Source: Ulota crispa (taxonomy: Eukaryota > Streptophyta > Bryopsida > Orthotrichales > Orthotrichaceae). From it: a stretch of DNA of 64,000 nt. The translations under genes and the position numbers were made by a program. Below, one piece after another: positions 1 to 64,000 of the stretch (the first letter of the stretch is position 1; each line of letters starts with the position of its first letter). The notes under the pieces are model-generated. The model was not told the origin of the DNA. It searched no databases and saw nothing but the letters and a program-made list of their open reading frames with translations. The DNA lies in the NCBI GenBank assembly GCA_963920765.1, contig OY987250.1, forward strand, positions 17,414,409 to 17,478,408, in the 5' to 3' direction.

Positions 1-331
1 TTTTAGATGATAATTTTACAATTTTAGAAACAAATGTGTAGGTTGACCTTCCAATGATTAACATACACTTTAAATTTCAAAATAATGAAGATAAGTTACA
101 AATTACCTTTTAAAAGAATAATGAAATAATCGAATGATGATTTTCAAACAGGAGTTGTAAACTATGACCCATAAACCACAACCATGCTATTACCATTCCA
201 CTGACCTATATTTATTGTTGAAATCTGAAATTTAAATTTTAAAATCATTTAAAAATTTAAATATGGAATTTCAATTAGTGATTTTCAATTAAATAATTCC
301 GTATATATATATATATGTATATATATATATG

Positions 332-410
<79 letters not shown>

Positions 411-735
411 TTATATCATGATGTTCAAGGGTTATAGGTAAACGGTCCACCATCTCAATATTTGAGTATACAAAGAAGTGGATGTTTGCTAATGATTTTT
501 TTTTTATCCAATTTGAATGAAGTCAGCCGATGTTTTATTTACATATATAATTTTGTGGGAATGAAGCTAAGGACCATAAAGAGAAATTTGGCACATATTT
601 AACTTTCTGATTTATTTTTATTTATAAAATGAAACTAATTTTTTTTGGGAATTGCCACATGTTGGAACTTCACTAGTATTAACATTAGAGACCAAGGTGT
701 TGATGCACGTGTCTGACCATAAATTCATTTTTATG
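1..735. other. AT-rich intergenic DNA
   Basis: Very AT-rich sequence without a credible gene. Apart from the TA microsatellite at 301-406 I see no repeat ends or coding pattern. The open frame on the minus strand near 618-860 runs into the repeat element at 736 and is low-complexity, so I do not treat it as a gene. Confidence 0.6.
301..406. repeat. TA microsatellite
   Basis: About 106 bp of almost pure alternating TA, interrupted only by three G positions in TATG steps in the first half. This is a simple dinucleotide repeat, self-complementary and likely polymorphic in length. Confidence 0.95.
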
Positions 736-1658
736 TTAACCCCTAAAGGGCCAAGCCCTTCTCTATGAAAAACACTGAAAACTGCCAATTTTGGGATGAA
801 AGGAATGGTAATTTTATTTTTTATTATTTGAAATCTAACCATAAGATCTTGCTCTAACATTATGAGGTACTTGGGAAAAAAGTGAGCTTATTCCAAATGA
901 AAAGGAGTGAGATATTTACATGTGAAGTGAAAAAAAAAGTTTTTTTTCATACTACCCAAAAATTTCAGAAGCCATTGACCACTCCTATATCAAAAAATTT
1001 GCTCTACGCAAAGTTGAGGTTTTTTTTTTCCCATGTAGAAGACCAAGTTAGGTATGTGTGGGAGAATTTTCAAATCATTTGGAGTTGTATAACACATGGG
1101 AAAAAATAGTAAGTAAAAAGAAGTACAGAATGAGTCAAAACACTAAATTGTTAAGAATTTAATTATTAAAATGAAAAATGCAAGTCCCAATGGTTATAAT
1201 GTTGTGATAAAAAATCTACATCCTTTGGTTTTATTTTTTTTCCAAAATAATGAAAATTGAGTAAAATAAAGGACTTTAAAGTTTATTTTAGAGTAGAGAA
1301 TCTAGAACTGCCAGCAAACAAAAACTTCTCATAACTTTCATCTTATTTATCAAAATTGAATGATTTAAAGCTCCCCATGTCTATATAAGTCTAAAGAACC
1401 TATTTCAGATTTTTATTATGAAAAAAATGAAATTTTTAAAGAAGTTTTTGGCTACCCAGGGAGCAGCATTTTCCAAATTTTCATGCGTAACTTCTTCAAT
1501 AAATGTTGGAATGAAGAAAAAATTACATTCCCACGTAGATTTTTGAATTCCTCACCTTCAATAAAAGTTTCAGAAAATCACGCAAAGTAGTTTAGCCAGA
1601 GGTACATGCTCAAAATTCCAATTGTCCCCCAAAGGGACAATGGTCCTTTAGGGGTTAA
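736..1658. mobile_element. TTAA element, subfamily A, copy 1 (piggyBac-like MITE)
   Basis: The element starts TTAACCCCTAAAGGGCC and ends TCCTTTAGGGGTTAA, so both termini are inverted copies flanked by intact TTAA. Inside the left end a perfect hairpin AAGGGC/GCCCTT has a CAA loop. Inside the right end AAAGGAC/GTCCCTTT pairs with one bulged base. The 923-bp body has no conserved reading frame. It is the same element as 43735-44660 and, in opposite orientation, 62361-63299; all three share a segment with CTTCTCATAACTTTCAT. Classification as piggyBac-like rests on the TTAA target and CCC start and is inference. Confidence 0.8.
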
Positions 1659-2604
1659 CGTTTAGAATAACAAATTTGAATGTATGTAATACATATTAGA
1701 AATTTGATAGCTTTTTGTGCAATATTTTGTTAAACTATATTATAGGGATTTTCTAATTCATTGTATTTTTTGTTAAATCCACCACATTGCACCATGTTTA
1801 GAAGTTTCATAAAGAAAAGAAAAAAGAAACAAATCATACTCAATGAATGATTGATGATTATGACAAACATACTTATTCTAGATAATGTACACTAAGTTAT
1901 AAAAATTCAACCAAGTAAAAAAAAGAAAAAAAAGGGAAGAATGGAGAATACTTGCCATCATCACAATCATCCAATAAATATAAAATTTTCCTTTCTTTTC
2001 TTTAAGAAATTGCAATGTGAAAAATTTAGCAAAAATTGTGGTGGATTTCGCAATTCCGATATTTTAACAGCAGTGAAGTGCAAAATGTGTTTGCACTTTT
2101 CACAAAATTATATCCTTTCGAGTATCCTTTGCAATTTAGACCAATTGTGTTGCAAAACAAAATCAAAGACTATCATTGGAAAAATCTGCATATTGGTATT
2201 ATTGGATTGACATTCAAATCAATGCCTTTCTTAAATTCACGTCCTAGTCCATTTGTCAAACAATTACTGTAGGATTAAAAAGACTCGGTCAAGCAGGATT
2301 GTAATTCATCAACTAAGCATTTTTTGTAAAATTGAGTATGTAATTAAAAAAACAAAAATATAATTTAGCAATAAGTGAAACCTTAACAAAGTTCCTAATG
2401 AGAAAGTTCTCTTTAACTTCCTACTACTAGCACTAATCTAAATAGTCTATCATTTATTTTTATTTACTTGTCAAATTGCTATCTTATTGATGGGTGGAGT
2501 TTTGTGAATCAAAATAATGATGATGATTATTATTAATATTATTATTATTTTCAAGTTCAACTTTAATTTTACCTTAAAAAACTGCACGTAATTGTATATT
2601 GGCC
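1659..2604. other. AT-rich intergenic DNA
   Basis: No gene or repeat boundary recognised. Short overlapping plus-strand frames near 1941-2272 look like chance, with low-complexity translation and no homology I recognise. Confidence 0.5.
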
Positions 2605-3490
2605 AAATGTCTTTATAATTGACTTACACTGACCACCAGAATTGTCTCAATGTTTGCTTAGACGTCAATTTCTTTTCAATATCTCCACTATAAATAAGTG
2701 GCACTTTATCCTCAGATTTTTTTGTGTGATCCTCGCAATCAGCATACCAAATTTTAGTTACTAAAAACCAAAATCCTATTTCTAATAAATTGTTTTGTGT
2801 CAAAATCAAGAAGGCTTATGAAAAAACATTGGTGATGAATTTTTGAGATTTGATTGCATGGGTATGTTGGAGACATCCATATGCACATCTTTGCTTCAAA
2901 CAAATATTTCCAAAAAAATTCTATAAAAATTCTATATATATATACATATATTTTTAAAATTTAGGCCAAATTTAATACACTTGATATTTCCTCATGGAAT
3001 CTATTTTTTGGGAAAATAACTCACATGTTATGATTGAGTTTTTATCTTTAAGCATGATGATATATTTATTTTGCCAAAAAATAGATTCCATGAAGAAAAT
3101 ATCAAGTGTACGAAATTTGGCCTAAATTTTAAATATATATGTATATATATATATATAGATTTTTTATAGAATTTTTTTGGAAATATTTGTTTGAAGCAAA
3201 GATGTGCATATGGATGTCTCCAACATACCCATGCAATCAAATATCAAAAATTCATCACCAATGTTTTTTGATAAACCTTCTTGATTTTGACACAAAACTA
3301 TTTACCAGAAATAGGATTTTGGTTTTTAGTAACTGAAATTTGGTATGCTTGATTGCGATTGCACAAGGATCACAAAAAAAAAATTTGAGGATAAAATGCC
3401 ACTTATTTATAGTGGAGATAATGAAAAAAACTTGACGCCTAAGCAAACATTGAGACAATTTTGGTAGTCACTGTAAATGTGCGCATATTT
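2605..3490. repeat. Long inverted repeat (0.9-kb hairpin)
   Basis: The left arm (about 2605-3017) is repeated in reverse complement as the right arm (about 3075-3490) around a short spacer near 3018-3074. Matching landmarks include ATGGATGTCTCCAACATACC on the right arm against GGTATGTTGGAGACATCCAT on the left, and CACTTATTTATAGTGGAGAT against ATCTCCACTATAAATAAGTG. The arms are close to identical, with scattered substitutions and small indels. A transcript crossing it would fold into a stem of more than 400 bp. It could be a foldback transposon or an inverted duplication; terminal target duplications are not clear. Confidence 0.85.
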
Positions 3491-5326
3491 GTCTTAACCC
3501 CTAAACACCTAAGGGGGTAAGGGCAAAACATAAATGCATTATAAAATAATACTTATGTAACTTTGATGAAGTTTGCTTCAAAGGAGAAAACAAGAATCAT
3601 GATGTTTAGTAATTATCCATATAGTCAAACATTCAAAAAAAGTTTGGGAGTTTTATTTAATGAATTTAGAAGCATTTACCATTTAATATTCATCAAAATT
3701 ACAAATTTAATTCATAGATTTTAAAATTGGTCATGATTTGTTAAAAATAAACATTCTATTGTAAACTTCAGAAATGAAATACTTTTAAAGGAGAGAACAT
3801 CACTAGTTTCCCAAAATAGAAATTTTTACAACACTAGCAAATATTGAAGTGTTTTTTGTAGAAAAATTCTCCTTGATGGAGTTTAACTTGGATTGACATG
3901 ATTCAAGTTGGGATGGAAAATAGAATTGATTTTCTTTTTGAAAAAAATTAATTTTTTTCAAATTTCTTTTTCATCTCAGGCAGCCCATAAAGAATGGGCA
4001 GCGACCAAAAAATGGTTGGTTGAGCGCTTAGAGTGAATAGTAGTCAATATGTTTGTGCAATCCGCTTTAATAAATAAACAATGCATGATCAAGAAATGAA
4101 TTTTTATTTAAACGTGTTTTCTTTCAATCACAATTAACCTTTCAATGGAAACAAAGATACTTACTTTTAAAAACGCAATCAATTATTATTGTTGCACTTT
4201 ATCGACAAACTTGCAATAAGCTTCAAAAGGACAATATAATGTGAAAAAAAACATCATTTAATTGTAGTTTTATAGTATTTAGTTTTAAATGGATTCTAAA
4301 TTGTAAGTACGAGAAAAAATATGCCTATTTGTATAAATGACTTGAACTCAGATTGTTTCTACACCAATGTAACTTTCTTTATTCTAAGCTTTTAAAAGTC
4401 TCTTCCAAATACTATTTAGCATGAGTTATCTAAACATATGGTCACCCTTTCATGTCTAGTGTTCTACACATATTCATATCAATGAGTACTTTTTGTATTC
4501 TTGATACACAAATAAAACAAAATAGTTAATAATGTCTCTTCTTCTTACTTTGATTATCTTATACACCACTCCACAAAGTTTGGCTCTTTTCACATTTATT
4601 TGTGGTAAAATTGGGAATTTGTTTTACATTCAACCTTAATATAGAAATCTCTTGTCTTTAAGTTAAATTTTGCCCACAAGCATTTTGTACTAAGTCATGT
4701 GTTGTGTTGCCCCAAATAAGAATAACATTTTTCTAGATGTATCACTTACTATTAAAAAAAATTCACATATTTTTAAACAAGGGTTGGAACATTTTTTTGT
4801 GAAGTGTGCATCTCTCCCACTAAGGTTTGTGAAGAACTAGCGGCTAGTTCAAAGCTAGCCAATTGAAACAAGAAAAAACTGTTTGCAATTTATAGGTTAA
4901 GAAACCCATTAAAATCCTATTTTTTATTATTATTGTATGAATTAGAGAAAAGAGCAAAAATAGTTCCTTGATAAACAGGTTCAATTCGGAAATTGTAGAA
5001 AATCAACCAAAAAAACTCAAATATTTCCCAAACCATGTCTTTCACTATTATAATGGAATCCATAACAACATAGTAATAATCAATAATCTAAAAGAGATTA
5101 TAGCACATAAAACAAAAATTGCCTAAAACTCTAGTACATACAACAATGCCAAATAAGGCAATCTCTTTAGAAAACAACCAAGTATAAAAAAAAGGGAACA
5201 ACAAAGAACTTAAGAATGTTCCACTATCACAAAACATGTTTTTTCCATTGTTGAAAACATGCTGATTAATTATTTTATACATATACAATACTTGAGTGCG
5301 TCCACCTATAAAAACAAGATCAATAA
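3491..5326. other. AT-rich intergenic DNA with one solo TTAA-element end
   Basis: At 3494 the sequence TTAACCCCTAAACACC matches the start of the TTAA family, but no right end follows, so this is probably a truncated or decayed copy. At 4834-4850 GAACTAGC-G-GCTAGTTC is a perfect palindrome with 8-bp arms. Nothing else is recognised, and the minus-strand frame at 5088-5336 has no supporting features. Confidence 0.5.
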
Positions 5327-5622
5327 GGTAGGACACCCATAAGCGTTATAGTGTCCGCATCTTTGTCACCTCTAAAATCTTGAAAAATCTATAGAAATAA
5401 ATAGATATAATTACAAGGATGTACAACATGTGAACATGAAACCTTAGCGTTGGTTATGGGTACAATGGCAGTTTGCTCTTTAAAAATTCACAACTTGTTC
5501 TCACAATATCCAAATAATACATTCAAAGGTGCAAACTCATTATTTTTTTGTTGCTAACATGATCTTATAATTTGCTACATGCATATTAATAGTCATCAAT
5601 AACGTTTATGGATGTTCCTACC
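5327..5622. mobile_element. Short inverted-repeat element M1, copy 1
   Basis: The termini GGTAGGACACCCATAAGCGT and AACGTTTATGGATGTTCCTACC are inverted repeats of about 22 bp enclosing a 296-bp non-coding body. A second copy lies at 42290-42588 in the opposite orientation with matching interior, for example the segment around TTGTACATCC and TTTTAGAGGTGAC. Presence in two copies with conserved ends marks it as a MITE. The superfamily is unassigned because no clear target duplication is visible. Confidence 0.75.
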
Positions 5623-5965
5623 TTATCACTTATTCACAAAGCACTAAATTATCTTAAGACAAACAATGCAACTCTAGTAATCTAGTGATCTCAAATGTGT
5701 TTTTTACAATGAACAAGATAAAAAAAAAAACATTGCTGCACATGCTAAAACTCCAACTTCAACATTACTTTTATTCACACATTTGTAGCTACAATCTTGG
5801 TTGGAGTCGTTTCTAAATTTACACACTTTTGTGATTATCGCGGTTTATCATACAAAAAGCATTAATTCTAAATTAACCTTTATTTAGCATATGTTTATAC
5901 AGGTGGCTAAAGTAGCCTACTTGCCCAACTGAACAATCTAGTACTAAATGTGCTTATGGTGTAAA
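5623..5965. other. AT-rich spacer
   Basis: Sequence between two short inverted-repeat elements. I see no gene, repeat end or regulatory motif that I can support. Confidence 0.5.
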
Positions 5966-6278
5966 GGTAGTGTGCTCGTAAACCGTTCATCTAAGGGCTG
6001 AAACTAAATTTTGGGAGGTGAAACTTTATGAAAAAATTTTTTGTAAGTTTTTCTTGAAAGACAAGAGGAATTGGCATCTATCTCAAATATTTTCATATTT
6101 TATGGAACTTTGCAAAATTAGTTATGAAACTTTGAAGTGGAAAGGTCATAGGTGCTCTAAAACCGCCCATCTCTCAAATATTCGTCCCATGTACATTGCT
6201 GAATAAGACATGTACCAAAAGAGTACATTGGGGGAGGTGAGCGGTTTTAGAGCATGAGCGGAATACGAGCAGAGTACC
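5966..6278. mobile_element. Short inverted-repeat element M2, copy 1, upstream of callose synthase
   Basis: The left end GGTAGTGTGCTCGTAAACC and the right end, which reads GGTACTCTGCTCGTATTCC in reverse complement, form an imperfect terminal inverted repeat. Inside, CTCTAAAACCGCCCATCTC (from 6154) pairs with GAGGTGAGCGGTTTTAGAG (ending 6253), giving a strong hairpin of about 100 bp next to the right end. A second copy, interrupted by another transposon, lies at 50588-51553. The element ends 938 bp before the callose synthase start codon and so sits in or just upstream of its promoter. Confidence 0.75.
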
Positions 6279-7216
6279 TTACATACTGGAGTTAGAAACC
6301 AACGCCGGTCAGAGTGTCTGAGCACGCCGACTGCCAAAAGCCAGTCCAGAATTTGAAATTATGAATTCGAAGCCGGCACCTCCGGCGGGCAGATACGCGC
6401 AGCTGCAATCTCCCTCGGAGTCCCTCCCCCTCAAGCATCTTCCGCTTTCTTTTCCTCGTCTGCCCCCTGCCCGACCCCAAGCAGTACTGTCTGAACTCGT
6501 CTCTGTTTAGTGCTGGCTGCTGCCGAAGCGTGCGAAGCTCTGCTCGCCATCGCCATCGCCATCGCCATCGCCATCGCCACTTCCCTTTTTGTGTGGCTGT
6601 TGTTTCTGTTTTTAGGTCTTCGTTTGTGTCTGCTCTCTCTCTGGATTGCTTTCCTGCTTTTTTCCGAGACTTTTTACGTCCTTATTCGATCACTTTAGTG
6701 CTTTTCTAGGTTGTGAGTGCTGTGAAGTGTGGCTAGGAGTGACTAGGAGTGGCTTGGAGTGGCTTGGAGTGATTGCTCTTGTTATTTGTGTTGCGTTGAT
6801 CGAGAGATTGAGCGATTGCTTGAATTGATTACAAAAAGAGCTAGAACTGGAGGAGGCTTTTATTGTTAATCTATTTTGTTTCTGGTGATTTTTGAGGTAC
6901 TGAGTGCGGTGTGGAACTTTTTATTGTATGTTGTGTGATTGAGAGATGAGCGATTGTGTGATTTTTCTGTGAGAGAGCAGTTTTCGTTTTGAATTTTTTT
7001 TATTTTGCTTTTGTTTGTGGAGTTTTTAGTTCTGGTTGGACAGGTGGAAGTGGTTAGTTTTGGTTCGGGGAAGCTGGTTAATAGTGTCGGGATAGGTTTT
7101 GTTGTTGATCGTGTGAAAACATTTGGAGAGAATGCAAGGGCATCGGTGGAGAGTTGGAAAATGGTTTGAGGATATGCAATTGTGAAGAGAGAGAGGTGTA
7201 AGTGATTGTGAGTAGG
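6279..7216 (+). promoter_or_regulatory. Callose synthase promoter and 5' leader region
   Basis: Base composition changes abruptly here from AT-rich to mixed GC, as expected for the start of a transcribed region. A pyrimidine-rich stretch at about 6405-6480 and a six-base repeat of GCCATC at 6545-6580 lie in what is probably the 5' untranslated leader. I cannot place the transcription start or any leader intron. The open frames in this stretch are overlapping, compositionally biased and not conserved, so I regard them as non-coding. Confidence 0.45.
6545..6580. repeat. GCCATC hexanucleotide repeat
   Basis: About six tandem copies of GCCATC within the presumed 5' leader of the callose synthase. 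On the plus strand it would read as alternating Ala-Ile if translated, but no start context supports translation. Confidence 0.85.
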
Positions 7217-10200
7217 ATGGAGAGGTCGGAGAGGCCGCCGAGGCCGCCTCATCGAATATCGAAGCGTGTGTTAGTGAAATGGGAGAAGCTAGTGGAGAAA
7301 GCGCTGGCGAGATCGAGCACCAATCGGGACGGTAAGGTGCGTGGCAGCAGTTCTGGAGGGACGGGGCAGAGGGCGCCTCAGTCTCTTGCGCAACAGGCTG
7401 ATATCGATGCCGTTCTGCTAGCTGCGGATGAAATTGGACAGGACAACATTCAAGTGGCTCGTATTCGTACGTTTTATCACGAACATTACTTTCTTGTTCT
7501 GATTGCATATCTTCTACAATGTCTCTCTGGGAATTAGTCTGTATGTTATGACCGGTGCGAGTCAGTCGCAGAGGACAAGACCAAATCAATTATTCTTGGA
7601 GATAATTGGCTAGCGACGAACTGTTGATTCTTGTTGTGAGCTCTTGTTGATGTTGCCAAAGACCAGCTCTATAGTCGTCGAATTTCTAGCTACTTTAAGA
7701 TGCCTGAAGTTCGTGAAATCCAAAAAAGGAAGACCAGAAACAAGAACTACCTGAATTTCTTTATGAGTTAAGGCGCCAATGTAAAATCTTTAGCTTTGTT
7801 ACGAATTAGCGGCCTGCTGTTGATGATAAGTTCCCTGCATGTTTCACGCATCCAATGCAACAATGACTAAAGAAAGTACGCACGGACATGTTTCTTTTGA
7901 TAATTAGTTATGATTTGATTTAAGATTTTATCATGTCTAGAAGCTAATGCCGTGAGCGACGACTCTTTGTGCTTTCCATTGTGTGGGATACAATTCAAGA
8001 CCTTCTGAGTGTTACTCATGAAGGGGGTACTTCAAGTGCCACTTTCTTTCCTTCTTAGTCCTTGAAACATGTTTATACATCCAAGTGTGAATAGTTTCCG
8101 AGCATCTTCTTCTATAAACAGGTTTTTTGAATACCGGAAACTTCTTTGCAGTCTGAGATTTACAATGGCCTGTGGGATTGGGTAGTGGCTGAGCATGCAT
8201 ACAGGTTGACTCAACAATTGGATCCCAGAAGTGAGGGAAGAGGTGTTTTGCAGTTCAAAACTGGTTTGAAGTCTATTATCAAGGTTGTTACACTGTGTTC
8301 TTCAAAATCTCAAATATTCTAAGTACAGCAGAAATGCATCATGAAGACGTTTGTCTATGAAAATCTTTGACCGTCGCATACCCAGTGTGCACTTCATTGC
8401 GCCCTTTGAGTTTTTTTTCATTTTCTTTTAATTTTTGCAACATCCTTTTTGAATAGTTTGAATTCCGTGTTCTTTTCCTTCACCTTTTTGGTCATTGAGC
8501 TGTTAGATTGTATGACTCTTATTCCAAGATGACGGGCCACTGAAAATGCAGCAAAAGCAACAAGCGAGGCAAGGGGATGTAGTTGATCGAAGTCAAGACA
8601 TCAGGATAATTCAGCTCTATTATAAGCATTTCAGGGAATATCATGACATTGATCAACTTGAGGAAGACGCCAGGAATCGAAGACCAATTCTTTCAACTGA
8701 CCTGATGCCAGAAAGGTGCCTTACTATGTTTTTTTCGATCTTGAGTAAGCATTTTATTGGTTAAGCTTGTCAGTGAGGTATACTTGTTCCTGCTGAACTG
8801 CTTCTTTTTGTTTAATGTTTTGACCTCTTAAGAAAGCCACTTTTCTCTTATCCCCTCCCCCTAATTTTTTCTAAGAGTTCTGAATAATTTTCAGTAAAAT
8901 TGGTACTTTTAGGAGCAAAAAAATCAGGGAGCTCTGTGTGGAGTCTATAGATACGGTTGTTTCTTCCTGTCTCCTATCTGCAGTGCCTGTCACTTTATGG
9001 CCCCTTTAGAACAATAATCTGGGCTTCGGGACGGAGAGGTGCCTAGAAATTGTCGAGTGAGCTCTAGTATGAAAGCTCGGTGTGTGTTGATCGTAGCAGT
9101 TTGATTGGGTCCCTCCTGCGTTGACAGTAGATCCAAGATGATGTGTTGTTGTAGGATCTATCGACGTTGAATGGTTAAATCTCGAAGGGAAAGATAAAGC
9201 GAGTCCTAACTTGTGGTGGATGGAATATGGGTCAGTCCTCCAAGTTCGCTCTCTGTATTTTATGAACTTCCCGTTTACCTCCTATATACTATTGATGTGT
9301 GCAGCCAGGATCAGAGTTTCGACAAATTGAGAAGAGTGTATGAAATTTCTAAGATGTTGAATGATGTCGTTGATGCGTTGCTGAAAGAAGCTGAACCAGG
9401 AGATGCTTCTAGACTGCAGGATACTGATGTAAGTTCATTCCAACTTGCTATTGGGATGTTTCAAAAAAAATAATCTTACAACTGATTTTGAAGCAATCAC
9501 TTGTATGGAAGTAAGGAGTATTGACTTCTTGACGGTGTTATCTGACTGTTGCAGGAAAAGAGGGTGCTGGAGGAGGATGCCAAAAAGCTTAAGGGATTTA
9601 AAGCTTACAATATCCTGCCATTGAAGACCCCATTGGATACTCCTAGTGTTCTCAATCCATTTGATTTCTTCCCTGAAGTACGGTCCACGGATCTATTTGT
9701 TCATATTGGCTAGTGTGATTGAGCTTGGAACGCCTATCTAGGACTTGTATAATGCCTATTTCATCGTTTTTGCTCAATGTTGAACATAGTGTGGGTTGTA
9801 ATTTAAGTAGGATAACTTTAAGTGTAGGGGTGTGCAGCATGGTTTTTTTTGCTCCAAATGCATAATTTGATTGCCTTCATTAAGCTCTTGTTCTCAGTAA
9901 TTTTGACTCACTTTTTATCCGCTTTCTTTAGGTGGTCGGTGCAACATATGTTCTGAGATATACTAAAGACCTACCCCGATTCCCATCTGACTACGAAGTA
10001 CCAGAAGACAGGGTCTTGGACATCTTTGATTTCTTGCACTATGCATTTGGCTTCCAGGTAAATTGTGCAAAGGCCATTCTCTGTAAGTAATCAAATTCGA
10101 TAGGTGTTTATTTCCGATTTACTTGCTGGCATTAGATTGCCTAAACTTGCAGGTGCTGCATTAACAGTCACATGTGATTTGCTTCTCTGGTTGCTTGCTG

Positions 10201-13200
10201 GAAATGCGTTTGTGAAGGTTTACAGAGTACTCTTTATTGCAGAAAGACAATGTGGCCAATCAGCGGGAACACATCGTCTTGCTTCTGGCCAGTGCTCAGT
10301 CACGTCTGGGCACCCTTGATCAGGTTAGAGATAGTGATGGCAACCAGGTGCTTCCACTATTCTTACGAACCTCTTTTATTGCTTTAGTTATGTCAGCTTT
10401 TGCGATTCAACGGCAAGTATTATGTGTTTATCAGGGGATTGAAGTTGAGGAAATTTACAACTGGTCTCGATTACTCTATAAGGATTTTGTAGATTCAAGG
10501 TCGGTTTGATGGTTTCAACGTTCTAACATCGTGTCTTATTTCTGAACCCTTGATCTAGACCTCACTGAACCCAGACAAAGCCGTCAGTAACGTACATGAT
10601 CGGATCTTGGAAAACTATGTACGATGGTGCCATTTTTTAAGACGAGAGCCTCAAAACAAGCGGTGAGATTCTGCTAGGTCTACTTGTTCGATTAAATGCT
10701 TTGGTGTCTAAGTGGAGCAATTTTGTTATGTTGCGCATGCTTGGTTGTGAAGGTTTTAGTCTTTTACTGTGATACTTGTGGATCCAACACACTAATTTTT
10801 TTAGGATCTACCGCACATGAGTATGTATGGATAATTATTGTACGATTAACCTTCTTTTCATTTTAGATATACATAAACAGATTTGTAGTATACGTTTAGA
10901 TTGGCTTGAGGAATCAGTATGGGGCACGTCAAAAGTATACATATTGGAACGGAGTTTGTTATAATGCAATGCCACCAAACCGTTTTTGGCCATGGCATGC
11001 ATCTCTATTATCGAGAGAATCTTACTTTGTCTGTGTCTGAATTAGTTTGTTTACTAGTAGATTAATACCACTCCTCTTTCTGTGGAGATTGGGATAATAA
11101 TCGTCCCTACTATCGTCTACTTCCTTACCAAATCAGATTTCTCTTGCCTTGTTTAAACCAAAAGTTTTTCAAATATAGTTCACATGTTTTGCAAAGTTTG
11201 ATGAAGAAGATTTCAGTTATGGATAAACCGGATTGTTGTTGTCAAAGTAGTACGCTTATGTTGGGATTTTGATTACAATCCCTTCTCCATGATTTTCCTC
11301 TTGAGAGCCACATTAAATCAGCTTTATTTTCAAGCACATGCACCTTTAGGGTTATGGGTACTGAAATGGAAAACATCGAGTAGGTGCATTGTAAACTTTT
11401 GCTGTGTTTTGTGTTATCTATCAACTCAATGCCTTAAATTTGACGCTGCAGGGCTTTTACTCAACAAAGAAGACTTATCCTAACAGCTCTTTATCTCTTA
11501 GTATGGGGCGAGGCTGCAAATCTTCGTTTTATGCCGGAGTGTCTTTGTTTCATCTTTCACAATGTAAGTTACAGTGCCACAATCGGCGGTTGAGAATTGC
11601 AATCACCTTTTTGTTCTTGATTTCTTTCTCCATGTGTTACTTTTATCTTATGATTAGAGTTTAAATCGATCATAACTCTTACAATTGAATTTGTTTACTT
11701 TTCTGTTTCTAGAGTGTTTCGTGGGAGTCCAAGTTCTAAATCTATTGGAGGGGTTTGTGGTTTTTTGAAACAGCTGGCAGATGAGTGCATAGACTTGCTA
11801 GGCAGGACTTTTGTTGAAAGGTCGAAGACAGTGAAGGCAAATGCAGACGGTTCTATAGAATTCTCCTTTTTGGAGCAGATTATCACCCCTGTGTATGATG
11901 TTGTGGCTGCGGTAAAGTGCTCATACTCTCCAGAGATGGACGTCTTGTGCTTGCGGGTATTTAAAGTTTCGGGACTTGTAATCGATGAATATTTTACTTG
12001 AAATAATTGTCAGGATTGTGGAAGTGGCGATGCTGCCTACTTCGTCCTCTAATATAAGGGTTCCCCTTTCTGGCTGATTCCATGACCATACTCGGGGATC
12101 CTGTTGCTTTGGATTACACTGAAACTATTGATCATGTCATCGCTTTGTTGGATGGACTTGGGTGTCCTATTCTGAATTCTGTCCAAGAATGAGTTGATAG
12201 AACATTGACAGAGATATCATCAGCTTCGGCAAATTGGATTTTTTAATAAATTTAAAAATTATAAGCATCTAATGTTCGTTTATCTTCATTCATGGCTTAG
12301 AATATAGTCGTTCCTTTTAGAGACCGCCACAGTTTGAGATTTTGCATGTTCATAATAAACCAGGAGTGACAGTCCCTAGCGTATGTCTTGGAGATGCAGG
12401 AGGCAAAATCTAGCCAGGGTGGAAAAGTGCCACATTCGAACTGGCGGAATTATGACGATTTTAACGAATACTTTTGGTAAAGCAATCTCCAATTACAGTT
12501 CGTAGTATTATCATAATTGTATGCTCCATAATTTAATTTTTAGTGTTATAGTGACCTTTTCAAAATCTTTTCAGTTGTCTGTTCTTTTTACAAATTATAT
12601 GATAGTTATACAAAAATATATAATGCCGGGTGCAAGGACTTCTAATGTGGAAAGGATCTCAGCTATCTGGCATGGTTACTCTGCGATTGCAGTTTACCGG
12701 TATTTATAGTCCATGCGAAGTCAGGAGAGATATTGGTTTGAGAGCAGCGTCTTCAAGTTAGTGAGAACGAGCATGATAATAGGAATTTCATTGGGTGAGT
12801 GCAGGCAGCCTAATTGCTTTGTGGAACTCGGATGGCCATGGCGAGAAGATGCAGGCTTTTTCAAGCCCCCTAAAATGAAGGGTGCTAAGAAGGTTGGGTT
12901 GCAAGTTGATATTGGAGTTTCCCTCCTTTCTAAGATTCACGTTTGATTTTTATCGTATTCCGATTTCACCTCTTTATTTATCTCTTTCTGTAGCTCTGTT
13001 CATCTGTGAACTTGACGTTACGTTTTTCTGTGATTGATATCTCTTCACGCCTGATGTGGAACAAGTCTTCAACTACGAATACTGAGTACCTTCAAATGCT
13101 CCTTCAGGTACCTGCTCCTATAACTGGGGCAAATCTACCCGAGACCGCTGGTCGTAGACGCAAACACAAAGTTGGAAAAGTACACTTTGTGGAACATCGC

Positions 13201-16200
13201 ACGGGATTTCATATCTACCACAGCTTTCACCGGCTATGGATATTCTTTATATGCATGCTCCAGGTTTGTTTCCTGATTTATGTTTACCCAGGAGCTGATT
13301 GCATGCATGCCTAAAAAATTGTACCCTGATTTTGCTTATCGGTAGTATCAAGAAATGAGGTTGTACTTGAAATTCTTATGATCAGTTTGATCACAATTTC
13401 AGTGCTTTATTCTGAAATGTTACACTGGCTCACGTATAACATTTTGCCTTCCATGTGTCTTATATTTCAGGGGTTAACTATATGGGCTTTCTGCAGCAAG
13501 AATGGAAACTTGAATCTGCATGTGCGGACTATCAAGAAGATTATGAGTGTTGGTCCCACTTTTGTCCTTATGAAATTTATACAATGTGAGTTTGGTCTGC
13601 TTCTCATCGTCTGACGTTTTGGCGGGCTCCCTTAACAATTCTGTCATTAATCATGCACACAAACTATGGCAAGTAACGGCCGTTACACATGGTCATTAAC
13701 CCTTAAAGGACGACAGGGCATAGTATATACGCTGCCATATAATCTGTATTTGCTACTAGTAAGAAGTTTTAATTTGGGATCTCAAGTAGCTCACTAGAAT
13801 CGCTTTGATCTATTCTCCAACTTCTTTGTTGATCTCAAATGCAGTAAAGGTGTGAATCTATTCCAAATCCAAGGAAAATACCTCGTATTCTACTGGTCGC
13901 AGCGGCACGCTCCGTCCTTTAGGGGTTAAGAGTTCAAAGAAAATTTGTTTTAATTAAACCTTTGCCGAGATAACTAGATTTAAGAAAAAATAAACGGGAG
14001 CTTTCTGTATTTCCCAGGCAGCATTTCTCTGAGTTATAAACACCCTGGAAAGGAGATTTGAGTACAGAGTGGGCATTCTGCTCTTTTATGAGACGAAATG
14101 ACTTTGGGAAGTAAGTACTTAGACCATTTGAACATAGAGGAATTCACGTTTGTGAATTTAAGCGTGTCTGAACAACTGGTCTTTTTATCTGTGCTTGTGA
14201 AACGCTATATTTCTTCGCATAAACCTTTTTTTGCAGTGGGCTTTTATTTAAAAATTCAGGCTTGAAGACAGTGGTGACACTCTTAGAGGCTTTAATTACC
14301 AAGTTGATATCAAACATGCCCATGAGTTCGCTTGCTATTATTAGGGAAATCCGTTACTTGTTGCCGGTGAAGGAGTTTCTAGGGATGATGCTTATGTTTC
14401 ACGTCTTTTGTTGTGCAGCGGTGTTTGACATAGTGTTTATGTGGGGGGCGTTCAAAGCCACTCGTCTTCAGACCGTTGCAAGAATGCTTCTTCGATTCCT
14501 ATGGTTCGCATGTTTATCAGCTGCTGTCTTGTTTCTCTATATGTGAGTAATCAAATATTCTTGGCTTTAGGGAGCTGCCTTGTTTCATGAGGTTTTATAT
14601 AACATTTTAAACGTATTACAGCCTTAGCGGAACAAATGGACCATGTAAGTCATTGGGGGCGGATGCTTTTTGAATGCTTTCACAAAGACCATTCGTTGAA
14701 GCAACGTTTTCGTTTGAAGCGAAACTCATGTATCGTGATTCCACTGGGTTGCGTGAATTGTTTAGGGGAAGCAAACTCATTTTGGCATGTACAAGTTCCT
14801 GTGAATAACGTTGGTAGTTCTCACTTGAGTATCGTTGCTATATATACCATGTGCTGTTGGACGTAGAATCTTATGATTTCTGTATGTTCGCAAGTACTGT
14901 AGTTTCTGCCTGTTCTGCTCTTGGTACCGATTTTGTCGCGGTCACTGCAGAAAAACTATGGAGGAAGATGCAAGAAACGATGGTTCTGGTTCATGGTTTC
15001 GCATATTTTATATCCTGATATCAAGCTATGCTGGGGCAAATGTCATATTTGTCTTCCTTCTACGCATACCTTTTCTTCAACGGCAAGCTGCCAAGTGCTC
15101 TAATGTTTACATCTTTCAGTTTGTTAAGTGGCTGCATCAGGTACGGATGATTCTCTTATTCTTTAGGGCCTTTTCACATACATTTGAGCTTCTTCGTTTT
15201 TTTCATTTTTCCAATCTTCTGCTTGAGCAGTTTCGTTCCGACATGTTTGCATGAGATCACATTTACACTGCGTTGCATGTAGTAAAACTTGGTTGATGTC
15301 TTAATCTGAGAATACATAGGAGTGGATTGTGCCATTGTACCGAACCGTTTTTGTCACATAATATGACATTGGAGGACACTTCAAGCTAATGATCAGCCCT
15401 CCCAAAGGTTGTTCCTGAATCTTAATATGGTTTTAAGCACAGGAGCGATACTATGTTGGGCGCAGCATGTATGAAAGAACGCGGAATTATATCAAGTAAG
15501 CCATTTATATACTTTTTCTTGATTTTGTAATTCGTTACTGCTGTGCTGGCTAATCATAGACCAAGTCAATATTGCAGAATACAATAGTGATATTTTCTGT
15601 AATACCATAAAAGGTTGAGTAAGAAAATTTCTGTTTCTAATCTTTGAAGGTGGATGCAAATAAAGCCTGATCTCTTACCAGCTAAGTTTTTGTGTAACAG
15701 GTACTCAGTGTTCTGGATTGTTATATTGGCTTGCAAATTTGCCTTCACTATGCATTTCCAGGTGAACACCATCCCTACTTTAACCTTCAGAACAGCCTTC
15801 CTCTTCATTTAACTTTCAGTAAAGGAAAGTGTCTTATATTGGTGACAAAGACTGCAAGTACTTTGGAATATCTATAAATTATGACAACCATATACGTTAG
15901 TTTCAACATTGTATAGGTCCTGTGCTCATGTATTGTTAAATCTGATTTTGAACCTTTTAATAGTTCTGTAGGAGTTCCACGAGTACTTGGATCGTGTACC
16001 CCAGGTGTGTTGTATCTGATTAGAATTTGCTATCACAGATAATGCCACTGGTAGTCCCTACAAGGCTGATTATAGGATTTAACAACATCAAGTATAAGTG
16101 GCCAGACTTCGTTTCAGACAGTAAGTGGGCATTCTCCACAGCTCTCTGCGTATTGATTGCTCAGCTGCTCATTGATTCTTAATCTTCTCAATCCTTGTGT

Positions 16201-19200
16201 GGATCACATGGAATCTCACGCTTTGAGATATGAGATTCCTTCTCCTGGCAACTCGCCTTGCTGATAAATCTCGAAACTAATTTTCTTGTTGTTCCAGGTA
16301 ATCACAATGCTCTCACAATTGTTTCACTCTGGGCGCCTGTTGTTATGGTAACCGCTCTCTTCCAGCTGAAGTTTCTTAATTCTTATCTTGTGTAATCTTG
16401 ACTGCACCTGGATCAATTATACATCAACAATCTAGCTGTCATGTTTGTACGGGGCATGAGTCTTTACATTCGCTTTGTTAGTCTATCTTATTTATTAATT
16501 TTCCATATAAGGTATAGGGACATTATCCTGTCCCGTAAAATGTGCATATAGATCGTCCCTTCAAGGCTGTATATTCAAATGCTTAGACCACTCAAGTTCT
16601 TGTATCTGGATCATCTTTGGGCACTCCGTATGGTTGGTTCCGAAGGTTGGTTATAGGGCCTGACCCAACCCAGCTTTACTGATTGCGTTTCATTAAAAAA
16701 AAAACTCACATAATTGATTTTCTGGATTCTTGTTGAGAAGGTGAAAATTTTCTAACTTCCTTTGCTGCTGAAATTTTCTGATTTCTTACATTTGTTTTAA
16801 TGGCCAAGAATCTCTAAAGAATTGGAATAAGGTCCCTCAACTTATAGTTTTAAAGGGTTGGTCGTAAATACCGCATCCCTTTTCCTGAGATTTGATTGGC
16901 GGTCTGCATAAAGCTGAATACTTCGCATGTCAGCTTCAAATGTCTAGTATTAGTGCTCTGATAATTTGAAATCTTGTTTCTACAGATCTACTTCTTGGAC
17001 ACGCAAGTTTGGTATGTTGTAATATCAGCCTTACTTGGAGGTATTGAAGGTGCACGAGATAAGCTAGGAGAGGTCAGTCATTGGCTCTTATGTTTCTATG
17101 CTTCTCATGCAATGACTCTTGCTACATAAATGGTTGAAAGATGAGTTCAGTTCATGAGGTTTTCTAGGTTTATTAAGTGGCAGTGACTAGAGAGCATTTC
17201 TCTTTAAGCTGCAAATTTCCATGGGTTGTTGCATCAGGAGCTGGATATGATATCTGGAGTTCGGAAATATAAGATAAACCACCAAACGAATGTCCAATTA
17301 CGGATTGTATAGACTGCTAATTTGATGTTTTGATTCTGTGGTGTATTGACATCCTGGACTTGATTGATCAGATTCGAACTCTGGAGATGTTGCGGAAGAG
17401 ATTTCCAAACTATCCTGCAGCATATGTGAAACATATGCAACCACCTATTAACAGGTCTATATTTTCTTGACACCATGTATCTTTTTTCATGATTTGCATT
17501 TAGAAGGTTCTTGATTAATGTTTTTGCACTCACAGAAACGCTGAAGATGGCGGTTATCCAGCTGCTTATACCTCTTCAGCATTTGTATGTCTAGATTATT
17601 ACATTATGACGAGGCATACAGTAGCGGTGTAGCCTTCCATCAATCTTCGTTCATAGGTTCTTGTGAGCCTGTGGCATTGTATAATAATGATTGATCTGGA
17701 AAGCAACGTTAAGTCAGATCATGTACTGGAAAACATCGTCTAATTAGTCGATGGCATTTTCCTGCAGGTTACTCTCACCTTCTCCAAGTCACCATGATTC
17801 ATCAAGATTGACAAAGGTATTCATTTCTCCCTGGCATTTAATGTTGGAATTTTTCTTGCACTTTTATTCTTTTCTTGAGTTGGGACTTATATTTGTATTG
17901 ATGTCATTGCACCATTTATACTCTTGCTAATGCATTCTTGATGTTTTTGCGTCTCTGGCGCCTGACAGTGTACAAGCTAATCCTTTCCAGTAGAGCTCGT
18001 TATTATACTGCAGTTCTTAAGACTTCTATTTCTACGAATGGCTATTGTTACAGTTGTAGAGGATTGTTTTTATTGGGTTAAAACGGTGAACCTACTAACT
18101 TCTGCAAATCTCTAATTTGATAGTTTACTCAAATAGTTCCTCAGTGTTTTTTAGATATATCCTCTGTTGAGGATCTAGTACTGCACAATCTCTAATTTTA
18201 AGCTCAACCTGTAGGCAAAGCCGAAGAAGCTGGATGCGATTAGGTTTCAGCCGATCTGGAATCATGTTATCAAGTCCCTTCGTGAGGAAGACCTTATTAA
18301 TAACAGGTGACACCCTTGGAGTTTTATAATTTTTCTGTGTGTTAAAATTCTTCTCGCTGCTTGGGTAGTCAAACTACTTCTTAAACAGTTGCAGTTCAGA
18401 CTGAAATGAGTTTCCGGTTTATCACTGTCAATCAACTGCAGCTTATGCTTTACAGACTCCTGACTCGAGTGTGATCTCTGCCACAGAGAGAAAGTTTTGT
18501 TGAAAATGCCTCCCAACTTAATGTTTCATTCAAACGGAGCGCCAAACGATCTCATTCATTGGCCATTGTTTTTGCTTGCTAACAAGGTATGAATCGTCAT
18601 TCACATCGAAGATATATTATTCTATGACTGTGCATCTCATATCAGAGATCTAGAATCGTCTCACTGTGTCCATTCTTCTAAATTTTGCTGTAAGATCTTC
18701 TGTTTACTGGCTTTGAGGTGTTGTGGTAGGTGCACATCGCAGTTGAACTTGCAGTTGAACACAAGACGAACCAAGAAGGACTTTGGGACAAAGTGCGGCG
18801 CGATGAATATATGGCTTACGCTGTTCAGGAGACTTTTGAGACGTTGGAACCTATGTTGGTGTCGGTTTTGAATCCCGCGGGGGCTCAATGGTGAGTTGCG
18901 TTTTCAATCGAATCTTCTGTACGAGAGATCGCACATACTTTTCAAATTATCTCAATTTCATTGTGGAGGTCATGTTAGCAAGCTTGAACATTTTCTAAAC
19001 TATAAAAATTGGTAGGTTTACACCGTCATTTGAGAAACAGGTAAGGTTGAATTTGATTTTGCGGCTCTGATCTAGAATCTCTCTGAATTGTTGTGCAATG
19101 CCTATGCAATGAGAGGATGCTGATAAATGATCTTACTTTGCTGTGTTTGACAGGGTAAATGAAATTTTTGGAAGACTCAGATATTCGCTTGGAAGTGCTG

Positions 19201-22200
19201 ATCTTCGGGATAATTTCAATCTGAATAGGCTGAGGGATGTGTTGGAAAAGCTTAGAGACCTCACAGAGCACTTGGTATAGTCACACCACATAGCGACATT
19301 CCTGAAATACTTTGGGTCATCATGCCTTTCATCTTGTAGAGCTTTTGTGTCCTGACGAGGGCGTTTATGCTTTAGTGTCTTGTTGGTTAAATTGCGAGCT
19401 CTGATGAGGTTTTCACTCAGGGAAACGAAGATGTGCCCGAACGTCGAGTCAAAGCAACAACAGCCTTTTTCGAGTTGTTCGATGTTATCATGCGTGACTT
19501 CCTCTCCTTCAGGACCAGGTTAGTTGCCTTCAAATCTTCTGCGTTGCTGAAATCAAGACTGTAAAGTTTGTCTGGATCAATGAAAACAAGTGATGTTTTG
19601 ACATTATGATATGCTTTTGCATCGTAAGCCTCAGCAGTTGCTACGGGTGTGTTTCAATTACCTGAAGGGAATCGAACCTCTTCGAAGTGATGCTTTGATG
19701 CAGAGTGTCGTTACATAGGTGGAGTCTTGATAGAAATCTTCTACTTTGAAATGTCATTAATAAATGAAAATTTGTTTTGAAGAAACTGAGGCTTGCCCGC
19801 AATTCTTCCTTTGGAGACTGTGGGTAAGGAAACGTGGAGCTTACTTAAAACGGAAAATTTTATTTCTTGTCGATGGCACAATGTACCATAGTAATATTCT
19901 AAGGAAATAACTTGGAAGATTTGTAATAAACGAGTATTAACAGGTTCTATCGACTCGGTACTTAGTATGAGTCGGCGTCACATTCCTATGCTTGAAGTTC
20001 TCAGTTTCTTAGGAACACTGGCAATGGCCTTCATTTTATGTTTTAGATTTTTTGTTACCTGTGGATGATGTACGGTCTATGACGCTAATTGAATTCCCAC
20101 ATTACAGGGGAGAGATTGACGAGGCCCCAGGGTTTCGGGAAGCTGTACAAAGTGGGCTCCTTTTCACGGACTTGAATTGGCCTAATAAAGCTGGGGTAAC
20201 TCTCCTTGTATTGAGTGTCTCAATTAGTTATTGCTGGAGAGTTTTAATCTATTTTAAACTTGCAGTTGATTCCTACCTACAATGTCATACAATATTTGGT
20301 GCTTTGTTTCCAATCTTGAGATGGGGTGATCTAATTTCAACTCAAGGACTATGTGGGGATTCATAGCTGTTTATAGTATAAAAAGTTCTTGTCTGTTGTG
20401 CACATGCACCAGAAACTACTGAAATTTGTGCTTTACCGACCTTTGCTGTATAGTGTCAGATTAAAGTACTATACATTGAGATCATTGCCACCCGTGAAAC
20501 CTCTGGGTGAAACTTTGTTGTTTTGTTCTTCTATTATTTTGTTGTTTCTAGTAGAAATCTGTGCTCTTGAATAACTGGTTCTTTGACTTTGATGCAGCAA
20601 AAGCAAGCTAAACGTCTCAATAACTTACTTACAGTTCAGAAAATCAAGGACCAGGAGGGCAAGACAAAAACCCTTAATACAGAGACTATTCCCCACAATT
20701 TGGAAGCTCGTCGGCGATTGCAGTTCTTTACCAACTCCTTGTTCATGCACATGCCAGAAGCACCTCCTATACGAAAAATGTTTTCTTTTTGGTGAGTTCT
20801 TGTTTACACTTTTGTTGATCACCAGACAGGACAATACATGCATATACCGCCCTATTTTGAATGTACGTACTGTCCATGAATTTCATTATAGCCATGAGTA
20901 CTGCATTTTTGAGCTCTATTGTTTTCCTCCATTCATCCTCATATATTGGTTTTCTTCCGATTAATTTCTGATATTATGTCTTGTTTGCATTTTTTTCTTC
21001 TTTTTTTTGTTACATTGTTGGGCGGGCGCTGTTCTGATTTGAACGATTCGCACATTAAATCATGTTTTCTGTAGTGTGTTTACACCTTACTATGAGGAGG
21101 ATGTGATGTACGATATGGAAAAACTATATCAAGAGAATGAAGATGGTATCACCATACTGTTCTATCTACAGAAGATCTATCCTGGTGGGTAATATTTCAT
21201 GAGAACATTCCATTCATATTTGGCTCTATCCCAGTCCATCACTCAGTCTTTTGCAAGATTTTGATCTTTCCAATTCATATGTAGAGTTCAATCAATCTTT
21301 TTTGATCGTAGTTCTGATATCTTTTCTATTGTTGGGCTTGGTGACATTTCTGTCGTGGGCAGACGAATGGCAAAATTTCTTAGAGAGAATCGGGCTGATT
21401 GAGAACATTGTTACCCGAGAAATTGAAAATCGGAAGTCCGAGAAACATGAGTGGGTGAAGCTTGAGTTGCGACTTTGGGCCTCGTATCGAGGTCAAACTC
21501 TCGCTAGAACAGGTATGAGTTAGTTTGCATTATTTGCTGGTGAGGATTCTGACCATGCATTAAGGTCAGAAACGGTAACTAGGGCAGTGACGTTGCTTCC
21601 AAATACTGCTGTAATGCAGCTTTGTAGTTTTATTTTTAGAACTATATCTTTTTGATTGAGCAAAGGTGTATCATGCAACATCTGGTCTCCTAATTGGTTT
21701 ATCGATTTTTATTGTTAATTGAGGTTTGATCACATAGTCTTCTGCTGTTTTTTGCCGATAAACCAACGTATCGGACGAAACGTTGTGCAGTTCGAGGGAT
21801 GATGTATTACAAGGCAGCTTTAATCATACAGGGAATGCAAGAAGGTGCATCTGGTGGAGGTAAATCCCTTATGTTCTCAATTATGCTACGTTCGTGATGT
21901 CTTCTTGTGATTTGTGACTTTGTGTAGTTGAATTAGCTGACTCGCCGTCTCTGCCACTTTCTTCATTAAAATGCTGTTGTTTTTTATCCTTATTATTGTG
22001 AGAATTCGGAATGGAATTCCTTTGTAGGGAGAGCATTTGCGATAGAATTAGTCACTTATTTGATTACGAATTCTAGGGCATCAGCGAAATGTAATTATGC
22101 ACTAGTTGGCATTTTGCGTTTTCGTGCTTCGTACGTTGCATACTGTAATCGAGAAATTCTATTGCTGAAAAGTTAGACCTCATCTGAAGGTCCTTGTTTC

Positions 22201-25200
22201 ATACTTACAATGCTCTGGATGATTTCCTGAATAGGCAATGATTATTCTTTGATTTGTGTACTTTGTTCTGCGCAAGCAGATCTTGAGGAGGGAATTCCTC
22301 CGTCACTGGTTGAAGCACAACGATCAATCAACCGTAGTGCTGAAGCCCAAGCTGAACTGAAGTTCACATATGTTGTTACTTGTCAAATTTATGGTGAACA
22401 GAAAAGAAAAGGAAAAGTCCAAGCTGCAGATATCTTGTATCTTATGCAGAAGTAAGATTTCTCGAATTGCCATGCGCGATTTGTTCTAAAACTAAATTTC
22501 TTTACTCCTTAGTTTCAATGAACTCTCCACTATTAAAGAAATATTTGCACCTTATAGTCTACAAGTCTTCTAGAATCATTTCTCTCGTTTTGATATAATT
22601 GAATAGAGTTGCACTATCTTTCTTAGACGTCTGTTTGTATGGAAATATTTTAGACTGACAGAATGTTGGACAAGTCTGCTATCAATTTTTTGAATTATAA
22701 CCACTAAGCATCGAGGACCCTTATAGCTTATCCCCTATCTGGTCCACATAAGTATTCGTTTCTATTTCTGTAATCTGAACATTTTCTCATCTTGATGTTG
22801 GGTTACTATGCGATTACTGTTCGGCCTTACATGGGTATAGTATTAAAGTTGGTTTTATATTCTAGGCATGAATCATTGCGGATTGCCTACATAGATGTAG
22901 TGGAAAGTAGTAGAAAAGGCACGAAGCCCTCCTACTACTCGAAACTCTGCAAAGTTGATAGATCTGATCCATCTCTCAGAGACCAGGTGTGTTCCTGTTT
23001 GAACTCTTTCAATTTAAGATTGTACATCTTCCTTAATTTTGCTCTAGGGTTGGCAGGCTCTCATTCATAACTTGTGGTTGATATGTATTGTCACAACTTG
23101 TTGTGTTTTGGGATGGATGTATTGGCGAAGACGCATTCTTTCCTCTCCATAATGTCGTCATTTGAGAACCTGATACGTTATATCCTGAAAGTAGTCATTT
23201 TATATCTCTATCCCATTCTTGGCGCAAATTAAGATTTCGCCGGTAATGCAAATGCAGGAAGTGTACTCGATAAAGCTGCCTGGCGACATAAAGCTTGGAG
23301 AAGGCAAACCTGAAAACCAGAATCATGCTATTGTCTTTACGCGTGGAGATTGCATTCAAACGATTGATATGAACCAGGTTTGATTTTGCACCTTAACTCG
23401 CCAGAACCCTGGGTGTTTTTTACAAAATGAATGTGCGTTGATATATGACTTCCTCCACCTTGATTGTTTACTTTCCGCCTCATCCATTAATTGTATTCGG
23501 GCAACTCACTTATACCACACAGGATTTCAATAGAATTTCTCTCGAATGTACTTACAATCATTTTTTAAGTTCACCGCAAGGTGATTTTTTTTTGCTTGAA
23601 TTCCTGTACGGCTGACTATAATATTTGATGTAAGAAGATACTGGCTAATATTTAATTATCTTGGGCATTTTTGCAAGATCTTTAATAATTTGATGCCCTT
23701 TCACGTTAGTATCTCTCAGAATAGATGTGCGGTCGGATATTTACCACTGGGACTTGGCCTATTATCAAACTATGATTGCAGGAACTAGCTACAAGAACCT
23801 ATGTTATAACAAGGAGGATGCTCTTGTGTTATGTTTGCAGTAATATGTTTTGGAAGTTTAGATTTATTTTTATTTTTCAGGATAACTTCATGGAGGAAGC
23901 CTTCAAGATGCGAAATCTACTCGAGGAATTTAGCAAGACAAATCATGGCTTGCACAAGCCTACTATTTTAGGCGTTCGTGAACACGTGTTTACTGGAAGG
24001 TTTGTACCCTCAAATTCAAAGTTGCAATGTTAAGTTCGGGATGTTTATGGGAATTGATGGTAGTGAATGATTTGCAAAGTATCCTTTCCTCTTTACTAAT
24101 AGTCTGGTACGTGACATGCCTTAAGGTCTATGCATGTTCCAAGATTTCAGTACTAATAATTTCGACAGTACTCGGTTTGTATTGTCGATTATCTTGCTTA
24201 ATTTTCCCACAAATTGTGATTCTTTCAGTGTATCTTCGCTGGCATGGTTCATGTCAATGCAAGAAAGTAGCTTTGTGACTCTCGGTCAACGAGTGCTTGC
24301 AAGACCTCTCAAGTAAGTTCTTTGTACATTTGAAAAACAAGTATTCCTTTCTAATATGTGTGTGGACTGTCAAATGATTTTTATATCTAAATCAGTTTTT
24401 TTGTCAAATGTTCTTCTCTGTTGTTCTTCCAAGGTATCACGTGTTAAATCCCGTATTGGTATGGTTGCTTACGAATTCAGAGGTTTTATGGTCTCTCAAA
24501 TTTTTCTTGACTTCAGGAATTACATCTTCTGTAATAATGGGTGCTCGTTGGGCCTCTCTTCTGCAGTTTTTTTGTTTACGTGTTAGAACTAGGGCGCTTC
24601 ATATCATATCATTCAACATAGTCATGATCCTTGTGTGCAGGGTGAGAATGCATTACGGTCATCCAGATGTGTTCGATAGGGTATTCCATATCTCGAGGGG
24701 CGGCATCAGTAAAGCGTCACGTGTCATCAATCTAAGTGAAGATATATTTGCAGGTTATACGGTTTCAGTGTCTTCAAAGTTTTATCAGATTGAATTTTTT
24801 TTAGATACTTTTGATGTTATCCAATCATGTTTGATCAATTTCTGATTTTCACATGTTGAAGCTTTGCCATTCTCCACTTTAATAAATTCCTTCCGAGAGC
24901 TGTGAGACTTTTGGGTTTGCTCTAATTAGACGGGATTGTTCAGTAAATCTGAGGTATTGAACCGCTGAATTGCCACAGGTTTCAATACTACACTTAGGCT
25001 TGGCAATGTTACGCACCATGAGTACATTCAGGTGGGTTCTTCTTTGGAGGGATTAGTACTTTTTGCCCTATGTCGCATTCCGCATCACGTTTAGACTGGT
25101 CACAAATAGTGGATGCACCTGTAATCTCCTGCCATTGTTTTCGGTTATGTTGCACGCTCTGCTGTTGCTTTATTGCCTATTTGTTCGCATATCATTGCTT

Positions 25201-28200
25201 GAGCCTCACCTTATGATCTTGCCTACCCTCTGCATTTCAGTATATATCCTCTCAAATTTTGCCCAACTGAGACTAATGTGCTGGCCTCGTGTGTTCTGAA
25301 CATACTTTTGAATGGCTATTGGTTGTGAAATGTGATCTATTGTGTAGGTTGGAAAGGGACGAGATGTCGGGTTGAACCAAATTGCCCTGTTTGAAGCCAA
25401 GGTTGCCAGCGGCAATGGTGAACAGACTCTCAGTCGAGATGTGTACAGATTGGGCCAACTCCTTGATTTTCCTCGTATGCTTTCGTTTTTTTACACATCG
25501 GTTGGCTTTTACGTAACTACTATGGTACGTCCAATGCAAGACTCTAATTTATCGTGTATATGTCTTTTGACTTCTCGTGACTTGTAAAATTCAAATGTTT
25601 GATCTCCAATGTTTGCTGAACTCCTTACTGTTCCTTCCCTGGTTTTTGCTAGCCGTGATCGGGTTGTAGGGTTTTCGAGCAGAAAATCTTTTATTTAATG
25701 AGTACTAAGCTACATTCTATATGTTGTGCATTCGATGGAATTTTTTGCTAAGTTCGTCGTTGATTTAATTTGTCCTGGTCAAGTGGGCGGAAGAACTAAT
25801 ACATGGATGATTTTTGACGCAGATGACTGTCCTGACACTATATGTCTTCCTGTATGGCAAAGCTTACCTAGTAAGTGCTTCTTTGATTGTAATTTTTTAG
25901 CTATTTCTTTATCAATAACAAATATAAACCTACTGTTTTCAGACACATTTGCTTGTCACAATTTCTTGCATTTTGACTCGGGGATTTCTCTCGAAGGCTT
26001 GAAAACTGAGTTTGTCAATGAATGTGTCCAACTGACTATGGCGAATATTGTCTGTATATTTGGATTTGAGTTCTTTTTATTGCTTTGCGTGATCAAATGG
26101 TATGGGCGATTAAGACAATGCTGTTACAGGCTCTTTCAGGTGTAGACGCCTCTTTGAAAAGGAGCAGTGAAATTTTGCAAAATCCATCTCTGGAAGCTGC
26201 GCTCAACACTCAATTTCTATTCCAAATTGGCATCTTCACAGCAGTACCTATGATTGTGAACCTCGTATTGGAGCAAGGCATTTTGAAGGTGTGATTTAGT
26301 CCATGTGACTCTGCTGTTATTTATACTCTGATATTTGATGGCTGCTATCTGTATTATCTTCTTGATAAACCAGAATTGCCATTCTAGTCACAGAAGTCGG
26401 TGCTGATTTTTTAGTTGGTGATGACGTTGGGTGGACGTATTCAGGCTATCATCAGCTTTTGTACAATGCAGCTGCAACTGGCTTCAGTATTCTTTACCTT
26501 CTCGTTGGGAACACGAACACATTACTTTGGGCGTACAATCCTTCACGGTGGTGCGAAGGTACTCGATTCCTGTCCGTTTATGTTAAAGTTGTCATTGATG
26601 AAATTTCTTGTGTTCGCTGCATGTGAAATATAATTATTTTTCTGAACTCTCTGTTATGGACTTCTTCAGTGATTGGACTGTTGTTGCCTTTTGAGCTGAT
26701 TTTTACTCTTCATCAAAGCTATTTATAGGTTGTGTACTTATCGTCAGCTGTGACATGTTTCAGTATCGATCTACTGGGAGAGGTTTTGTTGTGACGCACA
26801 TTCATTTTGCCGAGAACTACCGTTTGTACTCTCGTAGTCATTTCACAAAAGCGTAAGACCTTCTTACATTATGTGTGGGCTAGTTACCCATCTTTGCTCA
26901 TTGTAACTTGGATCATCTTATTTTTAAGGTACCGTTGAATCACTGTGGTTAAATGTCTTCTTAACTCTGCAATCTAATCAAACGTGTCTGTATATCGGCA
27001 TCCAAGAGAGTTCTCTAAATGTCCTCTGATTTCGAATAACTCTGTAAATTTGGTTGCCATTCTGTGCAGATTGGAGATTATTATGCTTTTGATAATCTAC
27101 TTGGCATATGGAGCTCAAAGTCGAACATCAGCCACTTTTATTTTGCTTACCTTCAGTTCTTGGTTCCTAGCCTTATCTTGGCTGTTCGCCCCCTATATCT
27201 TTAACCCTTCTGGATTTGAGTGGCAAAAGTAAGTAAAAATCTTCTCTTTGATGTGCAGTGACTGGATTTTAAATTCAAGTTTGGAAATGGACTTGTCGGA
27301 AGTTAGTTCAAAATTCAGTACAACGAGGTTAAAAATTAATACTTATCAATTTTGGTCTGCAGGACCGTTGAGGATTTTGACGACTGGACGAATTGGATGT
27401 TCTACAAAGGAGGAGTTGGTGTTAAGATTGAGAACAGCTGGGAAGCTTGGTGGTTTGATGAACAAGTAAGTTTTGACGTCTTATCGATAGTGCAATTCTT
27501 CTGATCATAAGAGTACTTCCTTTCAAGTCTCTGTCGCTCTAAATCTCTCTTTTATCTTTGGCCGTTGTCGCTCATAATGGATTTATGATATGGACAGGAT
27601 CACATTCGTTCACTGAGAGGCAGATTTTGGGAGGTGATTTTGTCATTGCGTTTCTTCTTGTTCCAATATGGTGTAGTCTACTCACTGTCAGTGACAAGGG
27701 GAAGCACTAGTATTCTGGTGAGCACGTAATTCCGCCACCTGGAATGGACCTCACAGTTCCTTTATCATTGGCCTTTACTGACTTGCAGAGTGTGAGTGCT
27801 CTGGGATGTATTGCGAAGTTACTGATTTTTATTGAGTTTGTTTTTAATTCGTGTGCTGTAGTCTTGAAAGACTACTCTGCTCCTTCCTATTATCTCGGTA
27901 ATACCATGCCAAGCAAGCATGTTTTTCTAGTTGGGATTCTTCACTTTTCGTCAAAGCAGTGGCTGATTACATCTTAGCTTGATACCTCCCAAAGAAGTCC
28001 TTTGGATTTTGAAGATACCTTCTTCTTGGGTGCAGGCATACGTTTACTCTTGGTTGGTGCTGCTTGGATTTTTGATCATTTTCAAGGTGAGAATGTTTGG
28101 CTCTCAATACAGGTTTTTGATTAATGAAATGCAAGGCGTTGCTGCGGGATCTCAATTGTATAATAAAGTCGTTTGATATATTTATATTAATTGTGGCTTG

Positions 28201-28900
28201 TTAACGCTAGAACATGCTGAAGAACTATCCTATTTACTTTAAGCTGCTCTATCTTGTGTTCTTGTTTCCAGGTTTTCACAGTCAGCCAAAAGGCATCGGC
28301 AAATTTTCAGCTTGCTGTTCGATTATTCCAAGGACTACTATTTATTTGTCTTGTTGCCGGTCTGGTTGTGGCCATCGTCCTCTCTCCCCTCAGCGTTGGT
28401 GATGTCTTCGCTCTTGCGTTGGCTTTGATTCCCACAGGCTGGGGTCTTCTTTCGGTGCGTGATTACATGCCTCAATCATCTTGGATGTTAACTGTAGTTT
28501 CCTTTTTGGTTGAGCAACAATGATGTGTATTTGTTTTGACATGCATTTCCAATCAAAAGAATTTCATTGTTATTTTGTTGTATCGTTGTTGAACTCTTCC
28601 TGTGACATTGAATAAAATGTTATGCCGACCTAAGTTCAGCTCCCATCGTTTCTGTTCTTGCAGATTGCCATTGCTTTTCGACCTCTTATGGAACGCATGC
28701 GAGTTTGGAAGTCAATTCGTGAAATCGCTCGCGTTTATGATGCATGCATGGGTATGATAATATTCATTCCCATCGCATTCTTGTCTTGGTTTCCTTTCAT
28801 TTCCACTTTCCAGACACGTTTCGTCTTCAACCAGGCCTTCAGTCGTGGTCTTGAAATCTCCCTCATCTTGAGTGGAAAACAACCCAACCGGAATGCTTAG
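7217..28900 (+). CDS. CALS: Callose synthase (1,3-beta-glucan synthase, GT48), 53 coding exons
   Basis: Plasma-membrane enzyme that polymerises UDP-glucose into 1,3-beta-glucan for cell plates, plasmodesmata and wounded or developing walls. Exons spliced by eye give about 2,004 residues, slightly longer than the usual 1,750-1,950. In order: a Vta1-like N-terminal region (LAEHAYRLTQQLDP, from residue 84), an FKS1 dom1-type region (WGEAANLRFMPEC, 375-387), a first membrane cluster from about 532, then the cytosolic GT48 domain. Family motifs include HNLEARRRLQFFTNSLFM (1123-1140), RGQTLART (about 1234-1241), RMHYGHPDVFDR (1472-1483) and YRSTGRGFVV (1692-1701). A second membrane cluster fills the C terminus to the stop at 28898-28900. 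The ATG at 7217 opens the first exon and is followed by ERSERPPRPP. The many-exon structure argues against the nearly intronless CalS11/12 type; subgroup placement needs a tree. No frameshift or missing motif was seen. Confidence 0.93.
7217..28900 (+). other. CALS: Coding exon map of the callose synthase
   Basis: Coding exons, joined by GT-AG sites with consistent phase: 7217-7466, 8186-8283, 8552-8715, 9305-9428, 9555-9677, 9932-10057, 10243-10323, 10559-10662, 11452-11563, 11774-11911, 12400-12476, 12805-12892, 13108-13263, 13471-13585, 14419-14542, 14622-14644, 14968-15140, 15443-15495, 15701-15761, 16039-16120, 16298-16347, 16986-17072, 17372-17454, 17536-17584, 17748-17816, 18215-18306, 18487-18586, 18730-18890, 19154-19274, 19421-19518, 20108-20195, 20598-20791, 21075-21184, 21363-21512, 21791-21859, 22280-22451, 22866-22986, 23258-23377, 23881-23999, 24229-24312, 24641-24753, 24979-25031, 25348-25524, 25823-25870, 26130-26288, 26445-26558, 26764-26852, 27070-27228, 27363-27465, 27598-27717, 28036-28086, 28272-28454, 28664-28900. 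Total 6,015 nt. Least certain are exon 2 (acceptor at 8185), the 23-nt exon 16 with the acceptor of exon 17, and the acceptor of exon 25. Confidence 0.82.
13696..13929. mobile_element. TTAA element, subfamily C, copy 1, inside a callose synthase intron
   Basis: The ends TTAACCCTTAAAGGACG and CGTCCTTTAGGGGTTAA are inverted repeats with TTAA on both sides, enclosing 234 bp. The element lies within the intron between exons 14 and 15 (13586-14418), so splicing removes it. The interior, including TTTGTTGATCTCAAATG, matches the sequence ending at 30012. No reading frame. Confidence 0.8.
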
Positions 28901-29753
28901 GCGGCTGACCCAATTTTCCAATATGACTTTCCTGGGTCCTTTAAATTTTGAACTTTGGTGTTCTATCCAACGTTATGATAGGAAAACCAAAAAGCCAGCC
29001 TATGAAAACAGGATACTGATTGCGGAATGTTTAGGCATAGGACATCGAAGTTGAGGCTAGAATTAGAAATTGACTTTGATCTCTTATAATCCTGAAAGTT
29101 CAATGTCATCTTTAGACCGGACTTAAATCTAAATTAGGAAGGAATATCTCTATATGTGACTACTCATTGACAAAAACTTTGTAGCGCGGAGAATTTCCTG
29201 GTTATAGATCATCCGATTCATTCTGCTGGACAGTAATGAAGCTCAATATCGAAGCAGAATGACCTCGACAATGTTCTGGAAATACCCTCACTTCACTGGT
29301 AATTACCTTTTTTTTTGTATCATATTGTTCTCATAATCCTAAACCCTTATCTAGTTTTTCGCAGTTTGTATGTTGGGACCAGAATAGAGACCATTTCTGA
29401 AATGCAAGTAGTGAATATTATATGATAGTGTTGCTTAATTAGGCTTTCTTTAAAATGTTGATTTTATCATTTCACCTGCTAGTCGATAGCCTCTTGTTTG
29501 CTTGATGTCTGACAGTGTTTGAGTACGAGCAATCATTGTCCCTCGCAATAAGAATGTTAACATACTTAAATGTCTTGCATAGATTCATGCGTTGGAGCAT
29601 GGCCGACAAAGTTTTGCTATGAAAGAATATTAGTAAACTTTGCATGAGGTCTACTTTTGTGACACCAAGAGTTATTGGATCCTTTGTGCATGTTGGTGCA
29701 CCAGAAATATCAAGGTACTTTATTTTAGTAAACAAACTCATTCTCAAATGTAT
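28901..29753 (+). other. 3' flank of callose synthase and intergenic DNA
   Basis: The first few hundred bases after the stop are probably 3' untranslated sequence, still less AT-rich than what follows. I cannot fix the polyadenylation site. The frame at 28872-29054 starts in the last exon in another phase and is not a gene. From about 29150 the sequence turns AT-rich with nothing recognisable. Confidence 0.5.
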
Positions 29754-30012
29754 GTAACCCAAATAATTGTAACAATTGTATACATTTATAATACAAACAA
29801 TGAATTGTATGTATGCTTATGTATAATTGGCATTTGCTATCAACAAAAAGTTTTTATTTGGGATCTTGACTACCTCACAAAATAACATTGATCTATATTC
29901 TAAGGTCTTTGTTGATCTCAAATGTAGTAAAAGTGTGGATGCATTCCAAATACAAGAAGAATACATTGGATTGTATTGCTTACTACGGGCTACTTAGACA
30001 TCCAAGGGTTAA
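29754..30012. mobile_element. TTAA element, subfamily C, copy 2 (decayed left end)
   Basis: The right part matches the intronic element at 13696-13929 (TTTGTTGATCTCAAATG, then a match through ATTCCAAAT) and ends CCAAGGGTTAA. The left end is degenerate; GTAACCC at 29754 is the best candidate, so the start is approximate. No reading frame. Confidence 0.55.
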
Positions 30013-30409
30013 CTATCTTCTAAACAATATTTATTAAGAATGGTAATATGAAATATGAATGATGTTTCTAGGCTTATCTACTACCAACCATTATTTTGCT
30101 CTTACCAACTTGACAAGAAAGTATTGTATTTGGATCCTCCCAAAATCCCAAGTGATCAAACATCTGGGATACACAAGATGATCTCAAGGATAATTGCCAA
30201 TTTGTTTCAACAATTTATTTGTGAAGCTAAGGAGTTATACATATCATTCAATAGTACTAGTAAGGTTGCCCTCCCTCCAAGAGAATGGTGTAGAATATTC
30301 CACACCATTCTTTAGCTATGGGGACACTTGGTTAAATTTGTTAAAGAGTCTATGAAAGAGAGGCTCAATTTAATGCACATATGTCAATGTGGGGGGCCAG
30401 CCATGTTAG

Positions 30410-30471
<62 letters not shown>

Positions 30472-30612
30472 TTTATTTATTTATTTTATTGTTAGGATGA
30501 AGTTTGTGGATGATACCTTGAAAAGAGGGAAAAGCAACCTCTCTTCAGGCTATTGAATGTTATGTATGGCTTAAACTGCCCTTACTTGTTATTGAACAAG
30601 ACCTCTTATTTC
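30013..30612. other. Intergenic DNA with TA microsatellite
   Basis: AT-rich sequence interrupted by a TA repeat. The plus-strand frame at 30055-30315 reads without interruption for 86 codons, but I do not recognise it and there is no conserved context; it may be a relic of a coding repeat. Confidence 0.4.
30412..30470. repeat. TA microsatellite
   Basis: Uninterrupted alternating TA of about 59 bp between two AT-rich flanks. Confidence 0.95.
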
Positions 30613-31250
30613 TTAACCCTTAAATGCCTAAGGCATTTTTTGGGCTTTTAGGAATTTTTTTCAAATTGAACGAAAAGGCGACATTTTAATAAGTTGTATT
30701 AAGTTATTTTGAATTGTAACCATACAAATTCAAACTAGATATGTTAGAGGTCACACAAGAAAAGAAAATACAAAAAACATCACTAATGGATTGAAAGATT
30801 ATAATATTTGATCATGAGGATGTTAAAACTACAGAAATGACTTGAAGCCTTTGAATCCTCTTTTCACATGCTGGATCTAAAAAACTGACCATCAAAAAAA
30901 TATAAGGTTAAATGAATTAACATACTTAACCCCAATCACTTTATAGAAGTTCAAAATCTTTTCTACAAATTTTTCAAATGAATTTTTTATGGAAATTTTT
31001 CTCCGAGATCTAGTGTATTTGAGGCTCATTTCCAAGAGCTCTCAACACTAAAGTCAAGACCCTTGTACAAAAGCTTGAATAAAAAACCCATAATTGATCA
31101 TTTTCAAAATTAGATTGCTAATCCTAAAATTAGAATTCACAAATTATAAATCCAAAATGCAAACTACTAAAAATAACAACTTAGTTAGGTTTATTGAACC
31201 TCAAAATATTGCAGACACCAAAATTTGGTGCTACATGCATTTAGGATTAA
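30613..31250. mobile_element. TTAA element, subfamily B, copy 1
   Basis: It starts TTAACCCTTAAATGCC; the right end reads GCATTTAGGATTAA, a slightly shortened version of the canonical GCATTTAGGGGTTAA. The left end contains a perfect hairpin AAATGCC/GGCATTT with a TAA loop. The 638-bp interior aligns along its length with 50616-51254, sharing TTGAAAGATTATAAT and CTCTAGTGTATTTGAG-like stretches. Its terminal TTAA (31247-31250) is also the first TTAA of the next element. Confidence 0.8.
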
Positions 31251-31678
31251 CCCCTGAAGGGCCCGAATGCCCTTTGTGGCCTTAATATGCTGTTTTGCTA
31301 GTATTCGGTGGATGTCGTGGCATTTTCAAGCTTTCTTGTACACTAGAGAGTTGTAGGCAATTCTGAGCGGCATCTGAGAGTGTTTTTGGATTTTGAAAAT
31401 ACATTGCCAAATTCCAATGCTTCCTTGAAGTATCCACTGTCCCCTACGGTCCACATATGGTATGTGTTTTTCTATGGCGTGCTTCCAGCAATTGATCTTT
31501 GGATTCACAAAGAGATAGGCCCATAAAAATTTGCAGTCCCTGTCAACACCTAAAGCTGCAATCTATGCAATTGGAAATCCAATTAGCAATCTAAACCACC
31601 AAAATTGATTTCTAGTATTCACAAACTCTACAAATATGGTCATGTATCAAAAAGGCCTGAGGGCCCTCTACGGGTTAA
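31247..31678. mobile_element. TTAA element, subfamily E
   Basis: It starts TTAACCCCTGAAGGGCCC and ends GGGCCCTCTACGGGTTAA. The left subterminal hairpin is AAGGGC/GCCCTT with loop CCGAAT; the right end holds the palindrome GAGGGCCCTC. The 432-bp non-coding body matches no other element in the window that I could see. It shares its left TTAA with the preceding subfamily B element. Confidence 0.75.
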
Positions 31679-32526
31679 TATTCCTTGTATCTAAGAATTG
31701 GATGTCTTGTACAATTGTAGCTTTTAGAGGTTCCCTTTTTAATTCTATTCTTTGTTGCATATTGTACTATTGAGTAGAAATTTTAATTTGATGAATCTTT
31801 TTGGCTGTTTTTATTAGTTTAGACTTTTTCTTATTAAAGTTTGTTAGTATTGGTTTTATTGGAGTAAACCATTTGAAATTATTACTTTAAATGACGGCAT
31901 ATGGTCATGTGTAATAAAAAATGAAAAAGGAAAAATCACTTTCTTACAGCTCAAATTCACTATAAAATAATATTTGAGTATGTAACTATGATGTTGATCT
32001 TTAAGGAATTCTTGTTCAAAAATTGAATAATGAATTAACATGCCAAAAGTCAACTGTTTTATTCAATGACAGTTTGTTGAGATACAAACATTTAGTATTT
32101 TTGTATACAAGGTAGGTTGCGTGTTGGTTGCTTTTGAATATTAGAATTTGTGTAAATGAAAGCATGTATATTCAATGCATGATTTACGACAATATGCGCT
32201 AACCTTTGTTGTGTTATTAATTTATAAGGAAACTATGGTCAAGTCTACAAAAAGTTGAGAAAAATTGTGACCTAATTTACAATATATTGTCATAATTTTT
32301 ATTAATTTTTTGTAAATTCAACCATGGTTTTTTTGCTTTATAAAGCAATTTGGCACAGATTCTCAATACAACTTGTCATTACAACATGATTAACATGATA
32401 CTTGCTACATAGCAATTATAGCTTTACCTGTATCAATTATTTGTAGATGACTATTAACTTTCATGATTTTCTAATCTTCAAATAAAATTGAATGTGACCT
32501 ATTGCCTTTGCAAGTAAGAGAAAATA
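31679..32526. other. AT-rich intergenic DNA
   Basis: Nothing recognised. Short frames in this stretch are chance openings in AT-rich DNA. Confidence 0.5.
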
Positions 32527-32531
32527 AAAGT

Positions 32532-32941
32532 TAGGGAATTACTACAGTGATTCCCTAAATTGCTAACAAGACACCCCCTTTGAGCATGAAAATGTGATTT
32601 TTAATGTTGATTTTGTTGATTTTTATTTGGACCAAAAGATTTGTTTCACCTTTATCATTCTAAAGCTATACTAAAAAAAAAATAGGTGTGCTTAAATTTC
32701 AAACTAAAAATATAGGACTTTTGAGTTACTTAAAGCAAAAATATATCAAAAGATAGTATTGGTGCAATGATATTTCAAAAAAAATTATATTTGTCATGTT
32801 TTTTTTCAAGGAGGTGATAATGTCATGATTGAATGAATGATGGACCACTTAATAAATCAAAAACAGCACGAAATTATCAAATTTCATGCTAAGAGGGGGT
32901 GTCCTGTTAGCAATTTAGGGTGTCATTGTAGTAATTCCCTA
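32532..32941. mobile_element. 410-bp terminal-inverted-repeat element with 5-bp duplication
   Basis: Terminal inverted repeats of about 60 bp begin TAGGGAATTACTAC and end GTAGTAATTCCCTA. Deeper in, CTAAATTGCTAAC and GTTAGCAATTTAG also pair. The element is flanked on both sides by AAAGT (32527-32531 and 32942-32946), a convincing 5-bp target duplication. There is no transposase frame, so it is non-autonomous. I cannot name the superfamily from a 5-bp duplication and these ends alone. Confidence 0.8.
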
Positions 32942-32946
32942 AAAGT

Positions 32947-35900
32947 TAATCTACATGTAATAATGATCAATTTTTTTATTTTTGTATCAAATGAACTAAA
33001 TCTCTTGAGAATTCTATGCTTAATGCCTTAAAATTTTCTAGAGGATCCTTCATTTGCGTTTTGAAATACCTATATACTTGTAGATCTTACTAAAAGAAAG
33101 ACACTCATAAATATTTGCATTTTTAGATTGTTTTAAAGGACAAAAAATCTTGAGACTTGTAGGATGGAAGGACATGATCCCAAAGCTTTGCAAATCTTCA
33201 CATGTTTTACAAATGTGACATACCAGCATCCCAATTTCAACTTGCAACTAGTCATCTATCAACAATGAAATGTTATGCTATAGCCTAAAGGATTCTAAGG
33301 AAGCAATTGCAATGCATTAATCCATAAAGCACTACCTTTGGCTTGCTTGGATTGCAATTGTCTCCTAACACCTAATATATGAGCTTTCATAGCTTATGAA
33401 GGCAATCTATGAACATTGCTAATACCTATTACAATGTCCTTATTATTGAATATGCATTTGAACAAAAAGATAATATCTCAAGAATAACATATTAAAAAAT
33501 CAAGAGGCTTGATTTTGTAAACGCATTGGATGTCATAGTTTTGGTGGATAATTTGTGCTTTTTACTTTGCAAGTGGAAATCTTGTTCAAATTAAATAAGG
33601 AAAATAAATCATTAGAAGGCAGATTTTGTAGGAAATAATATCCAAGATTGATGGATGTAAAATTTACATAGATTCAAATGAAGCAATATTTAGGAATCAA
33701 TATTCTGAGAAGATTTAATGCATTACATTGAAGTTTAAGCAAGGGTTCAATTATCAAATAAATTCTCTATTTGCTCGTATTTGTTTTATTGGCTTGATTA
33801 AAGCTAACTTTATCCTAAAAGCTAGCCCACACAACCTTTTACACTATCCCTTTGAAAGCAAAGCAATTCTTAATTGTCAATATGTTGAAAATTTCAGTCC
33901 TTGCAATTCTTGAACACTTTATATTATTGAATGTAACCCAAGCTACACCACGACTTTTGGACATTGAAAAGAAGTTGAAATTTTTTTATGTTAAGAAAGG
34001 AGTTGTAGGAATAGTCATAAAATCCATCTCAATTAACAACTCAAAATCAACATCAACCACATTTTGACGCATCTATCCATGAAGATTCAAGATTCTTTTT
34101 AGGAGGGTTGAAATTGATTAGTACATACAAATTTGTCTGAATACCTTGACAGGTGTACTTTGTCTTTAGGAGAAGAATCTTTAGTCCAAGTTGGTAGAAA
34201 ATCAAAGTAAACGAAAGGAAAGGGATTGTAATGGATGTAGACACAAACACTATATAAATTCAAGTTTCTTCTACATTACATTTATAGAACTACAATCATA
34301 CCTTTATAAATTGATAAATTCCTTATATTTCTTATGAATGTATTACTACTTAAGTTTTTTTAATAGATTATTTTATTTGATGAAAAGATTACTAAATTCC
34401 ATCTCACATTCCTTTTAGTTTCAAGAAGAGTCAGCATGAATCATGGTCTTTTTGAGCAACGATGTTCACAAAGATTAATTCTATTCATTTAGTACAAAAT
34501 TATGCCCTAATTTCAATAGTTTATCATTGCTTGTCAACCAAGCACCACTCATATCTACTTTGCATAACAAAATTTCGGTAACAACAAATTAGAAATGTAA
34601 CTACGGTGGATATGAGTTTAGGGTACAATTGAGATATTGGGCAACCAGGACAAAGACAATTGCAAATTAGGGATTTAGGGTAGACTAGCATTCCTCCTTG
34701 GATGCTCTCTCCCCTTATCACTTGTTGCTAAGGTATGTACACCCATATCCAAGCGTTTAAGGGTTTAGGGTAGTGCAAAGTCTCAAAAAATTCAGGAAAA
34801 AAATCTGTAGGGTTAGCCTTCCAACAAGCTATCACATAGCTTCATTTTTGTGAGAAAAAATATTGTACAATATATTATATCAAAGGGCAAAATTACAACT
34901 CATGGGACTCTAAAAACAACTGTAAACTAACCTTAAAACTGCTTAGATGTGTCCTATAATGGCACTTGACAATCCCAATCTCAGCCCTCCTAAACCAACT
35001 TAGCAACCAACATGTGACAGAATTTGCTTGTGCAAGTAGTGTTCAAGGCTCCACTTTGGGTTCAAGGTGAACGCAGTGCGCTATTGGGAGCTGCTCGGAT
35101 TTGGGTGTACCTACTTTAGCCTCCTTCCTGGTCATTGAATTCCTGCGTCTCCCGACTCCCGCTCTTGTGCCTGTTGTGCGTCTCACGCACTTCTCACATA
35201 AAAAGAGCTTTTTGAAGGATCAAAGATAGACTTCAATGGAATTAATGTACTGTACTTTATGTCAATGCACGCGTGCACAAGACGAATACAGAACATCAGG
35301 CTTCAAAGGTCCGGTACAGCGACAGGCAGAATAATGTAGATACACCACAGTGAAAATTTTGAATATTTAGCAGACTTGGGAATACTTTTTACCCCCTAAA
35401 GTTATGTGAAAGTCACATTTCGATCCCAGGTGGGAAAAAAAGGCTAATGCTTTAAAATCACTCCTCCAACACACTGAGCCGTTACGAAAGCAATGGCACT
35501 GGGTCACTGGCGAGTTCGATACTCCAATAATTAAGATAACCAACAAGGGTGGTTGCTAATTGATGCAGCCATAACTGAAAATCTTTGCAGATAACTATAA
35601 ATCTCTTCACAAAGCATAAAAAAGAAACTCCTAAACCGCAAGTGTACGAGCTCGTTAAGCAAAAGCCCCAACAACTTCTACACTAATGGTATGTCCACTG
35701 GTGTCCATAAAAATCAAGATCGACAACAAACTTGTACAATATCCATAAGAGGAAAAAAATCGTATGCACTTTTTCATTTTGGCCACCTACATTGAGTGAC
35801 GAAAGTCTTGAGGACTCTAAATAAATTTACCGAAAGTAAGAACTACTGCAGCTCCAGGTTAACAACACTACACTAAAGTGGTCCCAAAATATCTCACAAA

Positions 35901-36210
35901 GTCACCAGCAGAATGTGCATGAGATGTGAAAGGTCCTTCAAGGAGAGTCTAAATAAGTCAAGCACTCAATCTAGACCAAGTGTGCAATTGCCATTTGGAG
36001 CCCGACCAGGCAGCTTCTGTAGATCAGAAGGAAAGAATAAGGAAAACAATCACAATGGTGAGCACCTCCCTTCCAATTGTGAGGCAGCAGACCTTCAAAG
36101 GGGACAAGCAGGTGTGACAGGAATGAAGACGTGTTTCAGGGAAACACGTAGGGCGCCCACCTTCGGTGCGCATTTCAATGGCTCCCTTGATGTTGCAAAA
36201 ACTAGAGAAT
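32947..36210. other. AT-rich intergenic DNA and 3' flank of the DUF707 gene
   Basis: From 32947 to about 34990 the sequence is AT-rich with no gene or repeat boundary that I recognise. From about 35000 GC content rises. Part of 35900-36210 is probably the 3' untranslated region of the minus-strand gene whose stop codon is at 36211-36213. A less AT-rich patch at about 35040-35220 has no conserved reading frame. The plus-strand frame at 35913-36329 is antisense to the last DUF707 exon and is not a gene. Confidence 0.45.
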
Positions 36211-39200
36211 CTAGGCTGCTCCAGCTGCGTCAATTTCAGCTTGTCTTGCATCGGCTGCACTCCACCGCTTCGTATATATGTCCCATTCATATCTACATCT
36301 CTCTCGAACCTACAAGGGTCACGCATTGATTTTCAGCATGTTTGGCAAATTTCAACTTTAAGGCTCTAACTTGTGAAGTAAAAGTGGGCGAATCGAAATA
36401 AGGACGGAGAGCTTACCCCTTCCCATGGTGCTCTTCCTCCAGTTGATTCACCCTGCGTGCAAACAATGTCTTAGATGCTGTAGATAAATGTCTCGCAACC
36501 TCACATGCATACTGTGTACTACTGTTACCAATGAGTTCTCCACCGAAGCGGACAATTCGAAAAATTACTCTGTCAATAACCAGAGCTGTGCTACCAAAGA
36601 CTGAACTCTGGGAAATCCGTTTCCTATGGCTTCCGACTGATTTGAGTGGTTTCCATTACTAGAGTAGAATTGTACTTTTGGTGGTTTTTATCATCATTTT
36701 GAGAGGATTCCAATGCACTACACTATGTCTTAATTGAATGTTATCTGAACAAATTAAAATCCAAGTACTGTAGTAGGGTCCCCAATCAAAAGCTTGGACT
36801 ACTACCCTTAAACCATGCTTACTGAATCTACATGATATCCCAGGAAAGCATCTTTGATTGTAATATCACCTCGTTTCTTACAAGTCACGTGTTATGAAAA
36901 CACTAGTATTGTAAATGGGTGACTTCATGAAACAAGTTCCCTACCTTATTTGATGTATAATTTGAATAAAAGAAGCCTTACAGCTTATATAATGAAACCA
37001 TAATTTCCAGAATACAGAAAGATAGCTGATTGCTGAGTATCAGACATATTAAGTTGCATTTTCAAACATTGAGATCAGGGACATGATGCAAGCGTGAAGA
37101 TAACAAAATACAGAATGGGCAGGGGGTCCTACTTGATTGCCGAGTGACGGAACACCAACGTGTATGACCCATTGTTCATCCACTACCCCAATTTTCTCAA
37201 ACGCAGGCTGCACGAAAAGGATATGACAAGCTTAACAAGTAGCCAAACTGCGTAGACTCAATAATCACAATTCCACAATAGCAAGGTGATTCAGCATCGG
37301 AATTCTGGAAACGTAAAGCCCGGAAACAAATTACCTCCACACAGCGGCGCATGCTGAAATCCAGACCCCAGCCATGTATCAAGTCATTCTGCAACCAAGG
37401 ACGAGCTTGCCAATGTTAGGGAAAACATGTACACTCCTCAGTATCCGAGTAAACCAAATAAATCATCAAATTCACAAAAACGTACCTGTATTATATACCA
37501 AATGCAACGCCATGCTTTCCGAGAAAATACTGGTGCCATAATCTCGACAAACCTGCAACATCAAACAAGCAGGGAACACCCAAATTATTATACACTAGCT
37601 CCCAATTACCTAAGCTCAAAGGTAGCAAAAAGATGGAATAAACTCTAAACGCACAGTGACTCCTTACCCTGCACAAGGTGGCTTGTGTGGATCTGGGCAC
37701 CAACCAGGATGTTCCACTGCTTCCCTGCAAGATACACGACAATTTGTCTTGAAAGTCAAGGGACGATCTGCTCAAACTTCGGTAGAAAGAAACTAAACTC
37801 GTCAGAAGAAAAAAGACACAGTTTTTCCTATTAATTTCCATTTTAACGGAAGGAAAATTTAAAAACAGCTGGAGTAGATAGGAATGAACTTGATGCACCA
37901 TTTAGAAACATTGCACTAACTACAGAATTCACAGCCTCCTCGTTTGGACATTTAGCAAGGTTACCAAATCATGTCAGCACACGTACTTGTGAACTTCGAC
38001 GTCACCCCGATGCTTTGTCATCGCCCAGGTTGTACCACGGCTGCCATCTAGAGATGGCTGTGAAACCTCAAGACCATGCTTCTTGACGAGTTCAATGTAT
38101 CTGCAATGCCAATGAACTCACTTGTTACAATAGGAGTATCTTCAATAGATTAAAGCTAATCTCACTATTCTCGTTAGAAGGGTCACTTTCCAATGCAATT
38201 TTAGAAAAATGAATCAGGTCTATAGCTCTTGATTGAGAAGATACTTGAAAAAACATAATGGACAATTGACTCTACCTCTCTGCATTGAAATGTCTCAAGT
38301 CAAGATCCTCATCCCAAATGAAGATGTACTCGTAAGGCTCCACAAAGTCGGGGTGCAAAAACCGCTTGGCAAACCACCTACACCAACCTTTCAATTCAGA
38401 AATCCCAGTCTCGAGAACAGAGGACCAAACCAGAAGTGATTACGACGTTAAATGCCCAACATATATAAAAGCAAGCTAATGCGTAAAGCTCCACAGAACA
38501 ACACGTACGAGAGAAAGTTATATTAACGTATGAATAACATACGACACTGTGATAAAAATAAAACAAGGAAATATACCACTTTGCTTGCTTGCGGGCGCTT
38601 ATATGGATAACATTTTGGGACCATTCATAATCGTCCCATTCTGACACTTTTCCATCATAATGAAAGAGCAATATTTGCCATTCCTTTGAAAACTGCAGAA
38701 CAAGATTGAAAACGTGAGCTGCGGATACAACAGTTTATTATATGGTATACAGATTTAGCATAATTCTATATGTTGAATTTATTCCTACCCTCTCGAAGAA
38801 CACTAAATAAAGAGGGAAACTAAAAAACGTCAAGATTGAAATCACCATTACGTTATTAGTCACGAAGCTATATTTCATAAACACCAAAGTATTATGGCAT
38901 CAACTTATCATAGCCACAATTTTGATAGAGGAAAAGGGGACATCTGTCAAGAAAATAATCCAAACTGAGGAGGAAACCTCTCATGTTCTCAGGCCATAAC
39001 AAAAAAAAAAATCTACTGAGCATTCACGAATGATTTCATATCATGAAACAACAGCCAAGCCCTATCGACTCCAAAAAACTCATCTCGAGGACTGTGCTAT
39101 AGGGTTCTTATAACTCACTTTCTGGACTGCGGTATTAATAGCTGCCTTCTGGCCAACGCCGACAGTGAATGTCAATAGGTACTTTGGCCTATGGGGTAGA

Positions 39201-40278
39201 TCCTGCAAAATCATAATTTTGGTACTAAATAAGCATCTCTGCAGAAAAATATTCATCTGTGTCGCCTCCCGTCTTCCAGCTCGTCGATATATTCCAGTAA
39301 TTACATATGAGGAGGTAAAGATTACATCATAAGCTTTACACGCAGATACGTATCACACTATTATATTCCTCAAAGAGATGCATGTCACGTCTAGCAAAAA
39401 TACACCTCCTAAGCTACTTTTTATACCTCTTCAGGTTTTCCCCATAACCTACGAGGAAAGAGATCGGATTCAACGTGGATGATGCCAGGTGGAAGGAACT
39501 CCGTTCCTCGCGGTCTTTCCCTAGTGCACGTAGCCGCTTCCGTTTCCACTTTCTGTCATCCAAATTTTTCGTACCATGAAATGTAGTTATGCAAGTGCAT
39601 GACCATAGTGGTTTCAGGCTGCAACCTCAAGCATTTTCTGCTTATTATATGAACAACTTCACGTTGCATTTCAATGAAGAAATAGATTAAATTATTCTCT
39701 ATGTAGAGAAAACATATCTTTGTAAATGTAATGCAAAAAGAGAACAGAAGAGCTTCAGCCATGGAAAATATAGGGGAGCAAATCAGAAGCCTGTGCTCTA
39801 CAAAGCAAGCACAATCAAGCATTACACTTGAAACGCAGCGGTCAACCAAAAAAAAGAGCGACAGGCTTCAGATTAATAAGATAGTGTACCTCGGGAGCAG
39901 CTGGTCGATATTCGAAGTACTGCGGAAGCTGGCTTAAAGTTGATGTAGTGCCGATACTTGTAGAAATTCCATACTGCACGGCATCTTCTCAGCATCAACA
40001 CGATTCTCACGTTCTGACTATACACTCAGATTATAGGAATAAAATGGATATGGTACATGTACGAATAAAAGGTCCAGCTAAAATCGACAGCGTCCAATTC
40101 TGAAAACGCAAAAGGCAGTCATAAATTGTTTGCTAACTACAAGAATTATTGGTAGCCAGGGTACTCGAAACTTTACCGATATGTAGAACATGCTGAGAAA
40201 AGCACCAATCAGTCCACCTGCTACTGCAACTATAATGAACTTCATCATTTCCCTGGGTTTGGAGGGAGACGGAGCCAT
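36211..40278 (-). CDS. DUF707 family protein (putative single-pass membrane protein), 13 coding exons
   Basis: Plant DUF707 protein, sometimes labelled in databases as lysine ketoglutarate reductase trans-splicing related, a name with little functional support. Spliced length is 371 residues, close to the family size. Coding exons in gene order: 40278-40177, 39973-39890, 39552-39427, 39202-39119, 38692-38577, 38377-38276, 38100-37987, 37724-37668, 37552-37486, 37388-37335, 37207-37133, 36452-36417, 36309-36211. Residues about 13-33 form a signal anchor (FIIVAVAGGLIGAFLSMFY), suggesting a type II membrane or Golgi protein. Family landmarks: FHYDGKVSEW, YIFIWDEDLDLRHF (WDEDLD 192-197), GFVEIMAPVFSRKAW (262 on), NDLIHGWGLDF (285-295) and WVIHVGVPSLG. 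The acidic WDEDLD resembles the metal-binding DxD of glycosyltransferases; that role is inference. An AG acceptor just before the ATG (near 40285) implies a 5' leader intron. Confidence 0.9.
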
Positions 40279-41449
40279 CCCTCCACTGACAACCAACCAG
40301 ACAACGAAGATACAACAAGTATTAGGTTTGGGAAAAAAGCAATTCCTGGACACTTTAGGGGCAACAGAATATTCTTAGGTAGTGTTAGCTTGCACCCTTC
40401 CCACTGCACTAACGACAAATAAATCCTTATAACAATTCGAAGATTAGAATTGTCAATAATCATGCAGTTTCAAGACTATTCAACTTTGCATGCATTCCAA
40501 GACTGCAACTTTAAAACCATGACACTCACTATCAATGCACGCAATCCTTCATAAATTGAAACAACACTCCACCAAGCCATGCGTGTCAATATCAATCTCA
40601 CCTCTTCATATATAGCAGAAACACCAACTAAATCCTGGCTCGAAAGCCTCAGGACCGGTTGTCTTCCTTCCGAGCGCACGCAATAGAGTCAAGCTCACCA
40701 ATCACCTGCAAGACAAAACATGAGCTCTTTGACTGCTCTGTACAGTTCTTACTTAAAAAAGTCATGACTTTATGCAACACAAACACTACATAAGCCTTGC
40801 ATTCACTCACAAAATCCTTCATTCAAACAGATTGCTGAGCTCCGGAAACGAAGCAAAAGAAATAAAATCTCAACAAATCGTTGGATACGATGTCTTACTT
40901 ATTACTTCAACTCCAGCAATGCAAGTGATTCTAGGACTAACAAAGGCACTATCAGAGCTACGACATCATAGAAGCGCGCCTGCGTTGCAAAATTCAAGAA
41001 CAAACTAAACCCTATCACGAGTGCGTCGTGGTTCCAAACAAGCTCAAATTGAAGAAACGCTCTTGGCGTGCACGTAACGAGTTTAAGCCTACGATTGAAG
41101 TCACATAGTCATCCAAACAGACTGTCCTTTTCACTTAACCCTAAACTGTCCCGGACGTCCGGTTTTACTTGCTCACCACCGATTGACACCATCTCAAACT
41201 CCTGGTCGGCATCCGATAGCTCTTACGGATCGCAAGCCAAGCGATTGAGTGCGACTTCTCCCGCAATGATTACGCAAACTGATAAAGGCAAGAGCAAGCA
41301 AGAGCAAGAAGAGTTCAAGCAGGTAAGAGCGGGGGGAAAGGAGTGGCCAGCTACAAAGGACCTCAACTCACTCGCTCGTGCAAAAGCCGACACACAGATG
41401 ATTGCTCATCATCACACTGACTACCCTACCACCAACGCAAAAGCGCTCA

Positions 41450-41458
41450 AAACCCTAA
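41450..41458 (+). promoter_or_regulatory. Telo-box AAACCCTAA
   Basis: AAACCCTAA, the short telomere-like motif common in plant promoters of housekeeping and translation genes, lies 1.2 kb upstream of the DUF707 start codon. The motif is short and may be fortuitous. Confidence 0.35.
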
Positions 41459-42053
41459 AACCCGAAACTTGCAATAACACGCGCAAAAGGACGTCGAAAT
41501 CCGACAAAACTACAATGCACAGCTAAAATTATCTGACGACAATGATATGCGCCAAACCATCGCCGAAACTACAAATTTGCGTGAAGCGTCCACCAGTCTC
41601 TGTACTTCTACCTCATGAGGCAGACGGTGACTGTGAGATTATTTGATTCTCGTCACGTACCTTAAGTTGTGTTACCTCCGGATTACTTAAGCACGCAACT
41701 GAAGCGCAGCAGCTTCAATAATATGTTGGGAGAGGCGGGAGCACCGCACGAGGGAAGTCGATTTGAGGAGAAACTCAAACATTTATTTCTGGAAATTTTA
41801 AAACAGGAACAAGTGGTTTTGGTCTTTATGCGTATGTGCATGTGGTGTGACGGTGGGCGATTGCGATGGTGTGGAGATTGAAAGATTGTTCATTTGTTTG
41901 TTCCTGCGATGATTGCTAATAATGGACGGCTATTTATATGGACGAGGTGGAACTGTGGAGCGTGGCGAGCTCATTAGGGTTTGGTGTTCGCGTGCCGGCC
42001 GGAGGGAGGTGCATGCCCTGCCGTCGTCCTCCCCAAATGCCCCGTGATCGCTG

Positions 42054-42080
42054 CTTTCCAGGGCCTGGATCCCTGGAAAG
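42054..42080. repeat. Perfect 10-bp hairpin
   Basis: CTTTCCAGGG pairs perfectly with CCCTGGAAAG across a 7-base loop, in the GC-rich patch upstream of the DUF707 gene. Its function is unknown; it could be a protein-binding palindrome or an RNA hairpin if transcribed. Confidence 0.7.
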
Positions 42081-42127
42081 TAGAGTTGAATGAGGCCCGA
42101 TTCAGACTAGCGTCTGGCCGAAAATTT

Positions 42128-42137
42128 CTCACGTGAG
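42128..42137. promoter_or_regulatory. G-box palindrome CTCACGTGAG
   Basis: A 10-bp palindrome centred on CACGTG, the core site for plant bZIP and bHLH factors. It lies at the edge of the GC-rich patch upstream of the DUF707 gene. Regulation of that gene by it is inference. Confidence 0.35.
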
Positions 42138-42289
42138 TGGTCGAAATTTGGATTTTTTGAGCTCTTGGGTTTAGATTGCAAGTTTGTCTGGTACTTTTAC
42201 ATCCAACTTCACCACCCTACGGACCACCCAATATAGCCACGTTAGCGGTCAAGATAATGAAGATTTGGGGCCTGCTCCAAGGGTGGTAA

Positions 42290-42588
42290 GGTAGGAGCAT
42301 CCATAAGCGTCAAACTGAGGGTTTTGACCATGATGAGTATCAATAAACATCTAGCAAATTATAGGATCCTATGAGGAACAGAAAAAAATAAGTTTGCACA
42401 TTCCAATGTATTATTTGGATACTGTGAGAATAAGTTGTGAATTTTTAAAGAGCAAGCTGCCATTGCACCCATAACCACTTTTAAGATGTTGTACATCCTT
42501 GTCATTACATCTATTTACTTCCATTGATTTTCCAAGATTTTAGAGGTGACGGTTATGGGGACCATTGACGCTTATGGATGCTCCTACC
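42290..42588. mobile_element. Short inverted-repeat element M1, copy 2
   Basis: The ends GGTAGGAGCATCCATAAGCG and CGCTTATGGATGCTCCTACC are perfect inverted repeats of at least 20 bp enclosing a 299-bp body. The interior is the reverse complement of the element at 5327-5622. The ends here are better conserved, so this copy is probably younger. Confidence 0.8.
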
Positions 42589-42592
42589 ATAC

Positions 42593-42738
42593 CACTACAA
42601 GGAACACTCTCCAAAATGACAAAAAGATGTCCAAATCAACATGGCTAAATCTACAGGAATTGTCCAATTTGACAGTCTTTTTGTCATTTTGAACACATTT
42701 AGTCACTTTGGACAATTAGGACACAATTTCTTGTAGTG
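42593..42738. mobile_element. CACTA-ended MITE with TAC duplication
   Basis: It starts CACTACAAGGAACAC and ends TTTCTTGTAGTG, with a 3-bp duplication TAC at 42590-42592 and 42739-42741. CACTA termini and 3-bp duplications are diagnostic of the CACTA (EnSpm) superfamily. At 146 bp it is non-autonomous. It abuts the right end of element M1 copy 2. Confidence 0.8.
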
Positions 42739-43001
42739 TACCAAACTCGTCCGGCAGAGGCACACTCTTGGATGACACATGATTACATGGAAATGTTTCT
42801 ATTGGGCAAAACACATAACAGGGTGCCAATTTCCGTGTCTTGGCCGGTTGCTAGTTTGAACCGTGCCTAATACTCCCTCTGTACCTCTAAAACGTCCAAA
42901 TCAAACATGTTTCTTGTACAATACCACTAAAAAGCTTGTTTTTTTGTTGATTTCAAACGCTCAAAAAGCATTTGCCATGTTCAATGATCTCATGGGATAA
43001 C

Positions 43002-43738
43002 TAAACCCCTCAAGGTCCAAACAGCTTTTTTTGAGTTGTGTAGTGACTTTGGGCAGGTCACTACAAATGGATTTCTCATTTGTTTTTTATTTTATTTTCA
43101 CACATGAAGTACCCAAGGAGTAGCTTTAAGGCCCAACAATTTTCGTAACTTTGAACTACATGGTTCAAAAGTTATTGCATGAATTGTTGTTTTCTTTGCT
43201 CATCAAGGCAGCCTTGGCAGCTCAAAAACTTCTTTAAAAATTACATTTCAAAATTGGGTTTTTAAAAATTGGTTCTTTAGATCTATATATAGATGGGAAG
43301 CTTTGAATCATTCAATTTCCACTAATGAGATGAAAGTTATGAGAAGTTTTAGTTTGCGGGTAGGTATGGAGTCTACATACCCACAAACTAAAACTTCTCA
43401 TAACTTTCATCTCATTAGTGGAAATTGAATGATTCAAAGCTTCCCATCTATATATAGATCTAAAGAACCAATTTTTAAAAACCCAATTTTGAAATGTAAT
43501 TTTTAAAGAAGTTTTTAAGCTGCCCGGGCTGCCCAAACGAGCAAAGAAAACAACAATTCATGCAATAACTTTTGAACCATGTAATCCAAAGTTACGAAAA
43601 TTGTTGGGCCTTAAAGCTACTCCTTGGGTACTTCATGTGTGAAAATAAAATAAAAAACAAATGAGAAATCCATTTGTAGTGACCTGCCCAAAGTCACTAC
43701 ACAACTTAAAAAACGTTGCCTGGGCCTTGAGGGGTTAA
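43002..43738. mobile_element. TTAA element H: full-length hairpin derivative of subfamily A
   Basis: The termini are TAAACCCCTCAAGG (left, TTAA mutated) and CCTTGAGGGGTTAA (right). The whole 737 bp is one near-perfect inverted repeat with arms of about 365 bp meeting near 43369-43373. Part of the arm (CTTCTCATAACTTTCAT through the AGATCTAAAGAACC segment) matches the interior of subfamily A elements, so it looks like a snap-back derivative of that subfamily. A transcript would form a long double-stranded RNA. Its right TTAA is the left TTAA of the next element. Confidence 0.85.
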
Positions 43739-44660
43739 CCCTTGAAGAACCATGGTCTTTATTTTGTGAAAAGACACTCAAAACTGCCACCTCTATGGCA
43801 AAGAGTAAAAAAGTTTGAAGATCAGGCATTTTGCATATTTGACCATAGGATCTTGTGCTAGACTACTATAAAAATGTGTCATACAAAACTCAAGAACTTT
43901 GACGGCATAGATTGGAAGATATTTGCATTTAAAAAGTTAAAAACAATTTTTTTTGCACCTTGCTTGACTAGATTTTTTAACTTTGAAAATTTTTAACTTA
44001 AAAATTTTGCACTATAGAGTTTGGAATTCTATTTTTGCATGGTGGGAAGTTGAGTTGGGAATCTTGGGAAAAAAATTCAAAAAAGAATACTTAATTTTCA
44101 TTCTTTAAAAAAATATCAGGTAGAAGAAGGTATGAGATTGAACAAAAACTTAAATTGCTAATAACCCTGCAATGGGATTGAAATGCAATAATCTCAATGG
44201 TGAGATTGTTCTAGAAAGCAAACTTCACCCTCTCCAACAACTTTTTTTTGAAAAAATGTTAAACCTGCATTCAAAAATGAAGTTTATAAGTTATTTTTTC
44301 AAGAAGATGCTTGAGTTGCCTGAAAAACAAGATTATCCATAACTTTCTCATAACTAGTCCAAATGGAATGAATCAAAGCTTTAGATGTAGATAAAGATAT
44401 AATCTAAAAGGAAAAAATTAAATTTTTTTTCAAGTTTTTATAAGAATTTTTTTGCTGCCCCTAGTCCCCAAATTTGTGCTTATTTGGGCATGACTTTTGC
44501 TCCCTGGCATCAATTGGAATAAAATTAGATTCCCCAAAAGCTAATATGTTTTTCTATCTTCAAAAAAAGTTTCATAAAATTAGGACAAAATTTAAGGCCG
44601 TAGGTACCTGCTCAAAATCCCATTTGTCCCCCGTAGGGACAATGGTCCTTTAGGGGTTAA
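43735..44660. mobile_element. TTAA element, subfamily A, copy 2
   Basis: It starts TTAACCCTTGAAGAACCATG and ends GGTCCTTTAGGGGTTAA; length 926 bp. It aligns with 736-1658. The right end carries GGAC/GTCC around CATT and, further in, TTGTCCC facing GGGACAA. The left end carries a bulged AAGAACC/GGTCTT stem. No reading frame. It shares the TTAA at 43735-43738 with the hairpin element on its left. Confidence 0.8.
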
Positions 44661-44958
44661 GCAATTAGAGAGCATTCTTCTCCTAGCAAGCTTAGCCTTG
44701 CCTATATGAGGTACCGTTGCTACTATTAATCTTTACATCATCAATAATGAGGAGCTGGCAGTATGCACAAATATGGTATTTTTTGCATGGAATTTGAGTG
44801 CCAAAACGGCAACATCAAAGCTGGAGATTTTGCATACATTTTGGTAGATGGTATATTGATCGGCTAGAATGCATGTTTCACTAGCACAAAGAGTAAAAAC
44901 ACAATTAATCCTTTGCAAGGAAACTTTTTGGATATTTTTTGGAGGTATAGAGGGAGTA

Positions 44959-45455
44959 TTTTACTTAGTTAGAGCTTCTCCAAAGTTGCACTCCAAACTT
45001 GACACTTCAAGATATCTTGTTTATTTTTGAAGGGCTCTCAAAATTCTAGTTCTCTAGATTTGCTCTTCAAATGTGCTCCATAAGTAGTCATATGACTAGT
45101 CACCAAGAGGAATAAAGGATAATAGTCACTAAACTTTAAATTAATAGTGTTTTGAAAGGCCATTGCTTGACACACTAGGATGGAGTGCCATGAGCTTGGG
45201 GAGATCATTACTAATTGTTTAGAAACCAAGTGAGTTAAAAAATAGGGTTCATTTATTTCAAAGAACAAAAAGTTTATATAATATGTAGCTACTAGAGGGT
45301 ACATGATATCCAAATTATTTTAATACATGTAAATTAAGGTATTTTAAAACACTTGGTAGTAAGAATTTTTGTTTATAAATTGGCATTGACAACCAAAGAT
45401 TGTGCAATTTTTTATAGTACTATAAGTCTTCCTAACATGTTGTACCGACAAAGTT
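44959..45455. other. AT-rich intergenic DNA
   Basis: No gene or repeat recognised between the Stowaway-like element and the C-rich tandem repeat. The minus-strand frame at 45038-45313 has no recognisable feature. Confidence 0.5.
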
Positions 45456-45770
45456 ATGCACCCCATGCACCCATGCCCCCTCATGCATGCCCCCTCATGC
45501 ACGCCCCCCATGCCATCTTCCATGCACGCAATCCTCCATGCACACCATCCCTATGACATCCCATCCCCCCATGCCCCCTCATGCATGCCCCCCATGCCAT
45601 CTTCCATGCACGCCATCCTCCATGCACACCATCCCTATGACATCCCATCCCCCCATGGCATCCCCAAGCCTCTAATCCCAACCCCAATCCTAGCCCCAAT
45701 CCTAGCCCCAATCCTAGCCCCAATCCTGACCCCAATCCCAACCTCGATCCCTCAAACCCAATCCTAATTC
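45456..45770. repeat. C-rich tandem repeat tract
   Basis: Strand-asymmetric C-rich DNA in an AT-rich setting. First come short CATGC and CCCC units. Then a unit of about 95 bp is present twice (about 45480-45574 and 45575-45660), each containing CCATGCCATCTTCCATGC and CCATCCCTATGACATCC. Last come about four 12-bp units of CCCCAATCCTAG (about 45678-45730). On the minus strand this gives regularly spaced GGGG runs that could form G-quadruplexes. Open frames here come from the repeat and are not genes. Confidence 0.85.
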
Positions 45771-46550
45771 CAAGAAGTTATAAATTTAATTACTAAGCTG
45801 AAGGACAACCACCATAGACACCTTTTCAATTGCATTCTATTATAATGTAGATGAAAAAAGTTAAAACATCCATTGATGCTTTTAAATGATTAACACAATA
45901 TTTGCTAATTTGGAAAAAAGACTTTCTCAAAACCAATTTTGAGATACTAAATTTTGCATTTGTGAGAATAATTTGGTGACTTGAAGTGATTTTTTTGATA
46001 ATTCCTTCAAGATATTTCATCACTAAGATAAGCTCTTGTAAAAAATCTTCATAAATTCATTCTAAACCACTTAAAAACTCTTAAAAGTGAAAAATTCAGA
46101 AGTCCCAAAATTGGGGTGTTTTCCCAAATTAATGAATATGGCGTTGATTACTTTAGGGCCAACTTTGTCTAAAATTCATGCATGACAATATTACAACATC
46201 AATGAAAACATGCAATAAAGAATTAACGTTTATGTTTTAGGTGATTTTGGCTATTATTTCTATCAACTCCCACCTATTGAAAAGCCCAAGTTTTAAAAGT
46301 TAATATTGAGAAAAATATTTTGTTGTATTCTACTTCATTTTCTAATAAGTAGCTGGCCATTGATATTGTCAAATCACATGAAAGAAAGAAGAGAAGGAGC
46401 AACAACTTCAATGAAAAAACAAGAGTAGCCAAAATTGTTTTATTTTTTATTACTAGTATCTGTTTGCTTTACATGATGTCTTTGAAAAAATGGTCTTTGG
46501 AACAAGTTGATTACAATCTAGACTTTAGATGTTGATGAAAGTTTGAGCAT
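45771..46550. other. AT-rich intergenic DNA
   Basis: Nothing recognised; only short chance frames. Confidence 0.5.
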
Positions 46551-46553
46551 GAT

Positions 46554-46715
46554 CACTAGAAGAAAAACAGCAATAAACAATTAAGTAATTGAGTTGTTGT
46601 GCAATTATTGTGACCATATGTGACCATATAACAATTATGAAATGACTACATATGGTCACAATAATTGCACAACAACTAAATTATCTAGTTGTTTATTGCC
46701 ATTTTTCTTCTAGTG
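46554..46715. mobile_element. CACTA-ended hairpin MITE with GAT duplication
   Basis: CACTAGAAGAAAAAC at the left pairs with the right end TTTTTCTTCTAGTG. The pairing continues inward through GCACAACAACT/AGTTGTTGTGC and TGTGACCATATG/CATATGGTCACA, so nearly all 162 bp form a hairpin. GAT at 46551-46553 and 46716-46718 is the 3-bp target duplication expected for the CACTA superfamily. Non-autonomous. Confidence 0.88.
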
Positions 46716-46722
46716 GATGGAC

Positions 46723-47392
46723 TTAACCCCTGAGCACCCCAGATGATAGAATGTGGCCTCTCCCAATCTTGAAATTTTGAATTTTGGCTTGGTCAAGGTT
46801 CAACTGCTTTTTGTTTATGAACAAAGTACAAGAGGGAGTCATGAAGTGACAGAAGGAAGTTGGCAATTTGTTAATTGGGGAGGTATGTAATAGTAGTCAC
46901 CATTTTTCTACAAATTAGATCCTGGTTTTTTGATGTTCTAGCAATTTGGGGTCAAGTACAAATCGTACATAGTTTGGTAAGCATTCACCTCCTGCAAGCA
47001 CTCTACAAACTTTGGAGCTGTCATGTGAGTTCATTTTTACGTAAAAAAATCTGCAAATTTGTGAGTCCCTCACCACGCATGTCACCTCCCTCCTTTGAAA
47101 ATTTCGTGGAAATTGGATAGTTTCTCGAGCCGCTCTAAATTTTCTAAGTGCCGGATCCAATTGCTCCGGGTGTTTTTTCTTGGAGTCAACACCAATTTGA
47201 CCGTTATAAATTCCAAAACCGCACGGTGAAACCTTCCCAAAAATTTCAAGAAGCTGGCTACACTAAGTATCTCCCACTTTGAACAGTCACCTGACTTTGA
47301 TCCTCTTGCTGCATTTTTGGTAAAACCTCAAGTGGCACCATGTCCATTTTGACCGTCTTTCGCGGTTCGAGCGCTGGGCGCTCAGGGGTTAA
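46723..47392. mobile_element. TTAA element, subfamily D, copy 1
   Basis: It starts TTAACCCCTGAGCACC and ends GCGCTCAGGGGTTAA; length 670 bp with both TTAA intact. Read inward, the right end has a perfect hairpin GAGCGC/GCGCTC with loop CCA. It lies only 4 bp beyond the duplication of the CACTA MITE. The interior has no reading frame and is less AT-rich than the flanks in its last 300 bp. Confidence 0.8.
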
Positions 47393-48769
47393 CATGTGCA
47401 GATAAACACAACACAATTCTTACTTAGCAATAGCGCAGTGCTCCTCTGCACTTAGCATGCAATAATTGCAAATCCCAAGACTAGTACTTTTTTGGTCAAA
47501 ATCCAAAGGAAAAAATCCAAAGGAGAGATCCATGGAAAGCACCATGCTTTGGACACCTACAAGTTGCAAAATGGCACGTTTCAATAATACCCAAGAATAG
47601 ACTGCAATGCAAAGTGTGGACAAGCAAGTTACTATTATTGACCTCTCCAGCATGAGACTTCAGTCTATAAGTACCGCCGTATTCCTTCTATACGTGGAGC
47701 ATCTTTCAACACCTGCATTGTGGGGATTGTTCCTATTAGCACAAGAGTTTGAAGACTTACCATTACTAATTTGCAAAGAGATAAACAACACATCAATCAA
47801 CACACATTACCAAAACGTTCTTGTAAAGAAGGTAAGTTACTAAATCCTTTAAATTTTTACACTTTTCAAAAAAACATAAGAGCTCACCAGATGATGACAA
47901 GATTCAGTGCTTCAAGGAGATGATAGATCTAAGACAAGGTCATTGATTATGAATTGGTTTTATACGCTCAAGATGGTGTTGCATAGAGCTGCAACAAGAA
48001 ATTTTATAAATGAAGAAGCAGCTTGCGAGCAACAAGCGAGAGAATCATAAAAACTTTGGTTCTGGTTTTGTGCCACCGAAACGCTTGTTTATATAGCATT
48101 CACCCACTTATTGTGAGGTCTTCAATTTAATAAGATTTAGGGTTTAGTAGAAGTCACCTAATACTGTAGTTCCTAACTGGCACTTGAGGTTTGGTGATGT
48201 TACCCTCAGATGTTATTGTTGGCCACATTAGCTGCCATGCAAGATCAATGGATACGAAGGAGCGGCAAGGTGAAGACCTCCTCCCTAATACTCTATCATT
48301 GCACGTTAAGAGCGTTGGTAAACACCAGTGCGAACAGATCTTAAGAAAATCAAAGAAAAGCTCAATGTACAGTACATCATGATTGTTAACAACTCAATGA
48401 TTAAGAGTGGTCAGATTCCATGCTTAATTCACAACATTGGATTGTCCAGTCTACATGTTACACAGACATTCTAATTAACGGAACCTGCAAAAAAGTATTC
48501 TAGAAGCCAGATGCTCATTGAGCCTTGGAGTCGAGAACCCTAAAACCTGAACAGGCTAAACCCTAAATTGCCATAAAATGTTCAGTTACACAAGCAAGTA
48601 CCTGCCCTTTGCCACGAATGGTCCCAGGTCCCTCCAACAAACTCCCGGAAGTTAAATTTCTTACTATTGACCTGCATGTATGTACAAGAGAGAATATGCA
48701 CAAACATTGTAGACATTTATGGTCGTAGAATGTGAGCATCTCCTGAGGACTAAGATCTGAGACCTCCTA
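47393..48769. other. Intergenic DNA and 3' flank of CCMH
   Basis: No gene recognised. The last 100-200 bp before 48770 are probably the CCMH 3' untranslated region on the minus strand. Two telomere-like CCCTAAA stretches occur near 48538-48573. Frames such as 47607-47843 and 48191-48382 lack any family resemblance. Confidence 0.45.
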
Positions 48770-49739
48770 CTATAGCTGCCAAAGGCGGGGCCATGTCCAT
48801 GCTTTCCTTTGCGAAGGAGGCAATACGAGTGATTTAAGCATTCTATGTTCGGCTGGGGTGAGCGGAATCCCTTCCAACAAAGCGTCTGCCATCCTTCCCA
48901 CATCCCGCTGCTTTGCCCTTCCCCGATAAAACGTCACTCCTGCTATCGCTCCGATCACTGCCACCTGACTCATTCCAACCATCCTACTTTAATTATGCAG
49001 TAGAGGATACTATTTGCGTCACTTTAACACATGTAGAACCTTATTATTTGAAAGAAGTACATAGCAGTTGAGAAACCTTTGAGCACAAGCACCAAACCTA
49101 CTGAAATCTAAATGCATACTTACGCAATTTCAGAGTAAGAGGTTGTTGACCACAAGAAGTGACAGTAGACAACCTCATTCCCATTCAAGGATCCGTGGCA
49201 AGTCTTGCTTATTGGAGGCCAACCAAGCGTATGTACAGATGAGTACTAAAAGCAGAATAGATCACATCAGGTCCTTGATAAAATTACTATTAAAATGACA
49301 ACAGAGGCCTGAAATCAAAGATGCAAATTTCTCCATGTCAAAGACAGTCAGGCTCAACTTACCGGGCCTAACCAAAGAATCGCCGTTTGAGCATCAAAAG
49401 CTGGAGAGTAGAGAATCGATTCACCGTACTCAGTAGTAAGCATGTGATAAATCTCCTTGTCGCTACGGCCTGCTCGTATATCGTCTCGAATGACCTGCAT
49501 AACAACAGGAGCAAGAATTCAGCAATTAAAGCGCAAGAGATAAGTGAGTAAGAAGAAAGTTGGATATGAGATGAAAGAAAAACCTTGCGAAGTCGGACGG
49601 CAATATCGGCAGCCGATTCCTCGATGGACTGGTGGCCGCACTCGAGGCAACGCACGTTGTGAGAGATGTGACGAGCTCGGGCTTCGACCTGCGCAGTTCG
49701 GACGCGATCTTCCACGGAACTGGACTCGCCATCCGCCAT
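48770..49739 (-). CDS. CCMH: Cytochrome c-type biogenesis protein CCMH (mitochondrial)
   Basis: Component of the system I cytochrome c maturation pathway in the mitochondrial inner membrane. It keeps the apocytochrome CXXCH cysteines reduced for haem ligation, working with CcmF-type subunits. Coding exons: 49739-49584, 49494-49363 and 48964-48770, joined in phase 0 into 160 residues, the expected size for plant CCMH. The conserved redox motif RCxxC is present as RCLEC (residues 30-34), within HNVRCLECGHQSIEES. The middle exon reads IRDDIRAGRSDKEIYHMLTT and YGESILYSPAFDAQTAILWL. A membrane segment begins near residue 90 and runs through VAVIGAIAGVTFY (97-109). The tail LTPAEHRMLKSLVLPPS is typical. 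The ATG at 49739 fits the family start. No cleavable presequence is evident, as in other plant CCMH. Confidence 0.93.
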
Positions 49740-50587
49740 TGCTGAGACTATGCAAGACTACGAGAGCGGCGGTTTCGCACGCATCCTGCGAACAAGTGGC
49801 TCTGTAAAAAACCCTAAAACCTCCCCGGTGAATCAACACATGAGCATGGATCGAAGAAGAGACAAGCGTATCACCTACACACAGCACCACATTTTCCAAT
49901 CAGTCCACATGAAATAAATCTTTCGTGGAAAATCAGAACTCCACGTCAGAGCTCATTATTCCCAGTGATAAAATTGCACGGAGTACATAGTCTACGACTG
50001 ATTGAACCAGAACAAGTCCGTCTAGTATCAAAACTTGAAACTCTTGTCAAGAGAATCCAGATCATGTGATCATTTGAGAAGTGTTGATTGCCAATTCCAA
50101 TTGATCCAGTAATTCGATCCCCGAAAAATGAACCGAAAGCAATGCACGCAAACCCTAACATGCCATCACAATACAAAGAAACTTAAGAAAACAAAATCAG
50201 AGAAGTTTAAACATAAAATACAGTTCTATTTCTGTTTCGCACGCATCATCAAATCGACACGGACCACAAGGTCACCATCAACGAAGCCTTACCGCGGCAT
50301 CACCGCATTTTAGTGTGAACGGAGAAGAAGCTCCAAAATGCAGCCAGAAAGAACTCAATTGAACACCAAAAGAGGCGAGAAGAGCCTCATACGAAAGCCA
50401 CGAAAGACGAGGATACCGAATGGAGCGTGGTGGTGGGATAACCATGCACCTGCAAAGGCAAAAAGGCTTGGAGAAACACGGATTACCGCGAGCTTTTGTT
50501 TCCAAGCCCCTGCTCCGCCACCTCTGCAGCCGTGCAAATTCTTCCCAGAAAGAAAGAATCAAAGAATCAAATCGGAATCTTATATAA
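49740..50587 (-). promoter_or_regulatory. CCMH 5' leader and promoter region
   Basis: A less AT-rich region between the CCMH start codon and the M2 element. A telo-box AAACCCTAA lies at 49809-49817 and another at 50150-50158. A TATA-like TATATAAG lies on the minus strand at the far end (50579-50588). The frames at 50278-50616 overlap each other on both strands and look like leader sequence. An 800-bp leader would probably contain an intron, which I could not place. A separate small gene here is possible but unsupported. Confidence 0.4.
49809..49817 (+). promoter_or_regulatory. Telo-box AAACCCTAA upstream of CCMH
   Basis: Telomere-like promoter motif 70 bp upstream of the CCMH start codon, a common position for telo-boxes in plant housekeeping genes. 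Short motif, so only moderate support. Confidence 0.4.
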
Positions 50588-50588
50588 G
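50579..50588 (-). promoter_or_regulatory. Candidate TATA box for CCMH at the edge of element M2
   Basis: CTTATATAAG reads as TATATAAG on the minus strand and lies at the junction with the terminal repeat of element M2 copy 2. If used, transcription would start roughly 30 bp to the left. It is the best TATA-like match between CCMH and the repeat. Confidence 0.3.
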
Positions 50589-51553
50589 GTAGTATGCTCA
50601 TAAACCGTCCAGGCATTAACCCCTAAATGCACCTATCGGAGCTTCTTGGAATTTCCATGAAACTAAACAATCAATCAACCCTATCATAAATTTCATCAAG
50701 TTTTTTCAACTATAACAATACAAATTTAAACCAAACATGTTAGAGATTACATGGGAAGAGAAAACACATCAAATTCACTTATAGTTTGAAAGATTATAAT
50801 GTTTGAACATGAGGGTGTTAAAATTGCAGAAGTGACTTGAAGTCTTCCAATCCTCATTTCACATGCCAAATCTAAAAATTTGGTCAACAAAAAAATATGA
50901 GGTTTAAGGTCATTACATGTCTAACTTTAATCAATTTATGGCTTTCAAAATCTACTCTTATATTTGTTTAAATGGATTTCTAATGTGGATTTTTCTCCAA
51001 GCTCTAGTGTATTTGAGACTCATTTTCAAGATCTTCCAACACAAAAAAACTCAAGATTACAATGAACACCCTTGTACAAAATCTTGAGTAGAAAAACCAT
51101 CAACATTCATTTTCAAAATCAAATTTTTGATGTTGAAAATAGACTTCAAAACAAACTTATATTGAAAAAAATAAAATACAAATTGTGACTCAATAAGGTT
51201 TTATTCATCTTCAAAGTTTTGTAAAGACCCAAATCTGGTCGCTTGGGCATTTAGTCTCTAAAACCACCCACCTTCTCAAATGTTCCCTTGTTGTACATGC
51301 TTTTTTTCATATGTTTTCAAGATGTACAAGAATTGTACACTTGAGGAGGTGGGCAGTTTTAGAGACCTATGGCCTTTCCACTTCAAAATTTCATACCTAA
51401 TTCCACAAAGTTCCAAAAAATATGAGATAACTTGGGATAGATATCAATTCTTTTTGTTTTTCAAGGAAAATTTACTGAAAAATAGTTCAAGAAGTTTCAC
51501 CTCCCCAAAATTTAGTTTCAATCCTTAGATGGATGGTTTATGAGCACACTACC
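50588..51553. mobile_element. Short inverted-repeat element M2, copy 2, interrupted by a TTAA element
   Basis: The ends GGTAGTATGCTCATAAACC and GGTTTATGAGCACACTACC are near-perfect inverted repeats. After removing the TTAA element at 50616-51254 the rest aligns, in reverse complement, with 5966-6278. Shared landmarks are CTCTAAAACCACCCACC facing GGTGGGCAGTTTTAGAG, and CCCCAAAATTTAGTTTCA. The element lies 849 bp upstream of the CCMH start codon, with its internal hairpin on the gene-proximal side, as in the copy upstream of the callose synthase. Confidence 0.78.
50616..51254. mobile_element. TTAA element, subfamily B, copy 2 (right end truncated)
   Basis: It starts TTAACCCCTAAATGCACC and aligns with 30613-31250 across its length. 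The right end stops at GGGCATTTAG, so the last few bases GGGTTAA are missing. It is inserted inside element M2 copy 2. No reading frame. Confidence 0.72.
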
Positions 51554-51829
51554 TTAGCGTTTATCCTTTTCATGGTATGAATTTGCCACGTGTTTGTCCA
51601 AATACTGAAAACTTTGGATGAATTTTTCTTACTTCTAATGAAAGAGTAATGGAAAATACATTGTTATAAATAATAGAATACAACATTTTCTATACATATA
51701 TAGAAGAATACAACCAAAAATAGAATACACAACCAAAAATGGAGATTGGTTGAGAGAGTGTCATGGTGCAACTTCCAATTACATGTTTATCCTTTTACAA
51801 AGGAGAAAGGGGTACATGCATGAAGTGGC

Positions 51830-52060
51830 TTAATCCTTGAACGACCCGAAGGTCTTTCTTGGCCGTATGTATGAGTTTAATACATATCAATTATGATCAC
51901 ATAATGCTTCAATCTCTACTGTGAAACCCTTAATTATCAACCACAATCACACAATGCTTCAATCTCTGATGTTGTTTTGCACTTCTTGAAATTTGGTGAA
52001 AACAATATTTGACTGATACAACCCCGTATCTCCAGAGCCCTAGGGCCTTTCAGGGGTTAA
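51830..52060. mobile_element. TTAA element, subfamily F
   Basis: It starts TTAATCCTTGAACGACC and ends CCTTTCAGGGGTTAA; 231 bp. The left end has a GACC/GGTC hairpin with loop CGAA, the right end GCCC/GGGC around TA. The interior contains an imperfect direct repeat, each unit with ATAATGCTTCAATCTCT or ACAATGCTTCAATCTCT, spaced about 55 bp apart. Confidence 0.7.
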
Positions 52061-54149
52061 ATTGAGGCTTTACTTTGAATCAAATTATTGGCGTGTGTGA
52101 GTTAACCAATCACTTATGGTTTAAATTTTGAATTGACTGTAGTTTTATGATAAAATTGCTAGCCTAGATTTTTTTATTGCAAGGATTTTCCTATTGCCTC
52201 TGTTTGTACAATAGATACTTGTACTTGTATCTAAGTGATTTATTCAAACTTTTTGGAATATGGCTAAAGGAAGCTCAAATTGATTGTGATTTCAATTATC
52301 TCTAAAAGAAAAGAAGTAAACTATTGACTTGGTGAATATGAAATGCTTATAAATACAATTTAACTCATAAGGTCATATATTTTTAAATATATACATTTGT
52401 TGCATTCCGTGTTCCACGTTTATGGGAATATTCTTAAAGGGCATGTTGGATGTTGATGAATTCAAGGATAAGTTAATGGTTTATTTATATAATAATTTTA
52501 TATATCTTTCAATTACCAAAAAGCCATGACGATAAGCATATTTTTGTTTTTACTATTTTCAAAAAATTATGGTGTAAAAAGTTGAGTGTATAATCATATG
52601 AGTCAACATAAGCTATCAATAATAGGAATCAAGCAACATCCTAAGGTCCCTAAATTTGGTTCTTATTGTATTTTTTTATGGAATATTCTATCAAATAATT
52701 TTACTGATTTCAACTAAATTAACATAAAATTTTCCAATGTTTTCATTATTATCCTCTTGTATCCTAAATGTTTTGGTGTCAATTAGGGTTCATGATATCT
52801 CCAATTTTGGCATCTAAACAAAAGGCACAAAGAACACATTACAAGTCCAAGATTAATCCTTGTAATGTTTAACTTAAAGTTATGAAGTAATTATTTCTTT
52901 ATCACTAAGTACTATTAGAAGTAGAAATATAAAAGCAATATCTTTTTCTTTCCTAATTTGAAAACATTTTTACAGTTGTGATAAGAATTTTAAACAATAA
53001 GTTCCAAAAAAGAAGCATTACTCCTTGAGTAACTCCTATTAACTCAAGTAAAGATATATTGTTGGTTTTAAGATATTTGCCTAACCTATCAAATTTGTAT
53101 GTCTAAATCCAAAAAATGAATCGGAATTTTTCTTAAGGACAAATGATTCTAACCGATTTGAAGATTATTTTTCTTCTTATACTGACTTTTCCAACTTCAA
53201 TTACATGAATAATTTTTCATCATTAGGCTAAATGTTTGCTATTTAGTTTCCTTTTTGTTTTTGCAGAAATTGTAACTTTATAGTACATCGAAAACTTATT
53301 TATTGATTTCAACATTACATTTATTTATTTTTGCAATTTCAGTTGGTTGCCATTGCATTGAAAACCCGTTCTTTCCAAACAAAAGGGTAAATGATTGCGC
53401 TTATTTTTGGTCCAATTAGTCTCCAAGTTCACAAAACTGCAATTTTTGCATGTGAAATTTATAAGTGCATGATTACCCTTCAAATGCAAAATTGTCAACT
53501 TTGGTGTTTAGGATAAACGTAAAAGAGAAAAAAAAAATTAAACATTATATTATAAATGCTAAAGTATCACTTCTATCAATCCTTTAGTTGACATTAGTTA
53601 TAACTGCAATACTTTTCTAAAACACTTACAAAACAACCACGCAACAAGAACAACAGCAACACAGTTAGTTGACCTTCAAATCTTGGTTATGAAGGTTTCG
53701 ACCAATTAAAAGTAAGCTAAAAATCCTTTTGTTAATGAATTAAATTTGATTCAACAACTCTTGTTTCTTTGAGCTTATTTCTCAAATTAAAATATTAGAG
53801 GTTGACACCTGTATCTTGCTGATGATTCGACTATAATATTTTTCCTTAATTTCACAAGCTCGTTAGCCAATTGTCCATAAATAAACTTGGACTAATCCGT
53901 CATATTGTTATTATCCTTTTAATGGCTTGTAATTCAGTTTCCTTCCATGTTGTGGATTTCAAATTTTATTTTTATATGGTTTCTAATCCAAATTCCAACC
54001 TAATCTATAAAAATGATGTTGAAGTTCAGTTGGCAATTACTTTTGTTATCACGACATTAAAAAGGCCCATACGCTTCAAAATACAAACTACCAAGCATGG
54101 TACATCCACTTGCAATCTTGGTGCCATCCCTTTCAATATCCAACCATCT
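52061..54149. other. AT-rich intergenic DNA
   Basis: Two kilobases of AT-rich DNA with no gene, repeat end or conserved frame that I recognise. The plus-strand frame at 53871-54185 runs into the TTAA element at 54150 and is not credible. Confidence 0.5.
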
Positions 54150-54399
54150 TTAACCCCTGAGCGTCCAGCTCAAAATCCGGTTTAGACAGACCTCCTTGCA
54201 ATCAAAGTGCCCCTATGAACTGAAAAATACAATCTACAATATTGAAACCATACAAATTGTTAGTAGGAATCATCTCCATCGTGATGGGCTTGATTGGAGG
54301 TGGTTTCATCAAAGAAGCAATGAGATTACCTCACTCAAACTTGTGTTGATCCAATTTTTGTAAAGACATTATAATGTCTCATGGGCGCTCACGGGTTAA
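54150..54399. mobile_element. TTAA element, subfamily D, copy 2
   Basis: It starts TTAACCCCTGAGCGTCC and ends GGGCGCTCACGGGTTAA; 250 bp. The left end has a TGAGC/GCTCA hairpin with a 5-base loop. Near the right end GACATTATAATGTC is a perfect 14-bp palindrome. The right TTAA (54396-54399) is shared with the next element. Confidence 0.75.
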
Positions 54400-54644
54400 C
54401 CCTTGAGCGCCCCAGTGACCACTATGTGGTCGCTCAAATTTGAAAGATGTTTATATTTGACTCTTATCCTCTTCTTAATGGTAAAGTCAAAGGACTTTTA
54501 CTTTTTCAAATACCTCCAGACATGTGTCTACTACCATTCAAAAAAAATTCAAGCTATTTGACTCTAATTAGATATTACTTTTATTAAACTAAGTACACAA
54601 GGGTATAAATTTGAGTGAATAAGGCCTAGGTGCTCAGGGGTTAA
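54396..54644. mobile_element. TTAA element, subfamily D, copy 3
   Basis: It starts TTAACCCTTGAGCGCCCC and ends GGTGCTCAGGGGTTAA; 249 bp. The left end holds GACCAC/GTGGTC with loop TAT, enclosed by GAGCG and CGCTC. It adjoins copy 2 head to tail through one shared TTAA. No reading frame. Confidence 0.75.
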
Positions 54645-55135
54645 GCATCTAATCCTTACACAACAGTCTACAGAAATAAAACGAAAAAATCCATTTTCTT
54701 TCATAGTAGACACAATACAAAAAAAAACCGGTTTCATCCACTAAAAAAAATCCATTTGTTTTCCCACAAAAATGAAACCAATACTACCTTTAGAATCAAT
54801 ATTTTGATCACACATCTTCTTCACACCTTTAAAAAGAAAAGCTACTTACGGAGACTTGCCCCTCACACAGCCATACAAAGGAAGTAATGTTTTTGCCTTT
54901 TCAAATAAGACCGCATGGGAAAAATACAAAAAACAACAAAACTAAAGGGTGTTTCAAAATTAATAACTAGAACGAAGATGCCATGTCGTACAATGCCTTT
55001 GACATGCATGAGCACCAAAAGTCCAAAAATAAATAATAAATATTGAAATTGTACTAAAGTATGTAGGCAAGTGAAGATGTTTTATAAGAGGCCTAGCTAG
55101 AATGAGATCAACGGAGTAATTCCCGATTTCTCACT
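54645..55135. other. AT-rich intergenic DNA
   Basis: Spacer between TTAA elements; nothing recognised. Confidence 0.5.
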
Positions 55136-56040
55136 TTATCCCCTAAATGCCTGAGGGTACTTTTCTTGGTTGAGGAAGGTATTTTGCAAGTTTTTGAACT
55201 GTAGTCATACACTTATTATGAAATATTGATAAAAAAATATAATTGTAGGATCTTGAACCTCAAGGTTTCTGCATGATATTAACAAAAATGATCTAAAAAA
55301 GGCATGCAAATGTTAAGATACTTGTGATTGAATGTGAATGAGTTCATTTTATTTTGTTTTTTTATCCACCCAAAATTTGTTGTGAAAAATGGTAACTTTT
55401 GTATACATAATTGGAAACAACCACATATAGTGATTTTGTATTTGTTGTTGTTACTTCAAAAATAATGGCTCTCCTTCCAAATTCATGACCATTATTTCAT
55501 AAATGAGCTTGCAATGCAACTATCAAAGAGCTACCACTTCATGTAAAGAATTTTTTTTAACTCTAATTTTTGACCAAATTCATTGTGAAGGAAAGAGAAT
55601 TCAATGACAAATGAATCATACTTTGAATAATAAAAAAATTCTAAGTGAAACTAGCACAAAAAAAAAAATCAGATTTTTGTTAAATGATGAAATTTCAATG
55701 GAAGGGCCCTCGCTGCCTAAAGGAGAGCCCAAGGGAAAATTTGACTTTATGCTCAACTTGTTGCTTGTTTTTCCATTATGACATCTTGTCATAGGCTCTT
55801 TAGTGACACTATTCATAACACTACTTGGTGTGCAACAAGCATGCTTGCACTTTTGCTTCCACCAAAAACATTTGAAATGTAATATGGAAGATATTTGAAT
55901 TGGACATTAAACCTAATTTAATTTAGAGTGCAACTTCTCCAAAAAAGTAAAATTAAAAAAAGATTAAAACCTAAATTATCAACAAGGTTTTAAAGTTCCC
56001 TGAACACCCAAATTTGGTGCCTCAAGCATTTAGGGGTGAA
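55136..56040. mobile_element. TTAA element, subfamily B, copy 3 (decayed ends)
   Basis: It starts TTATCCCCTAAATGCC and ends AAGCATTTAGGGGTGAA, so both TTAA sites have mutated by one base and the copy looks old. The right end matches copies 1 and 2 (CCAAATTTGGTGCC before GCATTTAG). At 905 bp it is longer than the other B copies, so the interior is probably rearranged or carries unrelated sequence. The minus-strand frame at 55616-55816 inside it is not conserved in the other copies. Confidence 0.65.
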
Positions 56041-58444
56041 CGTGAATGGCACTATTTTAAACTTTCCACTAATGATTTGGATTTCCACTCTTGATTGGAA
56101 AGGAGTCTCCCAAATAGTTTTTATTAGGCTTTTCATTGGTTGAGCAACTAGCCACCGTGGAATGCACACATGTGAGGTAAACATGGATAGAACCATCTAT
56201 GTCTGCAGACTCTGCACAACCATTTCAGAAAATCAACTAACATTTGCAACTTTCATTCAATGTTTGGCACACCCTCGGATCTTTTGAGTAAAGTTTGACA
56301 ATTTCACCCATTTTCACCCTAGGCCCAAGGTAACCATCATCAAAACGAGGTAAGATTGTGGCAAAATTTGTCTAAAAAAGGTTCTTAAGGTATTATGTTT
56401 GCATTTTGTATTAGAGTTGTCTACTTTTTGCCATTGAAGCTACCCTAGCATTTAACTTGCACTTGTTTGTACAAATGCTTGCACTTCCTTTTGCAAGAGC
56501 CTTTTGTTTTAGTTCTCAACCTAAAATGAAACATTAAGTTATAATATTCATGTATTTGTGAAAACGTCACATGGCATTTGAGTATGTCATAACTAATGTC
56601 TTTGCACATTCTATAAAAGATGGTTGTGTTTAATGTTGTAATACATGTAAAATGCATAATGATCTTTGGAAAGTCAGTTAATATCAAAATTGTCCATTGT
56701 CATATAAATATGAGAAGTTTTGTATATAAACAACCAAATCTATGTGTTTCCATGATTAAATTTAACCAACCTTAAAATAAAATCTCATGGAAATGAGACA
56801 TTTTCATAAATACAGTGTTTTGAATATAGCCCTTCCACAAGTATCTTAAAATGATTTGCTTTTCCTTTCTCTAAACCATTCAAACAAAGACTTTGTGTAA
56901 ACTTGAGTCAATTCATAATTTTCTACTTGAATGCTAAAAAAGAGATACAAAACTTAAACTATTAATGATAACAAGGACAAATCCTCACTTTTTATTTGGT
57001 GTTCTAATGCATAGTCTACAACAAAATGTAAGGTGCTTCTAGCTGAAATTAGTTACAACACAATAAATAACCATTTATTGTAATTCTTCCTAAAGAACAC
57101 AACTTTCTCATGACATTTTGTCAAAAGATAATCTTTTGTAATATACAAAGCAAAGAAAACCTCACATACAATATACCATTTTTTTCAAGATTTAATTCTT
57201 TGCATCATAGGTGCATTGCTATTGATGACATAATGGACATAGTAATTTGGAAGTGTTATTTTCCAACGTTCGATTTTTATTTGGAATCACATGTTATTTC
57301 TACAATGCATTTCTTATATGCAATTTCAACAAAATAAACTTGGTCTCTAATTCATCGAATACTTTAACAAAATATATCTTAAAATCCTATCTTATGATCC
57401 ATCAAATATGATGGAATTATATCATAATATCTAGAATGCGTTGTTTTTTCAAGATTTCTAAAGAATAAATTGATTTTTTAAATAAATAAACCAAAACCGT
57501 GTATACGAATATTTAAAAAAGTGATTTTGAAAATCATAGTTGATGTGATTGAACGAAATTTATATAATATTTCTAGCATTCGTCAAGTGTCCCATAATAC
57601 ACCATTTTTTTAGTGAATCTTGTCGAAATTACATGCATGCACAATATTACCTTGTGGTATGTACCATGTTTGTACTGTATACTTTTTCATCGATCTACTT
57701 TATAATAATTGATGAACTGATTAAAATTTCCAAATATTTGTAACAATAATCATCTAAAAGGGCAAAGCTTCATTACAAAACTTATGTATGCCTTCTTTTT
57801 TGGAACATAAATTATTTATGCTAACAAATATCTACATCATTACTTGGATCAAAATTTATTAATGCGTGTTGTATAGAAGGTGGAACCAAGCTAAATCTTT
57901 TTGATGATGGATGATAATAAAATCTGTTGAAATAAAAACAATACCATCCAAATATTAGGACATAAATGGTAAAATTATTAAGATACTTATATGACTAATC
58001 ACATGATTATTAAAAAAGAGTACCTACTTGTGTATTTGCATGATAAAGTTAAAGAAATGTTGAATGAAGTACAAATATTCAAAACTTGACATATAGACGA
58101 CGCTATTTTGTGAGCATAAAATTGGTGAGCCCATGAGCAGTGAGTCAAGATTTTGTGAGCAAGAATCAATTTTGAGTTCAAAATTATTAGAAATTTTTAA
58201 AAGCAATAAGATTTTCAAGAGATGAATGTTTATAATGTATAATTATAAGGCCATATGGATAAATTTGTAAGTGAAATTTAATATTTTAACAAAAAATCAA
58301 GGCTCATGAATCCCTACTGACAATTTACCATTCTCCCATGACATACACAAGATCTTTTAGTATGAAATGGAAGCTCTCTCAATAGAATGCACACTAACAT
58401 TTTGTAGAACTATAATGGGTTTTGTTTTTTATTTCTTCATTACA
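56041..58444. other. AT-rich intergenic DNA
   Basis: No gene or repeat boundary recognised over 2.4 kb. Short frames are numerous, as expected for AT-rich sequence, and none shows a recognisable protein. Confidence 0.5.
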
Positions 58445-58733
58445 AAGGATTTGGGCCCAAGAAAGGGCTATGAGTTTGGATGTTCCCAATGTTGGGAACC
58501 AGCCACTGTTGGTTGTCAAAAAAAAATCAAAAAACTAAAAAATAAAATAAAAGTAAAAAGTCATAAAAAGTTTTTTTTTTTCAAAAATAATAATTAAATA
58601 ATAACATTTGAAGTGGTCACCCTAATGCCATGTCATATTGCTACAGATTGTCTATGTGGAAGTGTTGTGAAAATGTTCCCAAAGTTCCCCATAATTTTGG
58701 AGGAAGGGGCCCATTCTTGGGTCCAAATCCCTT
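58445..58733. mobile_element. Probable MITE with 25-bp inverted ends
   Basis: AAGGATTTGGGCCCAAGAA at the left pairs with TTCTTGGGTCCAAATCCCTT at the right, giving inverted ends of about 25 bp with two or three mismatches around a 289-bp non-coding body. Only one copy is seen in the window and the target duplication is unclear, so the exact boundaries are tentative. Confidence 0.55.
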
Positions 58734-59403
58734 ATAATGTTAAACTTTGTAACTTAGAAGTTAAATGATGAGAGTTGAGAGTCTAACCGATGACCACGTT
58801 CATTTTTATGTTCTTGCCATCCTTGTTGTAAATATGAAGGTTGTACATCATCTTCATTTTCATTTATTTTCAACTCGTTTAAATCGGTACAAAACGATTC
58901 GCTCTAAACCATAAACCCAAAAACAAGTAATGAATTTAGTGAAAATAAAATAAAGTAATTTAAGATTGATTGATGTCAATAAATAAATGAATTCGTGTGT
59001 GTTTGAACAACCTTGTTTAAAATCTTTTATCACTATAGTAGCACAAGTTTCATTTTTGTATTATTATGTATTAAACCATATTTTTTATGCATTAGTGAGC
59101 TTCAAATGAATTGAATAGAACAAAGTACAGAGTATTGTACACATGTTATAATTAACAAATTATGATATGCTTATGTAATTGTGGACTATTCATAATATTA
59201 AGAGATCTTTCCATGTTTAAACAAAATATTGGGAAGATCACTTGACATTTTGCATATATCTTCAAACTTTTCTTTTTGAATTGTTTTGTATGATATTTGA
59301 ATAGTCCACAACAATGTTTGAGAAGAAAGTTTGACTTCAACAGTTGAAGTCTAGCATTTTTCATTTCAAGTGGTTTTCATTGGAATGTACCAATTACTTT
59401 CTA
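58734..59403. other. AT-rich intergenic DNA
   Basis: Nothing recognised between the two elements. Confidence 0.5.
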
Positions 59404-59985
59404 CTCCCTCTGTCCCAATACAAAGCTCCAAATTAGGCATAGTCCTTGTCCCACTAAAAAGCTCCTTTTTGCTAATTTCAATCGCTGAGAAAGCGTTTGT
59501 CATGTCCAATCATCTCATGGGGGCAAGTTAAGCAATTAAAGAGCATTCCTCTCCTAACAAGCTTGGCCTTGCCTATATGAGGTACCATTGTTGGTACTAA
59601 TCTTTAAATGATCAATCATGAGGAGCTAGCCACATGTACAAATATGGTACTTTTTGCATGGAATTTGGGTGCCCAAACGGCAACATCAAAGCTGGAGATT
59701 TTGCACACATTTGATACATGGTATATTGATTCTAGAATGCATGTGTCATTAGTTCAAAGATTAAAATAATGAGGAGCCAGCAGCCTTCACAAACTATGCA
59801 CAATTATGGTACTTTTTGCATGGAATTTGGATGTCTAAATGGCAATATAAAAACTTGAGATTTTGCAAATATTTGGTAGGTGGTATATTGATTCTAGAAT
59901 GCATTTGTCACTAGCATAATGACTAAAAATACAATTAATCCCTCATGGAGAAGTTTTTTGGAGCTTTATAATGGGACAAAGGGAG
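59404..59985. mobile_element. Stowaway/mariner-like element, uninterrupted copy
   Basis: It starts CTCCCTCTGTCCC and ends GGGACAAAGGGAG, flanked by TA (59402-59403 and 59986-59987), the duplication of Tc1/mariner and Stowaway elements. At 582 bp it is longer than typical Stowaway copies because a stretch of about 170 bp is tandemly duplicated inside; TGGTACTTTTTGCATGGAAT occurs in both halves. It aligns with the split copy at 42873-44956 and preserves the empty TTAA site at 59528-59531. Confidence 0.85.
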
Positions 59986-60129
59986 TATATTTGTACCACA
60001 ATATACTATATTTTAGTTTTTTGGTAAAATTTGATGAAATTTTTAGTGTTATTTCAAATTTAACTGGTTTTTTTTGCAATTTGAAGACAACATACTAGAT
60101 GTTGGTTCTCCTTGGACATGAGTCCACAA

Positions 60130-63100
60130 TTAATTAAATACATTGTAAATCTTTAAAAGAACTTTTATTATCTAAATCCAATGGATAATGCATTAGTGCA
60201 ATTATAAAACTTAGAAAATAAATAAAAACTCACATCACTTGTTTGTGAACAACTTGGAGTGCTTCTTTGTGCAACTCCTCCTCTAATAACGTTGCAATTA
60301 CCTTCATAAAACTCAGCATTAGATCCATCATGGTCGTTGCATTCTTGGATGGTACATGCAGGTCGTACTACTCTTTCCGGTGGAAGACATGATCGACCTT
60401 GCAAAGGTGTCCAAGATGCAGGATATCTTCGAGGAAGATGAGAATTTGTCAATAAACTGTTGCTTCTATAGTGATTGATTGTTGATCCAATATGAGGAGA
60501 ATGGTTATTATGGTCATAATTTTCATTGTATTCACAACAAGAACTATCATCACTATAACGAGTTTTGAAGTTGTTTATTGCTTCATGTTGTATACAACTA
60601 CAAGATGTACAATCGCTTCTTGTTGAATTACAACAATCTTTGTTAACACGTGGATAGTCGCATTGTGCACATTCACTTCTTATATGCCGACAACGATCTC
60701 TTCCATTACGCAATTGGATCTCGTTATGATGAAATGCTTTGGAATCACCAATGCTATCATGGTTAATATCACGTTGTTGGTTAGACTTTTTTCGCTTACC
60801 ATCTTGGCTTACAACTTGTTTAAGTTTATGATATTTTGGATAGCTTAATCTTTTATTATTGTGTTTTTCTTTATAATCAATTTCAGATTCGCTACTTGTA
60901 TTGCAATTTAATGTATCATATTGTTTTTGTTTCAAAGCTTTTTTTGGATTATGAAAACCTTCATTTTCAGAACTTGAAGATGATTCATTTTTTTGTTTCT
61001 TGTCTTTAGAATGGCATGAAGTTTTTATTTTTTTCTTTAATTCTGAAAATTTTGGGAATTTTGGGAATTTTGGTGTGCTTCTAGCATACGGCTGATATTT
61101 ATTCATTGTTTGAGAGTTATTCATGTTTTTGCCGCTGCAACCTAAAAGTCAAAGAAAAGACATTGGTGCTAAGCAATGCATATAGTTTTTGGTAATAAAA
61201 AGTGCACATTTGATTGAAGTTTGGAGTTTGAAAGATACTGGAAAATATTATATAATCATACTTGTATAGTTACCAATTTAAGTTTAATCAATTTTTATGA
61301 TTTTAACACTACTTTAAAAAAAAAAATCTTATGAAAAAATACCTCCATTCTCAATGAACAATTGGACTATTCCTCCTCCTCCACTTTTGTCACATAAAGT
61401 ATTATCATGCGGTACTGGTAACCGAACATGACGATGCTCATCAATGTTTTCATATCTTGGTTCATAGGCCAATGCTTGTCTTGGCTCATACTTTGGTTCA
61501 TATCTTGGCTCAAATTTTGGTTGTGGCTGTATTTTCACTATTTTACACTTTAGGAAAATCAATATCAACTTTTTATCCTAAAATATGTGATTTATTATAT
61601 TAAAAAAATCAAACTTGTTTACATGTATTTTTATTCTTTCTAAAATCAGCAATTTATAAATAAAATAAGGATTCTTTTTGAGTGCAACTTCAAAATTAAA
61701 ACCTAACATACAAAAACAAAAAAAACTGTTGCTTTTTATGAAATTAAAAAAATTGCAAAAATCATGTAAGCATTTAAATGCTAAAGTATTGTAAGAAGTT
61801 CAAATATTTTCCTAGCTTTGTTTTGGCTTTCATTGTCCTACGGAATATATCTAAAAGAACAATATTTGAACTCAAAAAGCAGTTGCATCCTATAACACTC
61901 AAACTAATCATCAAAATTATACTAAAAAAACGTAAGAAAGGAAAAAAAAATCAACTAATTTCTTGTTGAGTGTTGTGTGTCTTTTCAAAAAAATCATGAT
62001 TGACATACAAGTACCAGTAATTGTAAAAGGATTGAATCACAATCTCTTAGGCCAAGTTCTACCTTTATTTATTTTTAGTTTTCAATCAAATAAACCATAA
62101 CGCTTATAAATAAAAGAGATGAAATATATAAAATTTTCAAACTATTATTTTTACACATATTTTTTTACCTTTACATCTCTCGGTTTGTAACCTCCAAATG
62201 TTCAATTCAATTAAAAATTATAATCTTTTGCTTTGCAAAGGCAAATTTTATAGAAGAATATGATATGTTATATTAAATTGTCAATGGTGTGCGTAATTTA
62301 AAGATAAAAGAAAGACCGCAAGATGTAATAAAAAGAATCCGTATTTTTTTAATATATATTTTAGCCCCTAAAGGACCATTGTCCCTACGGGGGACAAATG
62401 GGATTTTGGGCATGTACCTATGGCTAAACTACTTTGCGTAATTTTTTGAAACTTTTTTTGAAGATGAGGAATTCAAAAATCTGCATGGGCATCTAAATTT
62501 TCCTTCATTTTGACAATTATTGAAGAAGTTATGCATGAATTTTTGAAAACATGCAAGATTGGGCAACCAATTTTTTTGTTTAAATTATTTTTTTTCAAAA
62601 TAAAAATCTGAAATTGGTTCTTCAGATTTATATATATGTGGGGAGCTTTGAATCATTCAATTTGGATTTATGAGTGAAAAGTATTAGTTTGCGGGCAGGT
62701 ACGGGACTCCCATAATTACTTTCTTTTGCCTTTGGTACTTTACTTTTTTGTGTTCTTTGTGAATTTGTTTTTTGACTTCTTTTTTTTCCAAGTTGTAGTA
62801 GACTAAGATACCTTGTTTTTCACCATTTGGATCAACATTATTCATATTCTCAATTTTCCATAAATCCTCCAATTTTTGCCTACTGTATTTGCAAACTTCA
62901 TGGCCTTACAGCATTGCAAGATTTTACAAAGTATGATTCACACCTCCAATTCATTTGAAAATTCTCCCACACTTACCTAACTTGGTTTTCTACATGGAAA
63001 AAATAAACCTCAACTTTGCGTAGAGCAATTTTTTTGATTTAGGGGCAATCAAAGGCTTCTGAAATTTTTGGGCAGCAGGGGAAAAAGCTTTTTTTTTCAC

Positions 63101-63931
63101 TTCAAATGTCAATATCTCACTACTCTACATCTAGAATGAGCTGATTTTTTTCCCACAAGTACCTCCCATAGTCTAGAGAAACATCTTACGGTTGGATTTC
63201 CATAAAAAAAAAATTTTCCTACCTTTCTACTCATTCCCCCAAAAGTGGCAGTTTTCAATGATTTTCACAAAAAAAAGGGCTTGGTCCTTTAGGGGTTAAA
63301 GCTCTTATATCTCCAATGATTGAATTGTTTGAAAACTTGATCTATATACTGATGCAAGCATTCCAAAAAGAAGAAGATTTCAAATACTCAACTTTAGGAA
63401 GTAAAGTTGAAACTAGAGTTAAACAAATGTTGGTTTTTGAATAAATTTGTTGCATGAAAGTAAATATGCTATAATAGTGAATCTCAATACAACTTTATCA
63501 CTAGCATGACCTCTCAAATGTTATGTAAAATATCAATATGGAATGAATTACTAAAAGCATTGCTTTGGCTTCCAATATTTAGATATTTATGATCCAATTT
63601 TGAGTACCTCTTTTATTCTGTAATACCTCCTAGGATCAATTGCATGTTTCATATTGTAGCCTTTTTTATAACGCTTTTTTTCTTTGTGATCATCATCAGA
63701 TTCTGAATGATCATCCATACTAAAATGACTTTGATATCTTTTTGAAGACTGAAATTTTCTAGTTGGTTTTTTATGATGAACTTTGGATTTTGGACCATCT
63801 ACATCTTCTTCACATTCATCCTCTTCCAAAGCTTCATCACAATTTTCAATGTCCACGTTGTCATGATAATAGTATTCATTGTCATCATGATAATAGGGAT
63901 ATCTATCATATTCCTCTTCGTCTGCTCCCAT
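60130..63931 (-). CDS. Putative gene for an unrecognised low-complexity protein (partial or tentative ends)
   Basis: Function unknown. Three long open stretches join in frame at good splice sites: 63931-63608, 61526-61343 and 61141-60234 (1,416 nt, 472 codons). The second junction uses the acceptor in TTTGACTTTTAG and the third exon ends at a strong GTGAGT donor. A short last exon at 60171-60130 is possible but weak. Exon 1 is acidic and rich in Tyr, His and Asp, then basic. Exon 2 carries repeated YEPR-like units (FEPRYEPKYEPR). Exon 3 is Ser/Lys-rich, then has a Cys-rich part (CCNSTRSDCTSCSC). Coding sequence is much more AT-rich than the other three genes. The codon before the first ATG is TAG, so this is either the true start or an AG acceptor with the gene continuing beyond the window. 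A disordered lineage-specific protein or a repeat-encoded relic are both possible. Confidence 0.5.
62361..63299. mobile_element. TTAA element, subfamily A, copy 3, in an intron of the putative gene
   Basis: The left end TTAGCCCCTAAAGGACC (TTAA mutated in one base) and the right end GGTCCTTTAGGGGTTAA bound 939 bp that align in reverse orientation with 736-1658 and 43735-44660. The left end shows GGAC/GTCC around CATT, then TTGTCCC facing GGGGACAA. It lies between exons 1 and 2 of the putative gene at 60.1-63.9 kb. No conserved reading frame. Confidence 0.8.
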
Positions 63932-64000
63932 CTAACATATAAATCATTCTTCAAATTACTAATGCATAGAAGTATGTGTATACATACATATATGCCATAC

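Follow-up and report, generated by a model that had tools for sequence, protein, structure and literature searches.

A cluster of short TTAA-flanked, CCC-ended elements, probably of piggyBac type, in a plant nuclear genome window

A CC or CCC (YY) start, inverted repeats mostly shorter than 25 bp, and a seamless excision that restores the TTAA target are features of piggyBac transposons, a family best known from animals. Human MER75 and MER85 show the non-autonomous form of this pattern: they duplicate TTAA, carry short inverted repeats that start with CCC, span a few hundred base pairs, and are non-coding. Both are classed as piggyBac (PMC5753468). The CCC start is not universal, as many piggyBac elements of bees start with CAC, and long terminal inverted repeats are known for some of them (PMC10140906). 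For plants, a 2008 survey limited those described to five other superfamilies (PMC2528002), whereas a 2023 review counts PiggyBac among the seven MITE superfamilies of angiosperms (PMC10004981) and a table for a fern genome includes a PiggyBac entry (1,230; 122,417 bases; PMC6890710). The bee paper also mentions piggyBac in plants in passing (PMC10140906). We found no piggyBac transposons of moss in the titles and abstract starts of the matches listed by a literature search, which had subscription papers outside its range. One moss genome paper (PMC10619864) was considered and set aside, its word being 'piggybacking' rather than a transposon name. An earlier reading of this DNA, made from the sequence only, had considered such elements rare in land plants. 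This agrees with the lack of a moss report in our search, but it is too broad for land plants as a whole given the angiosperm MITEs and the fern entry in these sources.

Here we describe a window (the whole stretch of DNA analysed, 64 kb) of nuclear-type plant DNA with 36% G+C. Judging from its sequence, the elements collected in Table 1 are likely to be mostly old non-autonomous members of the piggyBac superfamily, MITE-like and 231–939 bp long, belonging to several loosely connected families in a moss nuclear genome. That the host is a plant, as had been proposed, is supported by its genes. A 96-residue piece of CcmH (two exons joined) gave twenty-eight hits. The best were from Physcomitrium patens at 89% identity, the one organism named among the hits, and the host is therefore most likely a moss other than this species. 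Pfam matches at E 0.05 or better among 149 ORFs included nine to glucan (callose) synthase, three to DUF707, and the one to CcmH. The small element C1 is flanked by a weak FKS1_dom1 match (11654–11998, under the curated threshold) and by exons of glucan synthase (from 21203 on), and is therefore probably within a callose synthase intron. Scanning the window for Rfam families and for tRNAs gave no matches. The longest frame listed (60168–61148, minus strand, 326 residues from stop to stop) had no Pfam match at E 1.

Table 1. Positions in the window of the TTAA-flanked elements, of isolated or doubtful ends, and of neighbouring features.
Feature	Positions	Strand	Length (bp)	Description
A1	736..1658	+	923	Intact TTAACCC/GGGTTAA on both sides; family with 43735 and 62361
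A2	43735..44660	+	926	Left TTAA common with element D
A3	62361..63299	-	939	Copy of A1, inverted; one end TTAG (start of 62361)
B1	30613..31250	+	638	Mutated right end (known by alignment); TTAA common with J
B2	50616..51257	+		Left end intact, right decayed; end approximate; 71–73% to B1
C1	13696..13929	+	234	
C2	29776..30012	+		Right end present, left decayed; start approximate; 75.6% to C1
D	43002..43738	.	737	Foldback; TAAA at the left end; related to family A in its interior
E	46723..47392	+	670	TGAGCRCC end subtype
F	51830..52060	+	231	
G	54150..54399	+	250	Right TTAA common with H
H	54396..54644	+	249	
I	55136..56040	+	905	Target copies mutated, TTAT/TTCA
J	31247..31678	+	432	Left TTAA common with B1
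Orphan end TTAACCCCTAAACACCT	3494..3510	+		Left end; search of 2.5 kb gave no right partner
Doubtful degraded larger element	33317..34767	+	1451	Weak ends on both sides
CcmH gene, first two exons	49363..49739	-		Pfam PF03918, E 5.7e-9
Stowaway-like MITE, uninterrupted copy with empty site	59404..59985	+		Single TTAA at 59528-59531
Stowaway-like MITE, second copy	42873..44956	+		Broken at the matching point by D and A2 in tandem

The exact word TTAACCC occurs thirteen times in each orientation and forms nine facing pairs 150–1000 bp apart. In thirty first-order Markov simulations the means were 3.9 forward words, 3.57 reverse words, and 0.23 pairs, with never more than one pair, and in the reversed sequence the counts were 5, 4, and one pair, respectively. 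Searching with TTAACCCCTRAA at up to two mismatches gave twelve pairs against a simulated mean of 0.73 (maximum 3) and three in the reversed sequence. The contrast is weaker for the loosest pattern (TTAACCCC, up to one mismatch), where fifteen pairs stand against a mean of 5.63, single simulations reached eleven, and the reversed sequence gave eight.

The sequence-only reading had listed fourteen elements, of which twelve are two-ended (one of these ends is known by alignment only). The remaining two each lack an end. A start had been placed at 29754, which reads GTAACCC; homology with 13696–13929 begins inside that point, so this start was abandoned in favour of a decayed left end near 29776. 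The right end of the same element at 30012 is present as claimed, whereas no right end can be recognised for the element at 50616, whose homology with B1 halts near 51254 where another repeat starts. That repeat (51256–51555) has a second copy at 5964–6252, with 78% identity between them. The fourteen elements cover 8001 bp as a union, matching the earlier figure of about 8 kb, which is 12.5% of the window at a density of about one element per 4.6 kb.

These weak or wrong ends (the left at 29754, the right of 50616, the right of 30613, and those at 55136/56040), together with the showing of the loosest pattern in simulation, are what one would cite in favour of chance, that is, of unrelated TTAACCC words paired by eye. 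The excess of exact facing pairs, the related copies that end at TTAA, and the presence of an empty site (below) count against this explanation, and we find it scarcely credible.

From the twenty-four ends of the two-ended elements we derived the consensus TTAA-CCCCTRAAGGNCC, with TTAACCCCTRAAGGNCC as its search form. TTAA is exact in 20/24 ends and TTAACCC in 18/24; the bases following TTAA are CCC in 22/24 and TCC in 2/24. The six bases outside the ends carry 0.05–0.34 bits each across the same twenty-four. The inverted repeats are short, with about thirteen conserved bases after TTAA, the exception being element D. Because the ends were partly found by the pattern itself, we compared the boundaries of the family A copies with each other: in six comparisons, 17–24 of 24 bases agreed inside the TTAA versus 3–11 of 20 outside. 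The end pairs, the consensus, and these boundaries uphold the earlier description: the elements are non-autonomous, target TTAA, and carry CCC at their ends. Neither viral nor genome contigs matched the 24-letter end patterns, in a collection from which records near the window's own genome were possibly left out.

We also scanned the window with an end profile trained on the twelve two-ended elements and compared the scores with twenty simulations. The orphan end at 3494 scored 22.0, above the best scores of the simulations (average 13.6, highest 20.0, n=20). A foldback with long arms lies just to the left of this TTAACCCC end (2627–3473; self-match 2624–3476, 88.5%). It has CACTG/CAGTG ends beside TA, in which we see a presumed resemblance to Tc1/mariner. 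For the pair at 33317–34767 the scores were 10.8 and 14.9, which lie inside the range of the simulations or close to it, and the pair may be due to chance. Neither the orphan end nor this pair was in the earlier list. The right end of B1 at 31250 reads GGATTAA and falls outside the twenty-four best reverse ends of the scan; it fits the right end of the element at 55136–56040 over 31 nt at 87%.

The target is most directly visible where D and A2 interrupt a repeat. We call this repeat Stowaway-like; it has TA flanks and CTCCCTCTGTCCC ends. Positions 42871–42996 and 44656–44898 of the filled copy match 59402–59521 and 59527–59766 of the uninterrupted one. At the junction of the empty site there is one TTAA, and the left copy at the filled site reads TAAA (one site only). 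A second TTAA lies 8 bases beyond the first and is uninvolved. No other single observation speaks as strongly for the putative insertion into TTAA as this empty site. The uninterrupted copy also contains an internal tandem duplication (59634–59766 and 59796–59928, 83%).

A duplication of TA inside TTAA would yield an identical empty site, and the filled sequence would be the same as well. The elements could then be mariner-type MITEs that insert at TA, have the ends ACCCCT...AGGGGT, and prefer TTAA, with the outer T and A reflecting preference and not duplication. Consistent with this, Stowaway-like repeats with TA flanks are present in the window, and one of the 149 ORFs has a weak match (E 0.02) to the helix-turn-helix of a Tc3-type transposase. 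However, this match was found in none of the rescanned ORFs that overlap elements, and the ends of the Stowaway-like repeats are quite different from those of the elements. The outermost T is constant in 24/24 ends, which is stricter than a preference would be, bearing in mind that the ends were partly chosen by pattern. A mariner-type origin is in our view unlikely, and we continue with insertion into TTAA by a piggyBac-type enzyme as the preferred reading.

Other superfamilies were considered from their target duplications. The PIF/Harbinger (Tourist) duplication is a 3-bp TTA or TAA (PMC10004981), and TTAACCC/GGGTTAA cannot be divided into an equal 3-bp copy with matching inverted repeats, so this superfamily was rejected. 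We also rejected hAT and Mutator, which make longer duplications: outside the ends of the twelve two-ended elements there was no direct duplication longer than TTAA, and the mean identity of the 2–10 outside bases was 0.17–0.38 (chance is about 0.27). Sola3 does duplicate TTAA, and the elements might be non-autonomous members of a Sola-type group; their ends read CCCCTRAAGG, however, and a CCC start is a piggyBac feature, so that we rate this origin as quite unlikely. A table for a fern genome has a Sola entry of 2,739, and the group has thus been annotated in land plants (PMC6890710). Kolobok is described as sharing the TTAA duplication, with termini of the form 5'-RR...YY-3' (PMC9587614). 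Non-autonomous Kolobok elements are very unlikely here because their ends are purines, while those of our elements are CCC...GGG. The sequence-only reading had taken TTAA plus CCC as the piggyBac signature; this was over-stated, in that Kolobok and the TA-inserting mariners had gone unweighed, even if the purine ends described for Kolobok (PMC9587614) make that alternative improbable.

We searched the window for coding traces of a piggyBac transposase, the enzyme with the PF13843 (DDE_Tnp_1_7) domain. Pfam found none in the 149 ORFs (at least 71 residues), nor any relic in the six frames of the nine longest of the fourteen elements (54 frames). A profile of 120 piggyBac proteins gave a best E of 0.31 against the six-frame window, without a relic; the best reversed-sequence E was 6.5, and a positive control with the profile's own member gave 3.6e-263. 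With the same proteins, the best tblastn match (E 0.061, 28842–28994) lay outside the elements. Thus, for piggyBac, the earlier statement that there is no transposase in the window agrees with these searches. The proteins were the best 120 of 980 matches to the T. ni piggyBac transposase, and all of the organisms named among them are insects. The protein search is therefore silent about plants, and a profile of such insect-type proteins would miss very divergent transposases.

The elements fall into families to differing degrees. Family A consists of the elements at 736, 43735, and 62361, family B of those at 30613 and 50616, and family C of those at 13696 and about 29776. A3 aligns to A1 in blastn blocks of 80.8 and 81.7% and at 73% over the full length with laxer scoring. 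A2 is strongly similar to both at its ends and 59–61% identical over the full length (lax scoring). Laxer comparison also tied D to family A through interior sequence and the element at 55136 to family B through its ends. E and H have a 67-nt end in common, and J and F are weakly alike over a 38-nt end (E 0.009). The claim of at least five unrelated interior groups had therefore to be relaxed: there are several families, and the groups are not all unrelated. Identity within families is 72.7–87.9% in aligned blocks (differences of about 12–27%) and 59–73% over the full length of family A with lax scoring. Given this low identity, most copies appear to be old.

Element D differs from the rest in its arms, which are 363 nt long and 95% complementary, and its probable origin is an A-like element that was duplicated in inverted orientation. 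The fold predicted for its RNA is an almost perfect hairpin (-582.7 kcal/mol, z -59). A transcript of the element would be a 737-nt hairpin of this kind and a possible source of small RNAs.

In three places two elements abut and have a single TTAA between them (31247–31250, 43735–43738, and 54396–54399). In simulations that scattered fifteen elements randomly over 415 free TTAA sites (the 440 of the window minus 25), the expected number of such pairs was 0.49, and the probability of at least three was 0.009. The element at 50616 occurs without J, and those at 736 and 62361 occur without D. These partner-free relatives indicate that B1/J and D/A2 are separate elements and not halves of one; this evidence covers two of the three pairs, with 54150/54396 standing outside it.

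The window contains further repeats. A small foldback MITE with CACTAGAAGAAAAA ends, which we take to be CACTA-like, adjoins element E on the left (46554–46715). An inverted repeat pair at 5324–5598 and 42331–42591 is 80% identical, and a C-rich minisatellite at 45472–45766 has periods of 84, 41, 12, and others.

If the elements are of piggyBac type, a transposase encoded elsewhere would bind their common ends, cut them out, and paste them into TTAA, the target being duplicated on insertion. The enzyme would be a piggyBac-type transposase, and it or its close relatives may have moved several sub-families with slightly different ends. What can be seen in the window itself is that the ends agree, that one paralogous site without an insertion has a single TTAA, that there is no longer duplication, that related copies form several families, and that transposase coding is not detectable. 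The putative piggyBac assignment is made from two features, the target and the ends. Beyond the CCC, these ends are presumably unlike the terminus of T. ni piggyBac. Repbase likewise classifies non-autonomous elements largely by target and end features, and according to its description an element joins a class if its target site duplication has equal length and its first eleven bases align, with one mismatch allowed, to those of a classified member (PMC4455052).

We regard the families as new examples of an already known type; for their host group our literature search listed no report. Within the window they look ordinary, being mostly old and non-coding. One tentative possibility, which we do not favour strongly, is that mosses have or had a piggyBac transposase lineage of their own, and that this lineage was behind a wide radiation of non-autonomous families. 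Common plant repeat annotation is not known to look for piggyBac. Should a noticeable share of moss genomes consist of piggyBac elements, a superfamily may be escaping plant repeat annotation, and its source would be an ancient lineage within plants or else a horizontal transfer out of another kingdom.

The known systems resemble these elements to different extents. Stowaway MITEs, of mariner type, are also short plant elements with inverted repeats; they have TA flanks and CTCCCT ends, and their look-alike in this window is the host of an insertion. Compared by description, the non-autonomous piggyBac elements of animals (MER75 and MER85) have the same TTAA, CCC ends, size, and lack of coding capacity as those reported here. 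They differ in that our elements are in a plant, most likely a moss, have the end consensus CCCCTRAAGGNCC, and are without a known source element. Kolobok elements are alike in the TTAA duplication and unlike in their described 5'-RR ends (PMC9587614), which are CCC here. The PiggyBac-class MITEs that the 2023 review describes in angiosperms (PMC10004981) are similar as plant MITEs assigned by target site duplication and terminal inverted repeats, and in this comparison, made by description alone, they differ in coming from flowering plants.
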